Part shown: in pieces, positions 1 to 64,000 of the stretch
Numbering within the stretch: the first letter of the stretch is position 1
Layout: every line of letters starts with the position of its first letter
Assembly: GCF_035083965.1 (NCBI RefSeq)
Contig: NC_089739.1
Span: 11,768,001-11,832,000, forward strand
Direction: 5' to 3'
DNA: 64,000 bases
Source: Branchiostoma lanceolatum
Lineage: Eukaryota > Chordata > Leptocardii > Amphioxiformes > Branchiostomatidae
Translations under genes and position numbers: made by a program
Notes under the pieces: generated by a model
Database searches by the model: none
Told to the model about the DNA's origin: nothing
The model's input: the letters and a program-made list of their open reading frames with translations, nothing else

Positions 1-101
1 AGTTTGAAATCTTGGTATTCAGTGAATTTTTTAATAATACACCATAATATATAATAGAATAATTTATTGTAATATCTAATCCACTCATTCTGTTTTTGTA
101 G

Positions 102-2336
102 AAGTCCAAAGTAATGCAGATGAAATTATTGAGGCTCCCAATGCTGTTGAAGAAAACCTGACCGTCAACACAGGAGAGGCCCAAACACCTGAAATTCTCT
201 CAGAGTCAGGTTAGTTCAACTATAAAACATGCTTGTTATTGTCTCCATGCACTAGACCAGGGGAAGTTGAGACAAAGTTTTAAAACAGTCACTAATGAAC
301 CTTTTCCCTTGTCAATGTAGAAGTTGACAACAATGTAGCTGAACCCCCAGAAAATAGTGAAGAAAACCTGTCAGATAGTGCAGAAGGATCTCAGCGCATT
401 CCTTTGGAGCAAGGTATCGTTAAAATTTAGATCCATAAACTGAAATCTGACATTTTGGGAGTCACCGTCGTTTTTTTGTTCTCTGTTTTTGCAGTGCTTC
501 ACCGCAAACCCCAAACCACTGCAAAAACTTAAAGTTGAATAGTTAGAAATGTACTCGGTATTCATTGAATATTCTTTTAATGCATTATAATCTAATATCT
601 AATCCATTCATTTTGTTTTTGTAGAAGTCCAAAGAAATGCAGATGAAACTGACAAGGCTCCCAACGTTTCTGAAAATCTAACAGTTCACTCAGAAGAGGC
701 CCAACCACAAGAGTCAGGTCAGATTCAAATATTATAACTTAGGCCACACCAATTTAATTTCTTGGTTAAGGGAATTCTAAAAAAAAATGCTAGATTGGAA
801 AATCAACATGAAAACAGAATCTCAGAGGAAAGTTTGTACTTTGGTGCGCACAGTATCAGGGAGTGAACAGGGTCAGGTGCAAGTTTTCACCCCAGCCTTT
901 TGTTTTAATGATGTCTTTGTGCTAAAGTTTAAAAAAAAATCTGTTAACCAAGAAATTAAATTGGTGTGGCCTTATACCGTTAACTTGAGTTCCACGAACA
1001 CAATGAATAACCTTCGCCAGATGATCAAGGCTTACTATGGAGTGTACCTACTATACTTCGATACTTCGATAAATATCATGAAGACCCATCCACAGCTTCT
1101 GGAGTTACACTGTTTATACATACAAACACACTCAGACAACAGCCAACCCAGTACTAGTGAATCCACCATGGCACAACTGAAAATATAACCTTCTGGCAAA
1201 GGTAATTGTGTTTTCTATTCTTACTTGTGGCCAGAATAACTCAAGAAGTTCTGGCTAAATCTTTATGGTATTTTGCATGTGGGTACATAAAAGTAAGGAC
1301 AAAATTTAATTCAATGATTGGATCTCCTTGCGGCTTTCTTATGGTACTGCAGCAAAACATCTGGCTTTCGTTTCTTTTTGTAGAAGCTGTGAACAATGCA
1401 ACTGAAGCTCCCAACAGTGATGAGGGCGAGCTGACAGAAACTGAAGAAGTCCAACTTTCCACAGAACCTGGTCAGTGAATACATCATTTCTTTTATTATC
1501 ATGATATATCACATAATCATGAATATTATTATTTTTGCCCAATTCCTCTTTTGTATTGTCCATCTATAACTCTGATCTTATCATTTATTTTCAGAAAAAA
1601 GAAAATCTGAACAAAAAATGGACTAAAAATGATAATAGATAATGAACTTTTTCCCTTGTCAATGTAGAAGTTGACAACAATGGAACTGAAGCTCCAGAAA
1701 CTATTGAGGAAAGCCAGTCAGGTAGTGCAGAAGGATCTCAGCCCGTTGTGAACAATGCAACAGAAGCTCCCAACACTTTTGAAGATGAGCTGAAAGAAAC
1801 TGAAGAAGTCCAACTTTCACCAGAACCCGGTCAGTCTATATAATTATAGTCATTATTGTTATCATATGTAATCATAACTATCATCATTTTTCTCCTTCCT
1901 AGATTTGACATTAGCAAAAAAATGGGTAATTTACTATTAGTAAGATATGACAACATTTGAATATTGATTATTGACTTTTGAAAATATATTTTGTATACTT
2001 TATTCAACCCTTACAAGTTTGGTAATTAGGCTCTATTCAACAAATAAACACTTATAAAAGTTATAATGTATTTTTTGTCCTCATAGTTTTTGTTACTTTT
2101 TAGATTTGAATGTTAGAGAGTTTTTGCCCAACTCTTTTGTATTATCCATTAATAACTCTGAACTTTACATTAATTTTCAGAAAAACATATTTGAAAAAAT
2201 GTTATTACAGTCCAACTTATGAACCATTTTCTTCTTAATGTAGAAGTTGACAACAATGCAGTTGAACCTCCAGAAAATAGTGAAGAGAAACTCTCAGATG
2301 CTGCAGAAAGATCTCAGCCTGTTACTTTGGAGCAAG
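102..2336 (+). CDS. Acidic repeat exons (six exons, seven repeat units)
   Basis: Exons 102-209, 321-413, 625-717, 1384-1470, 1668-1829 and 2244-2336 encode related units of about 29-36 residues. Most begin E-V-(D/Q)-N-N-x-x-E-(A/P)-P and end near a Glu/Gln-Gly junction codon. Two subtypes alternate: EVDNN..EPPENSEE..., and EVQ.NAD or E-A-VNNATEAPN.... The exon at 1668-1829 holds one unit of each subtype joined without an intron. The intron sequence before the acceptors is also shared (for example CCCTTGTCAATGTAG at 321 and 1668), so exon plus flanking intron was duplicated. The units are Glu-rich, have no Cys and look disordered. A more diverged unit (EVEDNTAEKPP) is exon 5511-5624, after the RHIM. 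Confidence 0.8.
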
Positions 2337-5300
2337 GTCAGTTCAAATACAATGCATGTAAAAGTTTGTGTTTTTATTGGCATTGGCTCAATGAATACCT
2401 TCAATTTCATGTAGATTGAAACTCTTACTAACAGGCAGTCTGGATTTGGCTTAGGATCATTTTTATTTGAGGGATTGCTTGGCACCTAAATTCTTTCAAA
2501 ATGAAGATCGAAAGCATTTGTCAATGAGTAACTGCAACAAATTTTAGTTGAAAGTAAGGATCACTCAGTATACTGGTATAGTTTCTGGCTCAAATTGGCC
2601 TTGCTCTTGATTAGCATTCAACTAAGATGTCTGCCAAAGAGTATATTGTGCTGACTTGTCAAGTTGCCTCTTTACATTTCAAGCTGTATTGTAAGGTGTG
2701 CAAGCTATTAGCTCCCATTGTTAGAGAATCATTTGAATTAGGTGCTATTTGACATCGTAGACATGAGTAAGTGTAAAAGCCATTAAATGCATCATTGACT
2801 GTTACAGTACTGGATTAGGGTGTAAATTGAGGATTGATGGCAACTCTCATAATATCATCAGGTACCCTTAGACCGCCACAATGAAAACGGTGTTATCAAG
2901 GACTAATCTCAATTAAGTGTTGATCACCTATTACTATTATTAAGTTGATGTCTGCAGTTTGCATACATTCAGGATTAATGATGCTGCATATTAAGTAGAT
3001 CTCTTCAAAATCACCGTTATTTTCAATTGTGGTGGTCTTGGAGTACCCGGCAGAATTATGACAGTTGCCGTCACCAATTTTTTGTTTGGACCTTGACTGA
3101 AATTCATTGATGGGAATCTTTGTCATTGAGGTATTGCAAACTCAGCATTTGACCTCCCCCCCCCCCAGAAGGTTGTCTGACCTTCTTTGGCAACCAAATG
3201 TGGTTTGAGGCAACCACAGATTATGAAGTTACAAATTGATGTTAATGTACAAGACAACAGGTGACAGCAACAGGACACAAGGAAAAACTACGTACTAGGT
3301 TTCATCCCAGGTTCCAACGGCCATGGCTGAACAAAAAATGTTACAATTTTTCAAACCCTGAAACTTGACAGGGACGCGGAACGTCATAGTGAACTACAAC
3401 ATCCGGAACATCTATATCACAAACACCGAGATGGTTCAGGTCGGGGACAGTAACTCCATACAAGTGTCACAAACAGATGTTGGGGAGGAGAACTTAGAGG
3501 AAGAGGAGATTGAGACCCCCAATGTGGAAGAACCAACGCCAGCAGCGGGCAGCCAACTAGGTACTCCGCAAGACACGAGCAATGATCAGAACAACGACAG
3601 ACCCGTTGACATGCAGCAGTTTGAAGAAGACTGTAAGAAATGACCCTCAGAGTAAAATCAATGCCTAATGTGATGGTGACAGGCCATTCAAATTTGATTT
3701 TGATGGATGACATCCTTCAGAAATCTTTTAAGGGAAAAGTTTCCATCCATTTGTTTTGTTTTTATACAGAACCTCATGCAGATTTTTGACATGTAGTTCC
3801 ATGATGAAAAAAAAAATGCACGTTCACTCTATTATTTAAGTTTTATTAAGAGCTTCGCTATTTGCAGAATTTGCTGCCTTCTGCCTTTTTGTGGGCATTG
3901 TTGTGGATCAATAGAAGCAAGCTGATTCTTTTGGAAAAAAAAAGAATTAGTATGAAATCATCCAGAAATCAAATTTGTATGGCCTTAGATTATAAAAACT
4001 AAAATCATTCTGGTGAATATTAAGTTAAGATCTTCATTATGGATCTTGTGGCAAAATGGCCTGGAATGGATGACATCATGTTAGTTCATAGCTGCTCCAA
4101 GATTTACTTGACTATCAGTATATTGGGCACCATCAGATGCTTGCAACTACCAGTGAGAGCAGGTCTAAACTAAATAGGAATCTTGGCACTTGAGAATCTT
4201 AAGTGTGATTGTTTTAATTTATAATAATCATTAGTCTTTCACTTGTGTTTAATTTTGGAATGTTTTGCATGATATTATTGAATACAATTCTTACCTTTTT
4301 TTGTGAGTCTGACTAAAAAGATTAATTGTTGATGTCATTCAGTGCCTTGCACATAAGGTTTGCCTCATGAAAACCTTTATTGAAATTGTTGAAAATAAAA
4401 GTCACAGTGTTGAAAAATGTAAGACGTAAGTTTGCACCTAAAAATCATTTTGCACAACTCACAGTGACCATAGGTTGGTTGTTAGTTATGATAGTTACGG
4501 ATTGTGAGAGCGTTAGACATCATCTGCTTACCAGTCTGATCAATTTGGAGGCAAACAAATAAAAAGATTTTTATCAGCCATCCTCTCTGAAGCCTAGACA
4601 ATCGTTAGCATGTAACTTTGTCCATTACAATTGTACAATGTAGGTAAAAATTACAGCAATCGTTTGTTAATATTTAGTGATTTCAATGACAGTTCTTAAA
4701 AGCAAGGACATCATATAGAGATAACTTAAGATAATGTCCTTGTTAAAACGTATCACTTTCAATTGATAGAAATTGCTGAAATTGACTTCAATTGGAATCA
4801 CAGTACATGTATATTATATAAGCATGATTGGAAGTACAACTAGGTAGAAATCTCGTCATACTCTTTTGGCGGAAGAAAAATCTAGCATCTATAATTAGAT
4901 ACAAAGTATGAGTATGTCCACCATTTGTTTGAATGCAAAAGAAAATAATGATTTTTTTTCTCCTTATTTGTAGGTGCAACAGCAGCCCCACCTGAACATG
5001 ATGGACCCCCAGATATAAGACAAGTTGAATCTGGTGCAGGTAGTATAATTGGATCAGAGTTTTGCCCAGTTCTAGATTCCTTTCCGTCATTTAGAAATTT
5101 CATCCTCAACTGCTGGTGTCGTCTGACATGATTTTCATATTTTCCATAATTTTTATTTGACGGAATGGCCTTAGGTTAGTCAGTCATAAGAAAAAGATTC
5201 CGTCAAATGACAGAAAGACAGACGCTGGGCAAAATTTAAACCCTGAATCGGTTGCAAAATACTTAATTTCTAAAGGGCTCACCATTACTTAGAAAATAAG

Positions 5301-8300
5301 CTTAAGGTCACTCTGTGGTGCTGACATAATGGCTTTTGAGATTTAGGATTATGTATGGATTACATTTTGTAAGTTTAAATGCTTCAATAGATTGTAATGT
5401 CATCATTTTGATTCATCTAAGTCTAGTATGTATAAAGGAAGGAGTAAGACAGTGAATTATCTTGGATTTGTTAAGACTATGAGATTCTCAGTTCGTGATT
5501 CCTGTTTTAGAAGTTGAGGATAACACGGCTGAGAAACCCCCAGTGTCTTCCAACACCGAGGAAAAAACAGTATCTGATGGTCCAGGCCCAGAAGAACAGC
5601 CATCTTCTAGAGAAGGTGTACATGGTGAGTTTATTGGTGCTGTCCTTTTGACTACAGATAATTTGATTGCATCATGTGACGTCATTTCTGCATGTGTCCA
5701 CTGCCATGTTGTTGTCCTTATTTACATTTCAGTGAATCATGGCTTATAAGAGTGTTTTCAGACATTCAAAGACCTCCCGACCCTCTCAAGTAACCACTAG
5801 TAAAATTAATGGACAGTTAAAAGAAGGGACTATTCAAAGAAAACTTTAAAACTTACTTGTCGAACGCTGTGTATGATTGTCAGCTAGAATAGGTATGATA
5901 TCGAAAGTGAGTGAAGATGCTTTCTAAGTCTTCTGAGTGATCATAACCTTCTCTATACAATTGTACTCAGTGGCCACAGTGCAAGGCAAGCTAAATCTTA
6001 TATTAGTGACTGTTCACATTTGTATATTTCCCAAATCTATAAAAACACCCAATTGACAGTAATTGAGCAGAGGCTAACAATAAATGTCTGACATCAGTAA
6101 TTGCCACATTAATTCCAGTACTGTACATGTACTGACAGTAAAAGAAGAGTAAAAGAAGCATATTTACTAACTTAAAGGTACTCGGCAGTAATGCTTAAGC
6201 AAGACAGTAAAAGCTGATTTACTGAAATTTACTGAAATTATACTGTCAGTAATCTATCAGTACCAAACAGTAAATTCTCAGTACTGATGGAGTGACTGAT
6301 GCAAGTGAATAATTTACAAGGCTTTTATTACAGGCTTACAAAATGACCAGGCTGAACAAAGCCCAGTACAGAACAGTGCTACTATCAACCCAGATGTACA
6401 GGCAATTTCAGAAGGGGTAGAGATGCTGAAATTGGACAGACCCTCGTGTGTGGAACCCAGCCAGGGTGGTGAGTAAGACAGTGCATCATGTAATTTCTCT
6501 TTAAAGGCATCCAGAGCATTATATCATCAGAGGCTTGAAACTTGAATAATACTACTACATTTTCTAGTCATTCCTACACAAGTCATAGTAAGTTTCAATA
6601 ACACAATACCATACATATCGAGCAAAGATATGATGTCGTTGTGTGGTGAGAACTGATAGAAAATCCAAGCTCTAATAGACTGATCCTGACTGTCCATCAC
6701 AATTATCGGTTTGACCAATGAGAGAGTGACTGCATGTCCGTCAATTATTTGCATCTTTATGTTTTGATTTTGCATTTCTACGTTTTGACGGAGGTGGGCG
6801 GGGCTATGGTATCGGTCTATTTACACTAGGCGCGTGAAACTAAAAGATCACCATGACGTGGCTTATTTTTGTGCCGCTTTTGGGAAGTTTTGATCAGAAA
6901 TCCGAACGCAGATGTGGTAAACAGTGGCATTAAATGGCAATTTTATAAAGATTACAGCAACTAGAATATTTCCAGTTTTGAAGCCTCATAAAATGCTCTG
7001 GGTGCCTTTAAGAATACTGAACTAGAAAACAGTTCTACTGTTACAGTAGTTAGCTCTTTTTGTATCTGTACACTGCTATTCATAAAAGGCTCAGACTTAA
7101 TTGGTACCACTTGAAACATCTAGAAACTTGAAACCCAGAAAACATCTAGAGTTTTTTTAGTGTGAATCCAAGAAAGTCACTTCCTGGTCCTAATATTTTG
7201 GTGATAATTATTGATATTCAGTTACAGATTTTGCTGATTATCATGACAAAGAACTTGTTAAGCCTCTTTTTTAAAGTTATTGTGTTGTTATCCAGTAAAC
7301 AACGTTTGCCTTTAACTTTATTGTTCTACTGTATACATTATACTTAACAATATCTATTACAGATCCAGTAAAGAAGAAACGTTTCCTGTCTGGGTTGTTT
7401 CGTAGCCGCAGCCTCCGTGAGGCAGATTCAGGTATTATTACACCACGCAGGCACTAAACAAAAATGTATGGGCATCATACTTTTGATTAGCATGCTTGTA
7501 CCTTAGGTGTGTAACTCAGTGGGTAGTTCTAATTCCCAGTATTTTGCGGAATAGCCAAGTACGTTCATTAGAATGTGTTTGAATGTTGTTGGAAATGACA
7601 TGCCCCCCCCTCCTCCTCTGATGTTTTTGTGATCTGTTGAAGTTGTGTTATGTGTTAGTCTCTAACAGATGAGTTGATGATATTTTGTTTTGGGTTTTCT
7701 GTTTTTCAGACAACAAAGAAAAGAAACCAAGTTTCCTTGCTGACCTCAGAATGAGATTAACTCCTCAAAAGCTTACACGTAAGTGGTCTATGATATAATT
7801 GTTTTAATCATTTTACATGATATGTCATGATCACATACTGTAACTGTTACAGTAATTAGAGATTGAAGCTCTTGTTCTGCTATTTAACACACACACACAC
7901 ACGCACACACACACACACACACACACTCACACACATCCACACACACATACATGTACACAAACAGACACACACACAAACAAACACACATACGTACTCACAA
8001 AAAACACACCCAACTGCTGCTACCAAAGTTTAGTTATGTCAAATTGTTAAGTATTAGTAACTAACTTAAATTATTTTTGTTTCTTTTAAAGGTTCCACAA
8101 AAAAACCAGTTCAGAGGTCCATCAGTGCCTCTTGCACTGAAAATACAAAGGATGAGTCGATAATGATGACCAGAAGCTCAAGTTTTGACACTGGAAGGGT
8201 GACGGCTACAGCAGCTAGTGGGAAAACCAACCCAGCTGTACCTGCCAAACAAACTACAGATAAATCTGCTTGAGGTATGTTCATCATCATCATAATGTGG

Positions 8301-10289
8301 AGCTGTAATGTTGTTAAGATGATGATGACCTCAACAGGGCTTTGTGTGTTATCATGATAATAGTGCATGTGTATCTGAGTGAGTCAGTGCGTGTGTGCAT
8401 GTGTGTGTGTATATGTGACTGCATGTCTGTGTGTGTGCGGGTCTGTGTATGCATGTGTGTGTGTGTGTGTGTGTATATGTATGTGTATGTGTGTGTATGT
8501 ATGTATGTATGTATGTGTGTGTGTGTGTTTTCTCTGTGTGTATGTGTGTAGCTCTGTGAGTCAAGAGTTTGCAAATCTTGCCCAGCCAATTAAAAGTGTA
8601 ACACTGTTGTATAATGTATAAAGTATGCTGAGACATGTGAATGTCTTTCCTTATTTTGCCGCCTCCAGAGAGAATCCAGGATGAGGAAAGGCTGGTCAGT
8701 TCCTTACCAAACCCACCTAGTGACAAGGTGGAGGAGAAGAATGGTGAGTTTTACACTTACATGTATATTGAAAACATAGTGGCGTTGATCACGTTGGCGT
8801 AATGGTTAGGGTGTTCTGATGTTAAAGTATTACTAAACATTTGATAATCATTATTGTGCTTCAAAGATAGGGTCTTAAGTCATATTCTCCAAGCAGTCAG
8901 GCTTCAATCGAGAGGGGTGGTTTTGTCCGGGATTTTTAACGTTAAAAATCCTGGACAAAACTACCCCTCTCGATCGAAGCCTCTGCTTGGAGAATATTTA
9001 AGTCATAGAATGATATGATCATATAAAGCATTAGATATTAGACCACTGTTGTCAACTCAGACTACATCAGTGGATGTATTATTACCTTCGCCGAGAAGGT
9101 TATGCAGAGGGTAGCGTTTGTCTGTTTGTCTGTTTGTTTGTAGTGGCACAGGATAACTCAAGAATGCCTTGATGGATTGTCTTGGTATTTGGTATGTTGG
9201 TAGGTTTTGATGAGACCTAAAAACGATGAGATTTTGGGCTCCCTAGCGGCTTCTTACGGTACTGCAGCGGAACTTCCTGTTTTGATATCTCGTGTTCTGG
9301 ACATACTATATGGAACTCATTTTTGAGTGGTAGATAGATCTTTGGACAGAGAGTAAGGGGTGTGGGTTTGGGCCCCCTAGCGGCTTTTTTGGAACTGCAG
9401 GAGCAGGTTTTGCGTCTGACTTTGAAAGGGAATAACTCAAGAAGGGCTTGATGGATGGTAATGATTTTTGGTAGGTAGATAGCTTGAGTGATGATGTACA
9501 TGATTAGACACGTCTTATGCAAATCAGTGTCTAATTTGCATAATTAATTAGGAAAGTTTATACATCCGCCAAATTCCATGATAGGACTCTGAAACATGTG
9601 ACATATGTAACTGAGGAAGAGAGAAATATTATTTGATATGAACTATGCAAATGAAGAGCTCATTTGCATAATTAATGCAAAAATACTATAACATGATGGC
9701 CTTGATGGATGGTCATGATTTTTGGTATTTGGATAGTTTTTGTGATGCTTAGTATGATTGGACGATAATTATGCAAATCAGATTCTAATTTGCATAATTA
9801 ATGAGGCAACTTTAAAAATCCGCTTTGTTCCATGATATGACAATTCAAATTGTTACTGAGGAAGAGAGGACTGTTGATAGATAGAAAATATGCAAATGTG
9901 GGCCTTATTTGCATACTTAATGAGTAACTTCTATTATTCCACACTGGCAAAAGACGGCAATTTCATACATTTAATCCTTTTTTGTGGCATCGGGACATTA
10001 TGTGAATGTGAACATCGTTGAATCAAATTATGCTAATAAGGGCCTCCTTTGCATAATTGATGATAAATTTGTTAAGCTCATACTTTGGACATGTTATATT
10101 TTAAGACAATCAACTGGTATGATTTATGATTGATGAGAAACACTCCTAATACGTCAGTCATAAAGGTTAAAATCATTTGGCGAAGGTATGAGGTCGTGGA
10201 ACTCTAGTTTATATATATTGTACTTTCTATGTGCAGGAAAGACAAAGAAGAAGAATGCTAAGGCTCCAGTCCCGCTAGCAGCTACCTAA
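102..10289 (+). CDS. RHIM-motif acidic-repeat protein, 3' part of gene (15 exons visible)
   Basis: Exons read from splice sites: 102-209, 321-413, 625-717, 1384-1470, 1668-1829, 2244-2336, 3372-3632, 4974-5039, 5511-5624, 6334-6468, 7363-7431, 7710-7778, 8092-8274, 8669-8743, 10237-10289. Every intron is phase 1, so each exon can be added or lost without a frameshift. The gene starts upstream of the window. The visible part encodes about 510 residues before an in-frame TGA (8271-8273). Acidic repeat exons come first, then a RHIM, then Ser/Thr- and Lys/Arg-rich exons. RHIMs are known to form hetero-amyloids between signalling proteins such as RIPK1, RIPK3, TRIF and ZBP1, so a role in cell-death or innate signalling is inferred. 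No kinase, death or TIR domain is visible here; one could lie upstream. Confidence 0.82.
742..971. mobile_element. MITE, PIF/Harbinger-like (TTA target duplication)
   Basis: About 28-base near-perfect terminal inverted repeats (GGCCACACCAATTTAATTTC...) enclose 230 bases and are flanked by TTA on both sides (739-741, 972-974). A three-base TTA duplication and GG-starting ends suit PIF/Harbinger. It lies in an intron of the RHIM gene. Confidence 0.75.
3372..3632 (+). CDS. RHIM exon
   Basis: This 261-base exon, phase 1 on both sides, encodes 87 residues. Residues encoded at 3434-3460 read V-Q-V-G-D-S-N-S-I, which fits the RHIM core [IV]-Q-[IVLC]-G-x-x-N-x-[MLI]. The preceding NIY (about eight residues upstream) and the following beta-prone Q-V-S-Q also match the context in vertebrate RIPK3 (NIY...VQVGD.N). 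The rest of the exon is acidic (EENLEEEEIE) and Gln/Asn-rich. RHIMs are short amyloid-forming segments used for homotypic or heterotypic assembly. The motif match is seen directly; assembly activity is inferred. Confidence 0.88.
6505..7007. mobile_element. MITE, piggyBac-like (TTAA target), copy 1
   Basis: Ends AGGCATCCAGAGCATT and AATGCTCTGGGTGCCT are inverted repeats flanked by TTAA (6501-6504, 7008-7011). The element shares its body with 56604-57077 in inverse orientation. Intronic in the RHIM gene. Confidence 0.75.
7363..8274 (+). CDS. Basic, Ser-rich C-terminal exons of the RHIM gene
   Basis: Exons 7363-7431 (contains KKKRFLSGLF and RSRSLRE), 7710-7778 (SFLADLRMRLTPQ) and 8092-8274 (RSISASC, TRSSSFD) encode a short basic, Ser/Thr-rich stretch with possible basophilic kinase sites. 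No named domain is recognised. The third exon ends TCT GCT TGA G, then donor GTATGT. The stop therefore sits one base before a phase-1 junction, with two more phase-1 exons in frame after it. Confidence 0.7.
7890..8000. repeat. (CA)n microsatellite
   Basis: Imperfect CA array in an intron of the RHIM gene. Confidence 0.85.
8385..8560. repeat. (TG)n microsatellite
   Basis: Imperfect TG/TATG array in the intron just after the TGA-containing exon. Confidence 0.85.
8669..10289 (+). CDS. Downstream in-frame terminal exons of the RHIM gene (beyond a TGA)
   Basis: Exon 8669-8743 (CCTCCAG acceptor, ATG GTGAGT donor region) reads RIQDEERLVSSLPNPPSDK followed by VEEKN, phase 1 at both ends. Exon 10237-10289 reads GKTKKKNAKAPVPLAAT and stops at TAA 10287-10289. 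Both continue the frame of exon 8092-8274 exactly, apart from the TGA at 8271-8273. They could be the true C-terminus (with readthrough, editing, a nonsense allele or a base error at the TGA), or untranslated exons of the same mRNA. Confidence 0.55.
8884..8997. mobile_element. Near-perfect foldback element
   Basis: Two arms of about 55 bases (ATTCTCCAAGCAG...CCGGGATTTTTAACG and its complement) form a long hairpin with only a few mismatches. The nine-base TTAAGTCAT is repeated on both sides (8875-8883, 8998-9006). The end motif TCTCCAAGCAG recurs in 47679-47820. Confidence 0.72.
9084..10215 (+). repeat. Long dispersed repeat (CTTCGCCGAGAAGG ... GTCGTGGAACTCTAG)
   Basis: A 1.1-kb copy in the last intron of the RHIM gene. 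It has an initial TGTTTGTC run, AACTCAAGAA..CTTGATGG, CTAGCGGCTT and TACTGCAGCGGAAC, then alternating TTATGCAAAT / TTTGCATAATTAATG segments, and ends TGAGGTCGTGGAACTCTAGTTTAT. A second copy is 13325-14057 and shorter relatives lie elsewhere. No coding frame seen. Confidence 0.7.
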
Positions 10290-11139
10290 GTGTGTGAGTT
10301 GCGTGGAGGATGGCACTTTCTCTGCTGCTGTTCGCTAAGTACTGCCTGCCAAAGTCTTCTGTTATTTTTACCAAAGAGGTCTGTTTAACCTCCTTGTTTT
10401 AGCTCGTACAGCACTGTTTTAGAGTATAGAAAAACCTTTAATGCTGTAAAATAAGATTGAGAAATGATGTTACATTTATTAAGTTTTGGATGTAAATTTG
10501 TCAAGGGATGTGTAGTTATTTACAATGAAGCATATCTTCTTTAAAAGGATGAAGAAATTATCAAATGTGCCATATTGTTCCGGGAACCCAGTGTGTATCT
10601 ACAGTAATATCAACAATAGGAATTGATATGTCTTATTAATAGTTAAACATGATTTTGAAAGTCTTGAAACTTTAGTGATAATAATGTGTTCAGACTACTG
10701 CTGAAGCAGAACACAGTGGACTACTAATGTCAGCAAAGACAGAAACTATTCTCTGTATCACTAAAAATAGATACATTTGTATATAGGATAGTTACTGTAG
10801 TCTAAAGATGCCACAGTGGACAATTGTGGAACATTTTGTTACTACGGTACCATGATGATGGTTTTCATATAGAGCATGCGCTATTACCAGTTCTGTGAAA
10901 AGGTGCACTGCTGCACCTAATCTTAAAGTTTAGATACACAGAAAAGAAATGGGTGCACAATATATGAAATAGAATGTCAGCAAGACCTGATCACAAACCT
11001 TGCTACCTCTATTCGTAACTTGAATCTGAAATTGTAAAGCCCACTACAAAGTCTTAAAAAAAGTAATACAGCAAAAGTTTTATTATCTTTTATGATTCGT
11101 AAATGTCACAAATATGCTGTATACTAAATGTAAAATAAA
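10290..11139 (+). other. Probable 3' UTR of the RHIM gene
   Basis: AT-rich sequence follows the TAA at 10287-10289 and has no coding frame of note. The first good AATAAA is at 11134-11139, giving a plausible 3' UTR of about 850 bases. End position is inference. Confidence 0.4.
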
Positions 11140-12601
11140 CATTTTATGTAGTACACGTAACCCTACATAAATGTCTAGGTGTACCAGTAAAGAAATTAGG
11201 TGCACAGATCCAATTATGGGTGCACAAAAGTGCACATGCACACAATATTTCGATCCCTGAACTATACATTTTGTATATACTGTTGTATATATACCATGTT
11301 CTTTTAATGAGAAAGAATACTTTGGATAAGGGACGAATTCAAAAGGTTTCCAGAAATTCAAAGCTGCAAGTTTTAATCATGTATCTTGTAAAGTTATGGA
11401 ATTTCTTTACCATATCATTTTGTGTATTTCATTTTGGAAGGCTTGTCTACTAAGTGCTTAAGAATGATTAATAGTGCCGATCTGTATAATTAGTTGTTGC
11501 ATGCAGGTAGTGCAAATTTTAAGGAACTAATTGTAAGAATTCGAAGTGTACCTTACGAGGTAGATATTTACCATGAGTCGTTTCAGAATTTGCTATGAAA
11601 GTTTGCCTAAGGCAGGTCTATACAAAGAATCTATTTTTCTCTTGAACTCTAAAATTGTGTATTTTGACTAGTTGTGATCCAAAGGATGTAAGTTGGAACC
11701 CCGCTTGGGGGGAAATTCTGAGGGTTCCATTAGTCCTTTCAGATGGTGATGTAAAGCCAGCAGTATTGTGAATTAGGGAGAGTAGAGGTGACCTGATGTG
11801 CTTGGCTGAAAACGCGAGCCATAGCGAATTCGAAGCCACAGTGCACTACAGCTATTATACATGGACAAGCATGCTTTACCATTGTGTGACAATTGAAGAT
11901 AACTGATATACCTTGTGATTACTTTACCTTAATCATATCATGATTCATATTCCTTTTACCCTGTGGTTTCACAGAGGAAAGCAATATCCATTCTATAGCT
12001 TTGTTACAGCAAAGTTTGCGATGTAGCTGTTGATGAAGAAGAATATTGGACCAAGTGTATAATACCTTTTGTTATAGTTATTTCTTCAACCTGATGATGA
12101 TTTTGGAATTGTTTTAAACTTATGTGGCATGTGCCATTTTGTGTTAATGAATTTGATAGAGCTCGGATGTAATGAAATGATAATGAACAAGACTTGTTTT
12201 TATTTTCAATTTTATCACAATCATAGCGATTTCAAATGACTCACGATGTTTTGGCAAAACTTCGGGAGCGAGCCTAATACTTGATATTTGGCAGACTTTG
12301 AGCACAAAATGAGTCAAGGACAATGACAATGTGATATTTTCAGAGGAAACCAGGCTTTGCTTTACACACAGATGACACAATGAAGCCGAACTACTGTCAA
12401 ACTGAAATCACTTATTGATGAATGAAAAAAATGATCACATTTCCTTTGGCGAATTATTACGTTTCCAAACTCTAATATTACGTATCGGTAGAATATTTTC
12501 TAGGTTAAGCTGGTTGGTATGAACACATTGACATTGGAGTCCAGCTATATATTGAAATCTGTTAATTGGAGTGTGCTAGCCAAATGTTTTAGCTAGCTAG
12601 G

Positions 12602-12733
12602 GGCAGGAGACGCACAACCCTCATTGACAATCTAAAAAGGGATGCTAGGCTCAGTGACATATCTACAACAGAGCTTCGATCGCTAATGGAAGACCGGACT
12701 GAGTGGTGCAGAAGAACCCATTGTCTCCTGTGA
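12602..12733 (+). mobile_element. LINE fragment, ORF2 C-terminal end
   Basis: An open frame GRRRTTLIDNLKRDARLS ... LRSLMEDRTEWCRR ending in TGA matches the C-terminal tail of non-LTR retrotransposon polymerases (GRP..TW.D.L..D.....M.DR..WR). Confidence 0.6.
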
Positions 12734-13324
12734 TGATATCACCGATGTCCTCGTTCAAGGTTCAAGCCAAATGTAGAGTAGTATATAATAATTGTTTTCG
12801 GACCCTTCGTATAAATAATAAGTTCCCAAGAGGTTGTATATAGTGTAAGTTCAATGTTTGTCACCTCATCACCACTGACACATTCGATGCCAGACCCAGA
12901 CGCAGCAATGGGTACCTTTTTGTTACATTGCTTGAAAACCGTGAAGGTACAACGCAATGACAAACAACGCAGAGCATTTTTCAAAAGTTTTATTCAAAGC
13001 AATAGTAGATATTCAAACAACATGCAAGTAGGTACACTTATCATTGATACTTATCGTAAAAGAGATCACAAAATAGGAATACAGACAAAAATAGCTAAGC
13101 CGAAGAAAACTACCCAACATCGCGTGCTTACAGTGTTGACTATACGACTTCATTACTTTCACCAAAAATAGTATTTTCTTAATGCCGTCCGTTCTTGGGT
13201 TGGTGGGTGCGTTTGTGAACATAAATATGCATGACTCGAGGAGTTGTGGAAGGTTTTGTATGACATTTGGCATGATATGAGGGCAAGCATTAGCAAGGCA
13301 AATGACAGATTCGATCATGGACAT

Positions 13325-14057
13325 CTTGACGGCTTTCTTCAGTACTGCAGTAGAGTTTTTATATCTTGTCTTTTATGAACATGTAATTGTAACGATTTGT
13401 ACATGCTTGATAGCTCTTGTGCTCGTTAAGAATTGGCCCCTTATAGCTTTCCATGGAATTACTGAGGCCAATTTTGCTTAAGGCTTTAAAAGAGAATAAC
13501 TAAAAGGGTTTGATGGATCGTCATGTTTTTTGGCCTGTAGGCACATTGAAAAAGGATAGATGATTTTATGCAGATAAGGGCATGATATGCATAATTGATC
13601 AGGGAATTGTACAAAGTCGTTGCGTTCCATGACAAGTATGCATCAGAAATAAGGGAAGAACATCGACAGGTATTTATCATGCAAAGGAAGGCCTTATTTG
13701 CATAATTAATCCGAAAATGCATGCTGCAATGGTGGTAAATAACGGGAATTTCGTACTTGCACCATTTTGAAGTAAAGTGAATGTGAACATCATGCATGCA
13801 TGATGCAAACCAGGGCCTTATTTCCATGATTAATGCGAAAATGGTACAGTTTTTTTTTTCTGAGCTAATACTCTTACTTTTGACAAATCGTTGTTGTTTT
13901 CGTTGAAAATATCAGAAACTGAAATGATTTATCGAAGTAATAGCCTTTTTTGCCTAACGAATAACGAACCTTAAAAGTTTATAATCAGGTTATAAACCTA
14001 ATATATATGGACCTACATTGTTTGGTGAAAGTATGAAGTCGTGGAACTCTAGTTTAT
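13325..14057 (+). repeat. Long dispersed repeat, copy 2
   Basis: Starts CGGCTTTCTTCAGTACTGCAG and ends GTCGTGGAACTCTAGTTTAT, the same order of segments as 9084-10215. Intergenic. Confidence 0.65.
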
Positions 14058-15399
14058 ATTTACAAACTCGTCAGCAAATCGTTAAAGCATCACACAAATA
14101 GTCAATATTATATGCTACAGCTGAATAGTTGGAATTCTCTTTGCAAGATTTTGCCCGAGCGGTTGTCTTGTTCCAAAGTCTGTATTGCAAACTGGATTTA
14201 AAAATCTACTGCCTATTAAATGTCTCAAGTATTTTATGACGAGAAAGTGTAAATCAGCAATTTCATGCTTACTCAATTAAAAATATGATATCTGGCATTT
14301 GCCTCTGGTATAGGAAATTTATGTTTTGCTATGTTGATATGCTTTCCTGTCAGTGGAAATTTTTCAACATTCGATCGTTCATTGTCCAAATTATGAAAGG
14401 GTTTGACCAAGTAGAAAATTGATTTGGCTTTATTCCTTGCAAACGATTGTGGTCAACAACACGAAATTGTCTTGAAATCAGGCAAAATTCTGGAGAGATG
14501 TGGTCTTTGCCAGTTTGTGTACCTTGATACGATATGTATTCCATTTGGCCTATTTCGTTTTGCTGAACAGTACTGATGTAATGCGCAATATAAAATTGAA
14601 TAGCAAGTTGTGTTATGGTAATCACAAACATACAGTATACGGTTAAATAAATGGTAAACACACACAGTCTAACATCATAATGATGTCCTGATATAACAGT
14701 CCACATGCAAACCACGCTATGATCCCACGAACTTGAATTTATGTATGACATCCACAAGCGCATTATAGATTTAGCAGTTTCCAAAAATAGAAAGGAAAAT
14801 ATGTCCTCTTGTACATTCCAGCATCCGGGCAAGTTTGTTTGCTACTGGTAAAATTGCCTTTACTCATATATTGAGCTTATAACCGAATTCTTTAACTTTG
14901 TTTCTTATTCAACCTTTTTTTCGCCAATTGATTTAGTGGTCTGAAAATCATTGCATGACGAATTTGATTTTCAATTCTCTTACAATCATAAAACAAGGGT
15001 GATTTAAAATGTACCTTGTTACAGGACTCTACACCCTAATAGAGCAAGAACAAATGTTGTAGTTTGTTCTTTGTATTCATTGACGTGATATTTCAAAACC
15101 TGGGCAGTATTTTTCGTCCAATTTCCTTTTTACCTACTCGCAACAGTTTTCAGTGTCTAGAGAGGGTGCCATCTATAAAATCAAGTCAGTGTGCTAAAAT
15201 GTATAAATGTGCAAATTGAGATACCAGCTATGATTGATCAAAACCGTCAAGAATAGTATTGCATATTCATTAACAAGGTCGTCAAGTTAAACAGTGTGTC
15301 TGGTTCAAATGATCCAAAAATGCCTTACAATTACGTTATCAGATTAAACCTTTGTAATGGTTGACCTGACATGTAGAAATAATTTGCAAAAAATGGGAT

Positions 15400-15661
15400 T
15401 GGTGACGTAACAAAATGATCTACAGTTCAAGGTTGTTTGGGTTTGTGAAACAACTGATTCGTTTGATCGTTTTATTAGCTTTAATATGTAAAAATAAATT
15501 GGCATAAATTAATCTCGCTTACTGCTGCACCTCGTAATGTGGACAGATGATGATGATTATGATTTTAATGATGATGATGGCATTGGTGACGTAACAAAGT
15601 GGTCTACAATTCAAGTTTCTTATTGTGTTTTGGGTTTGGAAAGAACTGATTTGTTTTATCA
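15400..15661 (-). repeat. Short tandem duplication in the channel gene 3' UTR
   Basis: Two similar 80-base stretches (15400-15476, 15581-15661) share ATTGGTGACGTAACAAA, TCTACA.TTCAAG and CTGATT.GTTTGAT-like sequence, about 180 bases apart. Each contains a TGACGTAA element (CRE-like). Confidence 0.55.
15471..15476 (-). terminator. Poly(A) signal AATAAA of the mosaic channel gene
   Basis: TTTATT on the plus strand reads AATAAA on the minus strand, about 200 bases past the stop codon. The surrounding 3' UTR segment is partly duplicated (15400-15476 and 15581-15661). Confidence 0.5.
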
Positions 15662-15678
15662 CAATTGTTGCCAGACCT

Positions 15679-17616
15679 TTACTTGCCAAAATACATGGTC
15701 ACGGGAACGGACGCCGCGATACTGACGATGTACAGGACAAGAGAAAGCCTGTCCAGGACCTTAGCCAGCAGGGTGTAGTCAGACACCTCCTCTTCGTTCG
15801 CCATAGCCTTGGCCAGCTCCTTTATCTCATCCTTCACTTCTGTAACCTCGTTCTTTACCTCTTTAACACTAGAGATCAGCTCAGAAAAGCCGGAGGAGCC
15901 GGTGGCCTCCAGAGCTGCGGGAGAGGTTGATGGCTGTCCAGTCTTCCCATTGCCATCACCGAAATCAATCGCCGCTACGCCATCGGTTTGATAGGCGTAG
16001 TTGGTCTTCTCTGTGGCAGGGTCGTCAGTCAGACTGTCCTCTGCATCACACGAACGCTTCTCTTCTGTTAGATCACCCAATAGCATCATCCTAGATGAGA
16101 AACAATGTTGGGAAGTAAACAGTGCTTCTCACTGCTGTCAACATTAATGCATAAACATACGTTACGTGAGGGGTTCAATGTTTAGAAAATGTTTTTTTTT
16201 CGGGTAAGATGTAATTGGTAAATTGTAGTCCTCGTGTTCAAAGAAAACAATTTTCTAACAAACAGAAAAACTAGAACTTAATGCTGTTGAAACCGTAAGT
16301 AGTAGAGAAACTAATAAAAATGAATATGAAATATTTTAGAAATACTTATTTATTTCTGTATCAGAAATACATACTGATAAAGTTTCAGATGATAAGTAAT
16401 AGATCAGATCAGTATATGATATAGTATTTTATACAGAGACTATAGAAACTAAAATAATGGAACGAATGGTAGGTACTTTGAAATGTATCGGAGAAAAATA
16501 ATCCTCGCTGTTGGAGACAGGCTTCCCTCCTTGTCGTGAATAATGATGATGGCAAGGGTGAACAACAAGAACAGTCCCATCAGGCCCATACACACGATGA
16601 TCAGCGTAGCTGTAACATTAAACATTAATTAACAGCGAGCAGATTAATATTGGAATGAGCAGAGCACTTTAGACTAATGCTTCTGACTGTTTACAGCTTA
16701 AAGGTACATATCCAATATATGAAACACTTCTCTGATACACAACGGATCCTAATGACCCCCAGCGGGAGTCTTCACACTTCATTGAACATTAAAAAAAATC
16801 TCAAGATTTATTCTGAAAATCTCAAAATTTTGTGCTAGATCTTGAGATTTTATGAGACGATCTTGAGATTTTATGAGACAATCTTGAGATTTTATGAGAC
16901 AATCTTGAGATCTTTTAAAAGGTCTCAACATTTTTCCAAGATGGTTTCAAAGCATCTCAAGATTTTTTCACAACTTCTTGTATCTTGAGACTTTTTCAAA
17001 GCATCTTGAGATGCGATTAAAAAATCTTGAGATGCTTTGAAACATCCTGAGATTGTCTCTCAAGATTGTCTCATAAAATCTCAAGATTCATGTACCTACA
17101 AGCTGTAAACGGTCAGAGGCATTAGTACAAAGTGCTCTGCTCATTCCAATAATAATCTGCTCGCTATGTTATGTACGGTTACAAGAATGCTGACGGAGAC
17201 AAATAAAGACAGCCTAATTGGTTACGTTACAACTATCTTCAACAAAAAGTCGGGTCATATCTAATTGCACCCACCGAAAAATGGCAATGCCCCCTTGACA
17301 GGCAGTACGTCTGTCACAAACACAAGAGACACGACCATGGAGAGTAGGATGGTCACTCCGAACGAGATCCGGTCTCCCCTGTCCAAGGGCATGATGAATG
17401 TGATGATCATCAGTACAACCAGGATGATGCAGGGCCCAACAGTAGTGGCGATGTGGAACAGGGGGATCCTCTGGAGATGAACAGCAAAGCACGCTTCTCT
17501 GTTGTCTTTTGCATAGATCTTATCCTTCCGGTACCATTCTCCTTCATGTGTTGCCGTAGAGTAAGAGTTGCATGGACTGTTTTCTTTATCTGCTGCTTGG
17601 CTCCCACCTTGGCATT
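15679..17616 (-). CDS. Cys-loop receptor transmembrane domain, M1 to M4
   Basis: Exon 17616-17275 carries M1 ([20 protein letters not shown]) and M2 ([20 protein letters not shown]). Exon 16609-16477 carries M3 ([15 protein letters not shown]). Exon 16090-15679 carries the rest of the cytoplasmic loop, a charged coiled-coil-like helix ([18 protein letters not shown]) and M4 ([20 protein letters not shown]), and stops at 15681-15679. By alignment with nicotinic receptors, an Asp sits at -1', Leu at 9' and Asp at 20', and the chloride-type Pro-Ala insert is absent, so a cation-selective pore is predicted (inference). Confidence 0.9.
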
Positions 17617-20059
17617 CTAAGATCAACAAATGGTTCCAAAAAAATCATGAGTTAAAAGTATTGCAATTATGAAATATGTTTAAGATATTTACATTAAAGT
17701 GAATTGGGGTTGACGACGACACAGCAACATCCCTTAGTCGAATTGTATATTGTTTTTGTTTATCTGTTCGCACTTAAAATGATAAATACATAACAAACAC
17801 GAGAGAGCTATAAATGACATATAACAGCGCAAGGGAGACCGGAAGCTTATACTTATGGAAGCTTATACTTATGTAAAGGCCCCCCTTTATCAACTTATAA
17901 CAATCTAAACAAATCAACTACACAAACAAAAAGAAAGAACTTTGGATAATCAATAAAGGAAAGAATACGGTTAGATGATTTCCTCCTCTTGTCTGCAAAT
18001 GCCAAACTAGTAGTTATGAATTATTTTCCATTTAAAACATTGCCTTACACAATATTATTTCTATTAAGCTTTTAGACACTAAACTAAACTAAACTAACGT
18101 AAAGAAAGCTGAACTAAGAATTATTTGCAAAATACTTACGAATGGTTTGTTTGATCGCTGTGATTGCAGCAAAACAGACGTGGCATTCCATGGTGTCTGC
18201 AGGAAAGTAGAAGGGGTCTGCATCACACACGGTGGTGGTCAGGGTCTCTACACTCCATTCTACACGGCCATTGTTGTTCACTCGGACCGGTACGTCCTTT
18301 GGTAGGCCTTGGCCCGGATTGGCACTGCGAAGTTATCAAGAAATTCTGGTTATCTGTCTTCTTTCTAGCTCAGATCATTTGTTTTTTTTAATTACCACAT
18401 ACCATTGTGGTGCAAAGCTCGTACAATACTGGGATAATAGAAGAACTTTATTGCGCGACAATTGTAACGGGTACAATGTATGGCAATTTGCAGATACATA
18501 ACGATCTACTTTTTCTTCTTCTCTTTTACTGCTTAGCCTCATGTCTGAGATTATCAGGAGTTGCGCATGGGTAAGATACAACACAAATGCCCGGTACAAA
18601 TAAAACGAAGGGAAAATAAAGAAAAGTCGCTAAGGAACGTAAACAACTGAATTTGTGTGTGCAAAGGACAGGACAAGTGAATTTAGTGAGTTAGCATATA
18701 TTTACATATATACAAGGACGTATTTATTTTTAATATGTAAACTATTTTTAGGTTTGGCCATGGTTTTGATCTGTAAAAGAATTAATATTCATGATATATC
18801 TAATGAAAGGAATGTTATGTATAAATCTATTACTCTAAAGTGAGTAGATTGAAGAAGCGCAAACGTACTCTCTCTTTAGAGTCAATATTGGAGTCCAAAT
18901 ACTTTGCGTTTGGGAACGCATCTATAAGCAGCGACACCTGTGCTGCAGTGCAATGTGAACCAATCAAAATTGCCCTGAACAAGGTGACAGATGATCATAT
19001 AGTATTTTTTAAAAAGTTTGGCAATCGCTTTGGTCTATATAATATTCATTATTTTTCTAATGAAAGGACTTAGATGCATAAATCTATTATAAAGCTAGTA
19101 GATTGAAGGAGCACGAACGTACTCTCTTTTTAGAGTCAATACTGGAGTCCAAATTCTGCTGCCTGGAACACTGAGCGTTGTGATGTCAACATGGTATTTC
19201 GGATCCCAACTCAGTCGGCTGTCTTGCCATGTCTAACAAAAAACAACATTTTACTATGCAAAACAAAAATGACAAAGAAAAAGGATATGTTGACTTTTCA
19301 AGACCAAAATGACGTCTCTAGACTTTTTTTATGAACAAAGGGTTTCTTGAAGTAAAGTTTCCATAACTGTGCCAACTTACAAAATCTATGACGATAGACG
19401 CAACGAGTTGTTCCTTCTTTTCATCCTGAAATAAAAGTTACAGCATGAGTTAAGATGTATTTTTGTTCCAAATTTAAAAAGGGTAAATTCTTGCGTGAAT
19501 AGTTTCATCAGGTTGGTAAGTCACTGAATAAAATGACTCTTTGTTGTTTGTACCCAACTAAGTGATTTATTCAACCGACGTTTCGGTGACCATCTGACAC
19601 CTTCCTCATGGCATTGTAGATTCCTGTAAAAGTATTTATTTGTTAATACTTTGATTTGGGAACGCATCTATAAGCAGCGACACCTGTGCTGCAGTGCAAT
19701 GTGAACCAGTAGGAATTGCCCTGAGGAAGGTGACAGATGGTCACAGAAACGTCGGTTGAATAAATCACTTGGTTGTGTACAAAGAGTTTTTTATTCCGTA
19801 AATTCTTACTGGAAACCGAACGGGATATCAAATTTGCAACAACAACAAAATCAAGACCATAGCATGTCCAAGTCAAAAGATACAAAAAACAGAAGTTCTG
19901 CTGCAATACCAAGGTCACATACCAGGGGGCCCAAAATCGACTTTCGTCTTCCCATCACCTAACCATATTTTAAATATCATCATAATCCATCAAGAGGTTC
20001 TTGAGTTATGCTGACTACAATAGTCCGGAAACACAAACACACAGACACACAGACACACA

Positions 20060-20134
<75 letters not shown>

Positions 20135-21709
20135 CAAAAACTATATCTCCATTTTTCATGGAGATAATAATTATAATTACCAAGTCGACCAGCTGTTCCA
20201 CAGATCCAGTGAAGGTGATGACGACATTCTCAGGTGGCAGACTCGCACTGTAAATCTCCAGTAGATCATCTTGTAGCCGTTGCTTATGGTTTACTACGTG
20301 GGGTGTAAACGTATGAAGACATTTAGTAAGCTATAGATATATCATATCTTTCGTTTGTGCCCATATGTTGTCTATACACAAGGCAAACGACAAAATATTC
20401 AGAAATATGTACGAGTTCTCAATGTACATGAAGTATTTTAAATCTTAAATCATTTACTAAGCATACACAAAACAATAGTCTTGTAGTAGGTGAAGTTGAT
20501 CTTTGACATGGAAACGTTTACATGCCAAGAGTAATCTGCAGTTGAGCTGCAAAAAAAGATGCAGGCTTGAATAGAGCTATGCGCAATTCACCTGTTTCAA
20601 AAATAGTAAATTCTCAACAATCACCTGAACAACTTGGCTTGTCGTATTGCCAGACGCCTCCTCCGATGCACCTGACTTCCCTGGTGAAACCAGACTTAAG
20701 TGTGTAGCCTTCGTTGCACGTGTAAGTGACCCTTTCACCTACGTTATAGAACCTCTTGCTTGGACTTCTCTTGCCGTAGTTTGGAGGACCTCTATCCCAA
20801 CAGCCTTCGGCATCTGGTGGAGTAAGGTATAACAAGTGGCAAAACATCTGATGAGCTAGCTAGCTGGATAAAAAAAATAGTCTAAGACGAAAATGACAAG
20901 CAGTGACAGGTAAACTATACATGGTAACTACAAGACATATGATTTTCTAAATATCATTAGCTGTGATTGACAATATGTTATTTTCTTGCAAAGTCTGATG
21001 CAAGACCTGCTCCTGCAGTTAAAAAAGCCGCTAGAGGGCCCAAACCTACGCCCTAGAGCTATCCACCACTCAAAAATCACGACCAAGTTACAGCCAGAAT
21101 ACTAGATGTTAAAACAGAAAGTTCCACTGCAGTACCATAACAAGTAATGTAGTGTGTCGTTCTCAATTCGTTACATGATAATTTACCACACGGAATGACG
21201 TCACATTCCTCTTGGTTATCGTCTTTTGTCAAACAAAATGGCCGATCGAGGCTGGTTGGGTTGCGGCAGTAGTTGTTATCCAGGTTAGCCCATGGGTACT
21301 CTGTCTTGTAGTAACCAGCTTGCGCAGCTGACCACTCAACACACTCTGACCCGGATGTAGTTTTACTCCATGTTCCACGGTAGTTTATGCCAATACCATG
21401 GTAGCAAACTGAGGACGAGAAACGAACAGATATTAGCATAAGATCGTTCAAATATACCAATGATATATCCTAAAAAATACATAATGAAATTTGACATTTC
21501 TGCTTTTTTTTCATTTTGGAATTAAAGTATTCTTTGATTAATCATGCAAATTTCGTCTATAAATATTACTTTCTCAGTTACAAATGTCAAATGTTTGAGA
21601 GTCCTGTCGTAGAACGTAGTAGATTTATAAAATTTCCTAATCATTTTCTTCATACCCATACTCACCTACCAAATATGAAAAGGCTGCACCCAAGTCTTCT
21701 CGAGTCATG

Positions 21710-21783
<74 letters not shown>

Positions 21784-24700
21784 ACAATTAATATCAAGCA
21801 GACAACCAAATGATACTTGAACCATTACTTCTTGGCGAAGCTAAAGATGGACAAAGAAAATTTACACAATAGAGTAAAATGAAAATGTTAAATGATACCA
21901 AAAAAAGTTTCCTTTTACCCTCATTTTCCCTCTTGGCTGGCTTTGGATTCCAACAACTGTGTTTGGATGATGGAAACAAGCTACATCGAGGCAGCAGGTC
22001 TTTTATCCAGTCATCAGCCATGTTGAGCACTTCCTCACACCAGGAACGACATGGTACCAGTTGTGTACCCGTAACGTTACGCCTAACAAACATATCAGTT
22101 GATTTAGTACCGACAGATGAAAGGACAACCTTTTTACAACGTGATTTTTGTTACATTGCACACGCGTCAATAGATGCAATGTTTGAAATGTTCCTTATTA
22201 TCTCCATGAAAAATGGAGATATAGTTTTGGGTGTGTCTGTCTGTGTGCGTGTCTGTGTGTTTCCGGACTACTATAGTCAGCACAACTCAAGAACCTCTTG
22301 ATGGATTACAATGATATTTGGTATGTGGGCAGGTGTTGGGGAGCCGAAATTCAAGGTCGATTTTGCCCCCCCCCCGTATAAGACCTTGGTACTGCAGCAG
22401 AACGTCCGTTTTCGTATCTTTTGACCTGGACGTGCTATGGTCTTGATTTTTTGTTGGCAGATAGCTTGCGATGTAATGAAGAAGTGGCGCAGGTTTAGGC
22501 CTCCTTGCAGCTTGTTCTAGTTGAAGCGTCTCTTTGGATTCAAGCAACAGTTTAAATTGCATTCTGGAAACAATCAAGTGGCATCGAAGGCCGTTGATAA
22601 TCATGCAGCTTATAAAAAGATAGCTAATATGTTAATTCAAATAAATTTTGTCATAGCATGTTTTAATACTTACATGCATGAGGTCGTGTTGGTTGCATTT
22701 TGAGACGAAGAGCAGTAAGCCTCATTCTCGACGGGAGCATTACATTGCGGGAAAATGACCGTCGATACGAATTCTCTCAACTCTGGGTGGTACTTTCCTT
22801 GTGTGCTGTACGAACTGTTAAGCAGCTCCACGGCAGAGGAATTCTGTATCTCTTCAAACGTCATCTGGCCCAGCTGATTAGGTAGCATGGCCAGTCTACT
22901 GTCGAGTTGAAAATCCCCAGGTATTGGCATGCACACTGAAACGTTAGAACAAATTATGCTTTCGATAATGAAGAGACTAAGCATTAGTGACCGTAGGTGA
23001 CTTCAGCATAGAAAGGAGAGGAATTAATTGATTACCATTAATTACAACTAATTAACATCTTTATTGACATTGATCGAAAGGGACACTGGACTCTCAGGTT
23101 CTGCATTGATAGCTGCCATGAAGGACAGATCGTACTGGAAAAACTTTATTGATTGTATTTCACCGGATTAAATCCGGCAGCATAATGATGATAATGATGA
23201 ATGATGAGAAGAGATGCCATTGGCTTACCACAACCGTCCTCATCACTCCCGTCCGTACAGTCCGTGGCCCCATCACAACGCTTCCACGATAGGATACATG
23301 CGCGCCCGTGTCCACAGCGATAGTATCCTAGGGAGCAGCTGATTCCTGTGCCATGTAAACAGTTAGGAAGTAGAGTTCTTCAAAAATGATTATGCTTGAT
23401 TTAAAGAAAATTATAGCTTCACTACGGTTATGTAATAAAATATGCATACGTTATCATATTGCATCACTCATGCCGCGATCTGCAGAGAAACGTAACCTAC
23501 CCCATGAAATATTTTGACTATGCAAATGACTTCCACATTTACATAATGTATTCTTTGTGATGTACACCTTTAACTAATTTACACATGTCACAATGTTGAC
23601 ATTCCTGTCATCTATCACTTAGATTAACTATGTCGCTTTTGCATTTGATTATGAAAATTAGGAAGCTATTGCAAAATTGGTACCTATGAATGTTTTATCT
23701 GCTATAAACTAAATATGTTACATTTATTCGAGTCCTTTTGTACAAAACACTGGAATTATAGAATTTTCTTATTAATGTTCAAATAAAGTTCCAATTTGCA
23801 AGTTTCTTTCTACGCTCGTTCTCAATGAAATGTGCAAAATAGCGATTTTTAGGGTCGAAAAATTGATCAGCTCATTTTTCAAGCAAACCTACCTCATTTT
23901 TTAGCTGAACATCTCCTTTTATGATCCCCAAAATATTACAGCTAATTTATCACGGGAAGTTGCCGAAAATCTTTAAGCTTTGATTAGATGTCCTTGGACA
24001 TTACCCATATTTTTGCGGAAAAAATTTTGAACATCAGTAATAAGATACTTCAATTTTGGAGCTTCCATGTCGTGACATCGCCTTCAAAACCTATAGTTGA
24101 GGAGTCAGTATCTCTGGTAAAACGTCTGTCAAATTTAGTGCCGGCGTGCTGACGATTGCTGTATAACTGTTTCATTCAGGATTAATATTGTCTGGATTTG
24201 TCTTTGCATTTCGACTTGTTTGAGATATCTAACAGAGACGGAATCAGATAGTTCTTGCCGAACGTTCGATCCTCCGTTGATCCGAATAATTTAACTCTTA
24301 CAACATCTATAAAATATTCAACGTTGCGAACTAATACTGCTTCGTCAGTAAAGTATTTGGGACGGAGAGGGAATCGCGGAAAAACGGTAATGGAGATTAC
24401 ATACTGTCGCCAAAAGGCGTGTTCACCAGACGTAAGTCGCCAAGTTGTAATTGATCGACTTCTGATTTCTTTTCTTCTTCAAACATATCAAAGGCTATAG
24501 ATTACTTATTGTCTTGAGGTTTATAAAGAATTCAACTTTGGAAACAAAATCTGGAAGAACGAGTAGAAAATTGGAATATGATAACCCTACAGGGGGTTTC
24601 TCTCAGTCGAATCTATACTTTTCTATTTCTAGTTCAAACGCTTTTGCCTTATGGTGCACAACTACAAAAAGTTCTGCGCCAGGTTATGTATTTTCCGCAA

Positions 24701-27700
24701 CAGGTGTAAGCTCCGTTACCGGTAACGGAGCTTACTACAGTAAAACTTCGGCTTTTCCTTCAAAGGGATTTCCGTTTTTGCGTTCCATCTTTTATCATTA
24801 AAAGGACGTATGTACGGGCATTTAGAAAATGGGCAGCGTTCCTACACCATGCCTTGTTAACAACACAGAGAGCATCAAACAATGGTAACGGAGATTACAT
24901 TCATTACTGTACTGTCATTTGTCCGAGGAGGTGGTCCACTACTGATAGCAAACAGTTCTTTTTTGCTCCTTTTAAAAGCCACAAAAGCTTTAAGTCGTCA
25001 TAAAAACGACAGGTTGGCACCTTATATGTGGCATATCTTAATGTCAGGAACGTCTTACTTCAAACGGTAACGGAGCTTACCGTTTTGGGCGACAGGCATA
25101 AACCGCCTTGCACAGCGTACAAGAACAGTGACGGGACCGATCTGACGTGATTTGTCGGAGGGCCTCAGTAGCTGGATTCACCAGTTAACCGGTCAAACTC
25201 TGGACTGAATTGTTACATTCTCGGGTGCTTTTTAAATTTTGCATGTCTCCGCAGGCGACAGCCGTTTTTTGTGACTTTTTAGGCCACCCATTGCCATAAC
25301 TTTTTCGATGTCAAAATCCATAAGTAATTTTGAGGTGCATTTTTCGTGGAACATGATATGTGTTGTGGGAAAGTGAAGAAAGCATCGATGGTGCCCTTAA
25401 TTTGGCTCATATCAAGTCGTAAAGGCTGGCGACAGCAATTTGTACATTCAAATGAGAACGAGCGTCTAGTGATGAAACAATTGGTATCATTAGGCCTACA
25501 TGTTCTTTCGGGACAATGACGGAACTTCAATTTTACAGAAGTAAACATAACAACGTCAATGTCTATCTTACGTAAAATGCATGATAAAATGACATACTGT
25601 AAATGCAGAAATGTTCGCGGTGGTTTTATGTTCGCGGTTTTCGCGGTGAGCTTTCAGCGCGAACTTCAAACCACCGCGAACACTCCATTTTCTCCCTACC
25701 GCGAAAATAAAAACCACGCGAACTTAAATGCATTTACAGCACCTTCTTTCCGCTGGCAGATAAACTTGTAAGCAGAGGAGCAGGGTGCGTCATTCCATTC
25801 TGAACCGTCGTAGTTCGCACAGTCTTCTCCTCCCTCGTTCGGTTCCCCCAGCTGCCAGCTGTCCCAGTCAGTAGTCTTGTTGTGTGGAGTCCCGTCTTCC
25901 CACATCCACTCACCCTCATCTTTCTGATCATTTAGACCAAACCAGAAACGTGAGATTTCATTTACAGCATTCTTCAGGTCCCTCAAGAAGTTGTCAGTAT
26001 CTACGTCCTTCGGCATGGCCAGAAGCCCTCCGTCGGCTGCACACACCTGTCTGGCCTGGTTGTAGGTTTTGTCTTGGTTGTACGCCTTGAAGCATGCACC
26101 CTCGTATGCAGTGTAGCCAGAAGGACAACCTATAGAAAACATCACACCGTTATGGACCGATGTTGAGGTCATTGGACACAGATACAGGGAGCCAAGACAG
26201 AGATTGTGGAGCTACATGGTTTATTCCCTAACCCCCAGGATTCCAACACATAGAATGACAGCATGGGTCTTTCTCAGAATGAGGCTGTCTTGGACTATTA
26301 CACTTTCATGAAGGGGGGGGGGGGTTACAATTACTAAATAATGTTCTTACATGTGTCTTAGTGGGTTCATAACACACACCCCTAGCTTTACGAAAATGGG
26401 ACGTGTTGGATTTTCAGCTGATTTCGACACATCTTAGACCATCCTCATCACTTTTGCAAATGTGATGAGGACGGTCTAAGATGAGTGTAAAAATGGGTAT
26501 ATTGTTATATCTGTACGTGACACTGTTAGAATAAGTATGAAAAACTTGAGTGCAGTGCCGCGCCGGACTTGTCTGTCCAAAAGCGAAGTAAAAATCTCGC
26601 CATATGCTACTCACATGTCACTCCATCTTCTTGCAGGTCCCAGTTATCCCGACAGGCACACTTTATTCCTTCTGGATGCACAAGGCATAACTCTTGACAT
26701 CCTCCATTGTACGAGGAACACCCTGAAATAAGGATTGTAAAACAAAATATTGCTAGTCAAGTGCCAGTTGCCACAAGCTGCATGCACAAGAAGTAATTAT
26801 AGTAGAGAATTTTTCATGAAAGCGTACCACATAATTATATAGCATCACTTTCGTGTCAAAATTCCGTAAAAACGATACTTTAGATAAACGTAAATACGTG
26901 TACGATGCTTCAAATATAGCATGAATGAAATGTCGTTTCGAGTGAACATAAGGACCCTCAAGAACGATGCCAACTTTATACACCATTACAATTTCAATGT
27001 CAAATTATAGTATTAGAAAGTGTACCTTGCAAAAGCGTTAATACGTGTACGGTGTTATGATAGAGACCTTTAAGATTTAGCGACGTTAGCGTGCTACGAT
27101 TTCCTACAATATCGCATATCATAGCATGCTACCGTGCGTTTCATCGCTACATCGTGCGACATCGTTTATCGTAATGTGATGTCTCTGCAATGTGCATATT
27201 TGGTTCAATATTGCTATGATATGCGATATCGCAGGAAATCGTAGCACACCATCGTTGCTATATCGTAAACGTCCCTTTGCTTAATTCACGTCACGTATAT
27301 TAATTTTGTGCCGTTGATGAAGGTTAGACATACAGGTAATAAGATACGCCAAATAGTAGTTACTCAAGCAACAGGATGTGATTTTGGAAACGGTCAGACG
27401 TTTCAAGAAGCATCCGCTACTTTTCGTCAGTGACTGTGAGCAAAATATACAACAGCAGGTTTTTAAGGTCTCATTCATGAGTTTTTTCGCCCCATATCCT
27501 ACAGGCTTACATGTAATGAAACGTGTTTTACATGGGTGTGTTCGTATATGAAGCTGTAGGAAATGCACCAAGGTCATTCATTCTCTGTTGAGCACATTTA
27601 CCCTAGATCATATAAAAAAATTGCCAACTACCAGTTGGCATACAATTCCTTTTTATGGCAGTTACAAACTGCACTTAGCTACACCCCCAAAATAAGCACT

Positions 27701-30700
27701 TTCCAGCTGAAAGCGCTCGACCACATTACCGACCATGTCGGGCTAGCTGTGGACGTCCAACCTCGCGCGCGGCTGCCGAACTTTACCTGTTAATTTCTTC
27801 CGTTACAAACAAGCTTTCATCAGTTTGACGCTTGAGATCAGTCGGGCTAGCTAAAAGGGATTTTTCCCACCGATATAAACACACCTTCATGCAGCCATTC
27901 ATTTTTTTTTTTGGGCACGGACTCTTTTGGAGTCTACACGCGGAGTTACTCAGGAACTAAATTATGTGCCGTTCAACCTAGTACCAGTGGTTCCTATTTC
28001 ACAGCATGTGAGTATTTTCTGTGAACCTTTCTAGTATAGATATTTGAATGTTTAAATAGGTTACAAAACAAGGATGCCATTATCCCTTACCTGATGAAAG
28101 TCCGAAGAGGTCCAGTTCTCTGAGATACGGCTGAGCGTGGCCCGAGTGGGTCCGCGTGATCACGAACCTCCAAAACCGCGCCGTTCCCTGGAACCCGCCA
28201 AACTCTTGGCGGTCGTCAGTCCCTCCCTGCACGTTAGTAACGGACACTACGTCCTCCCAGCTATACGGACTCCCAACCTGCGACTTCTGCAACGCGAAGG
28301 CTGCAATGTCATGGTCGGTGTCTCCCTTGCTGCTGACTGCGATTTTAGTCAGAGTTTTGGGCGCTCGCAGGTTAAGTATGATGTACCAGTTGTTGGACTT
28401 CCAAAGTCCCGTTGGGTTCCAGTAGGTCCCCTGGTCGCCGTCCAAGGCTTTTGTGGCATCATATGTGACCCCGCTCTTGACCCACGGTATGCCGGCGGAG
28501 TCCACAATCCATGATGGGTCCCGTGACAGCCATACACCTGAGGAAGAGTATGCAGAATCGCCAAAAATAGTTACTCAAGCAACTGGATAAAATTTTGAAA
28601 CAGGCAGACGTTTCAGACAGCATCCGCTGTCTTTCGTCAGTGACTAACGATAGAACTGGAAAACCAGAGTTATACCAAAACTCTGAATAGGTATGTTAAT
28701 GGGGTTAAGACAATTTAGGATGTCTTGACGTAGTCTTCAAAAGAAGATTAATTCAAGACAAGGTTTATGCTAATAGTTCAATTAGCTACTGTTGTTTTAG
28801 TACAGTAACTAAATGTAGTTCGTCCAGGGGTGGGGGTGGCGGGCAGTGCATTATCCCAAGTATGCAGAATCGTTAAGCTAGCTCTATCGAAACTAGTAAC
28901 CCCTCCCTGTAAATATATATCCTGCTACAGAAACAGCAAGAAAACTTGCTGATCTATGTTCCACTAGCTAGGCACTACAAGGGTTTTGACGATATGTATT
29001 TTCTGTGGTCATGTCTTTACTGCATGGTAATAATATCAATGATAATCTTTATTGCATATTCATTCTCCAGGGGGAAAAATGCATAGCCATAGGAGACCAT
29101 ACATGGTGTAATGGAAATGAGAGAATGAAATGACAACAATTACATTTAAGTCTAAACACTAAAAATGTACTACCGTATATCGAAGATATAGTGGCTTCTT
29201 CTCTCTTTTTAAAACACATGTACAGGCGATATAAATACACATTACATATTAATGCATGACATCAAGTATGTACGTACTTGAAAATATCCTTTGATATTGT
29301 CCTACATCTCTTGTCAAGCTGAATTGCTTTGAACAGAGACTGACGCTCGTTTTATATAAAGAAATGCATTTCATCTTCAATACGTGAGTTACTACAAAAT
29401 TTGCATAATCTATCTTGTGGAGGGGTACGGCTATGCCTGCCAGATTTTATGTATGCATCTGAGCTAGGCTCAAAAGGATACATACCAGAATTACAGCAGA
29501 ACCGGACTTCGTAGTCCTGACACCTGCCGTCTGTCTGGTCGTCGTTCTTGCAAGAAAACCCGGTAGTGTTGTAGAACTCGAAGACTTCCCCCGTCTCTGA
29601 CGCGTCCTGTTGACTGCTGCGGACACGGGCTTCGATCTGGGTAGGTGCCTCGCAGATCTGCCCGGGATTATAATGTCGAATGACCGACAGAATTTCGTTG
29701 TCGGCAGCCCCACTTGGGTCGTCACGGTCGAACCAGGCCGTCCAAGCGGTACAGTCTTGGTCTTTAACATAAAAAGTGTGCGAATTTTCCCCCATTGTGC
29801 AATTAAAAAATAAATATAGGTTTTCCTCATTAATTGTGCAAAGTAAGTCTTAATTTCTAACAATACATCCAACAAAAATCAAGCAATTACTAATGACAAA
29901 TTTCAACAATTGATTCATCTTTGGCTTTTTTTAATTGTACAACAATAAACATATTCAATTACCAACATACAATCAAATGCTACCGAAAACATTATGACAA
30001 AGTCAAGTACCATTGGTGACGCTAGGGGGCGCTGCTGTGGACAGGTAGATGTCCTGTGGCAAAAATAGGCCATCAACCAGAACAGTCTGGTTCGTATTCA
30101 CGCTGGACTTGGATAACCTGGTGGTGAGTGTAACATGTGTAGCTTATTAGCACCAGTAACTCATTAGCATGTTAGACTAACACGCATGCGTATATGACGT
30201 AGCATGAGAAGCCCAAGAGAGAACCTCGGCAGGCAAAGATGCCTGTGCAGAGACCTTAAGAATAAACAGCTTGAAAGTGCATACTGGACTGGTTTCATCC
30301 TGATAGATTCCTACCAAGAGGTAGAAGGACGGTCCAAGAACAGATAGGACGTGTCGCAGTGAGGTATATAATTCAGCGAAGTAGTAATAAAAGGTAGTCC
30401 CATAGTCTTTTTGAGGCCATCGGGGCAGTAACAAAGTACCAAGGGCACAACGTCAGTAGCATATCATGGGATTCGAACCCAGGGCCTCTGGGTTATAGGC
30501 CAAACACCTTAACCGTTGTGTGTTCAAATAATTCCTTAATATTTGACCTAAATATTTTCATCTGGTAAATACAGTTTCTTACGAGACATCTTACTGGGAT
30601 TAGTTGAAAGAAATCAACTGAGGTGGTTTGGACACCTGCACAGAAAGCCAGAGGACAGAGATGTAAAAAGAATTTTCAACTGGACACCAAAAAAGAAAAG

Positions 30701-33494
30701 GCCAGCAGGCAGACCAAAAAAGAGGTGGCTAGACCAAATCGTTGAAATTACCAGAAGAGAAGAACCAAACTTCCAAGTAGTGAAGAAAATGACTGAGGAT
30801 AGAGCAGTATGGAGAGAGTTCACCATGAGGCTCACAACTTACAGGCCATTGGCCTAAAGGCGTCAGGGTGAGAAGGGTGAGGAGAGCCAAAGTGGGTGAG
30901 GGAAATTTCCTCACCTTCTGATTTGACCAGGCCGTTGCGTCCAGTAAATGTAGTTATTATCAACTGCAATTCCTTTAACCACGTCCCCATCTCCAGCCTT
31001 GATTAGACGTATGTCGTTGCCGAGCATGTCTGAGCTGTTGATGGTGTCATGAGAAGAATAGTACAGACGATTCTCTGAATGGGAGGAATACAATGATTTA
31101 AAATATATATAAAAGTGTATTGCAAGTTCATGCCCGTGGGCTAATTGCAAATACATGTCTAAAACATAGGGGAAAACATACATGCGTCAGTAAACTGTGT
31201 CTGAGTTTGTTGTAATAATAGGCTACTGGTACTAAATACAATTGTTGGCTATATCTAATCTAGCTGGGTTTGACTTCTTTTTTTGAGGCAGTGGAAGACG
31301 AAAAGTCCCACATTTTCTAGAATTTGTGGTTTCTGTGATTTCAAGAGAAAGGTAGCTTTTTGTTCATTCGTGAATGTGTTAAAGTAGGGGTATTTCGTGG
31401 TTTAAATAACTTGTTTAGATATATAAAAACAGACACATTCAGCTTACCATTTGATTACCACCTGCATGGCAATGTTGCGCAAGTTACGAGAAAGTTTTAT
31501 ATAGAAGTCAATGTCTCCATGGAGTTAGATGGACGGACCATTATGTTTATGTTTGAGTTCAGCCAAATATAACACATGTAATGAACCGTGATGAACTGGG
31601 ACGAGGGGGGATACAAGCTTAGCCACGTTTGGGATTGTGTTCTCGCCGCAAAAGTGCCACCTACATCGGCTACTTATAGCGGTGAGAAGCAGCATTCCAG
31701 TCAGAAGCTCTGAAGAAGGTGTCTGACAGACACCGAAACGTCAGCAGGTGAGATTACCTGGTTATGAACAAAGAATCTCCTATAGCCAACACATTAATGT
31801 TCCTATATGACTAGGTTGTTATCAGAATATGTGTTTCACCATCGTCTGTATTCTCACCTTTGTAGTCTATTGCAATGGCCATGTCTTTAAAGGGATCACC
31901 TAGGTCACTGATGATAGTTGTGTGGTCGCTGCCGTCCATCGCAGCACGGTCCAGTCGAGGGTTAGAACCCGCATTTATCCAGTACATGAGTCTGTGAAAA
32001 AATAACCCAGTAGGTATCAGGAAACAGAAACCATTTTTATCTGAGAAGTGAATGAAGAAGAGAGTAGGAAAGTCAAATATAGTGCAAATATATACATGTG
32101 GTTTTGGTACCCTAACTGGAATACTTTTCAAGCCCTGTTTGTCTCTAACGAAAATATAGATTTTCCTCATTGATTACGCAAATTAAGAACCAATTTGCAT
32201 AATTTGCCTTACATCACAAGCTATCTGCTACCAAAAAATCAAGACCATAGCACGTTCATGTCAAAAGATACACAAAAACGGAACTTCTGCTGCAGAACAA
32301 GGTCACATACCAGGGGGATCAAAATCGACATTTACCTTCATCTTTTCCACACATACTCATCAAATATCATGATAATCCATCTAGAGGTTCTTGAGTTATG
32401 CTACAAAAATCCGGAAACACAAACATACAGACACACACACAGAAAGACACAGACAGACACACACACCTACAGACATTCCCAAAACAATGTTTCCATTTTA
32501 CATGGAGATAATCACCCATTTCTTGGATCCAGGACAAGCCCATCAGGCAGGTCGATGACTGATGACGTCAGCAGTGTCCTGGCGAACGATCCGTCCTTCT
32601 TGGCTACTGAGATTGTTTCGTCAAAGTAGTTGGTCCAGTAGATATTCCCCCCAGCATTATCCAATCTCAGGTTATAGGCTACATTTAGTGTGGAGATATT
32701 AAAGTAAGTTGCAGTAAAAATAGGGAGATTCTTACTATTCTATATAGATTTTACAAATAGTGTAATTTTATTGATTGACCTGTGGTTGGTGTTTTAGGTT
32801 TGCCAGATCAGCAGAGCAACATGGAAGTAAGTTTTTACTGACAAGTGCCGATACAAAAGTATTTGTATTCTAAGATAAATGCTGCTGTTGTAAAATTCCA
32901 TTGAGTATACTGTAAATGATGAGTAGTATACAGTAGTGTGTTAGTGTTGTGTTAGTTGGCTGGTATTATTTTGATTCTTCATTCTTGTCTTTTATTTGTT
33001 TGTTGTGTCATACTTTTGCTTTGGATCCGTGATATATGTATTGCCTTATTGTATTATTACTGTGTTTATTTGTTATTTTGCAAAATGAATAAAAATAGAA
33101 AAAAAAGATGAGTAGTAACAGCGAACTGAAATGGAAGAACATATCTCACCACCATCCATTGGAGATTCTATAATGGTCTCCTTCCCACTTCCATCACGTT
33201 GACCTCGTTTCACACGAAAGTCCTGGTCCATCCAGTACAGGAAGTCAGTCACTGGGTCATAGTCAAACCCCTCGGCCCAAGGAGATAAAGCGACCTTGAC
33301 CTTCGACCCGTCGCTAACATCAAATTGTAAAATTCTACCAGCATGAACCAGCAGGAATGGTTGTCCTAATTGATTAAAGAGAACAGTGACATAAATCACC
33401 TTTTTTGTTATTTCGAAACTTATGATTCTCATACAGGTTATGTTTTTTAATGTCTGTCTTCGTCAATATTATGATGATGATGATGATGATGATA

Positions 33495-33526
<32 letters not shown>

Positions 33527-36500
33527 AATACTACTAATAATAATGATATAATAATAATAATAATAATATTAATGGTGATGATGGTGATGTAGAGGCCGGG
33601 AAGATCACAGATTTGTTTTCTCATTTTCTTTAATGTTAATACACTACCAACAATGCATTTTTTTTGGGTTCTCTTATATCTTCTTAAACACACGCACAAT
33701 AAACAAATTGGGAAAGTTGGTAGTGTACGTGGACATTCTTTTCTACCCAAAACTGAGTGAACAGTTCATTATTGTATGACTTTAAATGAACATACCACAG
33801 ACCACGCCTGCATCTTGGTCATGATCACAATCGTGCATCTCCCATCCACCGTACGAGCAGTTAAACAGGCTACTCTCCGTCCCATTACATTGTAGGTCAT
33901 CCATATAGATTGGCCCTCTTCCTGTATTAGATAAAACACCAATCAGCGTCAGAAAATACAAGTCTACAGGAACACATGACAAATGTGGTTAGGTTTTCAA
34001 TTCGTGTAGAAAATTAATTAGATTTTTAAATGATTTTTACATGCCTTGTTCATCGATACATTACTATATTGTAACTCATGTGCTGTTGTCAATAATGTTT
34101 TGTTGTCAAATGTAGGATATAGATTAGTATTGTTTGTTACATGCCCATACTCACATTGCCATACGTTGTACGATTGTCGAGCAATAAAGTTAATCCATTC
34201 ATTCATTCATTCATTTTATTATATTCATAGACTGTGAATTAGCCTTCAGGCGCCTAGGCACGATTGTACAATTTGAATACTTTATTTCCCACAAGATATT
34301 GTAGTTGAAAGAACATTAAGAAAATATTACCTGGGCCAAAATAGGATTCATTACGAACTTGTAGGGCACTTGGGAGGCCCAGCATTCTACAAACAACGTC
34401 TGCATCTTTCATGTCGAACTGGTCCTGACAAACTGTGCCCCAGTTCAAACTGTCTTCCGGCCGGACTTCCACACGTCCTTCGTGTCGACTGGAACCCCCA
34501 ACAAGACGAATTCTGCTGGAATCTAAATGTGAGTTAGTTAGTTAAAATCCTCCCACACCATAAGGTGTATAGGGCGGTGCCCAACTCCGTTTCATAGCCC
34601 TGGGCCACACTGTGGTGCAATCACTGCAGCACGGGGCTAGTCCGCTGGCAGTGGAGTGTTTCAGAAGTATGTACCATTTTTATTAAGTCTTTGGTATGAC
34701 TCAATGCGCCTCTTGTGTCCTACCCTGGACTTGAACCCCGGTCCTTCTGGTCCAAGTAATTTGAACCAGATGTGGCTAGTAACAGAAGCACAGACCACTA
34801 CACCACAGGGAATGTGAATTTCCTTTTAAAGGCATACTCAACTCCAGGGCAGTTCTGGTTCTAATTGTATTGGCATTGTGACATTGACCTGGCAGCAGTT
34901 GCATTATACAGCATCAATATTCTGATAACCCCCCGAGTACCCTCCAGACAAACTACAGACAGGTGTAACAAATTACAATAAATAACTATTGCACAAACTT
35001 TAATTGGGAAGCTCTTAAGAAATCTTGGGTTGAGCTTAGACATTACTTTTACAATCTGTTTCTGGATTCTTGGTTGTCAACTTATAGCCTTTAAGTTAGT
35101 AACTTAATTTTCTACTTGCTTTTGGTCACAAATGGACTATGATCCTTTTCAATCACATCATTGATATCCATACTCTAGATTTGAAAAAAAAAGAATTCCC
35201 TCCACGTACCACAGACAACGCCGGCATCTTCCCAATGTCCACAGTCATGAATCCACCATCCGGGGTACGAGCAGTTAAACAGGCTACTTTCAGTACCGTC
35301 ACATTGTAGGTCATCCATGTAGATTGGTCCTGTTCCTGGGTTTAATAAATGCAACAAAATTACAGTTGACAGATCAGATGCAGCCATTATTCATTACAAT
35401 AAAACAATAAAACAACGGCGACCTCATATCCCATGAAATATTCATGTTATGCAAATAGCTTTCACATTTACATGATATATATGCTTGGTGATGTACACCT
35501 TTAATGAACTTAAACAGGTTTAAATGTTGACAGTCCAATCATTTACCACTTGAATAATTATGGAAATTTTTCAAATTAGGAATTCTTTTTACATTATTAG
35601 TATTTGTTAATGTTCCACCTGGCATAAATCCGGAAACACAAACACACACTCAGACAGACAGGCGCACAAACATGAATAGTTTCAGGTTGGTAAGTCACTG
35701 AATAAAGATACTCTTTTTTACACAACCAAGAGATTTATTCAACCGACGTTTCGGTGACCATCTGTGATCACCTTCTTCAAGGCTATTCTGACTGGTTCAC
35801 ATAGCAATGCAGCACAGGTGTTGCTGCTTATACATATTAATGAGATGCAAACGCAAAATATTTACATATGTACAATAACAGGGGATGACATCACAGTCAG
35901 AATTGCCTTGAAGAAGGTGACAGATGGTCACTGAAACGTCGGTTGAATAAATCTCTTGGTTGTGTAAAAAAGAGAATTTTTATTCAGTGACTTATCTCCA
36001 TCTATTGGAGATAAAAAAAAGTCTTGGTATGTTTTTAAAAAACATCATCAATACTCGTATGTGTAAAGGCGAGTGTTGCGTGAGACAAAGAATTAAGGTA
36101 CCTTGATCAAAATAGGCAGCAGGACGAATTTGATAGGCATTGGGATAGCCCATCATTCTACAAACAACTTCTGCATCATTGAAGTCAAAATGGTCGTGGC
36201 AAACTGTGCCCCATCTGGAACTGTCGGCCGGCCGGACTTCCACACGTCCTTCGTTTGGGCTCGAACCTCCAACAAGACGGATTCTGCTTGAATCTAAGGT
36301 AAAACATCCCTTTTAATAATGTCCTAGTATACAAAATAGACGAGAATTGGTGATCAGTATAAATTGTTCACCGTCCACTGAAATTGAAATACGTTGATTG
36401 TAATGCTGGGCATATCACCTATTCAATCCATAGCGCAAATGTATACATTTGTCGTTTAAGTACATAATTCTTGATAGATGACACTCTCTAAAGAAGCTAT

Positions 36501-39014
36501 CCCAAGCCTATGTGGTCGAACTACACCGAAGTTCTGCCTATTGCGTATGAAGTCGTCAGTCTACTGTCATTATTTGTTGCCAATATCATGCAGTTTGCTA
36601 TCATCATACTATTTCTTAGAGAAAATATGGAGTAAAATTGTGAGAAACAAATTTATAGTTAGTATCGTTTCCATCCGTGCAAAATGTGTTCTTTTGATCT
36701 TTTTGCATAGATTATAAAAATGAGCAGGAATTATTCACACCTTCATAAGTCATACTATTTCTTTTACATTGACAAAGCTACGTATGTACAACGATCACCA
36801 AAAAATGTTAAAAGACGATGATTTTAATTTTTATTTTAATTTCAATTTTAATTTTAATCTTAATTCTAATTCTAATCCTAATCCTAATCCTAATCCAAAT
36901 CCAAATCTAAATCTTAATCTTAATCTTAATCTCAATCTCAATCTCAATTTTAATTCTAATTTTAGTTTTTATTCCAATTTCAATCTCAATCTCAATCTCA
37001 ATCTCAATCTCAATCTTAATCTTAATCTTAATTTTATTTTGATTCTAATCCTAATCCTAATCCTGATCTTAATCTTAACCTTAACCTTAACCTTAACCTT
37101 AACCTTAACCTTAACCTTAACCTTAACCTTAACCTTAACCTTAACCTTAACCTTAACCTTAACCTTAACCTTAACCTTAACCTTAACCTTAACCTTAATT
37201 CTTATTCTAATATTTGAAATACTCTTTGAATTTTGAAAAGAGATATATAGGCTACAGTACAGATTTATCACTGGTTCACATTAGATGAACGTACTTGTAA
37301 GACAGACCACGCCTGCATCTTGGCCATGATCACAGTCGTGAATCGTCCATCCTGCGTACGAGCAGTCAAACAGGCTACTCTCGTTCCCATGGCACCCTAG
37401 GTCATCCATGTAGATTGGCCCTGTTCCTGTGTTATAAAAGTGCTAATCAGTAAGTCGCCAAATATCGATCATAAATTCATGATAGGACAACAAATTGAAG
37501 TTTAAAGAATAAAAGCTGAACCGTACCCTGTCCAAAATAGGCATCAGTATGAACCTGGTTTGCCTTGGGATAGCCCAGCATTCTGCAAACGACGTCTGCA
37601 TCATTCCTCTCAAAATTGTCGTGGCAAATTGTTCCCCAGTTGAAACTGTTGGCCGGCCGAACTTCCACACGTCCTAAGTTTGGGCCGGAACCGCCAACAA
37701 GGCGGATTTTGCTGGTATCTAAAATACGATATATAAAATGCGATATATAGAATACTTTATATAGAATACGATATATAAAATACGATATATAAAATACTAT
37801 ATGTAAAATACGATAGATAAATATGAATATGAATATGAATATAAGTATAAAAGTCGTAACTCAGCCTTTTCGCAGTCGGGTATCAATGTATAGATCAACC
37901 ATTAGTACTTAATCAGGCATACAGAGGTCCTGAATAGATATTACTGGTTGTTTTATTTATGTATATTTTTCTATAAAACTATTAATTGAACAAATAATCC
38001 ATCCACCTACCGCAGACAACTCCGACATCTTTTCCATGATGACACTCGTGAATCCCCCACCCTGCGTACGAGCAGTTATACAGACTAGTCTCGTTCCCGT
38101 CACACCGTAGGTCATCCATGTAGATTGGCCCTGATCCTTGATTTAGAAAAAGAAGCGATAGTTCGAAGATACATTAATATACTCATACTCATATGCAGAA
38201 ACATATCAAAGTGCTTGATGTATAATCAAAGATTAATGTGTAGAAATGTTGTTAAGTGAGACAAGTCAGACAACATGAGTCAAATCCTACCTTGGCCAAA
38301 ATGCCGAGATGGAGTAACCCTAATGGCCATGATGTAGCCAAACATTCTGCAAATAACGTCTGCATCCTTAATGCCGAAATTGTTGTTACAAACTGTGCCC
38401 CAGTTCAAACTGCCGGCCGGGCGGACTTCCACACGTCCTTCGTTTGGGCCGGAACCTCCAACAAGGCGGATTCTGCCGGGTTCTAAGGTAGGAGGGTGAG
38501 TCAATGATTTTGTTTTATATCACAAGCACATTCTTTCATCAAATGAGTTGAAATTGGGCACAATTTTAAATGCATATCTTCTTGAGACTGAAATGTATCA
38601 ATTTATTTGTTGGTAATTTTTTTAATGCGCGACTGACTAAGTCACTTGGTTCAAAGGTAAACACACCCTTGGAAGTCAGATCGATGCGGAAGTCAAGTAG
38701 ATGCATCTATATATCTATCGATCTATTGTCAACAAGCTAACTGCCACCAAAAAATTAAGACCATAGCACGTCCAGGTCAAAAATTACAAAAACGGAAGTT
38801 CCGCTGCAGTACCAAGGTCACATACAAGGGGTCCCAAAATCGACCTTGACCTTTGTCTCCACAACACCTACATACATACCAAATATCATCGTAATCCATC
38901 CAGAGGTTTTTGGGTTATGCTGACTACAAGAGTCAGGAAACACAAACACACAGACAGACACACAGACAGACAGGCACAGGCACGCCAAAAACAATATCTC
39001 AATTTTTCATGCAG

Positions 39015-39057
<43 letters not shown>

Positions 39058-42000
39058 TCATTTCTTTAAGCAGTGGAACGACCCCAGTTATTCTCAAGAA
39101 TGTATGGCTCGGTGATTTCAGGACATTGATACCATATTCATAGAGTCGATTCCACATTACCGAGAGGGTGTTTGTTGCCTTTTGTTCTAACATTTACAAA
39201 ACCTTTGTAACAATCTATGTGAGATAAGTAACTGTTAAGAACAATTTCCAACATGTATTTGATGTTCTAGATATTTTCTGCTGTGTTCCAACATGTTAAA
39301 CAAATTTCCAACATTAAACACATTATTTGTATTAGTTTCTAAACTGTTGCAACATAGATAATTCATTTGTTTGAACATGTTCCAACATTCTACAAACATG
39401 GTATAACTGGGTCAGTGGGCTGGGAGCAGGGCAATTCACACATCCCTTCAAAGTATAGGGGATTAGGCCTAGGTACCATGCATAGACACCACAAGACAAA
39501 AGAGTTGCCAGTGTCCAGACGTGAATTCTAAAAATATACAGATGCTGACAATAGAGCGTGATTAGCACCTACTTTTATGGGGGCAATAACCTAAATCTAC
39601 CATTTTGAGAATGATGCAAAATGTTGGAACATGTTCCAACAGTGAAACAATCACACAGATGTTTGAAAATTGTTCTAAATAAAGAGATATTTGTGCAATT
39701 ACTTTCATAATATTTCCAAAATATGTAGATGAGTCAAACATGTTCAAACTTTCATTTCTAATAGTGTGAACACTCTGGAATTTTTTTGACTAAAATAGTC
39801 TTTTCTCTAAAATTGTTCAAACTTATCAGCAATTTCATCTGAAAACCCTCTTGGTGACATAGAATTGACTCTATGTTCATTCACTAAGTATGTACAGTAC
39901 ATCAAATAGAAAATTTTCAACCCGGTTTTTCAGTTTCTGCTGTCCGTGCTATACAATGTTTTCTTTCATCATACAAAATGACAAACTTTCTACGCACTTT
40001 TGATATCCAGATGACATGTACCAATCAATACAGGAGAAATGTGATCTAATGAGTAAACTGGAACATATTAAACTACTTAAGGCACTGACAAAGTCACTTA
40101 AAACATAATGTTTTAGTTGTATGAATGCTTTACAGCTTCCAGTATCTGTAGAATTCTAACCCTAACTGCGATTATCTTTATTTCACCTGCACAAGTTGGT
40201 GTAGCATCACTCCATGTACTGTTAGACTGGCAAGTGATATTGGCAGTCCCCCACAGCTGGTACCCGGCCATACAGGTGTACCTGACTGTCAATCCTGGTG
40301 TAAAGTTACTGTTCTTATCTCTCGTCCCATTGGCAGGCACACCAGGATCCCAGCAATGGTCTGCGACACGGCCTGAAAAAAGGACAAGGCAAAGTTAAGA
40401 ATCTTCTTCCTCGCAGTAACTGGTTCATACCTTTTTTTTAAACTACAACTTCAATCTTGTGTTGTTACAGTTTACCCCGGAATCCAGAGCAATTATACCG
40501 GCCCGCGTCCCGAGCTTACCCGGGCCTACCCTCCCGCTGGCCCCGACAAACTACCCCGCCCCACTTCCCGCTATAGCCCACAAGATCGGAGCTTGTTTGG
40601 CTTGCGGGAAGTGGGGCGAGGTACGTTGTCGGGCCAGCGGGAGGGTAGGTCCGAGGAAGCTCCGGGCGCGGGCCGGTGTAGGTCCGGGAAAGCTCGGTAC
40701 AATTGCTCTGGATTCCAGGGTAGTTACAGTTTTGCTTTACGGCTGTGAGTCGTGGACCATGGATGCTAGCTGCTTCGGAGACCAGGAAACTCGACGGAAC
40801 CTTCACCAAGATGTTGCGTGCCATATACACCGAACCTTGGTAGAGGCACACAACAAACAAACAACTCAATGGCACCCTTCCACCCATCTCTTCTGAAGTC
40901 AGGCGTCGTTGGTTAAGCCTCACTGGTAGGGGTGGGTACCGGTACAGAAAATTCAGGTCCGCGGCCGGTCCAGGTCCAGGTCCAGAGGGTCAGCTAGGTC
41001 CTGGTCCGGACCTGTACCTGTACCTGTACCTGTACCTGTACTTGATTAAAGTAATGTCGCAGTACATCATATTTTGAGAGCGAGACACAAGTAAATTAAG
41101 GTCTCTGTGTTCAAATTGTATATTAGAATAATGTGATTATTCTCGGTGCACACTAATGTGCACTTGCCGTCTGTTACTCATCTACATATGATTAACAGCT
41201 AACGTCTTCGAAAAAGGAAACCACGACTCGTTAAATCTGCTTATTTTGTATTAGACCGGTTATGTGTGACCGCCTGCTGGTAGCCTGGTACTGTGAATTT
41301 TCTAATCGGTCTATAGAAAATACCGGTTTTGTACCACCCCTAATCACTGGCCATGTTATTTGCCAGGTGAACCCGCTGGTAAACTGCTTATTCGGACACC
41401 AGAAACCACAAGGAGAGGAGGTCGTCCATACGTGACATAAAGAACATTATCGGATCGGAAACTTGTCTGAATAAAAAAGGCTCGATCGAAATGATGTATA
41501 GCAATAGAATACTGGATACTAAGCTTTGTGTATGCTCCTAGTATGACTATGTATGTATGCATATATGCATGGCAGTTCGCATTGAACAGCACACCATGGT
41601 TACTGTGTGAAGCGTTATCAAAGATCTTACTTATGTAGGATAACTGGAACCCCTGGCGAGTCCTTGAAATGTCAGACTTGAACCTCAGGAAGACCATGTT
41701 AGATGTGCTGGTGATAGGGGTGATTGGCGTCAATGGTTGGCCTGACAACCTGGAATAGATAGTCAAGATCAGGTACTCAAGCTAATATAAGAATCTAAGT
41801 TGGTTTTGGTTGTTTGCTTGCATTGCGTACCCGGTAAACCGCCTCATGCAACTGAAGAGTACAAGCTGCATATCCGGACAAACTTATTGGATCCACTCAC
41901 ACCGGGAAGGACAAATCAAGGGACCCTGGATTCGAACACAGGACCTCTTGGTTATGGGCAAAATACCCTGCCACTACGCAACCGCGATGCCCCTTTTTTT

Positions 42001-44941
42001 AGGACAGTTTTATTTCTTATACAGAATAATCAAGTGGGTGTTGTTTATGTGTTTGTAACATTACCTTTGTAACTCTGCAGCTATATCACTGGCTCCATCG
42101 AAGATGGTCAGAACGTCGTACTCTTCCTCAGTGTCGAAACTGTCGAACGTGAGACGAATGATGCTTCCTTCTGGTGCTGTGATTGACCACTTACAGTCCC
42201 CATTGTTGCCATAGTTACTTGGGTAGTTCGGTGACGTCACAGTACCTCCAGAGGAAGCCGCCAGGCTACCGCCGCATTCATCAGTCACTATGGGATCATG
42301 GAAACATTTACCCACCCTCCTGAAAGCAGAGCCCCTATCGCTCGATTCGTTAGCTCGCTCGCGTAGGGGCCCTGCTCTTCAGCCCCTGTAGACACGGTTC
42401 TGGCGACGTTACTGACAGTTGCTCATAAATGATTAATGAGCTATCTTTTTTGGCACAATTTGGCGGTTAATTTGTTCTTAACCTAAAGTAACGATGTGAG
42501 ACAAAACCTGATTGGTCGATAGCTTCCCAGCGTCCTTTGCGCTTTTGCTCTAGATGAGGTTTAGCAAACCCTCTGATTGGCTGAAGCTGTTTTGGTGGCA
42601 ACGGCGCCAAAGCCGTGTCTACGTATATACCGGGGCTAAAGAGCAGGGCCCCTACGCGAGCGAGCTAACGAATCGAGCGATAGGGGCTCTGCCTTCAGGA
42701 GTGTGTATTTACCGAGAGCAATTAGAATCCCGTAATTATCATGGAAGCTCATCTGTGTTGGTAGTAATCATAATACAATGCTACACTTTCTTCCAGCATT
42801 AAGGTATTCACTAATCAAATTGTCAACGTACGACTACTGTCGCCTTCTCCAGTATCAATAATGACCATACAAGAGGAGTATAAAGGAGGCCATATACATC
42901 AGGGCACTCCAGCCATCACTCAACAGAGACAGTGTGCGTTATAAACTTCCTGGCACGTTTGAACAATTGCTGACGTCATGTATCCGTAAAGACACGTGTC
43001 AATAAAGTCACGTGTCTGCAACTCTCGCGAGTTTACGTTCGGAAGTGATTAGTCATTATTGATCCTGAAGAAGGCGAAACTCAGGCAATTTAAGGCCTGT
43101 GACAATTTCTGTCGATCATGAATTTCGAACCGCTCAGTGACCGCAGGTAACCTGGCGAGGCCATCTCGTTTTTAGAATAGCCCAATCGGGTACAATGTAA
43201 CGTTATATTGCAAAAACAGGAATTTACTAAATATTTGGCATACTAACTACTTTTGGCGGGACTTATGAATAATAACAGTACAGATATTGATCAAATATCT
43301 ATCAAATATTGACACAAGTAGAGGCTATTAACAAAAAGGGACCCCCGTGGAAGCTGCAAAATGGTACAGGCCGAACATGTTCGAACGTTCGAAAGGCCCC
43401 CCGGGGTGTGGTATGGCGCGAAAACGGCGGGGAATTTACACATCAGCTTAAATCCCCGTAGTATTCCGGCTTTAAATGCTATTTCCCCGGTCAAAATCAC
43501 ATGATTCCTAGAAAAAGCAATGAATCTGTTAGTATTATACCTTACTGAAAAATATTATCCAAGGCTATTTGACCTTAGAATGATCATATTTTAGCAAGAG
43601 CAATTTTTGAGGGAAAATTAGAAAACAAATCACTGTTTTTAATGTTTTGGCCCCGAATAAAACACGATATCGTCAAATTAGACGAAATAGCCTTGGACAG
43701 ATTAATTTCAATTCTAATTATATCCTATGTCGTAAAAATTCAAGGTTAAAGTCCCTGCCCCCACCGGGGAATTCATAGATCAATGAATAGCAGTATTTTT
43801 TTCCCAAAATCTTTGTTTTTAACCCAAAAATATATGAGATTGAAAATTTTATTGTTTTGATATTCTAAATATTTGTTATTTCCATCATCTGGCCAATTTT
43901 TTTTTAAAGATAGATCGATACATCAAAAGTTACGTGCGAATAACTGCTAACCTAGCCAACCCCCAGGTGTCACAGGCCTTAATTGGGCTGAGAAGTGATC
44001 GTTGAAAATTTGATCCGTGAATACCTTAGAAAATTTAGCATTGTAATAGAATCCCGTAACTTTGCGGAGGAATTCTGCAGTTTGTCCAACCGTGTTGCCA
44101 AGGGACGTTATTAGGATTTGGTCAATCGCTGTACGTTAATGACAGTTTTTGAAAGGAGGGCATAGATTATAGTTTACCGAATGAGCTAACGGCGAAATGA
44201 CTGGCTTGTCTCCATATAAGGTCAAATACTGAAGCCTGGACTGCTGCGAATTGACGACAAGCCACAGATTTCAAAAGACGACTGAAAAGGAAACACATAA
44301 GTGTGTCCTGCAGGAATAAGCCCATAACGTAATTCTTTAAGTGACCAACTGGAATAAAAATAACAGAAAGTTATATTTTTGTCGATATGTACGATTTTGC
44401 TCTAGATGAAAGTAGGAATAGTCAGGTTATTTGTTGTTTCTATTCATCATATGAACCAGTTTTAGCTTCTCTTTTAGCTTACTAGAAATGTTGGGTATAA
44501 CAAGTAGCACTTTCTGTAAATAATAACTATATGGGATATTGGTTATTGAATGAGGTAGCATCAGTTCTTTCTTTTGGAACAGGATAGGATAGGTTCTTTT
44601 GTAACCATCTAGGAAACTATATATATTACTTCTGTAAATGCAGAAATGTTCGCGGGGATTTGATTTCGCGGTAAAGAGAAAATGGAGTGTTCGTAATGGT
44701 TTTGAGTTCGCGTTTGAAACAATAGTAGCGCTACAGTTACATAATGGAAACAATTTTCGCGGCGATTTTAAGTTCACGGTAAAGAGTTCACCGCAAAAAC
44801 CGTGAACATAAAACCACCGCGAACATGTCTGCATTTACAGTATCTTCTGCAACTCACTTTGATAGGATGAATCAGAGTAGTCATAGTCATAGCTGTAGGC
44901 ATTGGAACTGGAATCATCTGACTGAGAATCAGTGATCGGGG
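15679..44941 (-). CDS. Giant mosaic receptor fused to a Cys-loop ligand-gated ion channel
   Basis: Minus-strand exons in coding order: 44941-44858; 42287-42065, 41749-41631 (CUB); 40372-40187 (CCP); 38482-38291, 38136-38011, 37718-37527, 37426-37295, 36293-36102, 35335-35210, 34522-34331, 33921-33796 (four SRCR); 33365-33150, 32678-32516, 31991-31858, 31074-30915, 30117-30011 (YWTD); 29761-29486 (WxxW); 28537-28091 (F5/8C); 26722-26615 (EGF); 26129-25743 (CTLD); 23345-23229 (LDLa); 22935-22674, 22082-21919 (Fz); 21408-21187 (kringle); 20813-20625 (CCP); 20293-20181, 19425-19381, 19232-19123, 18324-18140, 17616-17275, 16609-16477, 16090-15679 (channel). All junction phases agree, giving about 6,180 coding bases. 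The start codon and signal peptide lie upstream and were not found. Predicted product: a membrane channel subunit with a very large adhesive or scavenger-type ectodomain. Splitting into two genes is possible but not supported by the CCP-channel junction. Confidence 0.75.
16633..17166. mobile_element. Inverted-repeat element with internal tandem motif
   Basis: Arms of about 80 bases (CAGCGAGCAGATTAATATTG..., TGTTTACAGCTT) are inverted at the two ends. The core is a run of CTTGAGATTTTATGAGAC-type units in both orientations (16795-17095). The element fills most of the 665-base intron between the M1-M2 and M3 exons of the channel. Confidence 0.7.
18140..20293 (-). CDS. Cys-loop receptor ligand-binding domain (four exons)
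   Basis: Exons 20293-20181 ([26 protein letters not shown]), 19425-19381 ([15 protein letters not shown]), 19232-19123 ([27 protein letters not shown]) and 18324-18140 ([14 protein letters not shown], then the Cys-loop). The Cys-loop is C-x13-C with FPAD in the middle. The loop D Trp (TWQD) is kept. The loop A Tyr, the loop B Trp and the adjacent Cys pair of loop C are absent, so a classical acetylcholine site is unlikely. The LBD end and pre-M1 region lie on exon 17616-17275. There is no signal peptide of its own. Confidence 0.87.
18745..19150. repeat. Partial duplication of channel exon 3 and its intron start
   Basis: Segments 18745-18898 and 19002-19150 are similar (TCTAATGAAAGGA, TAGATTGAAG.AGC, TAGAGTCAATA.TGGAGTCC). 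Both include the last codons of exon 19232-19123 (IWTP.LTLKR) and its GTACGT donor. A Penelope-like fragment (18899-19001) lies between them. Confidence 0.65.
19510..19800. repeat. Inverted Penelope-like repeat pair with hammerhead-like cores
   Basis: Two inverted arms carry CCGACGTTTCGGTGACC (19575-19608) and CTGAGGAAGGTGAC...GAAACGTCGG (19721-19753). The plus-strand arm fits CUGANGA, stem II (GGTGAC/GTCAC) and GAAACGUC. Intronic in the channel LBD. Confidence 0.6.
19838..20166 (-). repeat. Dispersed repeat with ATGGAGATA end and internal CA array
   Basis: Minus-strand copy: TCTCCATGAAAAATGGAGAT, CA/GT array (20037-20130), TCCGGACTATTGTAGTCAGC, CTCAAGAACCTCTTGATGG, then TTGGTATTGCAGCAGAACTT. 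Related copies: 22195-22520 (+), 32165-32510 (-), 38738-39020 (-), and fragments 1227-1375 (+) and 20990-21145 (-). Confidence 0.7.
20037..20130. repeat. (CA)n microsatellite inside a dispersed repeat
   Basis: A pure CA run embedded in the ATGGAGATA repeat copy at 19838-20166. Confidence 0.9.
20625..20813 (-). CDS. Sushi/CCP domain next to the channel
   Basis: A 189-base phase 1-1 exon encodes [34 protein letters not shown] and YDKPSC. Four Cys, standard CCP. It ends in phase 1, and only 331 intronic bases separate it from the first channel exon, which also starts in phase 1. Confidence 0.9.
21187..21408 (-). CDS. Kringle domain
   Basis: A phase 1-1 exon of 74 codons encodes [35 protein letters not shown] and CDVIPCG. 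Six Cys and the NYCRNP signature are diagnostic of kringles. Fz followed by kringle is also the order in ROR receptors, but here a CCP and an ion channel follow instead of a kinase. Confidence 0.92.
21714..21786. repeat. (CA)n microsatellite
   Basis: CA run in the intron between the Fz and kringle exons. Confidence 0.9.
21919..22935 (-). CDS. Frizzled-type cysteine-rich domain (two exons, reduced Cys set)
   Basis: Exons 22935-22674 and 22082-21919, joined by a phase-2 intron through an ATG codon. Landmarks are [25 protein letters not shown] and [11 protein letters not shown]. Canonical CRDs have ten Cys; here the positions before HPEL (Tyr) and after F-V (Ser) lack Cys, while others are kept. 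The domain could bind Wnt or lipid ligands as known CRDs do, but the loss makes this uncertain. Confidence 0.82.
22195..22520 (+). repeat. Dispersed repeat, ATGGAGATA family, copy with short GT tract
   Basis: Plus-strand copy starting ATCTCCATGAAAAATGGAGA, with only a short GTGTCTGT tract, then AACTCAAGAACCTCTTGATGG and GGTACTGCAGCAGAACGTCC. Lies in the intron of the Frizzled-type domain. Confidence 0.68.
23229..23345 (-). CDS. LDL-receptor class A domain
   Basis: A 117-base phase 1-1 exon encodes six Cys and ends [16 protein letters not shown], the Ca2+-binding acidic signature of LDLa repeats. It lies just before the Frizzled-type module. Confidence 0.88.
24238..25130. repeat. Intronic segment with repeated GGTAAYGGAGMTTAC motifs
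   Basis: The 15-base motif occurs at 24386-24400, twice as a perfect 30-base palindrome at 24706-24735, at 24884-24898 and at 25066-25080. No coding frame is convincing. It may be a foldback element with subterminal binding sites; family unknown. Confidence 0.5.
25595..25740. mobile_element. Foldback MITE, CTGTAAATGCAG family, copy 1
   Basis: Ends CTGTAAATGCAG and GCATTTACAG with inner repeats of TTCGCGGTGG and ACCACGCGAAC. It abuts the 3' end of the C-type lectin exon (exon ends at 25743). Confidence 0.7.
25743..26129 (-). CDS. C-type lectin-like domain with EPN and WND motifs
   Basis: One phase 1-1 exon of 129 codons starts [17 protein letters not shown]. It has [19 protein letters not shown], the mannose-type Ca2+ motif E-P-N, then a WND motif and CSSAYKFIC. 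The Ca2+-site residues are intact, so sugar binding is plausible (inferred). The donor (GTGCTG) is weak, and a foldback MITE begins within a few bases of it. Confidence 0.9.
26615..26722 (-). CDS. EGF-like domain (LRP type)
   Basis: A 108-base phase 1-1 exon encodes [21 protein letters not shown] and DLQEDGVTC, with the last Cys codon split by the intron. The six-Cys spacing is that of EGF modules paired with YWTD propellers. It sits two modules downstream of the propeller instead of beside it. Confidence 0.82.
27067..27277. mobile_element. MITE with about 60-base inverted ends
   Basis: GTGCTACGATTTCCT and ATATCGCATATCATAGC near the left end recur inverted at the right end (GCTATGATATGCGATATCG, AGGAAATCGTAGCAC). 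Intronic between the F5/8C and EGF exons. Confidence 0.6.
27397..27430 (-). ncRNA. Hammerhead-like core, diverged
   Basis: The minus strand reads CTGACGA, an imperfect stem II (AAGTAGC-GGAT-GCTTCTT) and GAAACGTC. Same family as 28607-28640, 1.2 kb away in the same orientation. Confidence 0.5.
28091..28537 (-). CDS. F5/8 type C (discoidin) domain
   Basis: One phase 1-1 exon of 149 codons. Landmarks are [37 protein letters not shown]-like [13 protein letters not shown] and YLRELDLFG. These match discoidin-type jelly-roll domains that bind glycans or lipids. No flanking Cys pair is obvious, so this resembles Cys-poor discoidin variants. Confidence 0.82.
28607..28640 (-). ncRNA. Hammerhead ribozyme core (Penelope-type, short stem III)
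   Basis: The minus strand reads CTGACGA, stem II AGACAGC-GGAT-GCTGTCT, then GAAACGTC. That is the complete conserved core (CUGANGA ... GAAA) with a two-base-pair stem III and a GUC cleavage triplet. Bases after GUC (TGCCTG) can partly pair with bases before CTGACGA (GTTAGTCA) as stem I. Activity would probably need a dimer. Confidence 0.65.
29486..29761 (-). CDS. WxxW (mucin/CILP-type) domain
   Basis: A single phase 1-1 exon of 92 codons. Landmarks are [41 protein letters not shown] and [10 protein letters not shown], which match the WxxW domain known from gel-forming mucins and CILP. It lies between the YWTD propeller and the F5/8C domain. Confidence 0.87.
30011..33365 (-). CDS. YWTD (LDL-receptor class B) beta-propeller, five exons
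   Basis: Exons 33365-33150, 32678-32516, 31991-31858, 31074-30915 and 30117-30011, with intron phases 1, 2, 1, 2 inside. YWTD-type motifs are LYWMD, IYWTN, MYWIN, LYYSS and IYWTQ, with a sixth weaker blade in the last exon. That fits a six-bladed propeller like those of LRP proteins and nidogen, which bind protein ligands. In LRPs an EGF module usually follows directly; here a WxxW and an F5/8C module come between. Confidence 0.85.
30579..30857 (+). mobile_element. LINE fragment, ORF2 C-terminal end, open for 92 codons
   Basis: Reads [20 protein letters not shown] ... [11 protein letters not shown] ... [10 protein letters not shown] and ends in TAA. The LRWFGH and GRP..RW.D motifs are typical of LINE ORF2 tails. 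It has no internal stop, so it may be recent. It sits antisense in an intron of the YWTD propeller. Confidence 0.72.
31710..31742 (+). ncRNA. Hammerhead ribozyme core
   Basis: Reads CTGAAGA, stem II GGTGTCT-GAC-AGACACC, then GAAACGTC. The AGC after GUC can pair with GCT just before CTGAAGA, a short stem I. Intronic in the YWTD region. Confidence 0.6.
32165..32510 (-). repeat. Dispersed repeat, ATGGAGATA family
   Basis: Minus-strand copy ending TTTACATGGAGATAATC on the plus strand, six bases from the second YWTD exon (ends at 32516). Confidence 0.62.
33474..33605. repeat. (GAT)n/(TAA)n trinucleotide array
   Basis: Long ATG/GAT array passing into TAA units, in the intron between the last SRCR and the first YWTD exon. 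Confidence 0.85.
33796..34522 (-). CDS. SRCR domain 4 (two exons)
   Basis: Exons 34522-34331 and 33921-33796, phase 1-1. Landmarks are [56 protein letters not shown] and DAGVVCG. The four SRCR copies are very alike, including DNA shared around TACGAGCAGTTAAACAGGCT, consistent with tandem duplication or ongoing gene conversion. Confidence 0.9.
34540..34812 (-). repeat. tRNA-related SINE-like repeat
   Basis: The plus strand contains ACTTGAACCCCGGTCCTTCT and CAGACCACTACACCACAG, the complement of tRNA-like promoter boxes. Lies in the intron before SRCR domain 4. Shorter tRNA-like pieces: 8785-8830 (+), 30465-30530 (-), 41850-41990 (-), 52625-52700 (+). Confidence 0.5.
35210..36293 (-). CDS. SRCR domain 3 (two exons)
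   Basis: Exons 36293-36102 and 35335-35210, phase 1-1. Landmarks are [55 protein letters not shown] and DAGVVCG. The 766-base intron between the half-domains holds an inverted Penelope-like repeat (about 35690-35995). Confidence 0.9.
35685..35995. repeat. Inverted Penelope-like repeat pair
   Basis: Arms contain ACCGACGTTTCGGTGACCAT and GAAGAAGGTGACAGATGG...GAAACGTCGG. Same family as 19510-19800, slightly decayed in the CUGANGA box. Lies in the intron of SRCR domain 3. Confidence 0.58.
36818..37218. repeat. Hexanucleotide array grading into (AACCTT)n, telomere-like
   Basis: About 400 bases of six-base units. Diverged (TTTAAT, AATCTC, AATCCT) at the left, they become about 20 pure AACCTT units at 37076-37198. 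The complement is TTAAGG, one change from TTAGGG. Lies in an SRCR intron. Confidence 0.85.
37295..37718 (-). CDS. SRCR domain 2 (two exons)
   Basis: Exons 37718-37527 and 37426-37295. Landmarks are [46 protein letters not shown] and DAGVVC. The second exon runs two codons past the last Cys (Leu-Thr) to a GTACGT donor, unlike the other three copies, which end at Gly. Six Cys, group A pattern. Confidence 0.88.
37725..37850. repeat. AT-rich minisatellite (AAAATACGATATAT)n
   Basis: About eight imperfect units, then a GAATAT run, beside the acceptor of SRCR domain 2. Confidence 0.75.
38011..38482 (-). CDS. SRCR domain 1 (two exons)
   Basis: Exons 38482-38291 (64 codons) and 38136-38011 (42 codons), both phase 1-1. 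Landmarks are [49 protein letters not shown] and VGVVCG. Six Cys across two exons is the known pattern of group A SRCR domains. SRCR domains bind microbial, lipid or protein ligands in scavenger-type receptors. Confidence 0.9.
38738..39060 (-). repeat. Dispersed repeat, ATGGAGATA family, followed by a TA array
   Basis: Minus-strand copy with GCTGCAGTACCAAGGTCACA and CAGAGGTTTTTGGGTTATGC, then an ACAGACAGAC tract, then a (TA)n run at 39008-39054. Confidence 0.62.
40187..40372 (-). CDS. Sushi/CCP domain (N-terminal copy)
   Basis: A 186-base phase 1-1 exon encodes one CCP module with four Cys: [25 protein letters not shown] and WSDATPTC. This matches complement control protein repeats of about 60 residues. 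It lies between the CUB and the first SRCR. Confidence 0.88.
40473..40722. mobile_element. 250-bp foldback MITE with 8-9 bp target duplication
   Basis: Ends TACCCCGGAATCCAGAGC and GCTCTGGATTCCAGGGTA are inverted, and much of the GC-rich body is also palindromic. GTTACAGTT flanks both sides (40464-40472, 40723-40731). It is inserted into a LINE fragment. Confidence 0.72.
40723..41470 (+). mobile_element. LINE ORF2 fragment split by a nested hAT-type MITE
   Basis: [13 protein letters not shown], then [14 protein letters not shown] (shifted frame), [17 protein letters not shown], the MITE at 40927-41342, then [13 protein letters not shown] and RRGGRP. These are the usual order of motifs near the end of LINE ORF2. 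Several frame changes mark it as decayed. Confidence 0.65.
40927..41342. mobile_element. hAT-type MITE, copy 1
   Basis: Ends TAGGGGTGGGTACCGGT and the inverse (ACCACCCCTA), with an eight-base near-duplicate CTCACTGG/ATCACTGG on the flanks (40919-40926, 41343-41350). This end type and target length are usual for hAT elements. Nested in a LINE fragment. Contains short TACCTG repeats. Confidence 0.7.
41631..42287 (-). CDS. CUB domain (two exons)
   Basis: Exons 42287-42065 and 41749-41631, split by a phase-2 intron. The first has [26 protein letters not shown] and [20 protein letters not shown], all standard CUB landmarks including acidic residues that can bind Ca2+. The second has [14 protein letters not shown] and GFQLSY, the usual CUB end. 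CUB domains mediate protein-protein and ligand binding outside cells. A 394-bp inverted-repeat element starts 25 bases upstream of the first exon. Confidence 0.9.
42313..42706. mobile_element. 394-bp element with about 90-base inverted ends
   Basis: Both ends carry the palindromic partner of GCAGAGCCCCTATCGCTCGA and GGGGCCCTGCTCTT. ATTTACC is repeated on the flanks (42306-42312, 42707-42713). It lies 25 bases upstream of the CUB exon acceptor. Confidence 0.7.
44632..44840. mobile_element. Foldback MITE, CTGTAAATGCAG family, copy 2
   Basis: Same ends and TTCGCGG/CCGCGAA internal repeats. It ends 17 bases from the 3' edge of exon 44858-44941. Confidence 0.7.
44858..44941 (-). CDS. Ser/Tyr/Asp-rich exon, first exon found of the mosaic channel gene
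   Basis: Acceptor TTTTTTCAG and donor GTGAGT bound an 84-base phase 1-1 exon. It encodes a low-complexity segment of Ser, Asp and Tyr (for example [10 protein letters not shown]), possibly a tyrosine-sulfation or linker region. Its last base joins the CUB exon to make ATG (Met). No signal peptide exon was recognised upstream, so the N-terminus is open. Confidence 0.6.
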
Positions 44942-45109
44942 CTGAAAAAAGACAGTATGAAAATTTAACTACGTTTGCTCTCAACAGTTGCTTGGAGTTT
45001 TAAGATGAAATGTTGTTTAATATGCCTCAATTTCAGACATTATTATCCAAATAATCCAACAGCATTAAAACCGAGAACTGTGCCTTCAACCTAAAACAAG
45101 GCGTACAGT

Positions 45110-45588
45110 TATTATTATTGGGTAGGCCGACTACTCTCTCTTCGCAGCCAGGGGCTGAATTGCTAGGAACGCACACTTGGCGGGGCTAGATCGCAAGGGT
45201 CTGGATCGGCTGCCATTCGGCGCTAAGTCAATTGCCCCATGTGTGGCCAAAGGACTGTAGGTTTTGTACCACTTACACCGGGAAGGACCCCTACTCTTTT
45301 CGATAAGTGTGTTGGGTTCTTTAACGTGCTTGAGTTAATCGTGGCTCTCCTCAAACACGGCACCTCCATTTAACGTCCTATCCGAGGGCGTTAAATTGAG
45401 GTGCCGAGGGACGTCCCTAATCGTATCTAGGTACTCATTTTAACCTGAGTGAAGTGGGAAAGTAGGAAAAGTAGTGAAAGTGCCTTTCCCAAAGCACAAC
45501 GTCAACGGGACAAATCAAGGAACCCCGGATTCGAACCCGGTATCTCTGGGTTCTGGGGACAAACACTACGCCACCGCGACGCCAGATG
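45110..45588 (-). repeat. tRNA-related SINE-like repeat, copy 1
   Basis: The plus strand ends GGATTCGAACCCGGTATCTC ... CACTACGCCACCGCGACGCC, the complement of a tRNA-like B box and A box region. The body has GGGTTCTTTAACGTGCTT and TTTAACGTCCTATCCGAGGG, shared with 51000-51415. Confidence 0.55.
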
Positions 45589-47396
45589 ACGCGTGCAGTT
45601 GATTCATCAGTGATGCTTTATAGTTTGATGAACCGTACTACCAACTAGTGGTAACTACTACGGCTATACCCACTCCCCACTCTGAGATGAGCTTCATCCC
45701 GGTGCGGTGCCGGTGGTACCGGCAATGAATAAGAAAATCCCTACCTTCATATAACTCAAATAAGCTTATATAGTAATCTCAAAACGGGTCTACTTGCAGT
45801 ATATCAAAATACCATGTGTCCTAATAAACTCTTTATTTCAGGCCGGGGGTAACATCTTGTAATAACATAATTCCACCAGGGTACATATGTTTAATTGCGC
45901 CAACCCGTAAAGATACGTCCAAATAGATCTCCAAGCAAACGCCCTAAAGTGCAATGCTGTATATCACACTGTGCATACGGGCGTGGGGGGTGGGGGGTGG
46001 CGGGTGAACTAGAAAGCTCTCAAACCCACAGCTTAATGTTAATGGTGGTGAAGTACTTTCAAAACAACACTGAAATACGTTTTCTCCAAGGGAGGTGGTA
46101 CTAGCAGTAAATAAGAACGCCCCCCCCCCCACCATATAATTATATAGGTTAGGACAGGGTAATCTGCGATGTAACCAAAATAAAACCGCCTTGAGATAAG
46201 CTAATCTCAAGGCGGGGGTACGTGCAATGTTTAAGGACACCCCCGCCCCGAGATGTGGCTTATCGCAGGGGGAGGGGTTTACTGGAATTTTACCAGAACA
46301 CGGGGGGGGGGGGGGGGGAGCAGTTGTAGTATCTAAAAGACTCCGTCATGTTATAAGTCTTATCATGAGGCGGAACTTGCAGTGTTTAAGAACACCACCA
46401 CGCCCTCAGATACGGCTTATTGCACGGCGGGTCTACTTTCATACAATATATTTGTGTTTATGGTGAAATTTTTATCAGTGCAGAATAATAGCGACTGAAA
46501 TGTTTGCATTGAGTATGCAGCACCGCGGTATGTTCAAACGGTTTAGGGCAACATTGTTATTCTCAGCCACACCTGTACTCAATCGAGCAAACATAATGTC
46601 TGTCAATTCGGGCACGTATCTACATCAATCACATAGCTGTAACGTTGTTACGGAGATATGTTTTGTTTTCAGATGAAGTCTGTGTGATTCTGGATGCCAA
46701 AGGACAGAAAGGACAGCATAGCGACCCTGTCACTGGGTACAGTTATGTATCGCCACAATTTAAGTCTTTTATTAATAGCGTTCAAACTCACAATGAAATT
46801 TCGTATTGTTATGCTACTCGTGGATATGAATAAACTCAAAAACCGTCGCCTCCTATGATGAATATTCAATGAGTTTACTCCCAGTACCATGCAAAAATGT
46901 TGCAACAAACAAACAAACATACCAACAAACGGACAAACAAACAAGGAATGCATAGCTTAGAGAAAGCAAATACATGTAAAAGAAAAACTGTAAACCAAAG
47001 TCAGTTCTAGGAAATCCAAACACAACGCCTGGCATCAAATTAGTATTTGACAATTTCTTATGTGACAATCGTAGTCAATGCGCATTTTATGACTTGAGTC
47101 CTTTCAACTGAAAAAAAGAAGACAATCATTTTTCATCAACGTAAGACTAGTCTTTTCTGAGTAGACATTTTTACATGACCTGTCTTGAAAGGCAACAAGA
47201 ACGTCACATCAATACATTTTACAAGTTACTGTAACATCTATTGTATTACAAGGAATATCTTGGGATGTAAAAAAACGGACTTGTCTCTATCTCTCTCTGA
47301 TAAGGGCTACATATAAGAACCCCAAGATTCATATGAATTCACAACAAATAACTTTATAAGAGGTTATACGCTACCTGTTTCATCTAATGCAAAAAG

Positions 47397-47407
47397 ACAC
47401 ACACAAA

Positions 47408-47484
<77 letters not shown>

Positions 47485-47525
47485 ACACACACAAACACAA
47501 ACACACAAACACACACAGACACACA
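47397..47525. repeat. (CA)n microsatellite
   Basis: Imperfect CA array, intergenic. Confidence 0.88.
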
Positions 47526-47678
47526 TAACTGAAAAAAATGTGGGCTATTCCAAGACGTACAGCATCAAACTGTGACAAAAATTATGAATCGACAAATTCT
47601 AAACCTCATTGTATAACCATATCCTGACGTGCCTATGCTCTGAATCTGAATTCACTGGTTCTAACCTTCCTCAAAAAT

Positions 47679-47820
47679 TGTAATCTCCAAGCAGATCCAA
47701 CGGTTGCAAAGACCGTATCCAACTGGCAGAAGGAGTTTTGACAACTTCCCTGGCTGACTGGAGCTTCTCTGGCTAGCTTGTACGATTTTAGCACCGTGGA
47801 GATCTGCTTGGAGATTACAA
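47679..47820. mobile_element. MITE with TCTCCAAGCAG ends
   Basis: Inverted ends TTGTAATCTCCAAGCAGATC and their complement bound a 142-base element. The end motif matches the foldback element at 8884-8997, so the two are probably one family. Confidence 0.6.
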
Positions 47821-47984
47821 AAATTTTGCATCGGGCACATGTGACACAATGCTAACAATCTCGCAACATTTTCTTTTCAACTGATAACTCATTTGATTTA
47901 GAACCCCTCCCCCTCATTGTATATCACGGTCTGTCTGTCTACAAACCTACCGATCGGCACAGCCCTTACCTTTGGTAAAGATAA

Positions 47985-49465
47985 GCCAGCAGACGATTCC
48001 AGCCGCGAATTTTTTTGCCGCCATCTCGCCACACCCGCGCCCGGCTGGGCGGATGGTCTGTCGGTTTTCGCCGATAGAACTGAGGCGACGTTACGTTGCG
48101 TCTTTACAGAAATGTTGAATATACCGCAGAAATCTATACCGCAAACGGTTTGCTGAGGCCACTAAGATCAGAGGATACTGATATGTATGTGCAGTGCTGT
48201 TGTCCAGAATATAAGATGAAATGGGAGAGCAATGCAGTATCTTAATATTCACCACTTTTATTGCTTCTTCTGTTTGCAACCCCGCCCTATTCAAGGTTGA
48301 AAATTTGAATAATTTATGCTGCTCAGCCAACAGATTATTTCAGCGGCGCAATGTTAACGTTTGCCACCATCTTGCCACAAATGTCCCCGGCTAGGTGGAT
48401 GGTTTGTCAGTCTCCACTGGTATATAGTAGTGCTGCGTACCGGTACTGTACCGTAAAAATGATTAGGTACAGGTCCAAAATACCGAATCATGAAGTACCG
48501 GTACTGTACCGATATAAATTTCTATCAATATGTGCTTATTTTGTGACTGATCACCTAACCTAATAACCTCATGCAACACCAAACGTGACCAAAGTCACAC
48601 CTTGGAACAGCGTAACTAATAGGCAACAGATCATTCAGACAGGTTGGGAGTTTTGGTGGTAGAAAACCTAGTTATGTTCTTTAAATAGAGATACTGACAA
48701 GTTGTAAACAGTTTATTCCGTTGGTTCTGCCATTATTGACGAAGTTCAGAAAAACAAATGTAAATTTTTCAAATTATTCAGGTACAGGTACAGGTCCGGA
48801 ACTGTACCTAAACCTCTGTATCTGTACCGGTACCTGTACCTGACGTTACGTTTAGGTACGCAGCACTAGTATATAGAGCTAAAGCGACGCTAACCTGTGT
48901 CGTTACAGGAATGTTTTATATCCCGCAAACACCTACCGCAAACGCCGCGAAGATCACAGAAAATGTTTATAATACTATGATATGAATGTGCATTACTGTT
49001 GTTCAAAACATGTGGCGAAGTGGCATAGCAGCGCATGCGCAGTATTATCATCTTCACCACTTGTGTGTTTCTTCTTTTGCGCCCCGCCCTATTCAAGGTT
49101 GAATATATGAATAATTTATACCATTCAGTACAAAGACCAGCCAACAAATGAATCCAGTAGGGTGTCATTGACCTCGCGGAAGTCAATGACAGCTTATAGG
49201 CCTAGGGGGTGGTATCCGCCGGGGCGGCCGCTAGGAGCGCGATTTAGTCATGCTAATGATTTCAACAGCGAAAAGTTCCGCCGCCATCTTGACGCAACCG
49301 CACCCGGCTGGTTTATCGGTTTTTACTGGTAGAGCTGAGGTGACGTGTGGTTGTTGTACTTATAACCGCAGATAAGTTACTGCTTATGCTCACAACTCCG
49401 GATCCGCCGTATCAAAGGTTGGAAAAATGAATAATTAATACAGCTCAGTACATCACCTTGGTGAG
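47985..49465 (+). repeat. Three-unit tandem repeat with YY1-like motifs
   Basis: Units start near 47990, 48335 and 49255. Each has CCGCCATCT(C/T)G or CACCATCTTG, CCGGCT(G/A)G and a YY1-type core (complement AAGATGGCGG). The first two end CCCCGCCCTATTCAAGGTTGA then GAATAATTTAT. Unit 2 is split by the hAT MITE at 48428-48868; unit 3 is shorter. It could be a duplicated CpG-rich promoter segment or the end of an unknown element. Confidence 0.6.
48428..48868. mobile_element. hAT-type MITE, copy 2
   Basis: Ends TAGTGCTGCGTACC and GGTACGCAGCACTA, flanked by the eight-base GTATATAG (48420-48427, 48869-48876). It interrupts the second unit of the tandem repeat at 47985-49465. Confidence 0.78.
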
Positions 49466-50462
49466 TACTGCCACATATATACCAACTTGTCAACTCCACT
49501 GAAAACCCCCCAAAAAACTCAACATAAAGCAGTTGTTGAATATTTTCTTATAATTACCTTGATTGCCTTGATTCTTGCTGTGACTTACATGTCCTTAGAA
49601 TTACGGCAAACAAGTATTATAGTGGAGAAATGTGGTCGATATTTAACGTTGGCAGGATGTTGGAGCCGATAGTTGGACCAGCGTAACACCGGTGACCAAG
49701 GAATTCAACGTCGAAGAGCACAGTTTTTACGCGTGACCCCGTTGGTCAATAGCAGCTCGGGTAAAAAGTAGTGCGTTACAGTATTTTGAAAAGCCAAAGT
49801 TATTCTTCTGTGCACGTCAGCGAGGCGGAAACCGTGCTTAATGATATGAATATAGGTTATTTTTGAGACTGTAAGAGTAGGATTATGATGTTTATTCGTT
49901 CGGCGTAAATTGGCGCTTGGATACTATAACGGTTTGATATTGTGCGTCGACAAATGCAGTTCACATGACCTCCGCTGAGCGTAAAAAAAGGGGTTTAAAA
50001 TGTAACGAGTCGGCAAATTTTAGTCCATTTTGACACAGGTTTTGGATTGTTCCAATAACTCAAAGGTATCCGATTTTGTTTGTACCTTTATTTGAAGCGT
50101 CAAAGCTTTCCAAGATGTTGGGACCTTTAGTAATTTTGTATTATAGACCCAACATATACGTTTGTAGTGCTTCTCTAGTGTACCCTACTATGATTTTATC
50201 CGATGTCGGTGACTTCGTGTTCCCTTAACTTTAGAAATCTCCATAGGCCGGAAACTGCGTCGGCTAGATTGACGGCCATGTCAAAAGCGCCACCTAGCAG
50301 TCATAAACAGTACCGTAACTTATACTAGATAGGGTATACAATTGACTATTTTGCCTGATGGAGCTCGATGGAAGGAAAAAATGGAATGACAAAGGTGTAA
50401 CATTTTGGACAGAAGATTCTTTCTGACATAAAGGGATCGAAAAATAAAGGGACCAGGACAGA

Positions 50463-50463
50463 T

Positions 50464-50562
<99 letters not shown>

Positions 50563-50690
50563 TTGTGTTTGTGTATGTGTGTACGTGCCTGTGTATATGT
50601 TCGTATGGCCGGTGTCTTTGTATGTACATTTGAGTGTGCATGTATGTGTGCGTCTGTGTGTGTGTCTATGTATGTGTGTTTGTGCTTGCT
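50463..50690. repeat. (GT)n microsatellite
   Basis: Long GT array passing into GTATGT units, intergenic. Confidence 0.88.
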
Positions 50691-50916
50691 GGTATATTGG
50701 TTTTGCAATTTTACCATGTTGGTCACCATCTTCTCAATGTATCGTCACTAAAAAAGAATCCTTTGTAGTTTTGCTTCGTCAACTTTCTGATCAGTCCAAC
50801 AACTTGTAACTCTATGTCATAACATGCATATTTAGTGTTCCAATTTAAACCCACCACCATCACCACTAATTCTAGTTCTAACTTGGCGTTCTCTCTCTTT
50901 TTTTTGGGTCTTTTTT

Positions 50917-50985
50917 TTTTAACGAACTCGCTCAGTGCAAGGCCGTAGGGGGCCACTCATCAAAGCACTGAACTAATTCTTACTG
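50917..50985 (-). mobile_element. Second, short LINE 3' end of the same family
   Basis: On the minus strand it repeats the end of 51789-52343 (CTACGGCCTTGCACTGAGCGA, then TAA and a run of A). Confidence 0.55.
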
Positions 50986-50999
50986 TAGCAGCATCTCTT

Positions 51000-51415
51000 C
51001 GCCCTATAGGTCAGAAACATCAATGCTCGAGACAAGCATGACTTCACTGACCCATTAGGAGAAGCAGGGGTTACGAAGGGAAATTCCCTACCCCATTTAG
51101 GCCGGAATGTTTTGATCCACTCACACCGGGGCATGCCCCTACTCTTTTTCGAAAGATGTGGTGGGTTCTTTTACGTGCTTAAGGTGTGACTCCCCTCAAA
51201 CGCGGGACCTCCATTTTAACGTCCTATCCGAGGGACGTCCCTTACCCTATATGAGCTAGGTTCTCATTTACACCTGAGTGAAGTGAGGAAAGTCGTTTCC
51301 CAAGGGCACAACGTCGGGGCGCAAGTTCGGACATGTCTCTGGGCATAGCCTGAGATTAGATCCCGGGTCCCATTTTTGACAGCCGCGCGCTCTACCACTT
51401 GCACCACACGACGCC
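51000..51415 (-). repeat. tRNA-related SINE-like repeat, copy 2
   Basis: Shares GGTGGGTTCTTTTACGTGCT, ACGTCCTATCCGAGGGACG and ACACCTGAGTGAAGTGA with copy 1, and ends in a tRNA-like tail (ATCCCGGGTCCC, CTCTACCACTTGCACCACAC). Confidence 0.55.
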
Positions 51416-51788
51416 ACAATTACCTTATTATTACTACTTTTTCATTAAGCATAGACTAAATGTACTATCAGAAAAGTTTGCATGGTGTTATTTATAAGCA
51501 ATCAATTAAACGTTATCTGTACGAGCGGTCGACCGACCCCACGCCCCCGCGCTGTGTCAACCCAACGCGGCCTGTATCGTTTGATTTGTCCGGGGGTAAA
51601 TATGACATCGGAACCGTTCGGAAGTAGTCGTGGTGACATTTGGTGATAGCCGCGTGTGTGGCTAACACCTGTAGCGGGTCGGGTGTTGCACAATCACTGG
51701 GAAACACCGGTGACTGGGGAACACTGGGAAACACCAGGCCTTCCTACGGGGATATGGATCATGAATTCGGCAACAAAAAAGGGAACAA

Positions 51789-52343
51789 CTTTTTTTAACG
51801 ATCTCGCTCAATGCAAGGCCGTAAGAGGCCACTTTTCGGCATTGAACTAATTGAACTAATGTGGCATAGGTGAGAGACTGCGGTGTGTGTCTGATTTGAA
51901 GGTTTGCAGGTTGTATTCGGGGGAAAAGCAGTGGGCTGGGAGGGAATTCCAGAGTTTTGCAGTTCGTGGAGAAAAGCTGTTACTGTAGAATGACTTAGAG
52001 GCTGGGAGTTGTACAGTATAGTGAATAAAAAGGAGAACCTGGTAGTACGCTGAAAAATTCTTTGTGGTGGGACAAGTAGTGAAAGTTTATCGGAACACTG
52101 GCCGTGGAAGTATCTATAAAATAGAGACAGGGAGGCAATGTTTCGTCTGTGAGAGAGGGAGTCTAGGAGATACTCTCGGAAGAGTGGAGTGGGTCCGGCT
52201 GGTTTTTGACGTATTTTCAGGCGTTTTCGTCGCGTTTCTACTTCGTCATGTTTTTTTGTTGTCTCTGTGGTTGGAGAAAGAAAAAAAAAAAACATGCCAA
52301 AGTAGAAAGCCTTACAAAAACGTCTAAAACACGTCAAATCCAA
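51789..52343 (-). mobile_element. LINE ORF2 C-terminus with short A tail
   Basis: The minus strand reads LLDSLSHRRNIASLSLFYRY, HGQCSDKLSLLVPPQRIF, ending LLRPCIERDR at TAA (51797-51795), followed by an A run. SL.HRR..ASL.LFYRY..G.CS is typical of LINE ORF2 ends. Confidence 0.7.
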
Positions 52344-52844
52344 CCGGACCCACCCCTCTGCTTGGAGAGTACTAGGAGCGTGGTAAGGTTAACATCTCTA
52401 TCTGCAAATGAAACTTTACGGTGGCCAAACACCCTTGGCATTCTCTCTATAACCGTAGCTAGTCTAGTAGAGACTATGTGACTTTACAGCTGGAAAGTTT
52501 AAGTTTGTAATCCAATTGGTTTTAACGTATCGATTGTCAATGTGCAGTACGGTTTTACGTGTCAGAAAAACAGAACTGTCATATCAAGCTTTTCTTATTG
52601 CAATAATACATGATAAGGGTCGTGGCATTATGTGGTTTTGCAGCTAGGATGATAGACTCAGGATCCAGAGGTTCTGGGTTCGATCCCCCACCGGTTCAGA
52701 TAAGATGTGCTATCGGGAAAGGACTATCAGTCTATTTATCAGCTTGTACATATTGTATACAAAACTGGTGTGTCACGCCTAGCTATAGGGGGCTTATCAC
52801 TAGCCATGCAATACAAACGGACAAACTGTATGATAATAGAAGTA

Positions 52845-53053
52845 CTGTAAATGCAGAAATGTTCGCGGTGGCTTTATGTTCGCGGTTTTCTCGGCGACCG
52901 TTTCACCGCGAACTTAAAACCACCGCGAACAATATTGTCCAATACTGTAGCAGTATGCGACTAGAGCGCTCCCGCAAACTTAAAACCACCGTGAACACTC
53001 CATTTTCGCCTTAGCGCGAAATAAAAACCACGTGAACTTAAATGCATTGACAG
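52845..53053. mobile_element. Foldback MITE, CTGTAAATGCAG family, copy 3
   Basis: Starts CTGTAAATGCAGAAATG, ends GCATTGACAG, with inner TTCGCGGTGG and its complement. Intergenic, next to a Penelope-like repeat. Confidence 0.68.
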
Positions 53054-54405
53054 TATACTTAGGAAATTAGACGTTGCAGACAGCATCTGCTGTATGTGTT
53101 TCATAAGTGAATTGTGAATTAGTCTCAGAATAAGTTGATGGTGGTCTTCAGAGACTCAAATGCACTTCACAGTTCAGGGATGCTGTCTGAAACGTCTGAC
53201 CTTGTCCTGTTGCCCAGTTGTATGTTATGTACTTGGTTGGATGTCTAACCTTTATCATATCAATTTCATGTCATACCTGGGCCTAAAACGTCCTATACGG
53301 ATGTTCCGGACCGGCCTATTTTTTATGGTATTGTCCAGGCCTCGAAGTTGTGTTGCATGGGCTTCCATCGAATGATTTGGACTGTCAAAAATTGGACGTT
53401 GCCTTTTGGCGATACGGAATACAACGTCTTGTAGTATATCTATGATACGCGCTGATTTTGGAATTCGAGTGATATTTTTCTGACTTGATTAATAAAATTT
53501 GCCCAATTTCCCAAAGATACATAACCAGTGTTGGGTCATGAGCATTGTACTACTTTTAGATAGTCATTTGCAATTGTAACGGTCCATTTAAATGTTTTTC
53601 GGGTAAAATGTCTTCGGTATGCGTTCACATCTACACTGGGACTCATCCGTTGCCATTTTACGAATTTTCAACAAAACGCTGACTTTTTTTCTAATAATCT
53701 GCAAAACCTATGATTAAGCAACACCTGTTCGCTTATGTAATATACAAACATGATAACGCCAATGACAACTACACAAAGTGCTAAGTTGTCTGTCAACAGG
53801 TACTTATCTTATTCAAATGTCAACCGAACTTGTAATGAATGTCACGGATAACAGTGCAAACAATTCTATTTTCTCGTAATATTCACCCGAAAAATCTAAT
53901 AAAAAATGAGATACGAAAATGTGAACATCTGGTGGATACTCACAGTGCACGATAGATCGTCATAAATACTTCAAAAACTTAATGAAGTTCTGAAAGATCA
54001 TCTATACCGAATTCAACCATTAAAATGAAAAAGGTAAAATTATTCTTCAAAACCAGAAGGCATAGCTATTGTCTGCCCCTTCTCGTATGCTTTACCATAG
54101 AAGCTACGTCCATATTGCCCGATAACGTTTTGTAAGTAAAAGAGGTACTAGGTAACGTTAACGTCAAAAACACAGTCACAAGTACCGATGTTCAATTCCC
54201 CATTTTGAATTTGCATAATGTACAATAACAAGTAGTTCTGGCTGTCTAAGCAAAATCATCCGTTTTGTAAAAAAAGGTCATTTTTTGCCTATTTGTTTTG
54301 GAAATGTTAAGTATGTATAAAACAAGTATAAAATATGAATGTCCATGCAAAATGAATCAATCCTCATAATTATACATTTATGTCACATTTTGCTAAGTAC
54401 ATATG

Positions 54406-54430
54406 TGTCTGTGTCTGTGTGTGTGTGGTG

Positions 54431-54496
<66 letters not shown>

Positions 54497-54528
54497 TGAA
54501 ACAAAGTACTATATATATATATATATAC
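54406..54528. repeat. Compound (GT)n(GA)n(TA)n microsatellite
   Basis: GT array, then GAGA, then TATATA, about 0.4 kb upstream of the Kazal gene 1 promoter. Confidence 0.85.
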
Positions 54529-54936
54529 AAAGAAAACAGCAAAAACATCTATAGTATCACATTAAACTACCGTATAGGTATGTAGGTATGGCTTCTTCTC
54601 ACTTTTTTGTGTACGTGGCAGAATGTATGTAATTATCACAATTTATGGCTGAGAAAGTTTGCAAAACGTTCTAGTTGGTATCTTTGAATAACGATATGTG
54701 CAACGACAGCTGCTAAACGCAATGCATCACCGCCGTTATAAAATATAACATGTCAAGGGCTCGTTGACTTCAAATAACGGCGCTGACACCACACATGAAC
54801 TCATATCCTAACTCCTGCCCTATCAATGACAAAACAATTAGCTTCATGAAAATGTCATTCAAACTTTCAATAACACTCAATCAGTTGGTAAATAGACGAG
54901 CTATATCGGACCGGATGAGGTCAGTTTGCTTACTGA

Positions 54937-54966
54937 TGACTCAGTGTGATAGCACAGAGTATAAAT
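54937..54966 (+). promoter_or_regulatory. Core promoter of Kazal gene 1 (AP-1-like site and TATA box)
   Basis: TGACTCA at 54937-54943 and TATAAAT at 54960-54966 lie about 110 bases before the ATG at 55074, leaving room for a 5' UTR of about 85 bases. Confidence 0.65.
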
Positions 54967-55073
54967 TGCCACCGCGCGCCTACTGGCGAATCATTAGGTG
55001 AAAAAACATCTCTTGAGACAACTCTTCTTGTGACTCAACTCGAGGAACGACATCCCATCATCTTAAAGAAGCG

Positions 55074-57968
55074 ATGGCTTTCCTTCAATACCTGATCGTG
55101 GCAGTCCTGGTGGCTGGTAAGATCTGATATCATTTCTCATGCTTTGTTTTATTATTAATACAATTGTCCAATTTTGTATTGATTGTTTTAGGCTGCTTTT
55201 AGACTCGTGGCCGGTCGAGCTCAGCTACGCAATTTGGAGATTCAATATGAAACAAATTCTGTACTTAAATAAAGCAGCTATATTTCTTCAAATTAGCATA
55301 TTTCCATAAAGTTTCTCGGCAAAAGTCGTTGTTACTGAGAGCTTTGACGAAGGGAGGAGTTTAGCGCCTTTTCAGACGAACCTTCGTCAAAACAAAACTT
55401 TGCCACGTTTACGATTATATACATCTACGGGACGATTAAAATATTTTCTGAAGCAATTCTGAAAAGACAAATATTGTAACAATACACAGATGGACATATG
55501 AACCTGTTTTAAATCTTCCAGTATAGCGAGGATAAATATATACTCTAATAGACTATAAAAGTGAATTATCACAAAAAATTTAGTCAATTTGGTACTAAAA
55601 GCTGGAAAATTTTTCAAATCATGAACTTCCTGTGCCGGAAAGGTAGTCTCATTTGCCAGGTACCGGTGTGGCCTTGCCTTAAGCAAGCCGTTAGGAAAAT
55701 TCTTATACCGTAGATAGCACATGCACCTTGTCACTAGGCTACAAAATTGAGTTGCATCAATAAAGAACGGTCAAGATGGTAGGTTTCTCACGTAGGAGCC
55801 TTGGTGCCACAGAACTCATCCGTTGTTATGTTTACATTCTGCAAACAAATTAGTCACAATAAGTAGTGATTATCTTATTTAATGTTTCTATGTACAAAGT
55901 GTTATACCGGCAATGCTACAGGTAATACAGACATGGCAGCATTTCGTCCCATGTTGTATTGTGATAGCTTTGAACGAAAAGCTAACATTTGCTTACCGTA
56001 GCATAATGAGATAATACTTTTACAATTACTTGATAAACATCGATGTCTATGCAGCGTATGCATTGTATTAGGGATAAGACGGACAACCATAATTAATGAA
56101 CTTAATATTTACCCTACACCGTTGCAAACACATTATGCATGTCATAAGCTACATTTACAACTCCAAATACTTCTCTTTACCCATTCATCTCTTTTTCATC
56201 TTTTTTCATCGGTCTTTCTTTCGTCTTTCTCTCTTTTCTTCCCCTTTCTATCTCTCCCTCCTAATTTCTCTATATTTGCTTCTCTTTTTTCATTTTTTAT
56301 TCTCTCTGTCTCTCCTCAGTTTTAAGGAAAACGAACTACCATAACGGCTAATCAGCATAGCATAACCACAACTGTACAATAACATTTCGCACAACTTACC
56401 TCGTTCCAGGCTCCCAGGCGCACTCTCTGGTTGACCGTCAGACTGGCTGTCAGACGTTCTGCCCGTTTGTGTTCATGCCTGTGTGCGGGTCTAACGGACA
56501 GACCTACAGTAACGAGTGCCACCTTAACGTGGGGGCCTGTAATCTGGCCGCGCAGTGAGTACCAAAGATCCTCATTTCTGAAAAAAAAGAGAGAAAGTTT
56601 TAAAGGCATCCAGAGCATTTTATGAGACTTGAAAACTGGAAATATTCTAGTTGCTGTAATCTTTCTGAAATTGACACTCAATGCCACTGCCGCACATTTG
56701 CGCTCGGATTTCTTATCAAAAGTGCTCAAAAACGGCACAATGATAATCTACATGGTGATCTTATAGTTTCACGCGCCTACTGTAAATACTGTAGATACCA
56801 TAGCCTCGCCCACCTCCGCCAAAACGTAGAAATGCAAAATTGAAACATAAAAATGCAAATATTTGACGGACATACAGTCACTCTCTCATTGGATAACAGG
56901 TTCAGTCTATTAGGGCTTGGATTTTCTGTCAGTTCTCACCACACAACGACATCGTATCTTTGCTTCTTTAGTGTCGATATGTAATGGTATAGTGTTATTG
57001 AAACTATGTGTAGGAATGACTAGAAACTGGAGTTTTGTTATTCAAGTTTCAAGACTCATAAAATGCTTTGGCTGGCTTTAAGTAATTATCTTGTATTCAG
57101 GTAGCGCATAAATTGAGGTAGCGCATAATATTTCTCTATTTGTACGTTGATGAAGGTTATACATCCAGGTAAACAATACTAATATACAAATCAATCTCTA
57201 CTACATGATAAATGACGGATATTACTTCTGGACATTCGAGTGACATCTATCACTCTTCTTCAGCGTCGCTAGAATGAACTGGCAGAACTAAGCAGTACTT
57301 AATATGTAAAATAACTAGAAAAACCGACTGCTGGAAATAAGCTGTTGAAAGTAAGACACTGGCTTGTTCAACTTATAACTCCTAGTTTTATCCTCACAGG
57401 TTCTCCAACGAGGCCGACTACGAGCCCCTGACCCTCGCCCACCAGGGTATGTGCAGCAGGAAGCGCCAGCTCAACGCCGTCAACAACTGCGCCATGTTCT
57501 GCACCTTCCAGTTCGACCCGGTTTGCGGCAGCAACGGCCAGACCTACAGCAACTCCTGCCACCTCAACAGCGCCGCCTGCATGACTGCGTAAGTACTGCA
57601 GTGAGATTTTTAAAAAATTGAAATTGCCTCCACAAGTGCTACAAATGCTCTCTTCTTGTTTTCTCTCCGTCTTCTTTTTTGGCGAAACCTCAGAGGCGGA
57701 GCTTTTTTGTATTACTGATCGAGCTGAAATTTACTTTAAGTCCATTCATGTATTCCAGTTATTCTTACGGCAGATCTTAATCCCAATCATTTGGCCTGTG
57801 ATGGTGCCCTAACATTGGATCCGCAAGGTGGCGCTTTTGGGTTAAAAATTACACAATAATTCCTTGCAAACAATGTTCTGACCTGTACAACATATATTCA
57901 TTTCTTTTAGCTTCAACAACCCAGAGGCTGAGCCCATCACCTTCGCTCACCAGGGCATGTGCTCCTAA
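55074..57968 (+). CDS. Secreted double-Kazal protease inhibitor, gene 1
   Basis: Coding exons 55074-55116, 56410-56554, 57400-57588 and 57911-57968, intron phases 1, 2, 2, total 435 bases = 144 residues plus stop. A signal peptide (MAFLQYLIVAVLVAG) is followed by two Kazal domains, each split over two exons. Each shows C-x3-C-x7[13 protein letters not shown]6-C and a late Cys (HQGMC). By the usual Kazal rule (second residue after the second Cys), both P1 residues are Phe (CPF, CTF), suggesting inhibition of chymotrypsin-like enzymes. A dibasic linker (SRKRQ) separates the domains and could be cleaved. The start follows a TATA box at a normal distance. Exon 3 is strongly GC-rich at third positions. 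Confidence 0.93.
56604..57077. mobile_element. MITE, piggyBac-like, copy 2
   Basis: Same family as 6505-7007, opposite orientation, flanked by TTAA (56600-56603, 57078-57081). Lies in intron 2 of Kazal gene 1. A more diverged relative is visible around 61790-62110 in intron 3 of Kazal gene 2. Confidence 0.72.
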
Positions 57969-58085
57969 AGGGATGAATCCCAACGATGTCATGCGAGCCA
58001 GAACCACAAGGCGGCGTCGCTGACACATCTCCTATTACACTAGAGAGTCATGCATTTTAATTGAAACCTTTTGAGTCCTTCTAAC

Positions 58086-58091
58086 AATAAA
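58086..58091 (+). terminator. Poly(A) signal of Kazal gene 1
   Basis: AATAAA, 118 bases after the TAA stop. A second AT-rich AAAATAAA follows within 20 bases. Confidence 0.7.
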
Positions 58092-58165
58092 GAATTGTTA
58101 AAAATAAAAGGCAACTGTGTGTCCTTTGAGTTTTATGTTTAGTATCTATGATCGTTTTGATGATT

Positions 58166-58330
58166 GAATGAATGAATGTATGATTGAATGAAGAATGAAT
58201 GGATAGATGAATGGATGGATAGATGGATGAATGGATGGATGAATGAATGAATGAATGAATGAATGAATGAATGGATGGATGGATAGATGGATGGATGGAT
58301 GGATGAATGAATGAATGAATAAATGAAGAC
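58166..58330. repeat. (GAAT/GGAT)n tetranucleotide array
   Basis: Array of GAAT and GGAT units downstream of Kazal gene 1. A related array (63300-63420) follows the relic third copy, showing the duplication reached past the gene end. Confidence 0.85.
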
Positions 58331-58781
58331 ACTCGACGTGCATTAGGACATATTACTTCGAAGCTTAGGAGAAGTGAGCTTTTGGAATTCTTTTAAGTGA
58401 GAGAAATTGCCTAGAGGACGAAATGTTGAAAATTTAACATGTCTCTACCAGACTAGAAATTATAGTAACAATTGATTGGGTTAATATTGACCCTCATGAT
58501 ATCGAAAGAATGTATGAATCTATTTTGTTCAATCTCTTATGCTGTAATATGCATAACATAATTGTCTTTTGAGGGCTCGGCATTCAGAAATCGTACTTTA
58601 AATCGGTCCTTGTCTTCAGCAAACTCAGGTCATATACTTCAAGGTTACACTTACATGTAAGTAAGAAAAGCTGTTACAGCAAAAAAAGTCACAGATGCGT
58701 TGTTTGCGTTCAATGAAAGTGGCCTTGCGTTTTACTTCACCATCATGTCGAGAACAAACAAGATATTGACATTGTCATGGG

Positions 58782-58814
58782 TGACGTCACTTCCGGTATA
58801 AATGGGGTATAAAA
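58782..58814 (+). promoter_or_regulatory. Core promoter of Kazal gene 2 (CRE and two TATA boxes)
   Basis: TGACGTCA at 58782-58789 is followed by ACTTCCGG (ETS-like), TATAAAT at 58797-58803 and TATAAAA at 58808-58814. The ATG at 58911 is about 97 bases beyond. Confidence 0.68.
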
Positions 58815-58910
58815 TATAGTGCAGAACGTTCATTTACACACTCCATTGTTGAGAAAGACCAAGTTCACATAGTTTAATCCCCTTTGTCTCTTCGAGAAGC
58901 GTCCATCACC

Positions 58911-61900
58911 ATGCTTATTGTGTGTTTCGTCATCACTACCCTGATAGCAGGTAAAATAACATTCCTACTACATTTTCATTCCATACGTTTTCATTGTTTG
59001 ACTTGATTAGGAGTCGTAATATTCTTCATAATTTTGCTGCAACGTGTGATCAAAAATATTCAATCAGATAAAAGGCTTCTAATTTTTAACTCAAGTGGTG
59101 TGTGGGGGTGGGCGGAAATACATCTTAAACAATATTTTATGATCTATGGTCTCGACCACAGTTTGCAGAAGCGTCCTCTTAGCGTTACTGTTAATAAATT
59201 TATGAATAAGGTTTTTAAAAACTGCAGCACATTACGCGTATACGGTCTGGAAAAGGCTTGAGAAACACACACGAAATTTTTTTTTGCCTTTTTCACGTTG
59301 CCCATATGGTGGCAGTGATGTGGCATGCTACAGGTCATCCTAGCCAATCTATAACTTTTAACTTACCTGGAATGTTAGGATGATAAACTGCTCATTTGTC
59401 ATTTACTGGAAGGAAGTAGAACAAATCTGTAGTTGTTACATATCGATGCAAAGGAAATATATAAAGTGTATACATAATACAGCGTATCCATATGGTACAT
59501 GGCATGACTACAATGGTACGTCATAGCGAGAAGGTAGTAAGCAGATGGTATGTTTCTCACGCACTTAAGGGCACGGACCTTTGGGTCAGATGCACCCTGA
59601 TAACCGTTAGCGTACAAAGATAGAGAATACACACAGTCAGGTGGTACTAATTATTATAATGATGATTTGCATAGAGCAGAGTTCATCCTGACGTAAGTGG
59701 ATCAAGCCTTGCAGTACGGTCTTACGCAGTTGCAAGTTTGCCTAGCAAAACCTTTGTTGAATCCATTGGCTTGTGTGGCGGCCACCATCTTGAATTGTGA
59801 CGAATTGTGACGTCACGGGGTCGACATGTTGGATGTTACCATATTATCGGGAGGGGTGTTTTTTTGTCGTTAATGTTGGGTGTGACCATTTTGAGGGAGG
59901 GGTGTATTCTCCTGCTAGTTTCCAAGCAGATGTTCTGAGCAAAAATCATAGCGTTCTCTCTTTTTCAACAAATCAGCTCACAACTATCACACATTCAACT
60001 CAAATAAAAAGAAAAAGTCAATACCAACTCATATTCATAAAAAGACTCCGTAATCGTTAAATTAACATAGCAAACCTGAAGTATATGTAGCACAAATACT
60101 TAACTATACTTTGTACTTAATTTACCAAACTTGTTGCGTAAAACATAAAGATGTGACCACATTCATCGTGGGTTGTCGTACGATTTTGATGTGACAACCA
60201 ACCGCCTTCAACGATCTAAGACTGCCTTTTCGGTAACAAGACAGCTGAATTTTGTAGGATACGTGCAAGGCTATCCCACGAACGCCATTAGTTTGTGATT
60301 GTATGTGAATGTGGTCGTCTGCGCTCGAAAAAAGCTTAACCAGCCATGCAAAGAAAACAAAAAAGTTTTTCGTGACGACATTTCTAAAATTTCTGCGAAG
60401 ATGGGCGCATGCTGGTTGCATTTCAAGGAACCGTAGCTCAGGCTTGCATACAATATTTTGTGTTTCATCAACGGTAAGCATTGAAATGATCTTTTGCTTC
60501 GGGTTTTGGACCTTCATTGTGGTTATTTCAGAGGATCAAAATACTGTTTATCTAAATCTCTGCAAAGGTTTGAGGTATGGATTGCTGACATGCAGATATG
60601 GACACCAACATGGCGGTGGATACATCGATGACGTCACATGTACACTCTCCGACTCTTTTCTTCCCCCTCCTTCACTCTGCTTACCTAATATCCGGATCCC
60701 CTCTCTCGTTCTTAATCCTCGTTATTAATTATTCATAACCTCGTTGCAGGCTCCCAGGCGAAGTCGCTGGCGGATAGGCAGGCCGGCTGTCAGACCTTCT
60801 GCCCGCTGATCTTCATGCCTGTGTGCGGGTCTGACGGACAGACATACAGTAACACTTGTGACTTGAACGTTCACGCCTGCCTGCAAGCCGAACAGTGAGC
60901 ACCAGCGTTCTGTTTTTTTAGTAAATTAACTGGTTGGTTGGTTGTTGGTCGGAGGTTGTTTTTTTTTGTTGGTGGGAGGTTTTTTTTTTTTTTGTTCGTT
61001 CGTTGGTTGGTTGGTTTACTTCATGATGTATCAGGTGCTGTATATACATGTAGGGTGACCATGATATTAGGAAATAATGCACACGTAAGTTTCCTTACCG
61101 CCCGCGGAGTTTTTACGCGTTTGCATGCCATCGCACTATACTAAGTAGCACTTGCGTGGGTTTCGACATGACAACCGAAGGTACCCTACATATTCTTGAT
61201 GTATTTCTATGTATTTATTTATTTATTCATCAATATTTAGGATGGTCCCTTCAGTTAAATTTGTGACTGATTTCCAATGGAGCTTTTTCTTATCTCTCCA
61301 AGGTTCTCCAATGAACCCGACTTCAAGCCCTTGACCGCTGCACACCAGGGCGCGTGCGGTAGGAAGACCGAGAAACGTCAGTTCACTAACGAATCAGGCT
61401 GCCCGATGTTCTGTACTCTCCAGTACGCCCCGGTCTGCGGCAGCAACGGCCAGACCTACAGCAACTCCTGCTTCCTCAACAGCGCCGCCTGCCTTTCTGC
61501 GTAAGTACTGCAGTGTTTTTTCTAATTAAATCCAAATCGCATCTATAGCTTTCCGTGTTGTTTAGTGACTATCTATATGTGATGTTGTCCACTTGTTACC
61601 GTGGACGCGTAGAATCCGGTGATATGTCCAAACACGTACAATTACAAACAAAAGGTTATTATTAGTAGAAGTGCATAGCGGTAGGGAAGGGTTTGGTGAA
61701 CAATATGAAGTGTCGAATTACAGCTTATCAAGGGGATAAAAACAATGCATTTAAGAAATGAGCATGTTCAATGCATTTAATGTAAAGGCAACCAAAGCAA
61801 TAGTAGTGCCCCAAAATATGAAATGAAATATTGCTGAAATCTTTATGGTAGTGACATTTACTTACATTGTTTAGCACATTTTTCGTAGTAACTTCATACT

Positions 61901-62283
61901 TTGAACATTTCAAAACCGCGCAAAATCGTGCCGTACGATGATCCCCTTAGTTTCGCGAGCCTACAAAAACCCCGGCGACGATTTTCAGTGAGTTCTCACA
62001 TCACAAAGACAGCGTATTTTTGCATCATGAACGTCGCTATACATTGTGATGGTGTTGTTAATTTGAACTAACCATGTATAGAAATGGAAATACATAGACT
62101 TTAAAAATTCAAAATATCCGGGCCCTACTATTGATTGGGTTTCCGTTAGAATGACATTTTGTTATTTTCCACTGTAGCTTTAACCACCCCGAAGCTGAGC
62201 CGATTACCTTGGCATGGCAAGGAGGCTGCAGTGGGGAGGGGAGTTCCCCTCTTCTGGACATCGGGCCTGTGATGGTGTCCTAA
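58911..62283 (+). CDS. Secreted double-Kazal protease inhibitor, gene 2 (tandem paralog)
   Basis: Coding exons 58911-58950, 60750-60894, 61303-61500 and 62178-62283, intron phases 1, 2, 2 as in gene 1, total 489 bases = 162 residues plus stop. A signal peptide ([14 protein letters not shown]) precedes two Kazal domains ([34 protein letters not shown]). Predicted P1 is Leu in both, against Phe in gene 1, suggesting a shifted protease preference (inference). The linker contains GRKTEKRQ. The last exon does not stop after the final Cys as in gene 1 but adds about 17 residues ([17 protein letters not shown]). Confidence 0.92.
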
Positions 62284-62372
62284 ACATTCCATCCGCACGA
62301 TGGCGCTGCAGTCAGCCATAGGCCTGAACACAACGCTGACAAGGAAATCCAGCGGAAATTCACATTCTGCTG

Positions 62373-62378
62373 AATAAA
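62373..62378 (+). terminator. Poly(A) signal of Kazal gene 2
   Basis: AATAAA, about 90 bases after the TAA stop, followed by a T-rich stretch. Confidence 0.7.
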
Positions 62379-62969
62379 AGGCGTTTGAGGAAACATGTCA
62401 CAGTCTTTTTTGTTGTGAATAGATACGATATGATATGATGCACCGTTTTGATATTACAAGATTGATATAGATATAAATAGTCAGACTTACCAAACAGCTT
62501 TGTCCGTCCAATCTTATTCTTCCCTGCATTGTGATAATAATTCTTTTGATTGATAACTGGATAAGATGATTTCTCATAATGGGCTTTTTCAAGTAGATTT
62601 ATAAGATTAAACCTCCTTGTTCTTTTTAAAATAAAACAAAGATAGCCAGGTATACAATACGTGTGTATCATGCAGCAAAAGCTATGTCGAAACTACAACT
62701 AGCGACAAAGCTCTTACTGTAGTACCGTGTTTGCATTACAATGTACATACTAGTACGTACATTCTACAAGTAAGGTATGCATAGAATGGCGCAGATGTGC
62801 TTTATTTCGTAAAGGAAGCGTGTATTTTCATTATCGTCAATTGTCAGTCAAAAACTTGTTTGTTGATTTCACAAGGGATATAAGATTCTATTTTCTACCT
62901 ACTGGCGATTTCTTGAACTAGTGACAAATCAGCCGAGGGTGCTATATCTTGCCCTCTCTACATAGATCA

Positions 62970-63300
62970 AACAACTTGCCGACGTCATCAGTCTGATTCA
63001 CGTCATTTCCTGTGAGATTTCGCCATAACGTGAGGTCCAGTACATTTATACGCCCAATTGTTAAAACCACAGTCAACGACGGTACTCCATACTCTCCACC
63101 GAGAGACATTTAATCCAATTGGTGTCATGCGACCCATACACGCAAGGTGGCGTCGCTGACACATCTGCTATTACACTAGACCGGCTTAGATTTTCATTGG
63201 AACCGTTTTGATTTGTTATAACAGTGAAGAAATGCTAAAGATAGGCGGCAACTGTGAACATTCCAAGTTTCAATTACACTATTCATTGTATTGTTTTGAT
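62970..63300 (+). pseudogene. Eroded third Kazal gene copy (promoter-like and 3' UTR remnants)
   Basis: 63120-63270 resembles the gene 1 3' UTR (57985-58120). Shared stretches are GTGTCATGCGA versus GATGTCATGCGA, GGCGTCGCTGACACATCT, TATTACACTAGA and GGCAACTGTG. Upstream, 62980-63060 holds CRE-like GACGTCAT and CACGTCAT plus TTTATA, recalling the gene 2 promoter. No Kazal coding exon lies between, so this looks like a deletion-type relic of a tandem copy. Confidence 0.55.
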
Positions 63301-63420
63301 AAATGAATGAATGAATGAATAAACTGACGGATATTAATGACTGATCATGAGATTAATGACTGATTGAATGAATGACTGATTAATTGAATGAGTGAATGAA
63401 TCAATCAATCAGTGACTGGA
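63300..63420. repeat. (GAAT)n tetranucleotide array beside the Kazal relic
   Basis: Imperfect GAATGAAT units preceded by TGTTTTGATAAATGAATG, comparable with GTTTTGATGATTGAATGAAT after gene 1. Confidence 0.75.
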
Positions 63421-63429
63421 TAAAAAGAT

Positions 63430-64000
63430 AAAAACACCAGGCCTGAATTCAAATAATTTTATTTCTTAGAGGTGAGATTTTAATATCCTTTTAACCCTAT
63501 CTAGACCGGGGGGGGGGGCTAAAAGTGCCCGCGCCAACTTTGACATCGTATAACTGCCAAACGACGTATAGTAAGACAACCAAACTTGGTGACTTTTCCT
63601 AAAATTTAGTTGGCAGCAATATTATGTTAAAAGTTTAAGTTTATCATTTTTCGTGTTGCCATGGCAACGGGTTTCTGAAGAGGCATTTTATGCAAATTTC
63701 ACTTATTTCGATTTTAACATAGTTGTTTCCAATGTTATCTTGCTCAAAACACACTACTTTCCTACATGTCTAACATCGTATGTAATTTAATGTAACTTTC
63801 ATAATTTAATATTCATAAATTATGCTAACTTGATGACGTCATCGCTCAAAATCCAAGATGGCGGACAAGATCTTTATTGTCGGTATAAACGGGCTTTTCC
63901 CCTTCAAATTCACCACAACCTGGAATTTTCTTAACCAGAAACATTCAGATTAATGTTTTAAATCTATTTTGATTGTTATTTGGGGTCATAAGTGGAAAAA
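63430..64000. other. End of window, no gene recognised
   Basis: Contains a G run (63509-63517), GTTGCCATGGCAAC (a perfect palindrome at 63655-63668) and AAAATCCAAGATGGCGGAC, a YY1-like motif. Nothing coding was supported. Confidence 0.4.

Follow-up and report, generated by a model that had tools for sequence, protein, structure and literature searches.

The window, meaning the whole stretch of 64,000 nt of Branchiostoma lanceolatum DNA analysed here, contains no N, and the gene model described below consequently spans no assembly gap. Its minus strand carries 33 exons between 44941 and 15679, rebuilt independently, which join into a single open frame of 2,059 residues with the sole stop at its end; with an added 5' signal exon the model comprises 34 exons and 2,078 residues. 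The preliminary description had counted 35 exons and 14 modules for this set, where the module count is 15 (CUB, CCP, SRCR x4, YWTD, WxxW, F5/8C, EGF, CTLD, LDLa, Fz, kringle, CCP). The identities and order of the modules that it gave, followed by a ligand-binding domain (LBD) and membrane segments, are borne out by Pfam, with Fz below the cut-off, and so are its compatible exon phases and phase-1 module borders. The minus-strand exons were scored with our own splice-site and codon scoring, all sites for each domain frame were listed, and the set was picked by hand so that the domains were kept whole, because an automatic exon chain by itself fell apart into numerous short false genes. Three acceptors (1.0, 1.1 and 2.0) and one donor (1.9) are weak, and individual borders may shift by a few residues.

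Two further groups of exons in the window lie on the plus strand. A series of phase 1-1 exons between 102 and 8743 repeats an acidic Asn-/Glu-rich motif (VDNN...EAPE and variants), and possibly represents one gene with duplicated exons. Kazal-type inhibitor exons are found within 55074-62268 (56418-56554, 57400-57588, 60758-60894 and 61303-61504), apparently belonging to tandem genes, with a signal-like first exon ahead of them at 55074-55116. The window contains no tRNA, and no Rfam match at gathering thresholds.

The module string and its 5' end

The exons of the model that precede the channel domains are listed below in the order in which they would be transcribed.

47970..48024, minus strand: exon 1, putative signal peptide MAAKKFAAGIVCWLIFTK, donor phase 1 (donor 11.3, in frame with exon 2)
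44858..44941, minus strand: exon 2, Ser/Asp/Tyr-rich linker, phase 1-1 (acceptor 9.7, donor 8.3)
42065..42287, minus strand: CUB, first exon (Pfam CUB 5.9e-24, splice sites)
41631..41749, minus strand: CUB, second exon (Pfam CUB, splice sites)
40187..40372, minus strand: CCP/Sushi 1 (Pfam Sushi 1e-9)
38291..38482, minus strand: SRCR 1, first exon (Pfam SRCR, four stretches, 8.2e-122 for all four together)
38011..38136, minus strand: SRCR 1, second exon (Pfam SRCR, splice sites)
37527..37718, minus strand: SRCR 2, first exon (Pfam SRCR; weak acceptor, 2.0)
37295..37426, minus strand: SRCR 2, second exon (Pfam SRCR, splice sites)
36102..36293, minus strand: SRCR 3, first exon (Pfam SRCR, splice sites)
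35210..35335, minus strand: SRCR 3, second exon (Pfam SRCR, splice sites)
34331..34522, minus strand: SRCR 4, first exon (Pfam SRCR; weak acceptor, 1.1)
33796..33921, minus strand: SRCR 4, second exon (Pfam SRCR, splice sites)
33150..33365, minus strand: YWTD propeller, exon 1 (Pfam Ldl_recept_b 2.8e-12; LRP2/LRP4/LRP6 structures)
32516..32678, minus strand: YWTD propeller, exon 2 (structure matches; weak acceptor, 1.0)
31858..31991, minus strand: YWTD propeller, exon 3 (structure matches, splice sites)
30915..31074, minus strand: YWTD propeller, exon 4 (structure matches, splice sites)
30011..30117, minus strand: YWTD propeller, exon 5 (structure matches, splice sites)
29486..29761, minus strand: Mucin-2 WxxW domain (Pfam Mucin2_WxxW 9.9e-25)
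28091..28537, minus strand: F5/8 type C (discoidin) domain (Pfam F5_F8_type_C 4.5e-10)
26615..26722, minus strand: EGF-like, LRP type (Pfam FXa_inhibition 4.7e-10)
25743..26129, minus strand: C-type lectin domain (Pfam Lectin_C 2.3e-21)
23229..23345, minus strand: LDL receptor class A (Pfam Ldl_recept_a 3.8e-9)
22674..22935, minus strand: Frizzled-like cysteine-rich domain, first exon (Pfam Fz 6.1e-5, under cut-off)
21919..22082, minus strand: Frizzled-like domain, second exon (Pfam Fz, under cut-off; splice sites)
21187..21408, minus strand: kringle (Pfam Kringle 1.2e-16)
20625..20813, minus strand: CCP/Sushi 2, last module ahead of the channel (Pfam Sushi 1.6e-7; donor 8.6)

The Pfam scan was run on nine pieces jointly covering all 2,059 residues, and every module passes the cut-off apart from Fz, which scores 24.0 bits where 32.1 are required (E 6.1e-5); these domain matches cannot be chance. 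The Fz piece gave no match at E up to 1 in a one-sequence search against solved structures and has 8 cysteines where 10 are usual in Fz domains, so that its identity is only weakly indicated. The YWTD propeller matches the structures of LRP2, LRP4 and LRP6 and is thus of the LRP type. The EGF-CTLD splice completes the codon of the sixth and last EGF cysteine; with that residue credited to EGF, the cysteine count is even in all extracellular modules. A hydropathy scan of the model protein found no 19-residue stretch with a mean of at least 1.6 before M1, which implies that the module string alone would be without a membrane anchor. Two of the introns in this part of the model contain open stretches on the plus strand (30552-30854 and 40420-40893), for which two pieces gave no Pfam match and whose phrases resemble those of non-LTR retrotransposons.

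All 33 exons splice in frame. In the full model phase 1 is found at 25 of the 33 introns, and the other eight interrupt modules or the channel, while all 17 borders that join signal exon, linker, modules and LBD are in phase 1. This agreement is nevertheless weaker evidence of a single gene than the domains themselves, since shuffled modules use phase 1 in any case. Active 1-1 phase exon shuffling is described for lancelets by Huang et al. (PMC4284660), in keeping with the one-gene model. Since exon 2 lacks a start codon and opens in phase 1, a signal exon is needed upstream of it. On the two strands of the window four signal-like first exons combine phase 1 with a donor of at least 8 and a hydropathy of at least 2.0; the exon at 48024-47970 is among them, and another of the four is a TG-repeat. 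The interval 47951-48150 has 21 CpG per 200 bp, the joint highest value in the window, against a window median of 5. The exon is likely the signal-peptide exon of the gene, which would extend it past the coordinates of the preliminary description.

The channel half

Seven further exons complete the frame, and canonical poly(A) hexamers follow the stop: the AATAAA listed here, and ATTAAA with its first base at 15569 and at 15485.

20181..20293, minus strand: channel exon 1, N-terminal helix of the LBD, phase 1 start (Pfam Neur_chan_LBD 5.6e-30)
19381..19425, minus strand: channel exon 2, 45 nt, phase 0-0 (splice sites, structure alignment)
19123..19232, minus strand: channel exon 3, 110 nt, loops D and A (splice sites, structure alignment)
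18140..18324, minus strand: channel exon 4, Cys-loop (splice sites, structure alignment)
17275..17616, minus strand: channel exon 5, LBD end, M1 and M2 (Pfam Neur_chan_memb 1.4e-21)
16477..16609, minus strand: channel exon 6, M3 (Pfam; weak donor, 1.9)
15679..16090, minus strand: channel exon 7, intracellular loop, M4 and stop (splice sites, Pfam)
15471..15476, minus strand: AATAAA past the stop (poly(A) hexamer scan)

Neur_chan_LBD (PF02931, 5.6e-30) and Neur_chan_memb (PF02932, 1.4e-21) both exceed the Pfam cut-off, and four hydrophobic membrane segments are present at the C-terminus only. The best solved-structure match is a BRIL chimera of a nicotinic acetylcholine receptor (nAChR) alpha subunit (9.4e-36), followed by an nAChR beta chain, presumably that of Torpedo (2.5e-34), the alpha-4 chain 8ssz_A (2.3e-33) and 5-HT3A (3.8e-32). 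The Cys-loop in exon 18324-18140 has two cysteines with 13 residues between them and keeps FPxD. In M2 the -1' residue is Asp and the 9' residue Leu, and the Pro-Ala insertion is missing, RGDRISFGV aligning with CGEKITLCI of the alpha-4 chain. By established rules an acidic residue at -1' without a Pro-Ala insertion before M2 marks a cation-type pore, and the pore is hence predicted to be of the cation type and nAChR-like. In the same alignment the loop A Tyr is replaced by Lys and the loop B Trp by Ile, and loop C has no double cysteine; for these reasons the channel half is not an alpha subunit, and its sequence characterizes it as a nicotinic-type, cation-type, non-alpha subunit. The first three LBD exons measure 113, 45 and 110 nt; they start in phases 1, 0 and 0 and the third ends in phase 2, sizes and phases which presumably agree with those of CHRNA7 and nAChR genes, the intron at the junction presumably occupying the position of nAChR intron 1. 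According to PMC6354393, introns 1-3 are common to all vertebrate nAChR genes. The likeness to nAChR subunits covers the LBD, the spacing of the Cys-loop cysteines, the four membrane segments, the cation-type M2 and presumably the LBD intron phases 1-0-0-2, while the fifteen modules before the LBD and the absence of the alpha-face residues set the present model apart.

No second channel and no extra module copies were found in the window, where module-wise tblastn outside the model exons gave E values of at least 0.28; one such match, 18900-18868 (E 0.29), is by its DNA a true duplicate of an exon fragment. The tandem duplication concerned (18783-18903 / 19040-19157) provides a second copy of the 3' part of the loop-A channel exon together with its donor, either a relic or an alternative exon half. 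The channel introns also contain a dispersed 89-nt repeat, 92% identical in its two copies (18909-18997 and 19655-19743), and the intron before M3 a long inverted repeat (16634-17165; arms of 76 nt, 91% complementary) around tandem TCTCAAGAT-like repeats, with the look of a small transposon.

The replaced residues of loops A and B, the missing double cysteine and the duplication of a loop-A exon fragment in the next intron could suggest that the channel half has become a relic without function, or a non-conducting, dominant-negative partner. However, none of the seven channel exons is interrupted and the last one closes with a proper stop, the Cys-loop, FPxD, the M2 pore residues and M4 are kept, and non-alpha subunits normally lack the alpha-face residues. 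A relic or a non-conducting partner is accordingly considered very improbable.

The junction of the last CCP with the channel

Two features of the interval between the modules and the channel are listed below.

20294..20624, minus strand: 331-bp intron (if one gene) or intergenic gap (if two genes) (hexamer and signal-exon scans)
20518..20546, minus strand: possible alternative terminal exon, AQLQITLGM and then stop (acceptor 9.8)

At its 20625 end the last CCP exon has a strong donor (8.6), which suggests that it is meant to splice onward. The LBD exon starts at 20293 with a weak acceptor, 3.9 compared with a median of 6.2 for the 33 model acceptors, and the join reads KPSCS-V-NHKQRL, which places the last CCP straight onto the first LBD helix with no linker. 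The interval is shorter than the median intron (331 bp versus 523.5 bp), and its CpG content is ordinary (7 CpG in 331 bp, no rise). It contains neither AATAAA nor ATTAAA, but the same holds for 12 of the 32 introns, a total that includes the gap; the absence of hexamers is accordingly weak evidence and was rejected as proof of one gene. A scan for signal exons returned one candidate in the gap, 20509-20458, with a donor of 0.3; as 164 such candidates occur on the minus strand in 63.8 kb, 0.85 is expected in the gap by chance, and the candidate was rejected as the channel's signal exon for being at chance level. Under a stricter cut 31 candidates remain in the 63.8 kb and none in the gap, where 0.16 is expected, and this zero says little. 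A signal exon of the channel's own within 20294-20624 and a poly(A) site past the CCP had been named in the preliminary description as features that would separate the halves: the first was sought and yielded only the chance-level candidate, and for the second no canonical hexamer is present in the gap, although a variant, AGTAAA, lies at 20458, 3' of the possible terminal exon.

These observations can also be read as two adjacent genes, one for a secreted protein made of the module string and one for an ordinary subunit of the nicotinic type, joined in error because both use phase-1 borders. Against one gene stands the weak acceptor at 20293 compared with the stronger one at 20546, use of which would end the protein, giving a 9-residue tail and a stop with the AGTAAA beyond. 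The intron before the first ligand-binding exon is, moreover, the usual place of the signal exon in such channels, and the channel's signal exon may lie elsewhere, in the introns of the mosaic. The phase match at the junction is expected for two genes too, as modules and nAChR intron 1 both favour phase 1, and phase agreement was therefore rejected as proof of one gene. An error of the same kind, a Lectin_C/fn2 join in lancelets, was exposed by ESTs according to PMC4967905, in which Banyai and Patthy hold that such lancelet differences are probably prediction errors and document false joins of neighbouring genes. On the other hand, two genes would require a 3' end, a promoter, a 5' leader, a signal exon and an intron within about 225 bp past the stop, unless the signal exon lies elsewhere; there is no CpG rise, and the lone signal-like candidate sits in the would-be 3' end itself. 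Internal AGs scoring at least 9 occur in 9 of the 32 introns, so that the acceptor at 20546 is not special and may be noise. Two falsely joined genes are on balance considered unlikely.

Another reading, which we regard as equally unlikely, is one gene with two products: alternative splicing would choose between a secreted mosaic ending at 20546-20518 and the full channel, or else a nested promoter would give a short channel. The acceptors at 20546 and 20293 are both in frame with the CCP exon, which makes a secreted isoform via 20546 possible, and a nested signal-like first exon is also possible, as two phase-1 candidates with a donor of at least 5 and a hydropathy of at least 2.2 lie between 45000 and 20294, one of them a TG-repeat read as Cys-Val. 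The short intron would, however, measure 78 nt, compared with a minimum of 100 in the model, and the poly(A) hexamer is non-canonical.

A single gene agrees with the overall arrangement, in which the mosaic is preceded by a strong putative signal exon whose 5' end is rich in CpG, and canonical poly(A) hexamers follow the channel stop and are absent from the gap. The mosaic is without an anchor and the channel without a credible signal exon in the gap, so that each half lacks what the other has. The simplest reading of the sequence is the one proposed earlier, a single subunit whose ectodomain has about 1,600 residues, with one open frame; the argument from phase that accompanied it does not discriminate. 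In our judgement the mosaic and the channel probably share one transcript.

A subunit with a possible anchoring ectodomain

The explanation we somewhat favour, as far as the sequence can guide it, is one gene for a nicotinic-type pentameric subunit with fifteen modules between signal exon and LBD, serving as an ectodomain that anchors in cis. The modules, of about 1,590 residues and presumably shuffled, would separate the signal-peptide exon from the ligand-binding exon, having likely entered an old phase-1 intron between these two. The subunit is predicted to assemble as a cation-permeable pentamer. The N-terminus of a Cys-loop pentamer lies at the apex, away from the membrane, and the module string could for this reason project extracellularly without blocking assembly. 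The most likely use of the modules would be as a cis anchor that holds the channel at sites marked by matrix, by mucus, by an adjacent cell or by a synaptic partner, and cis anchoring is considered the most likely role by analogy with proteins that hold acetylcholine receptors. Since the alpha-face features, the aromatic residues and the double cysteine, are lacking in the subunit, opening would probably depend on agonist bound together with alpha-type partners.

The missing alpha-type agonist face, and the last CCP spliced without a linker onto the first LBD helix, could instead point to a sensor: a ligand binding to the modules, or force exerted on them, would directly gate the pore. Anchoring requires no new gating mechanism whereas direct sensing does, and we know of no Cys-loop channel gated by such added modules; direct gating of this kind is improbable, somewhat more so than two separate genes. 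The gating by microbes, mucus, matrix or Wnt-like ligands that the preliminary description raised is speculative. A broader version, in which exon shuffling would have made the fifteen-module ectodomain rather than a neurotransmitter the main input, sensing microbe, mucus, matrix or cell and gating or positioning the pore, possibly with a splice switch between secreted and membrane forms, is likewise doubtful.

Anchoring by fused modules would parallel the job done in trans by LEV-9 (CCP) and LEV-10 (CUB, LDLa) for worm acetylcholine receptors. According to PMC9083331, LEV-9, LEV-10 and Hig take part in the clustering of acetylcholine receptors, and CCP, CUB and LDLa modules occur in LEV-9, LEV-10, Hig and Hasp, proteins which cluster or hold these receptors; these are, however, separate proteins acting in trans and unfused to the channel, and the LDLa of LEV-10 is dispensable (PMC9083331). 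The CUB/LDLa auxiliary proteins of the LEV-10 and Neto type have a single membrane pass and a cytoplasmic tail, in contrast to the present model, whose first membrane segment is M1. YWTD, EGF, LDLa, Fz and kringle modules also occur in LRP4 and MuSK/ROR, proteins of the acetylcholine synapse or their kin. The likeness to these components of the vertebrate neuromuscular junction includes the match of the YWTD propeller to the LRP4 structure, but LRP4 and MuSK/ROR are receptors that cross the membrane once and have different cytoplasmic portions. Kringle, C-type lectin, SRCR, CUB, LDLa and discoidin modules on a membrane protein are likewise found among amphioxus adhesion GPCR predictions (PMC2246102); those are seven-helix proteins, whereas the model has no 7tm Pfam match and carries channel domains instead.

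The architecture of Cys-loop channels is very conserved in animals. In Cys-loop receptors the signal peptide stands directly before the LBD, while in the present model unrelated module exons lie upstream and the gap holds no credible signal exon. A pLGIC core linked to other domains was evidenced only at the genome level according to PMC4795631. The statement in the preliminary description that it knew of no described channel with such an architecture calls for a caveat: PMC4967905 names, in one sentence, 269420_PRF0 of B. belcheri, with Neur_chan_memb in a novel architecture, which is possibly of the same kind. The protein is there among the architecture pairs identical in B. belcheri and B. 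floridae, with no Swiss-Prot ortholog found, and the same paper cautions that novel lancelet architectures may be prediction errors and that annotation errors can converge (PMC4967905). Among the literature matches listed it is the only one that combines Neur_chan_memb with lancelets, others in print being possible. The kind of gene proposed here may therefore already be listed, undescribed, as 269420_PRF0, and if that is the present gene its conservation in two species would help, though convergent annotation errors weaken the point. If true, the fused anchor would be a natural record of trans clustering and would allow channel anchoring to be tested in a single polypeptide, and the gene would settle, for one striking case, the question of whether such novel architectures of lancelets exist or stem from faulty prediction (PMC4284660 versus PMC4967905).
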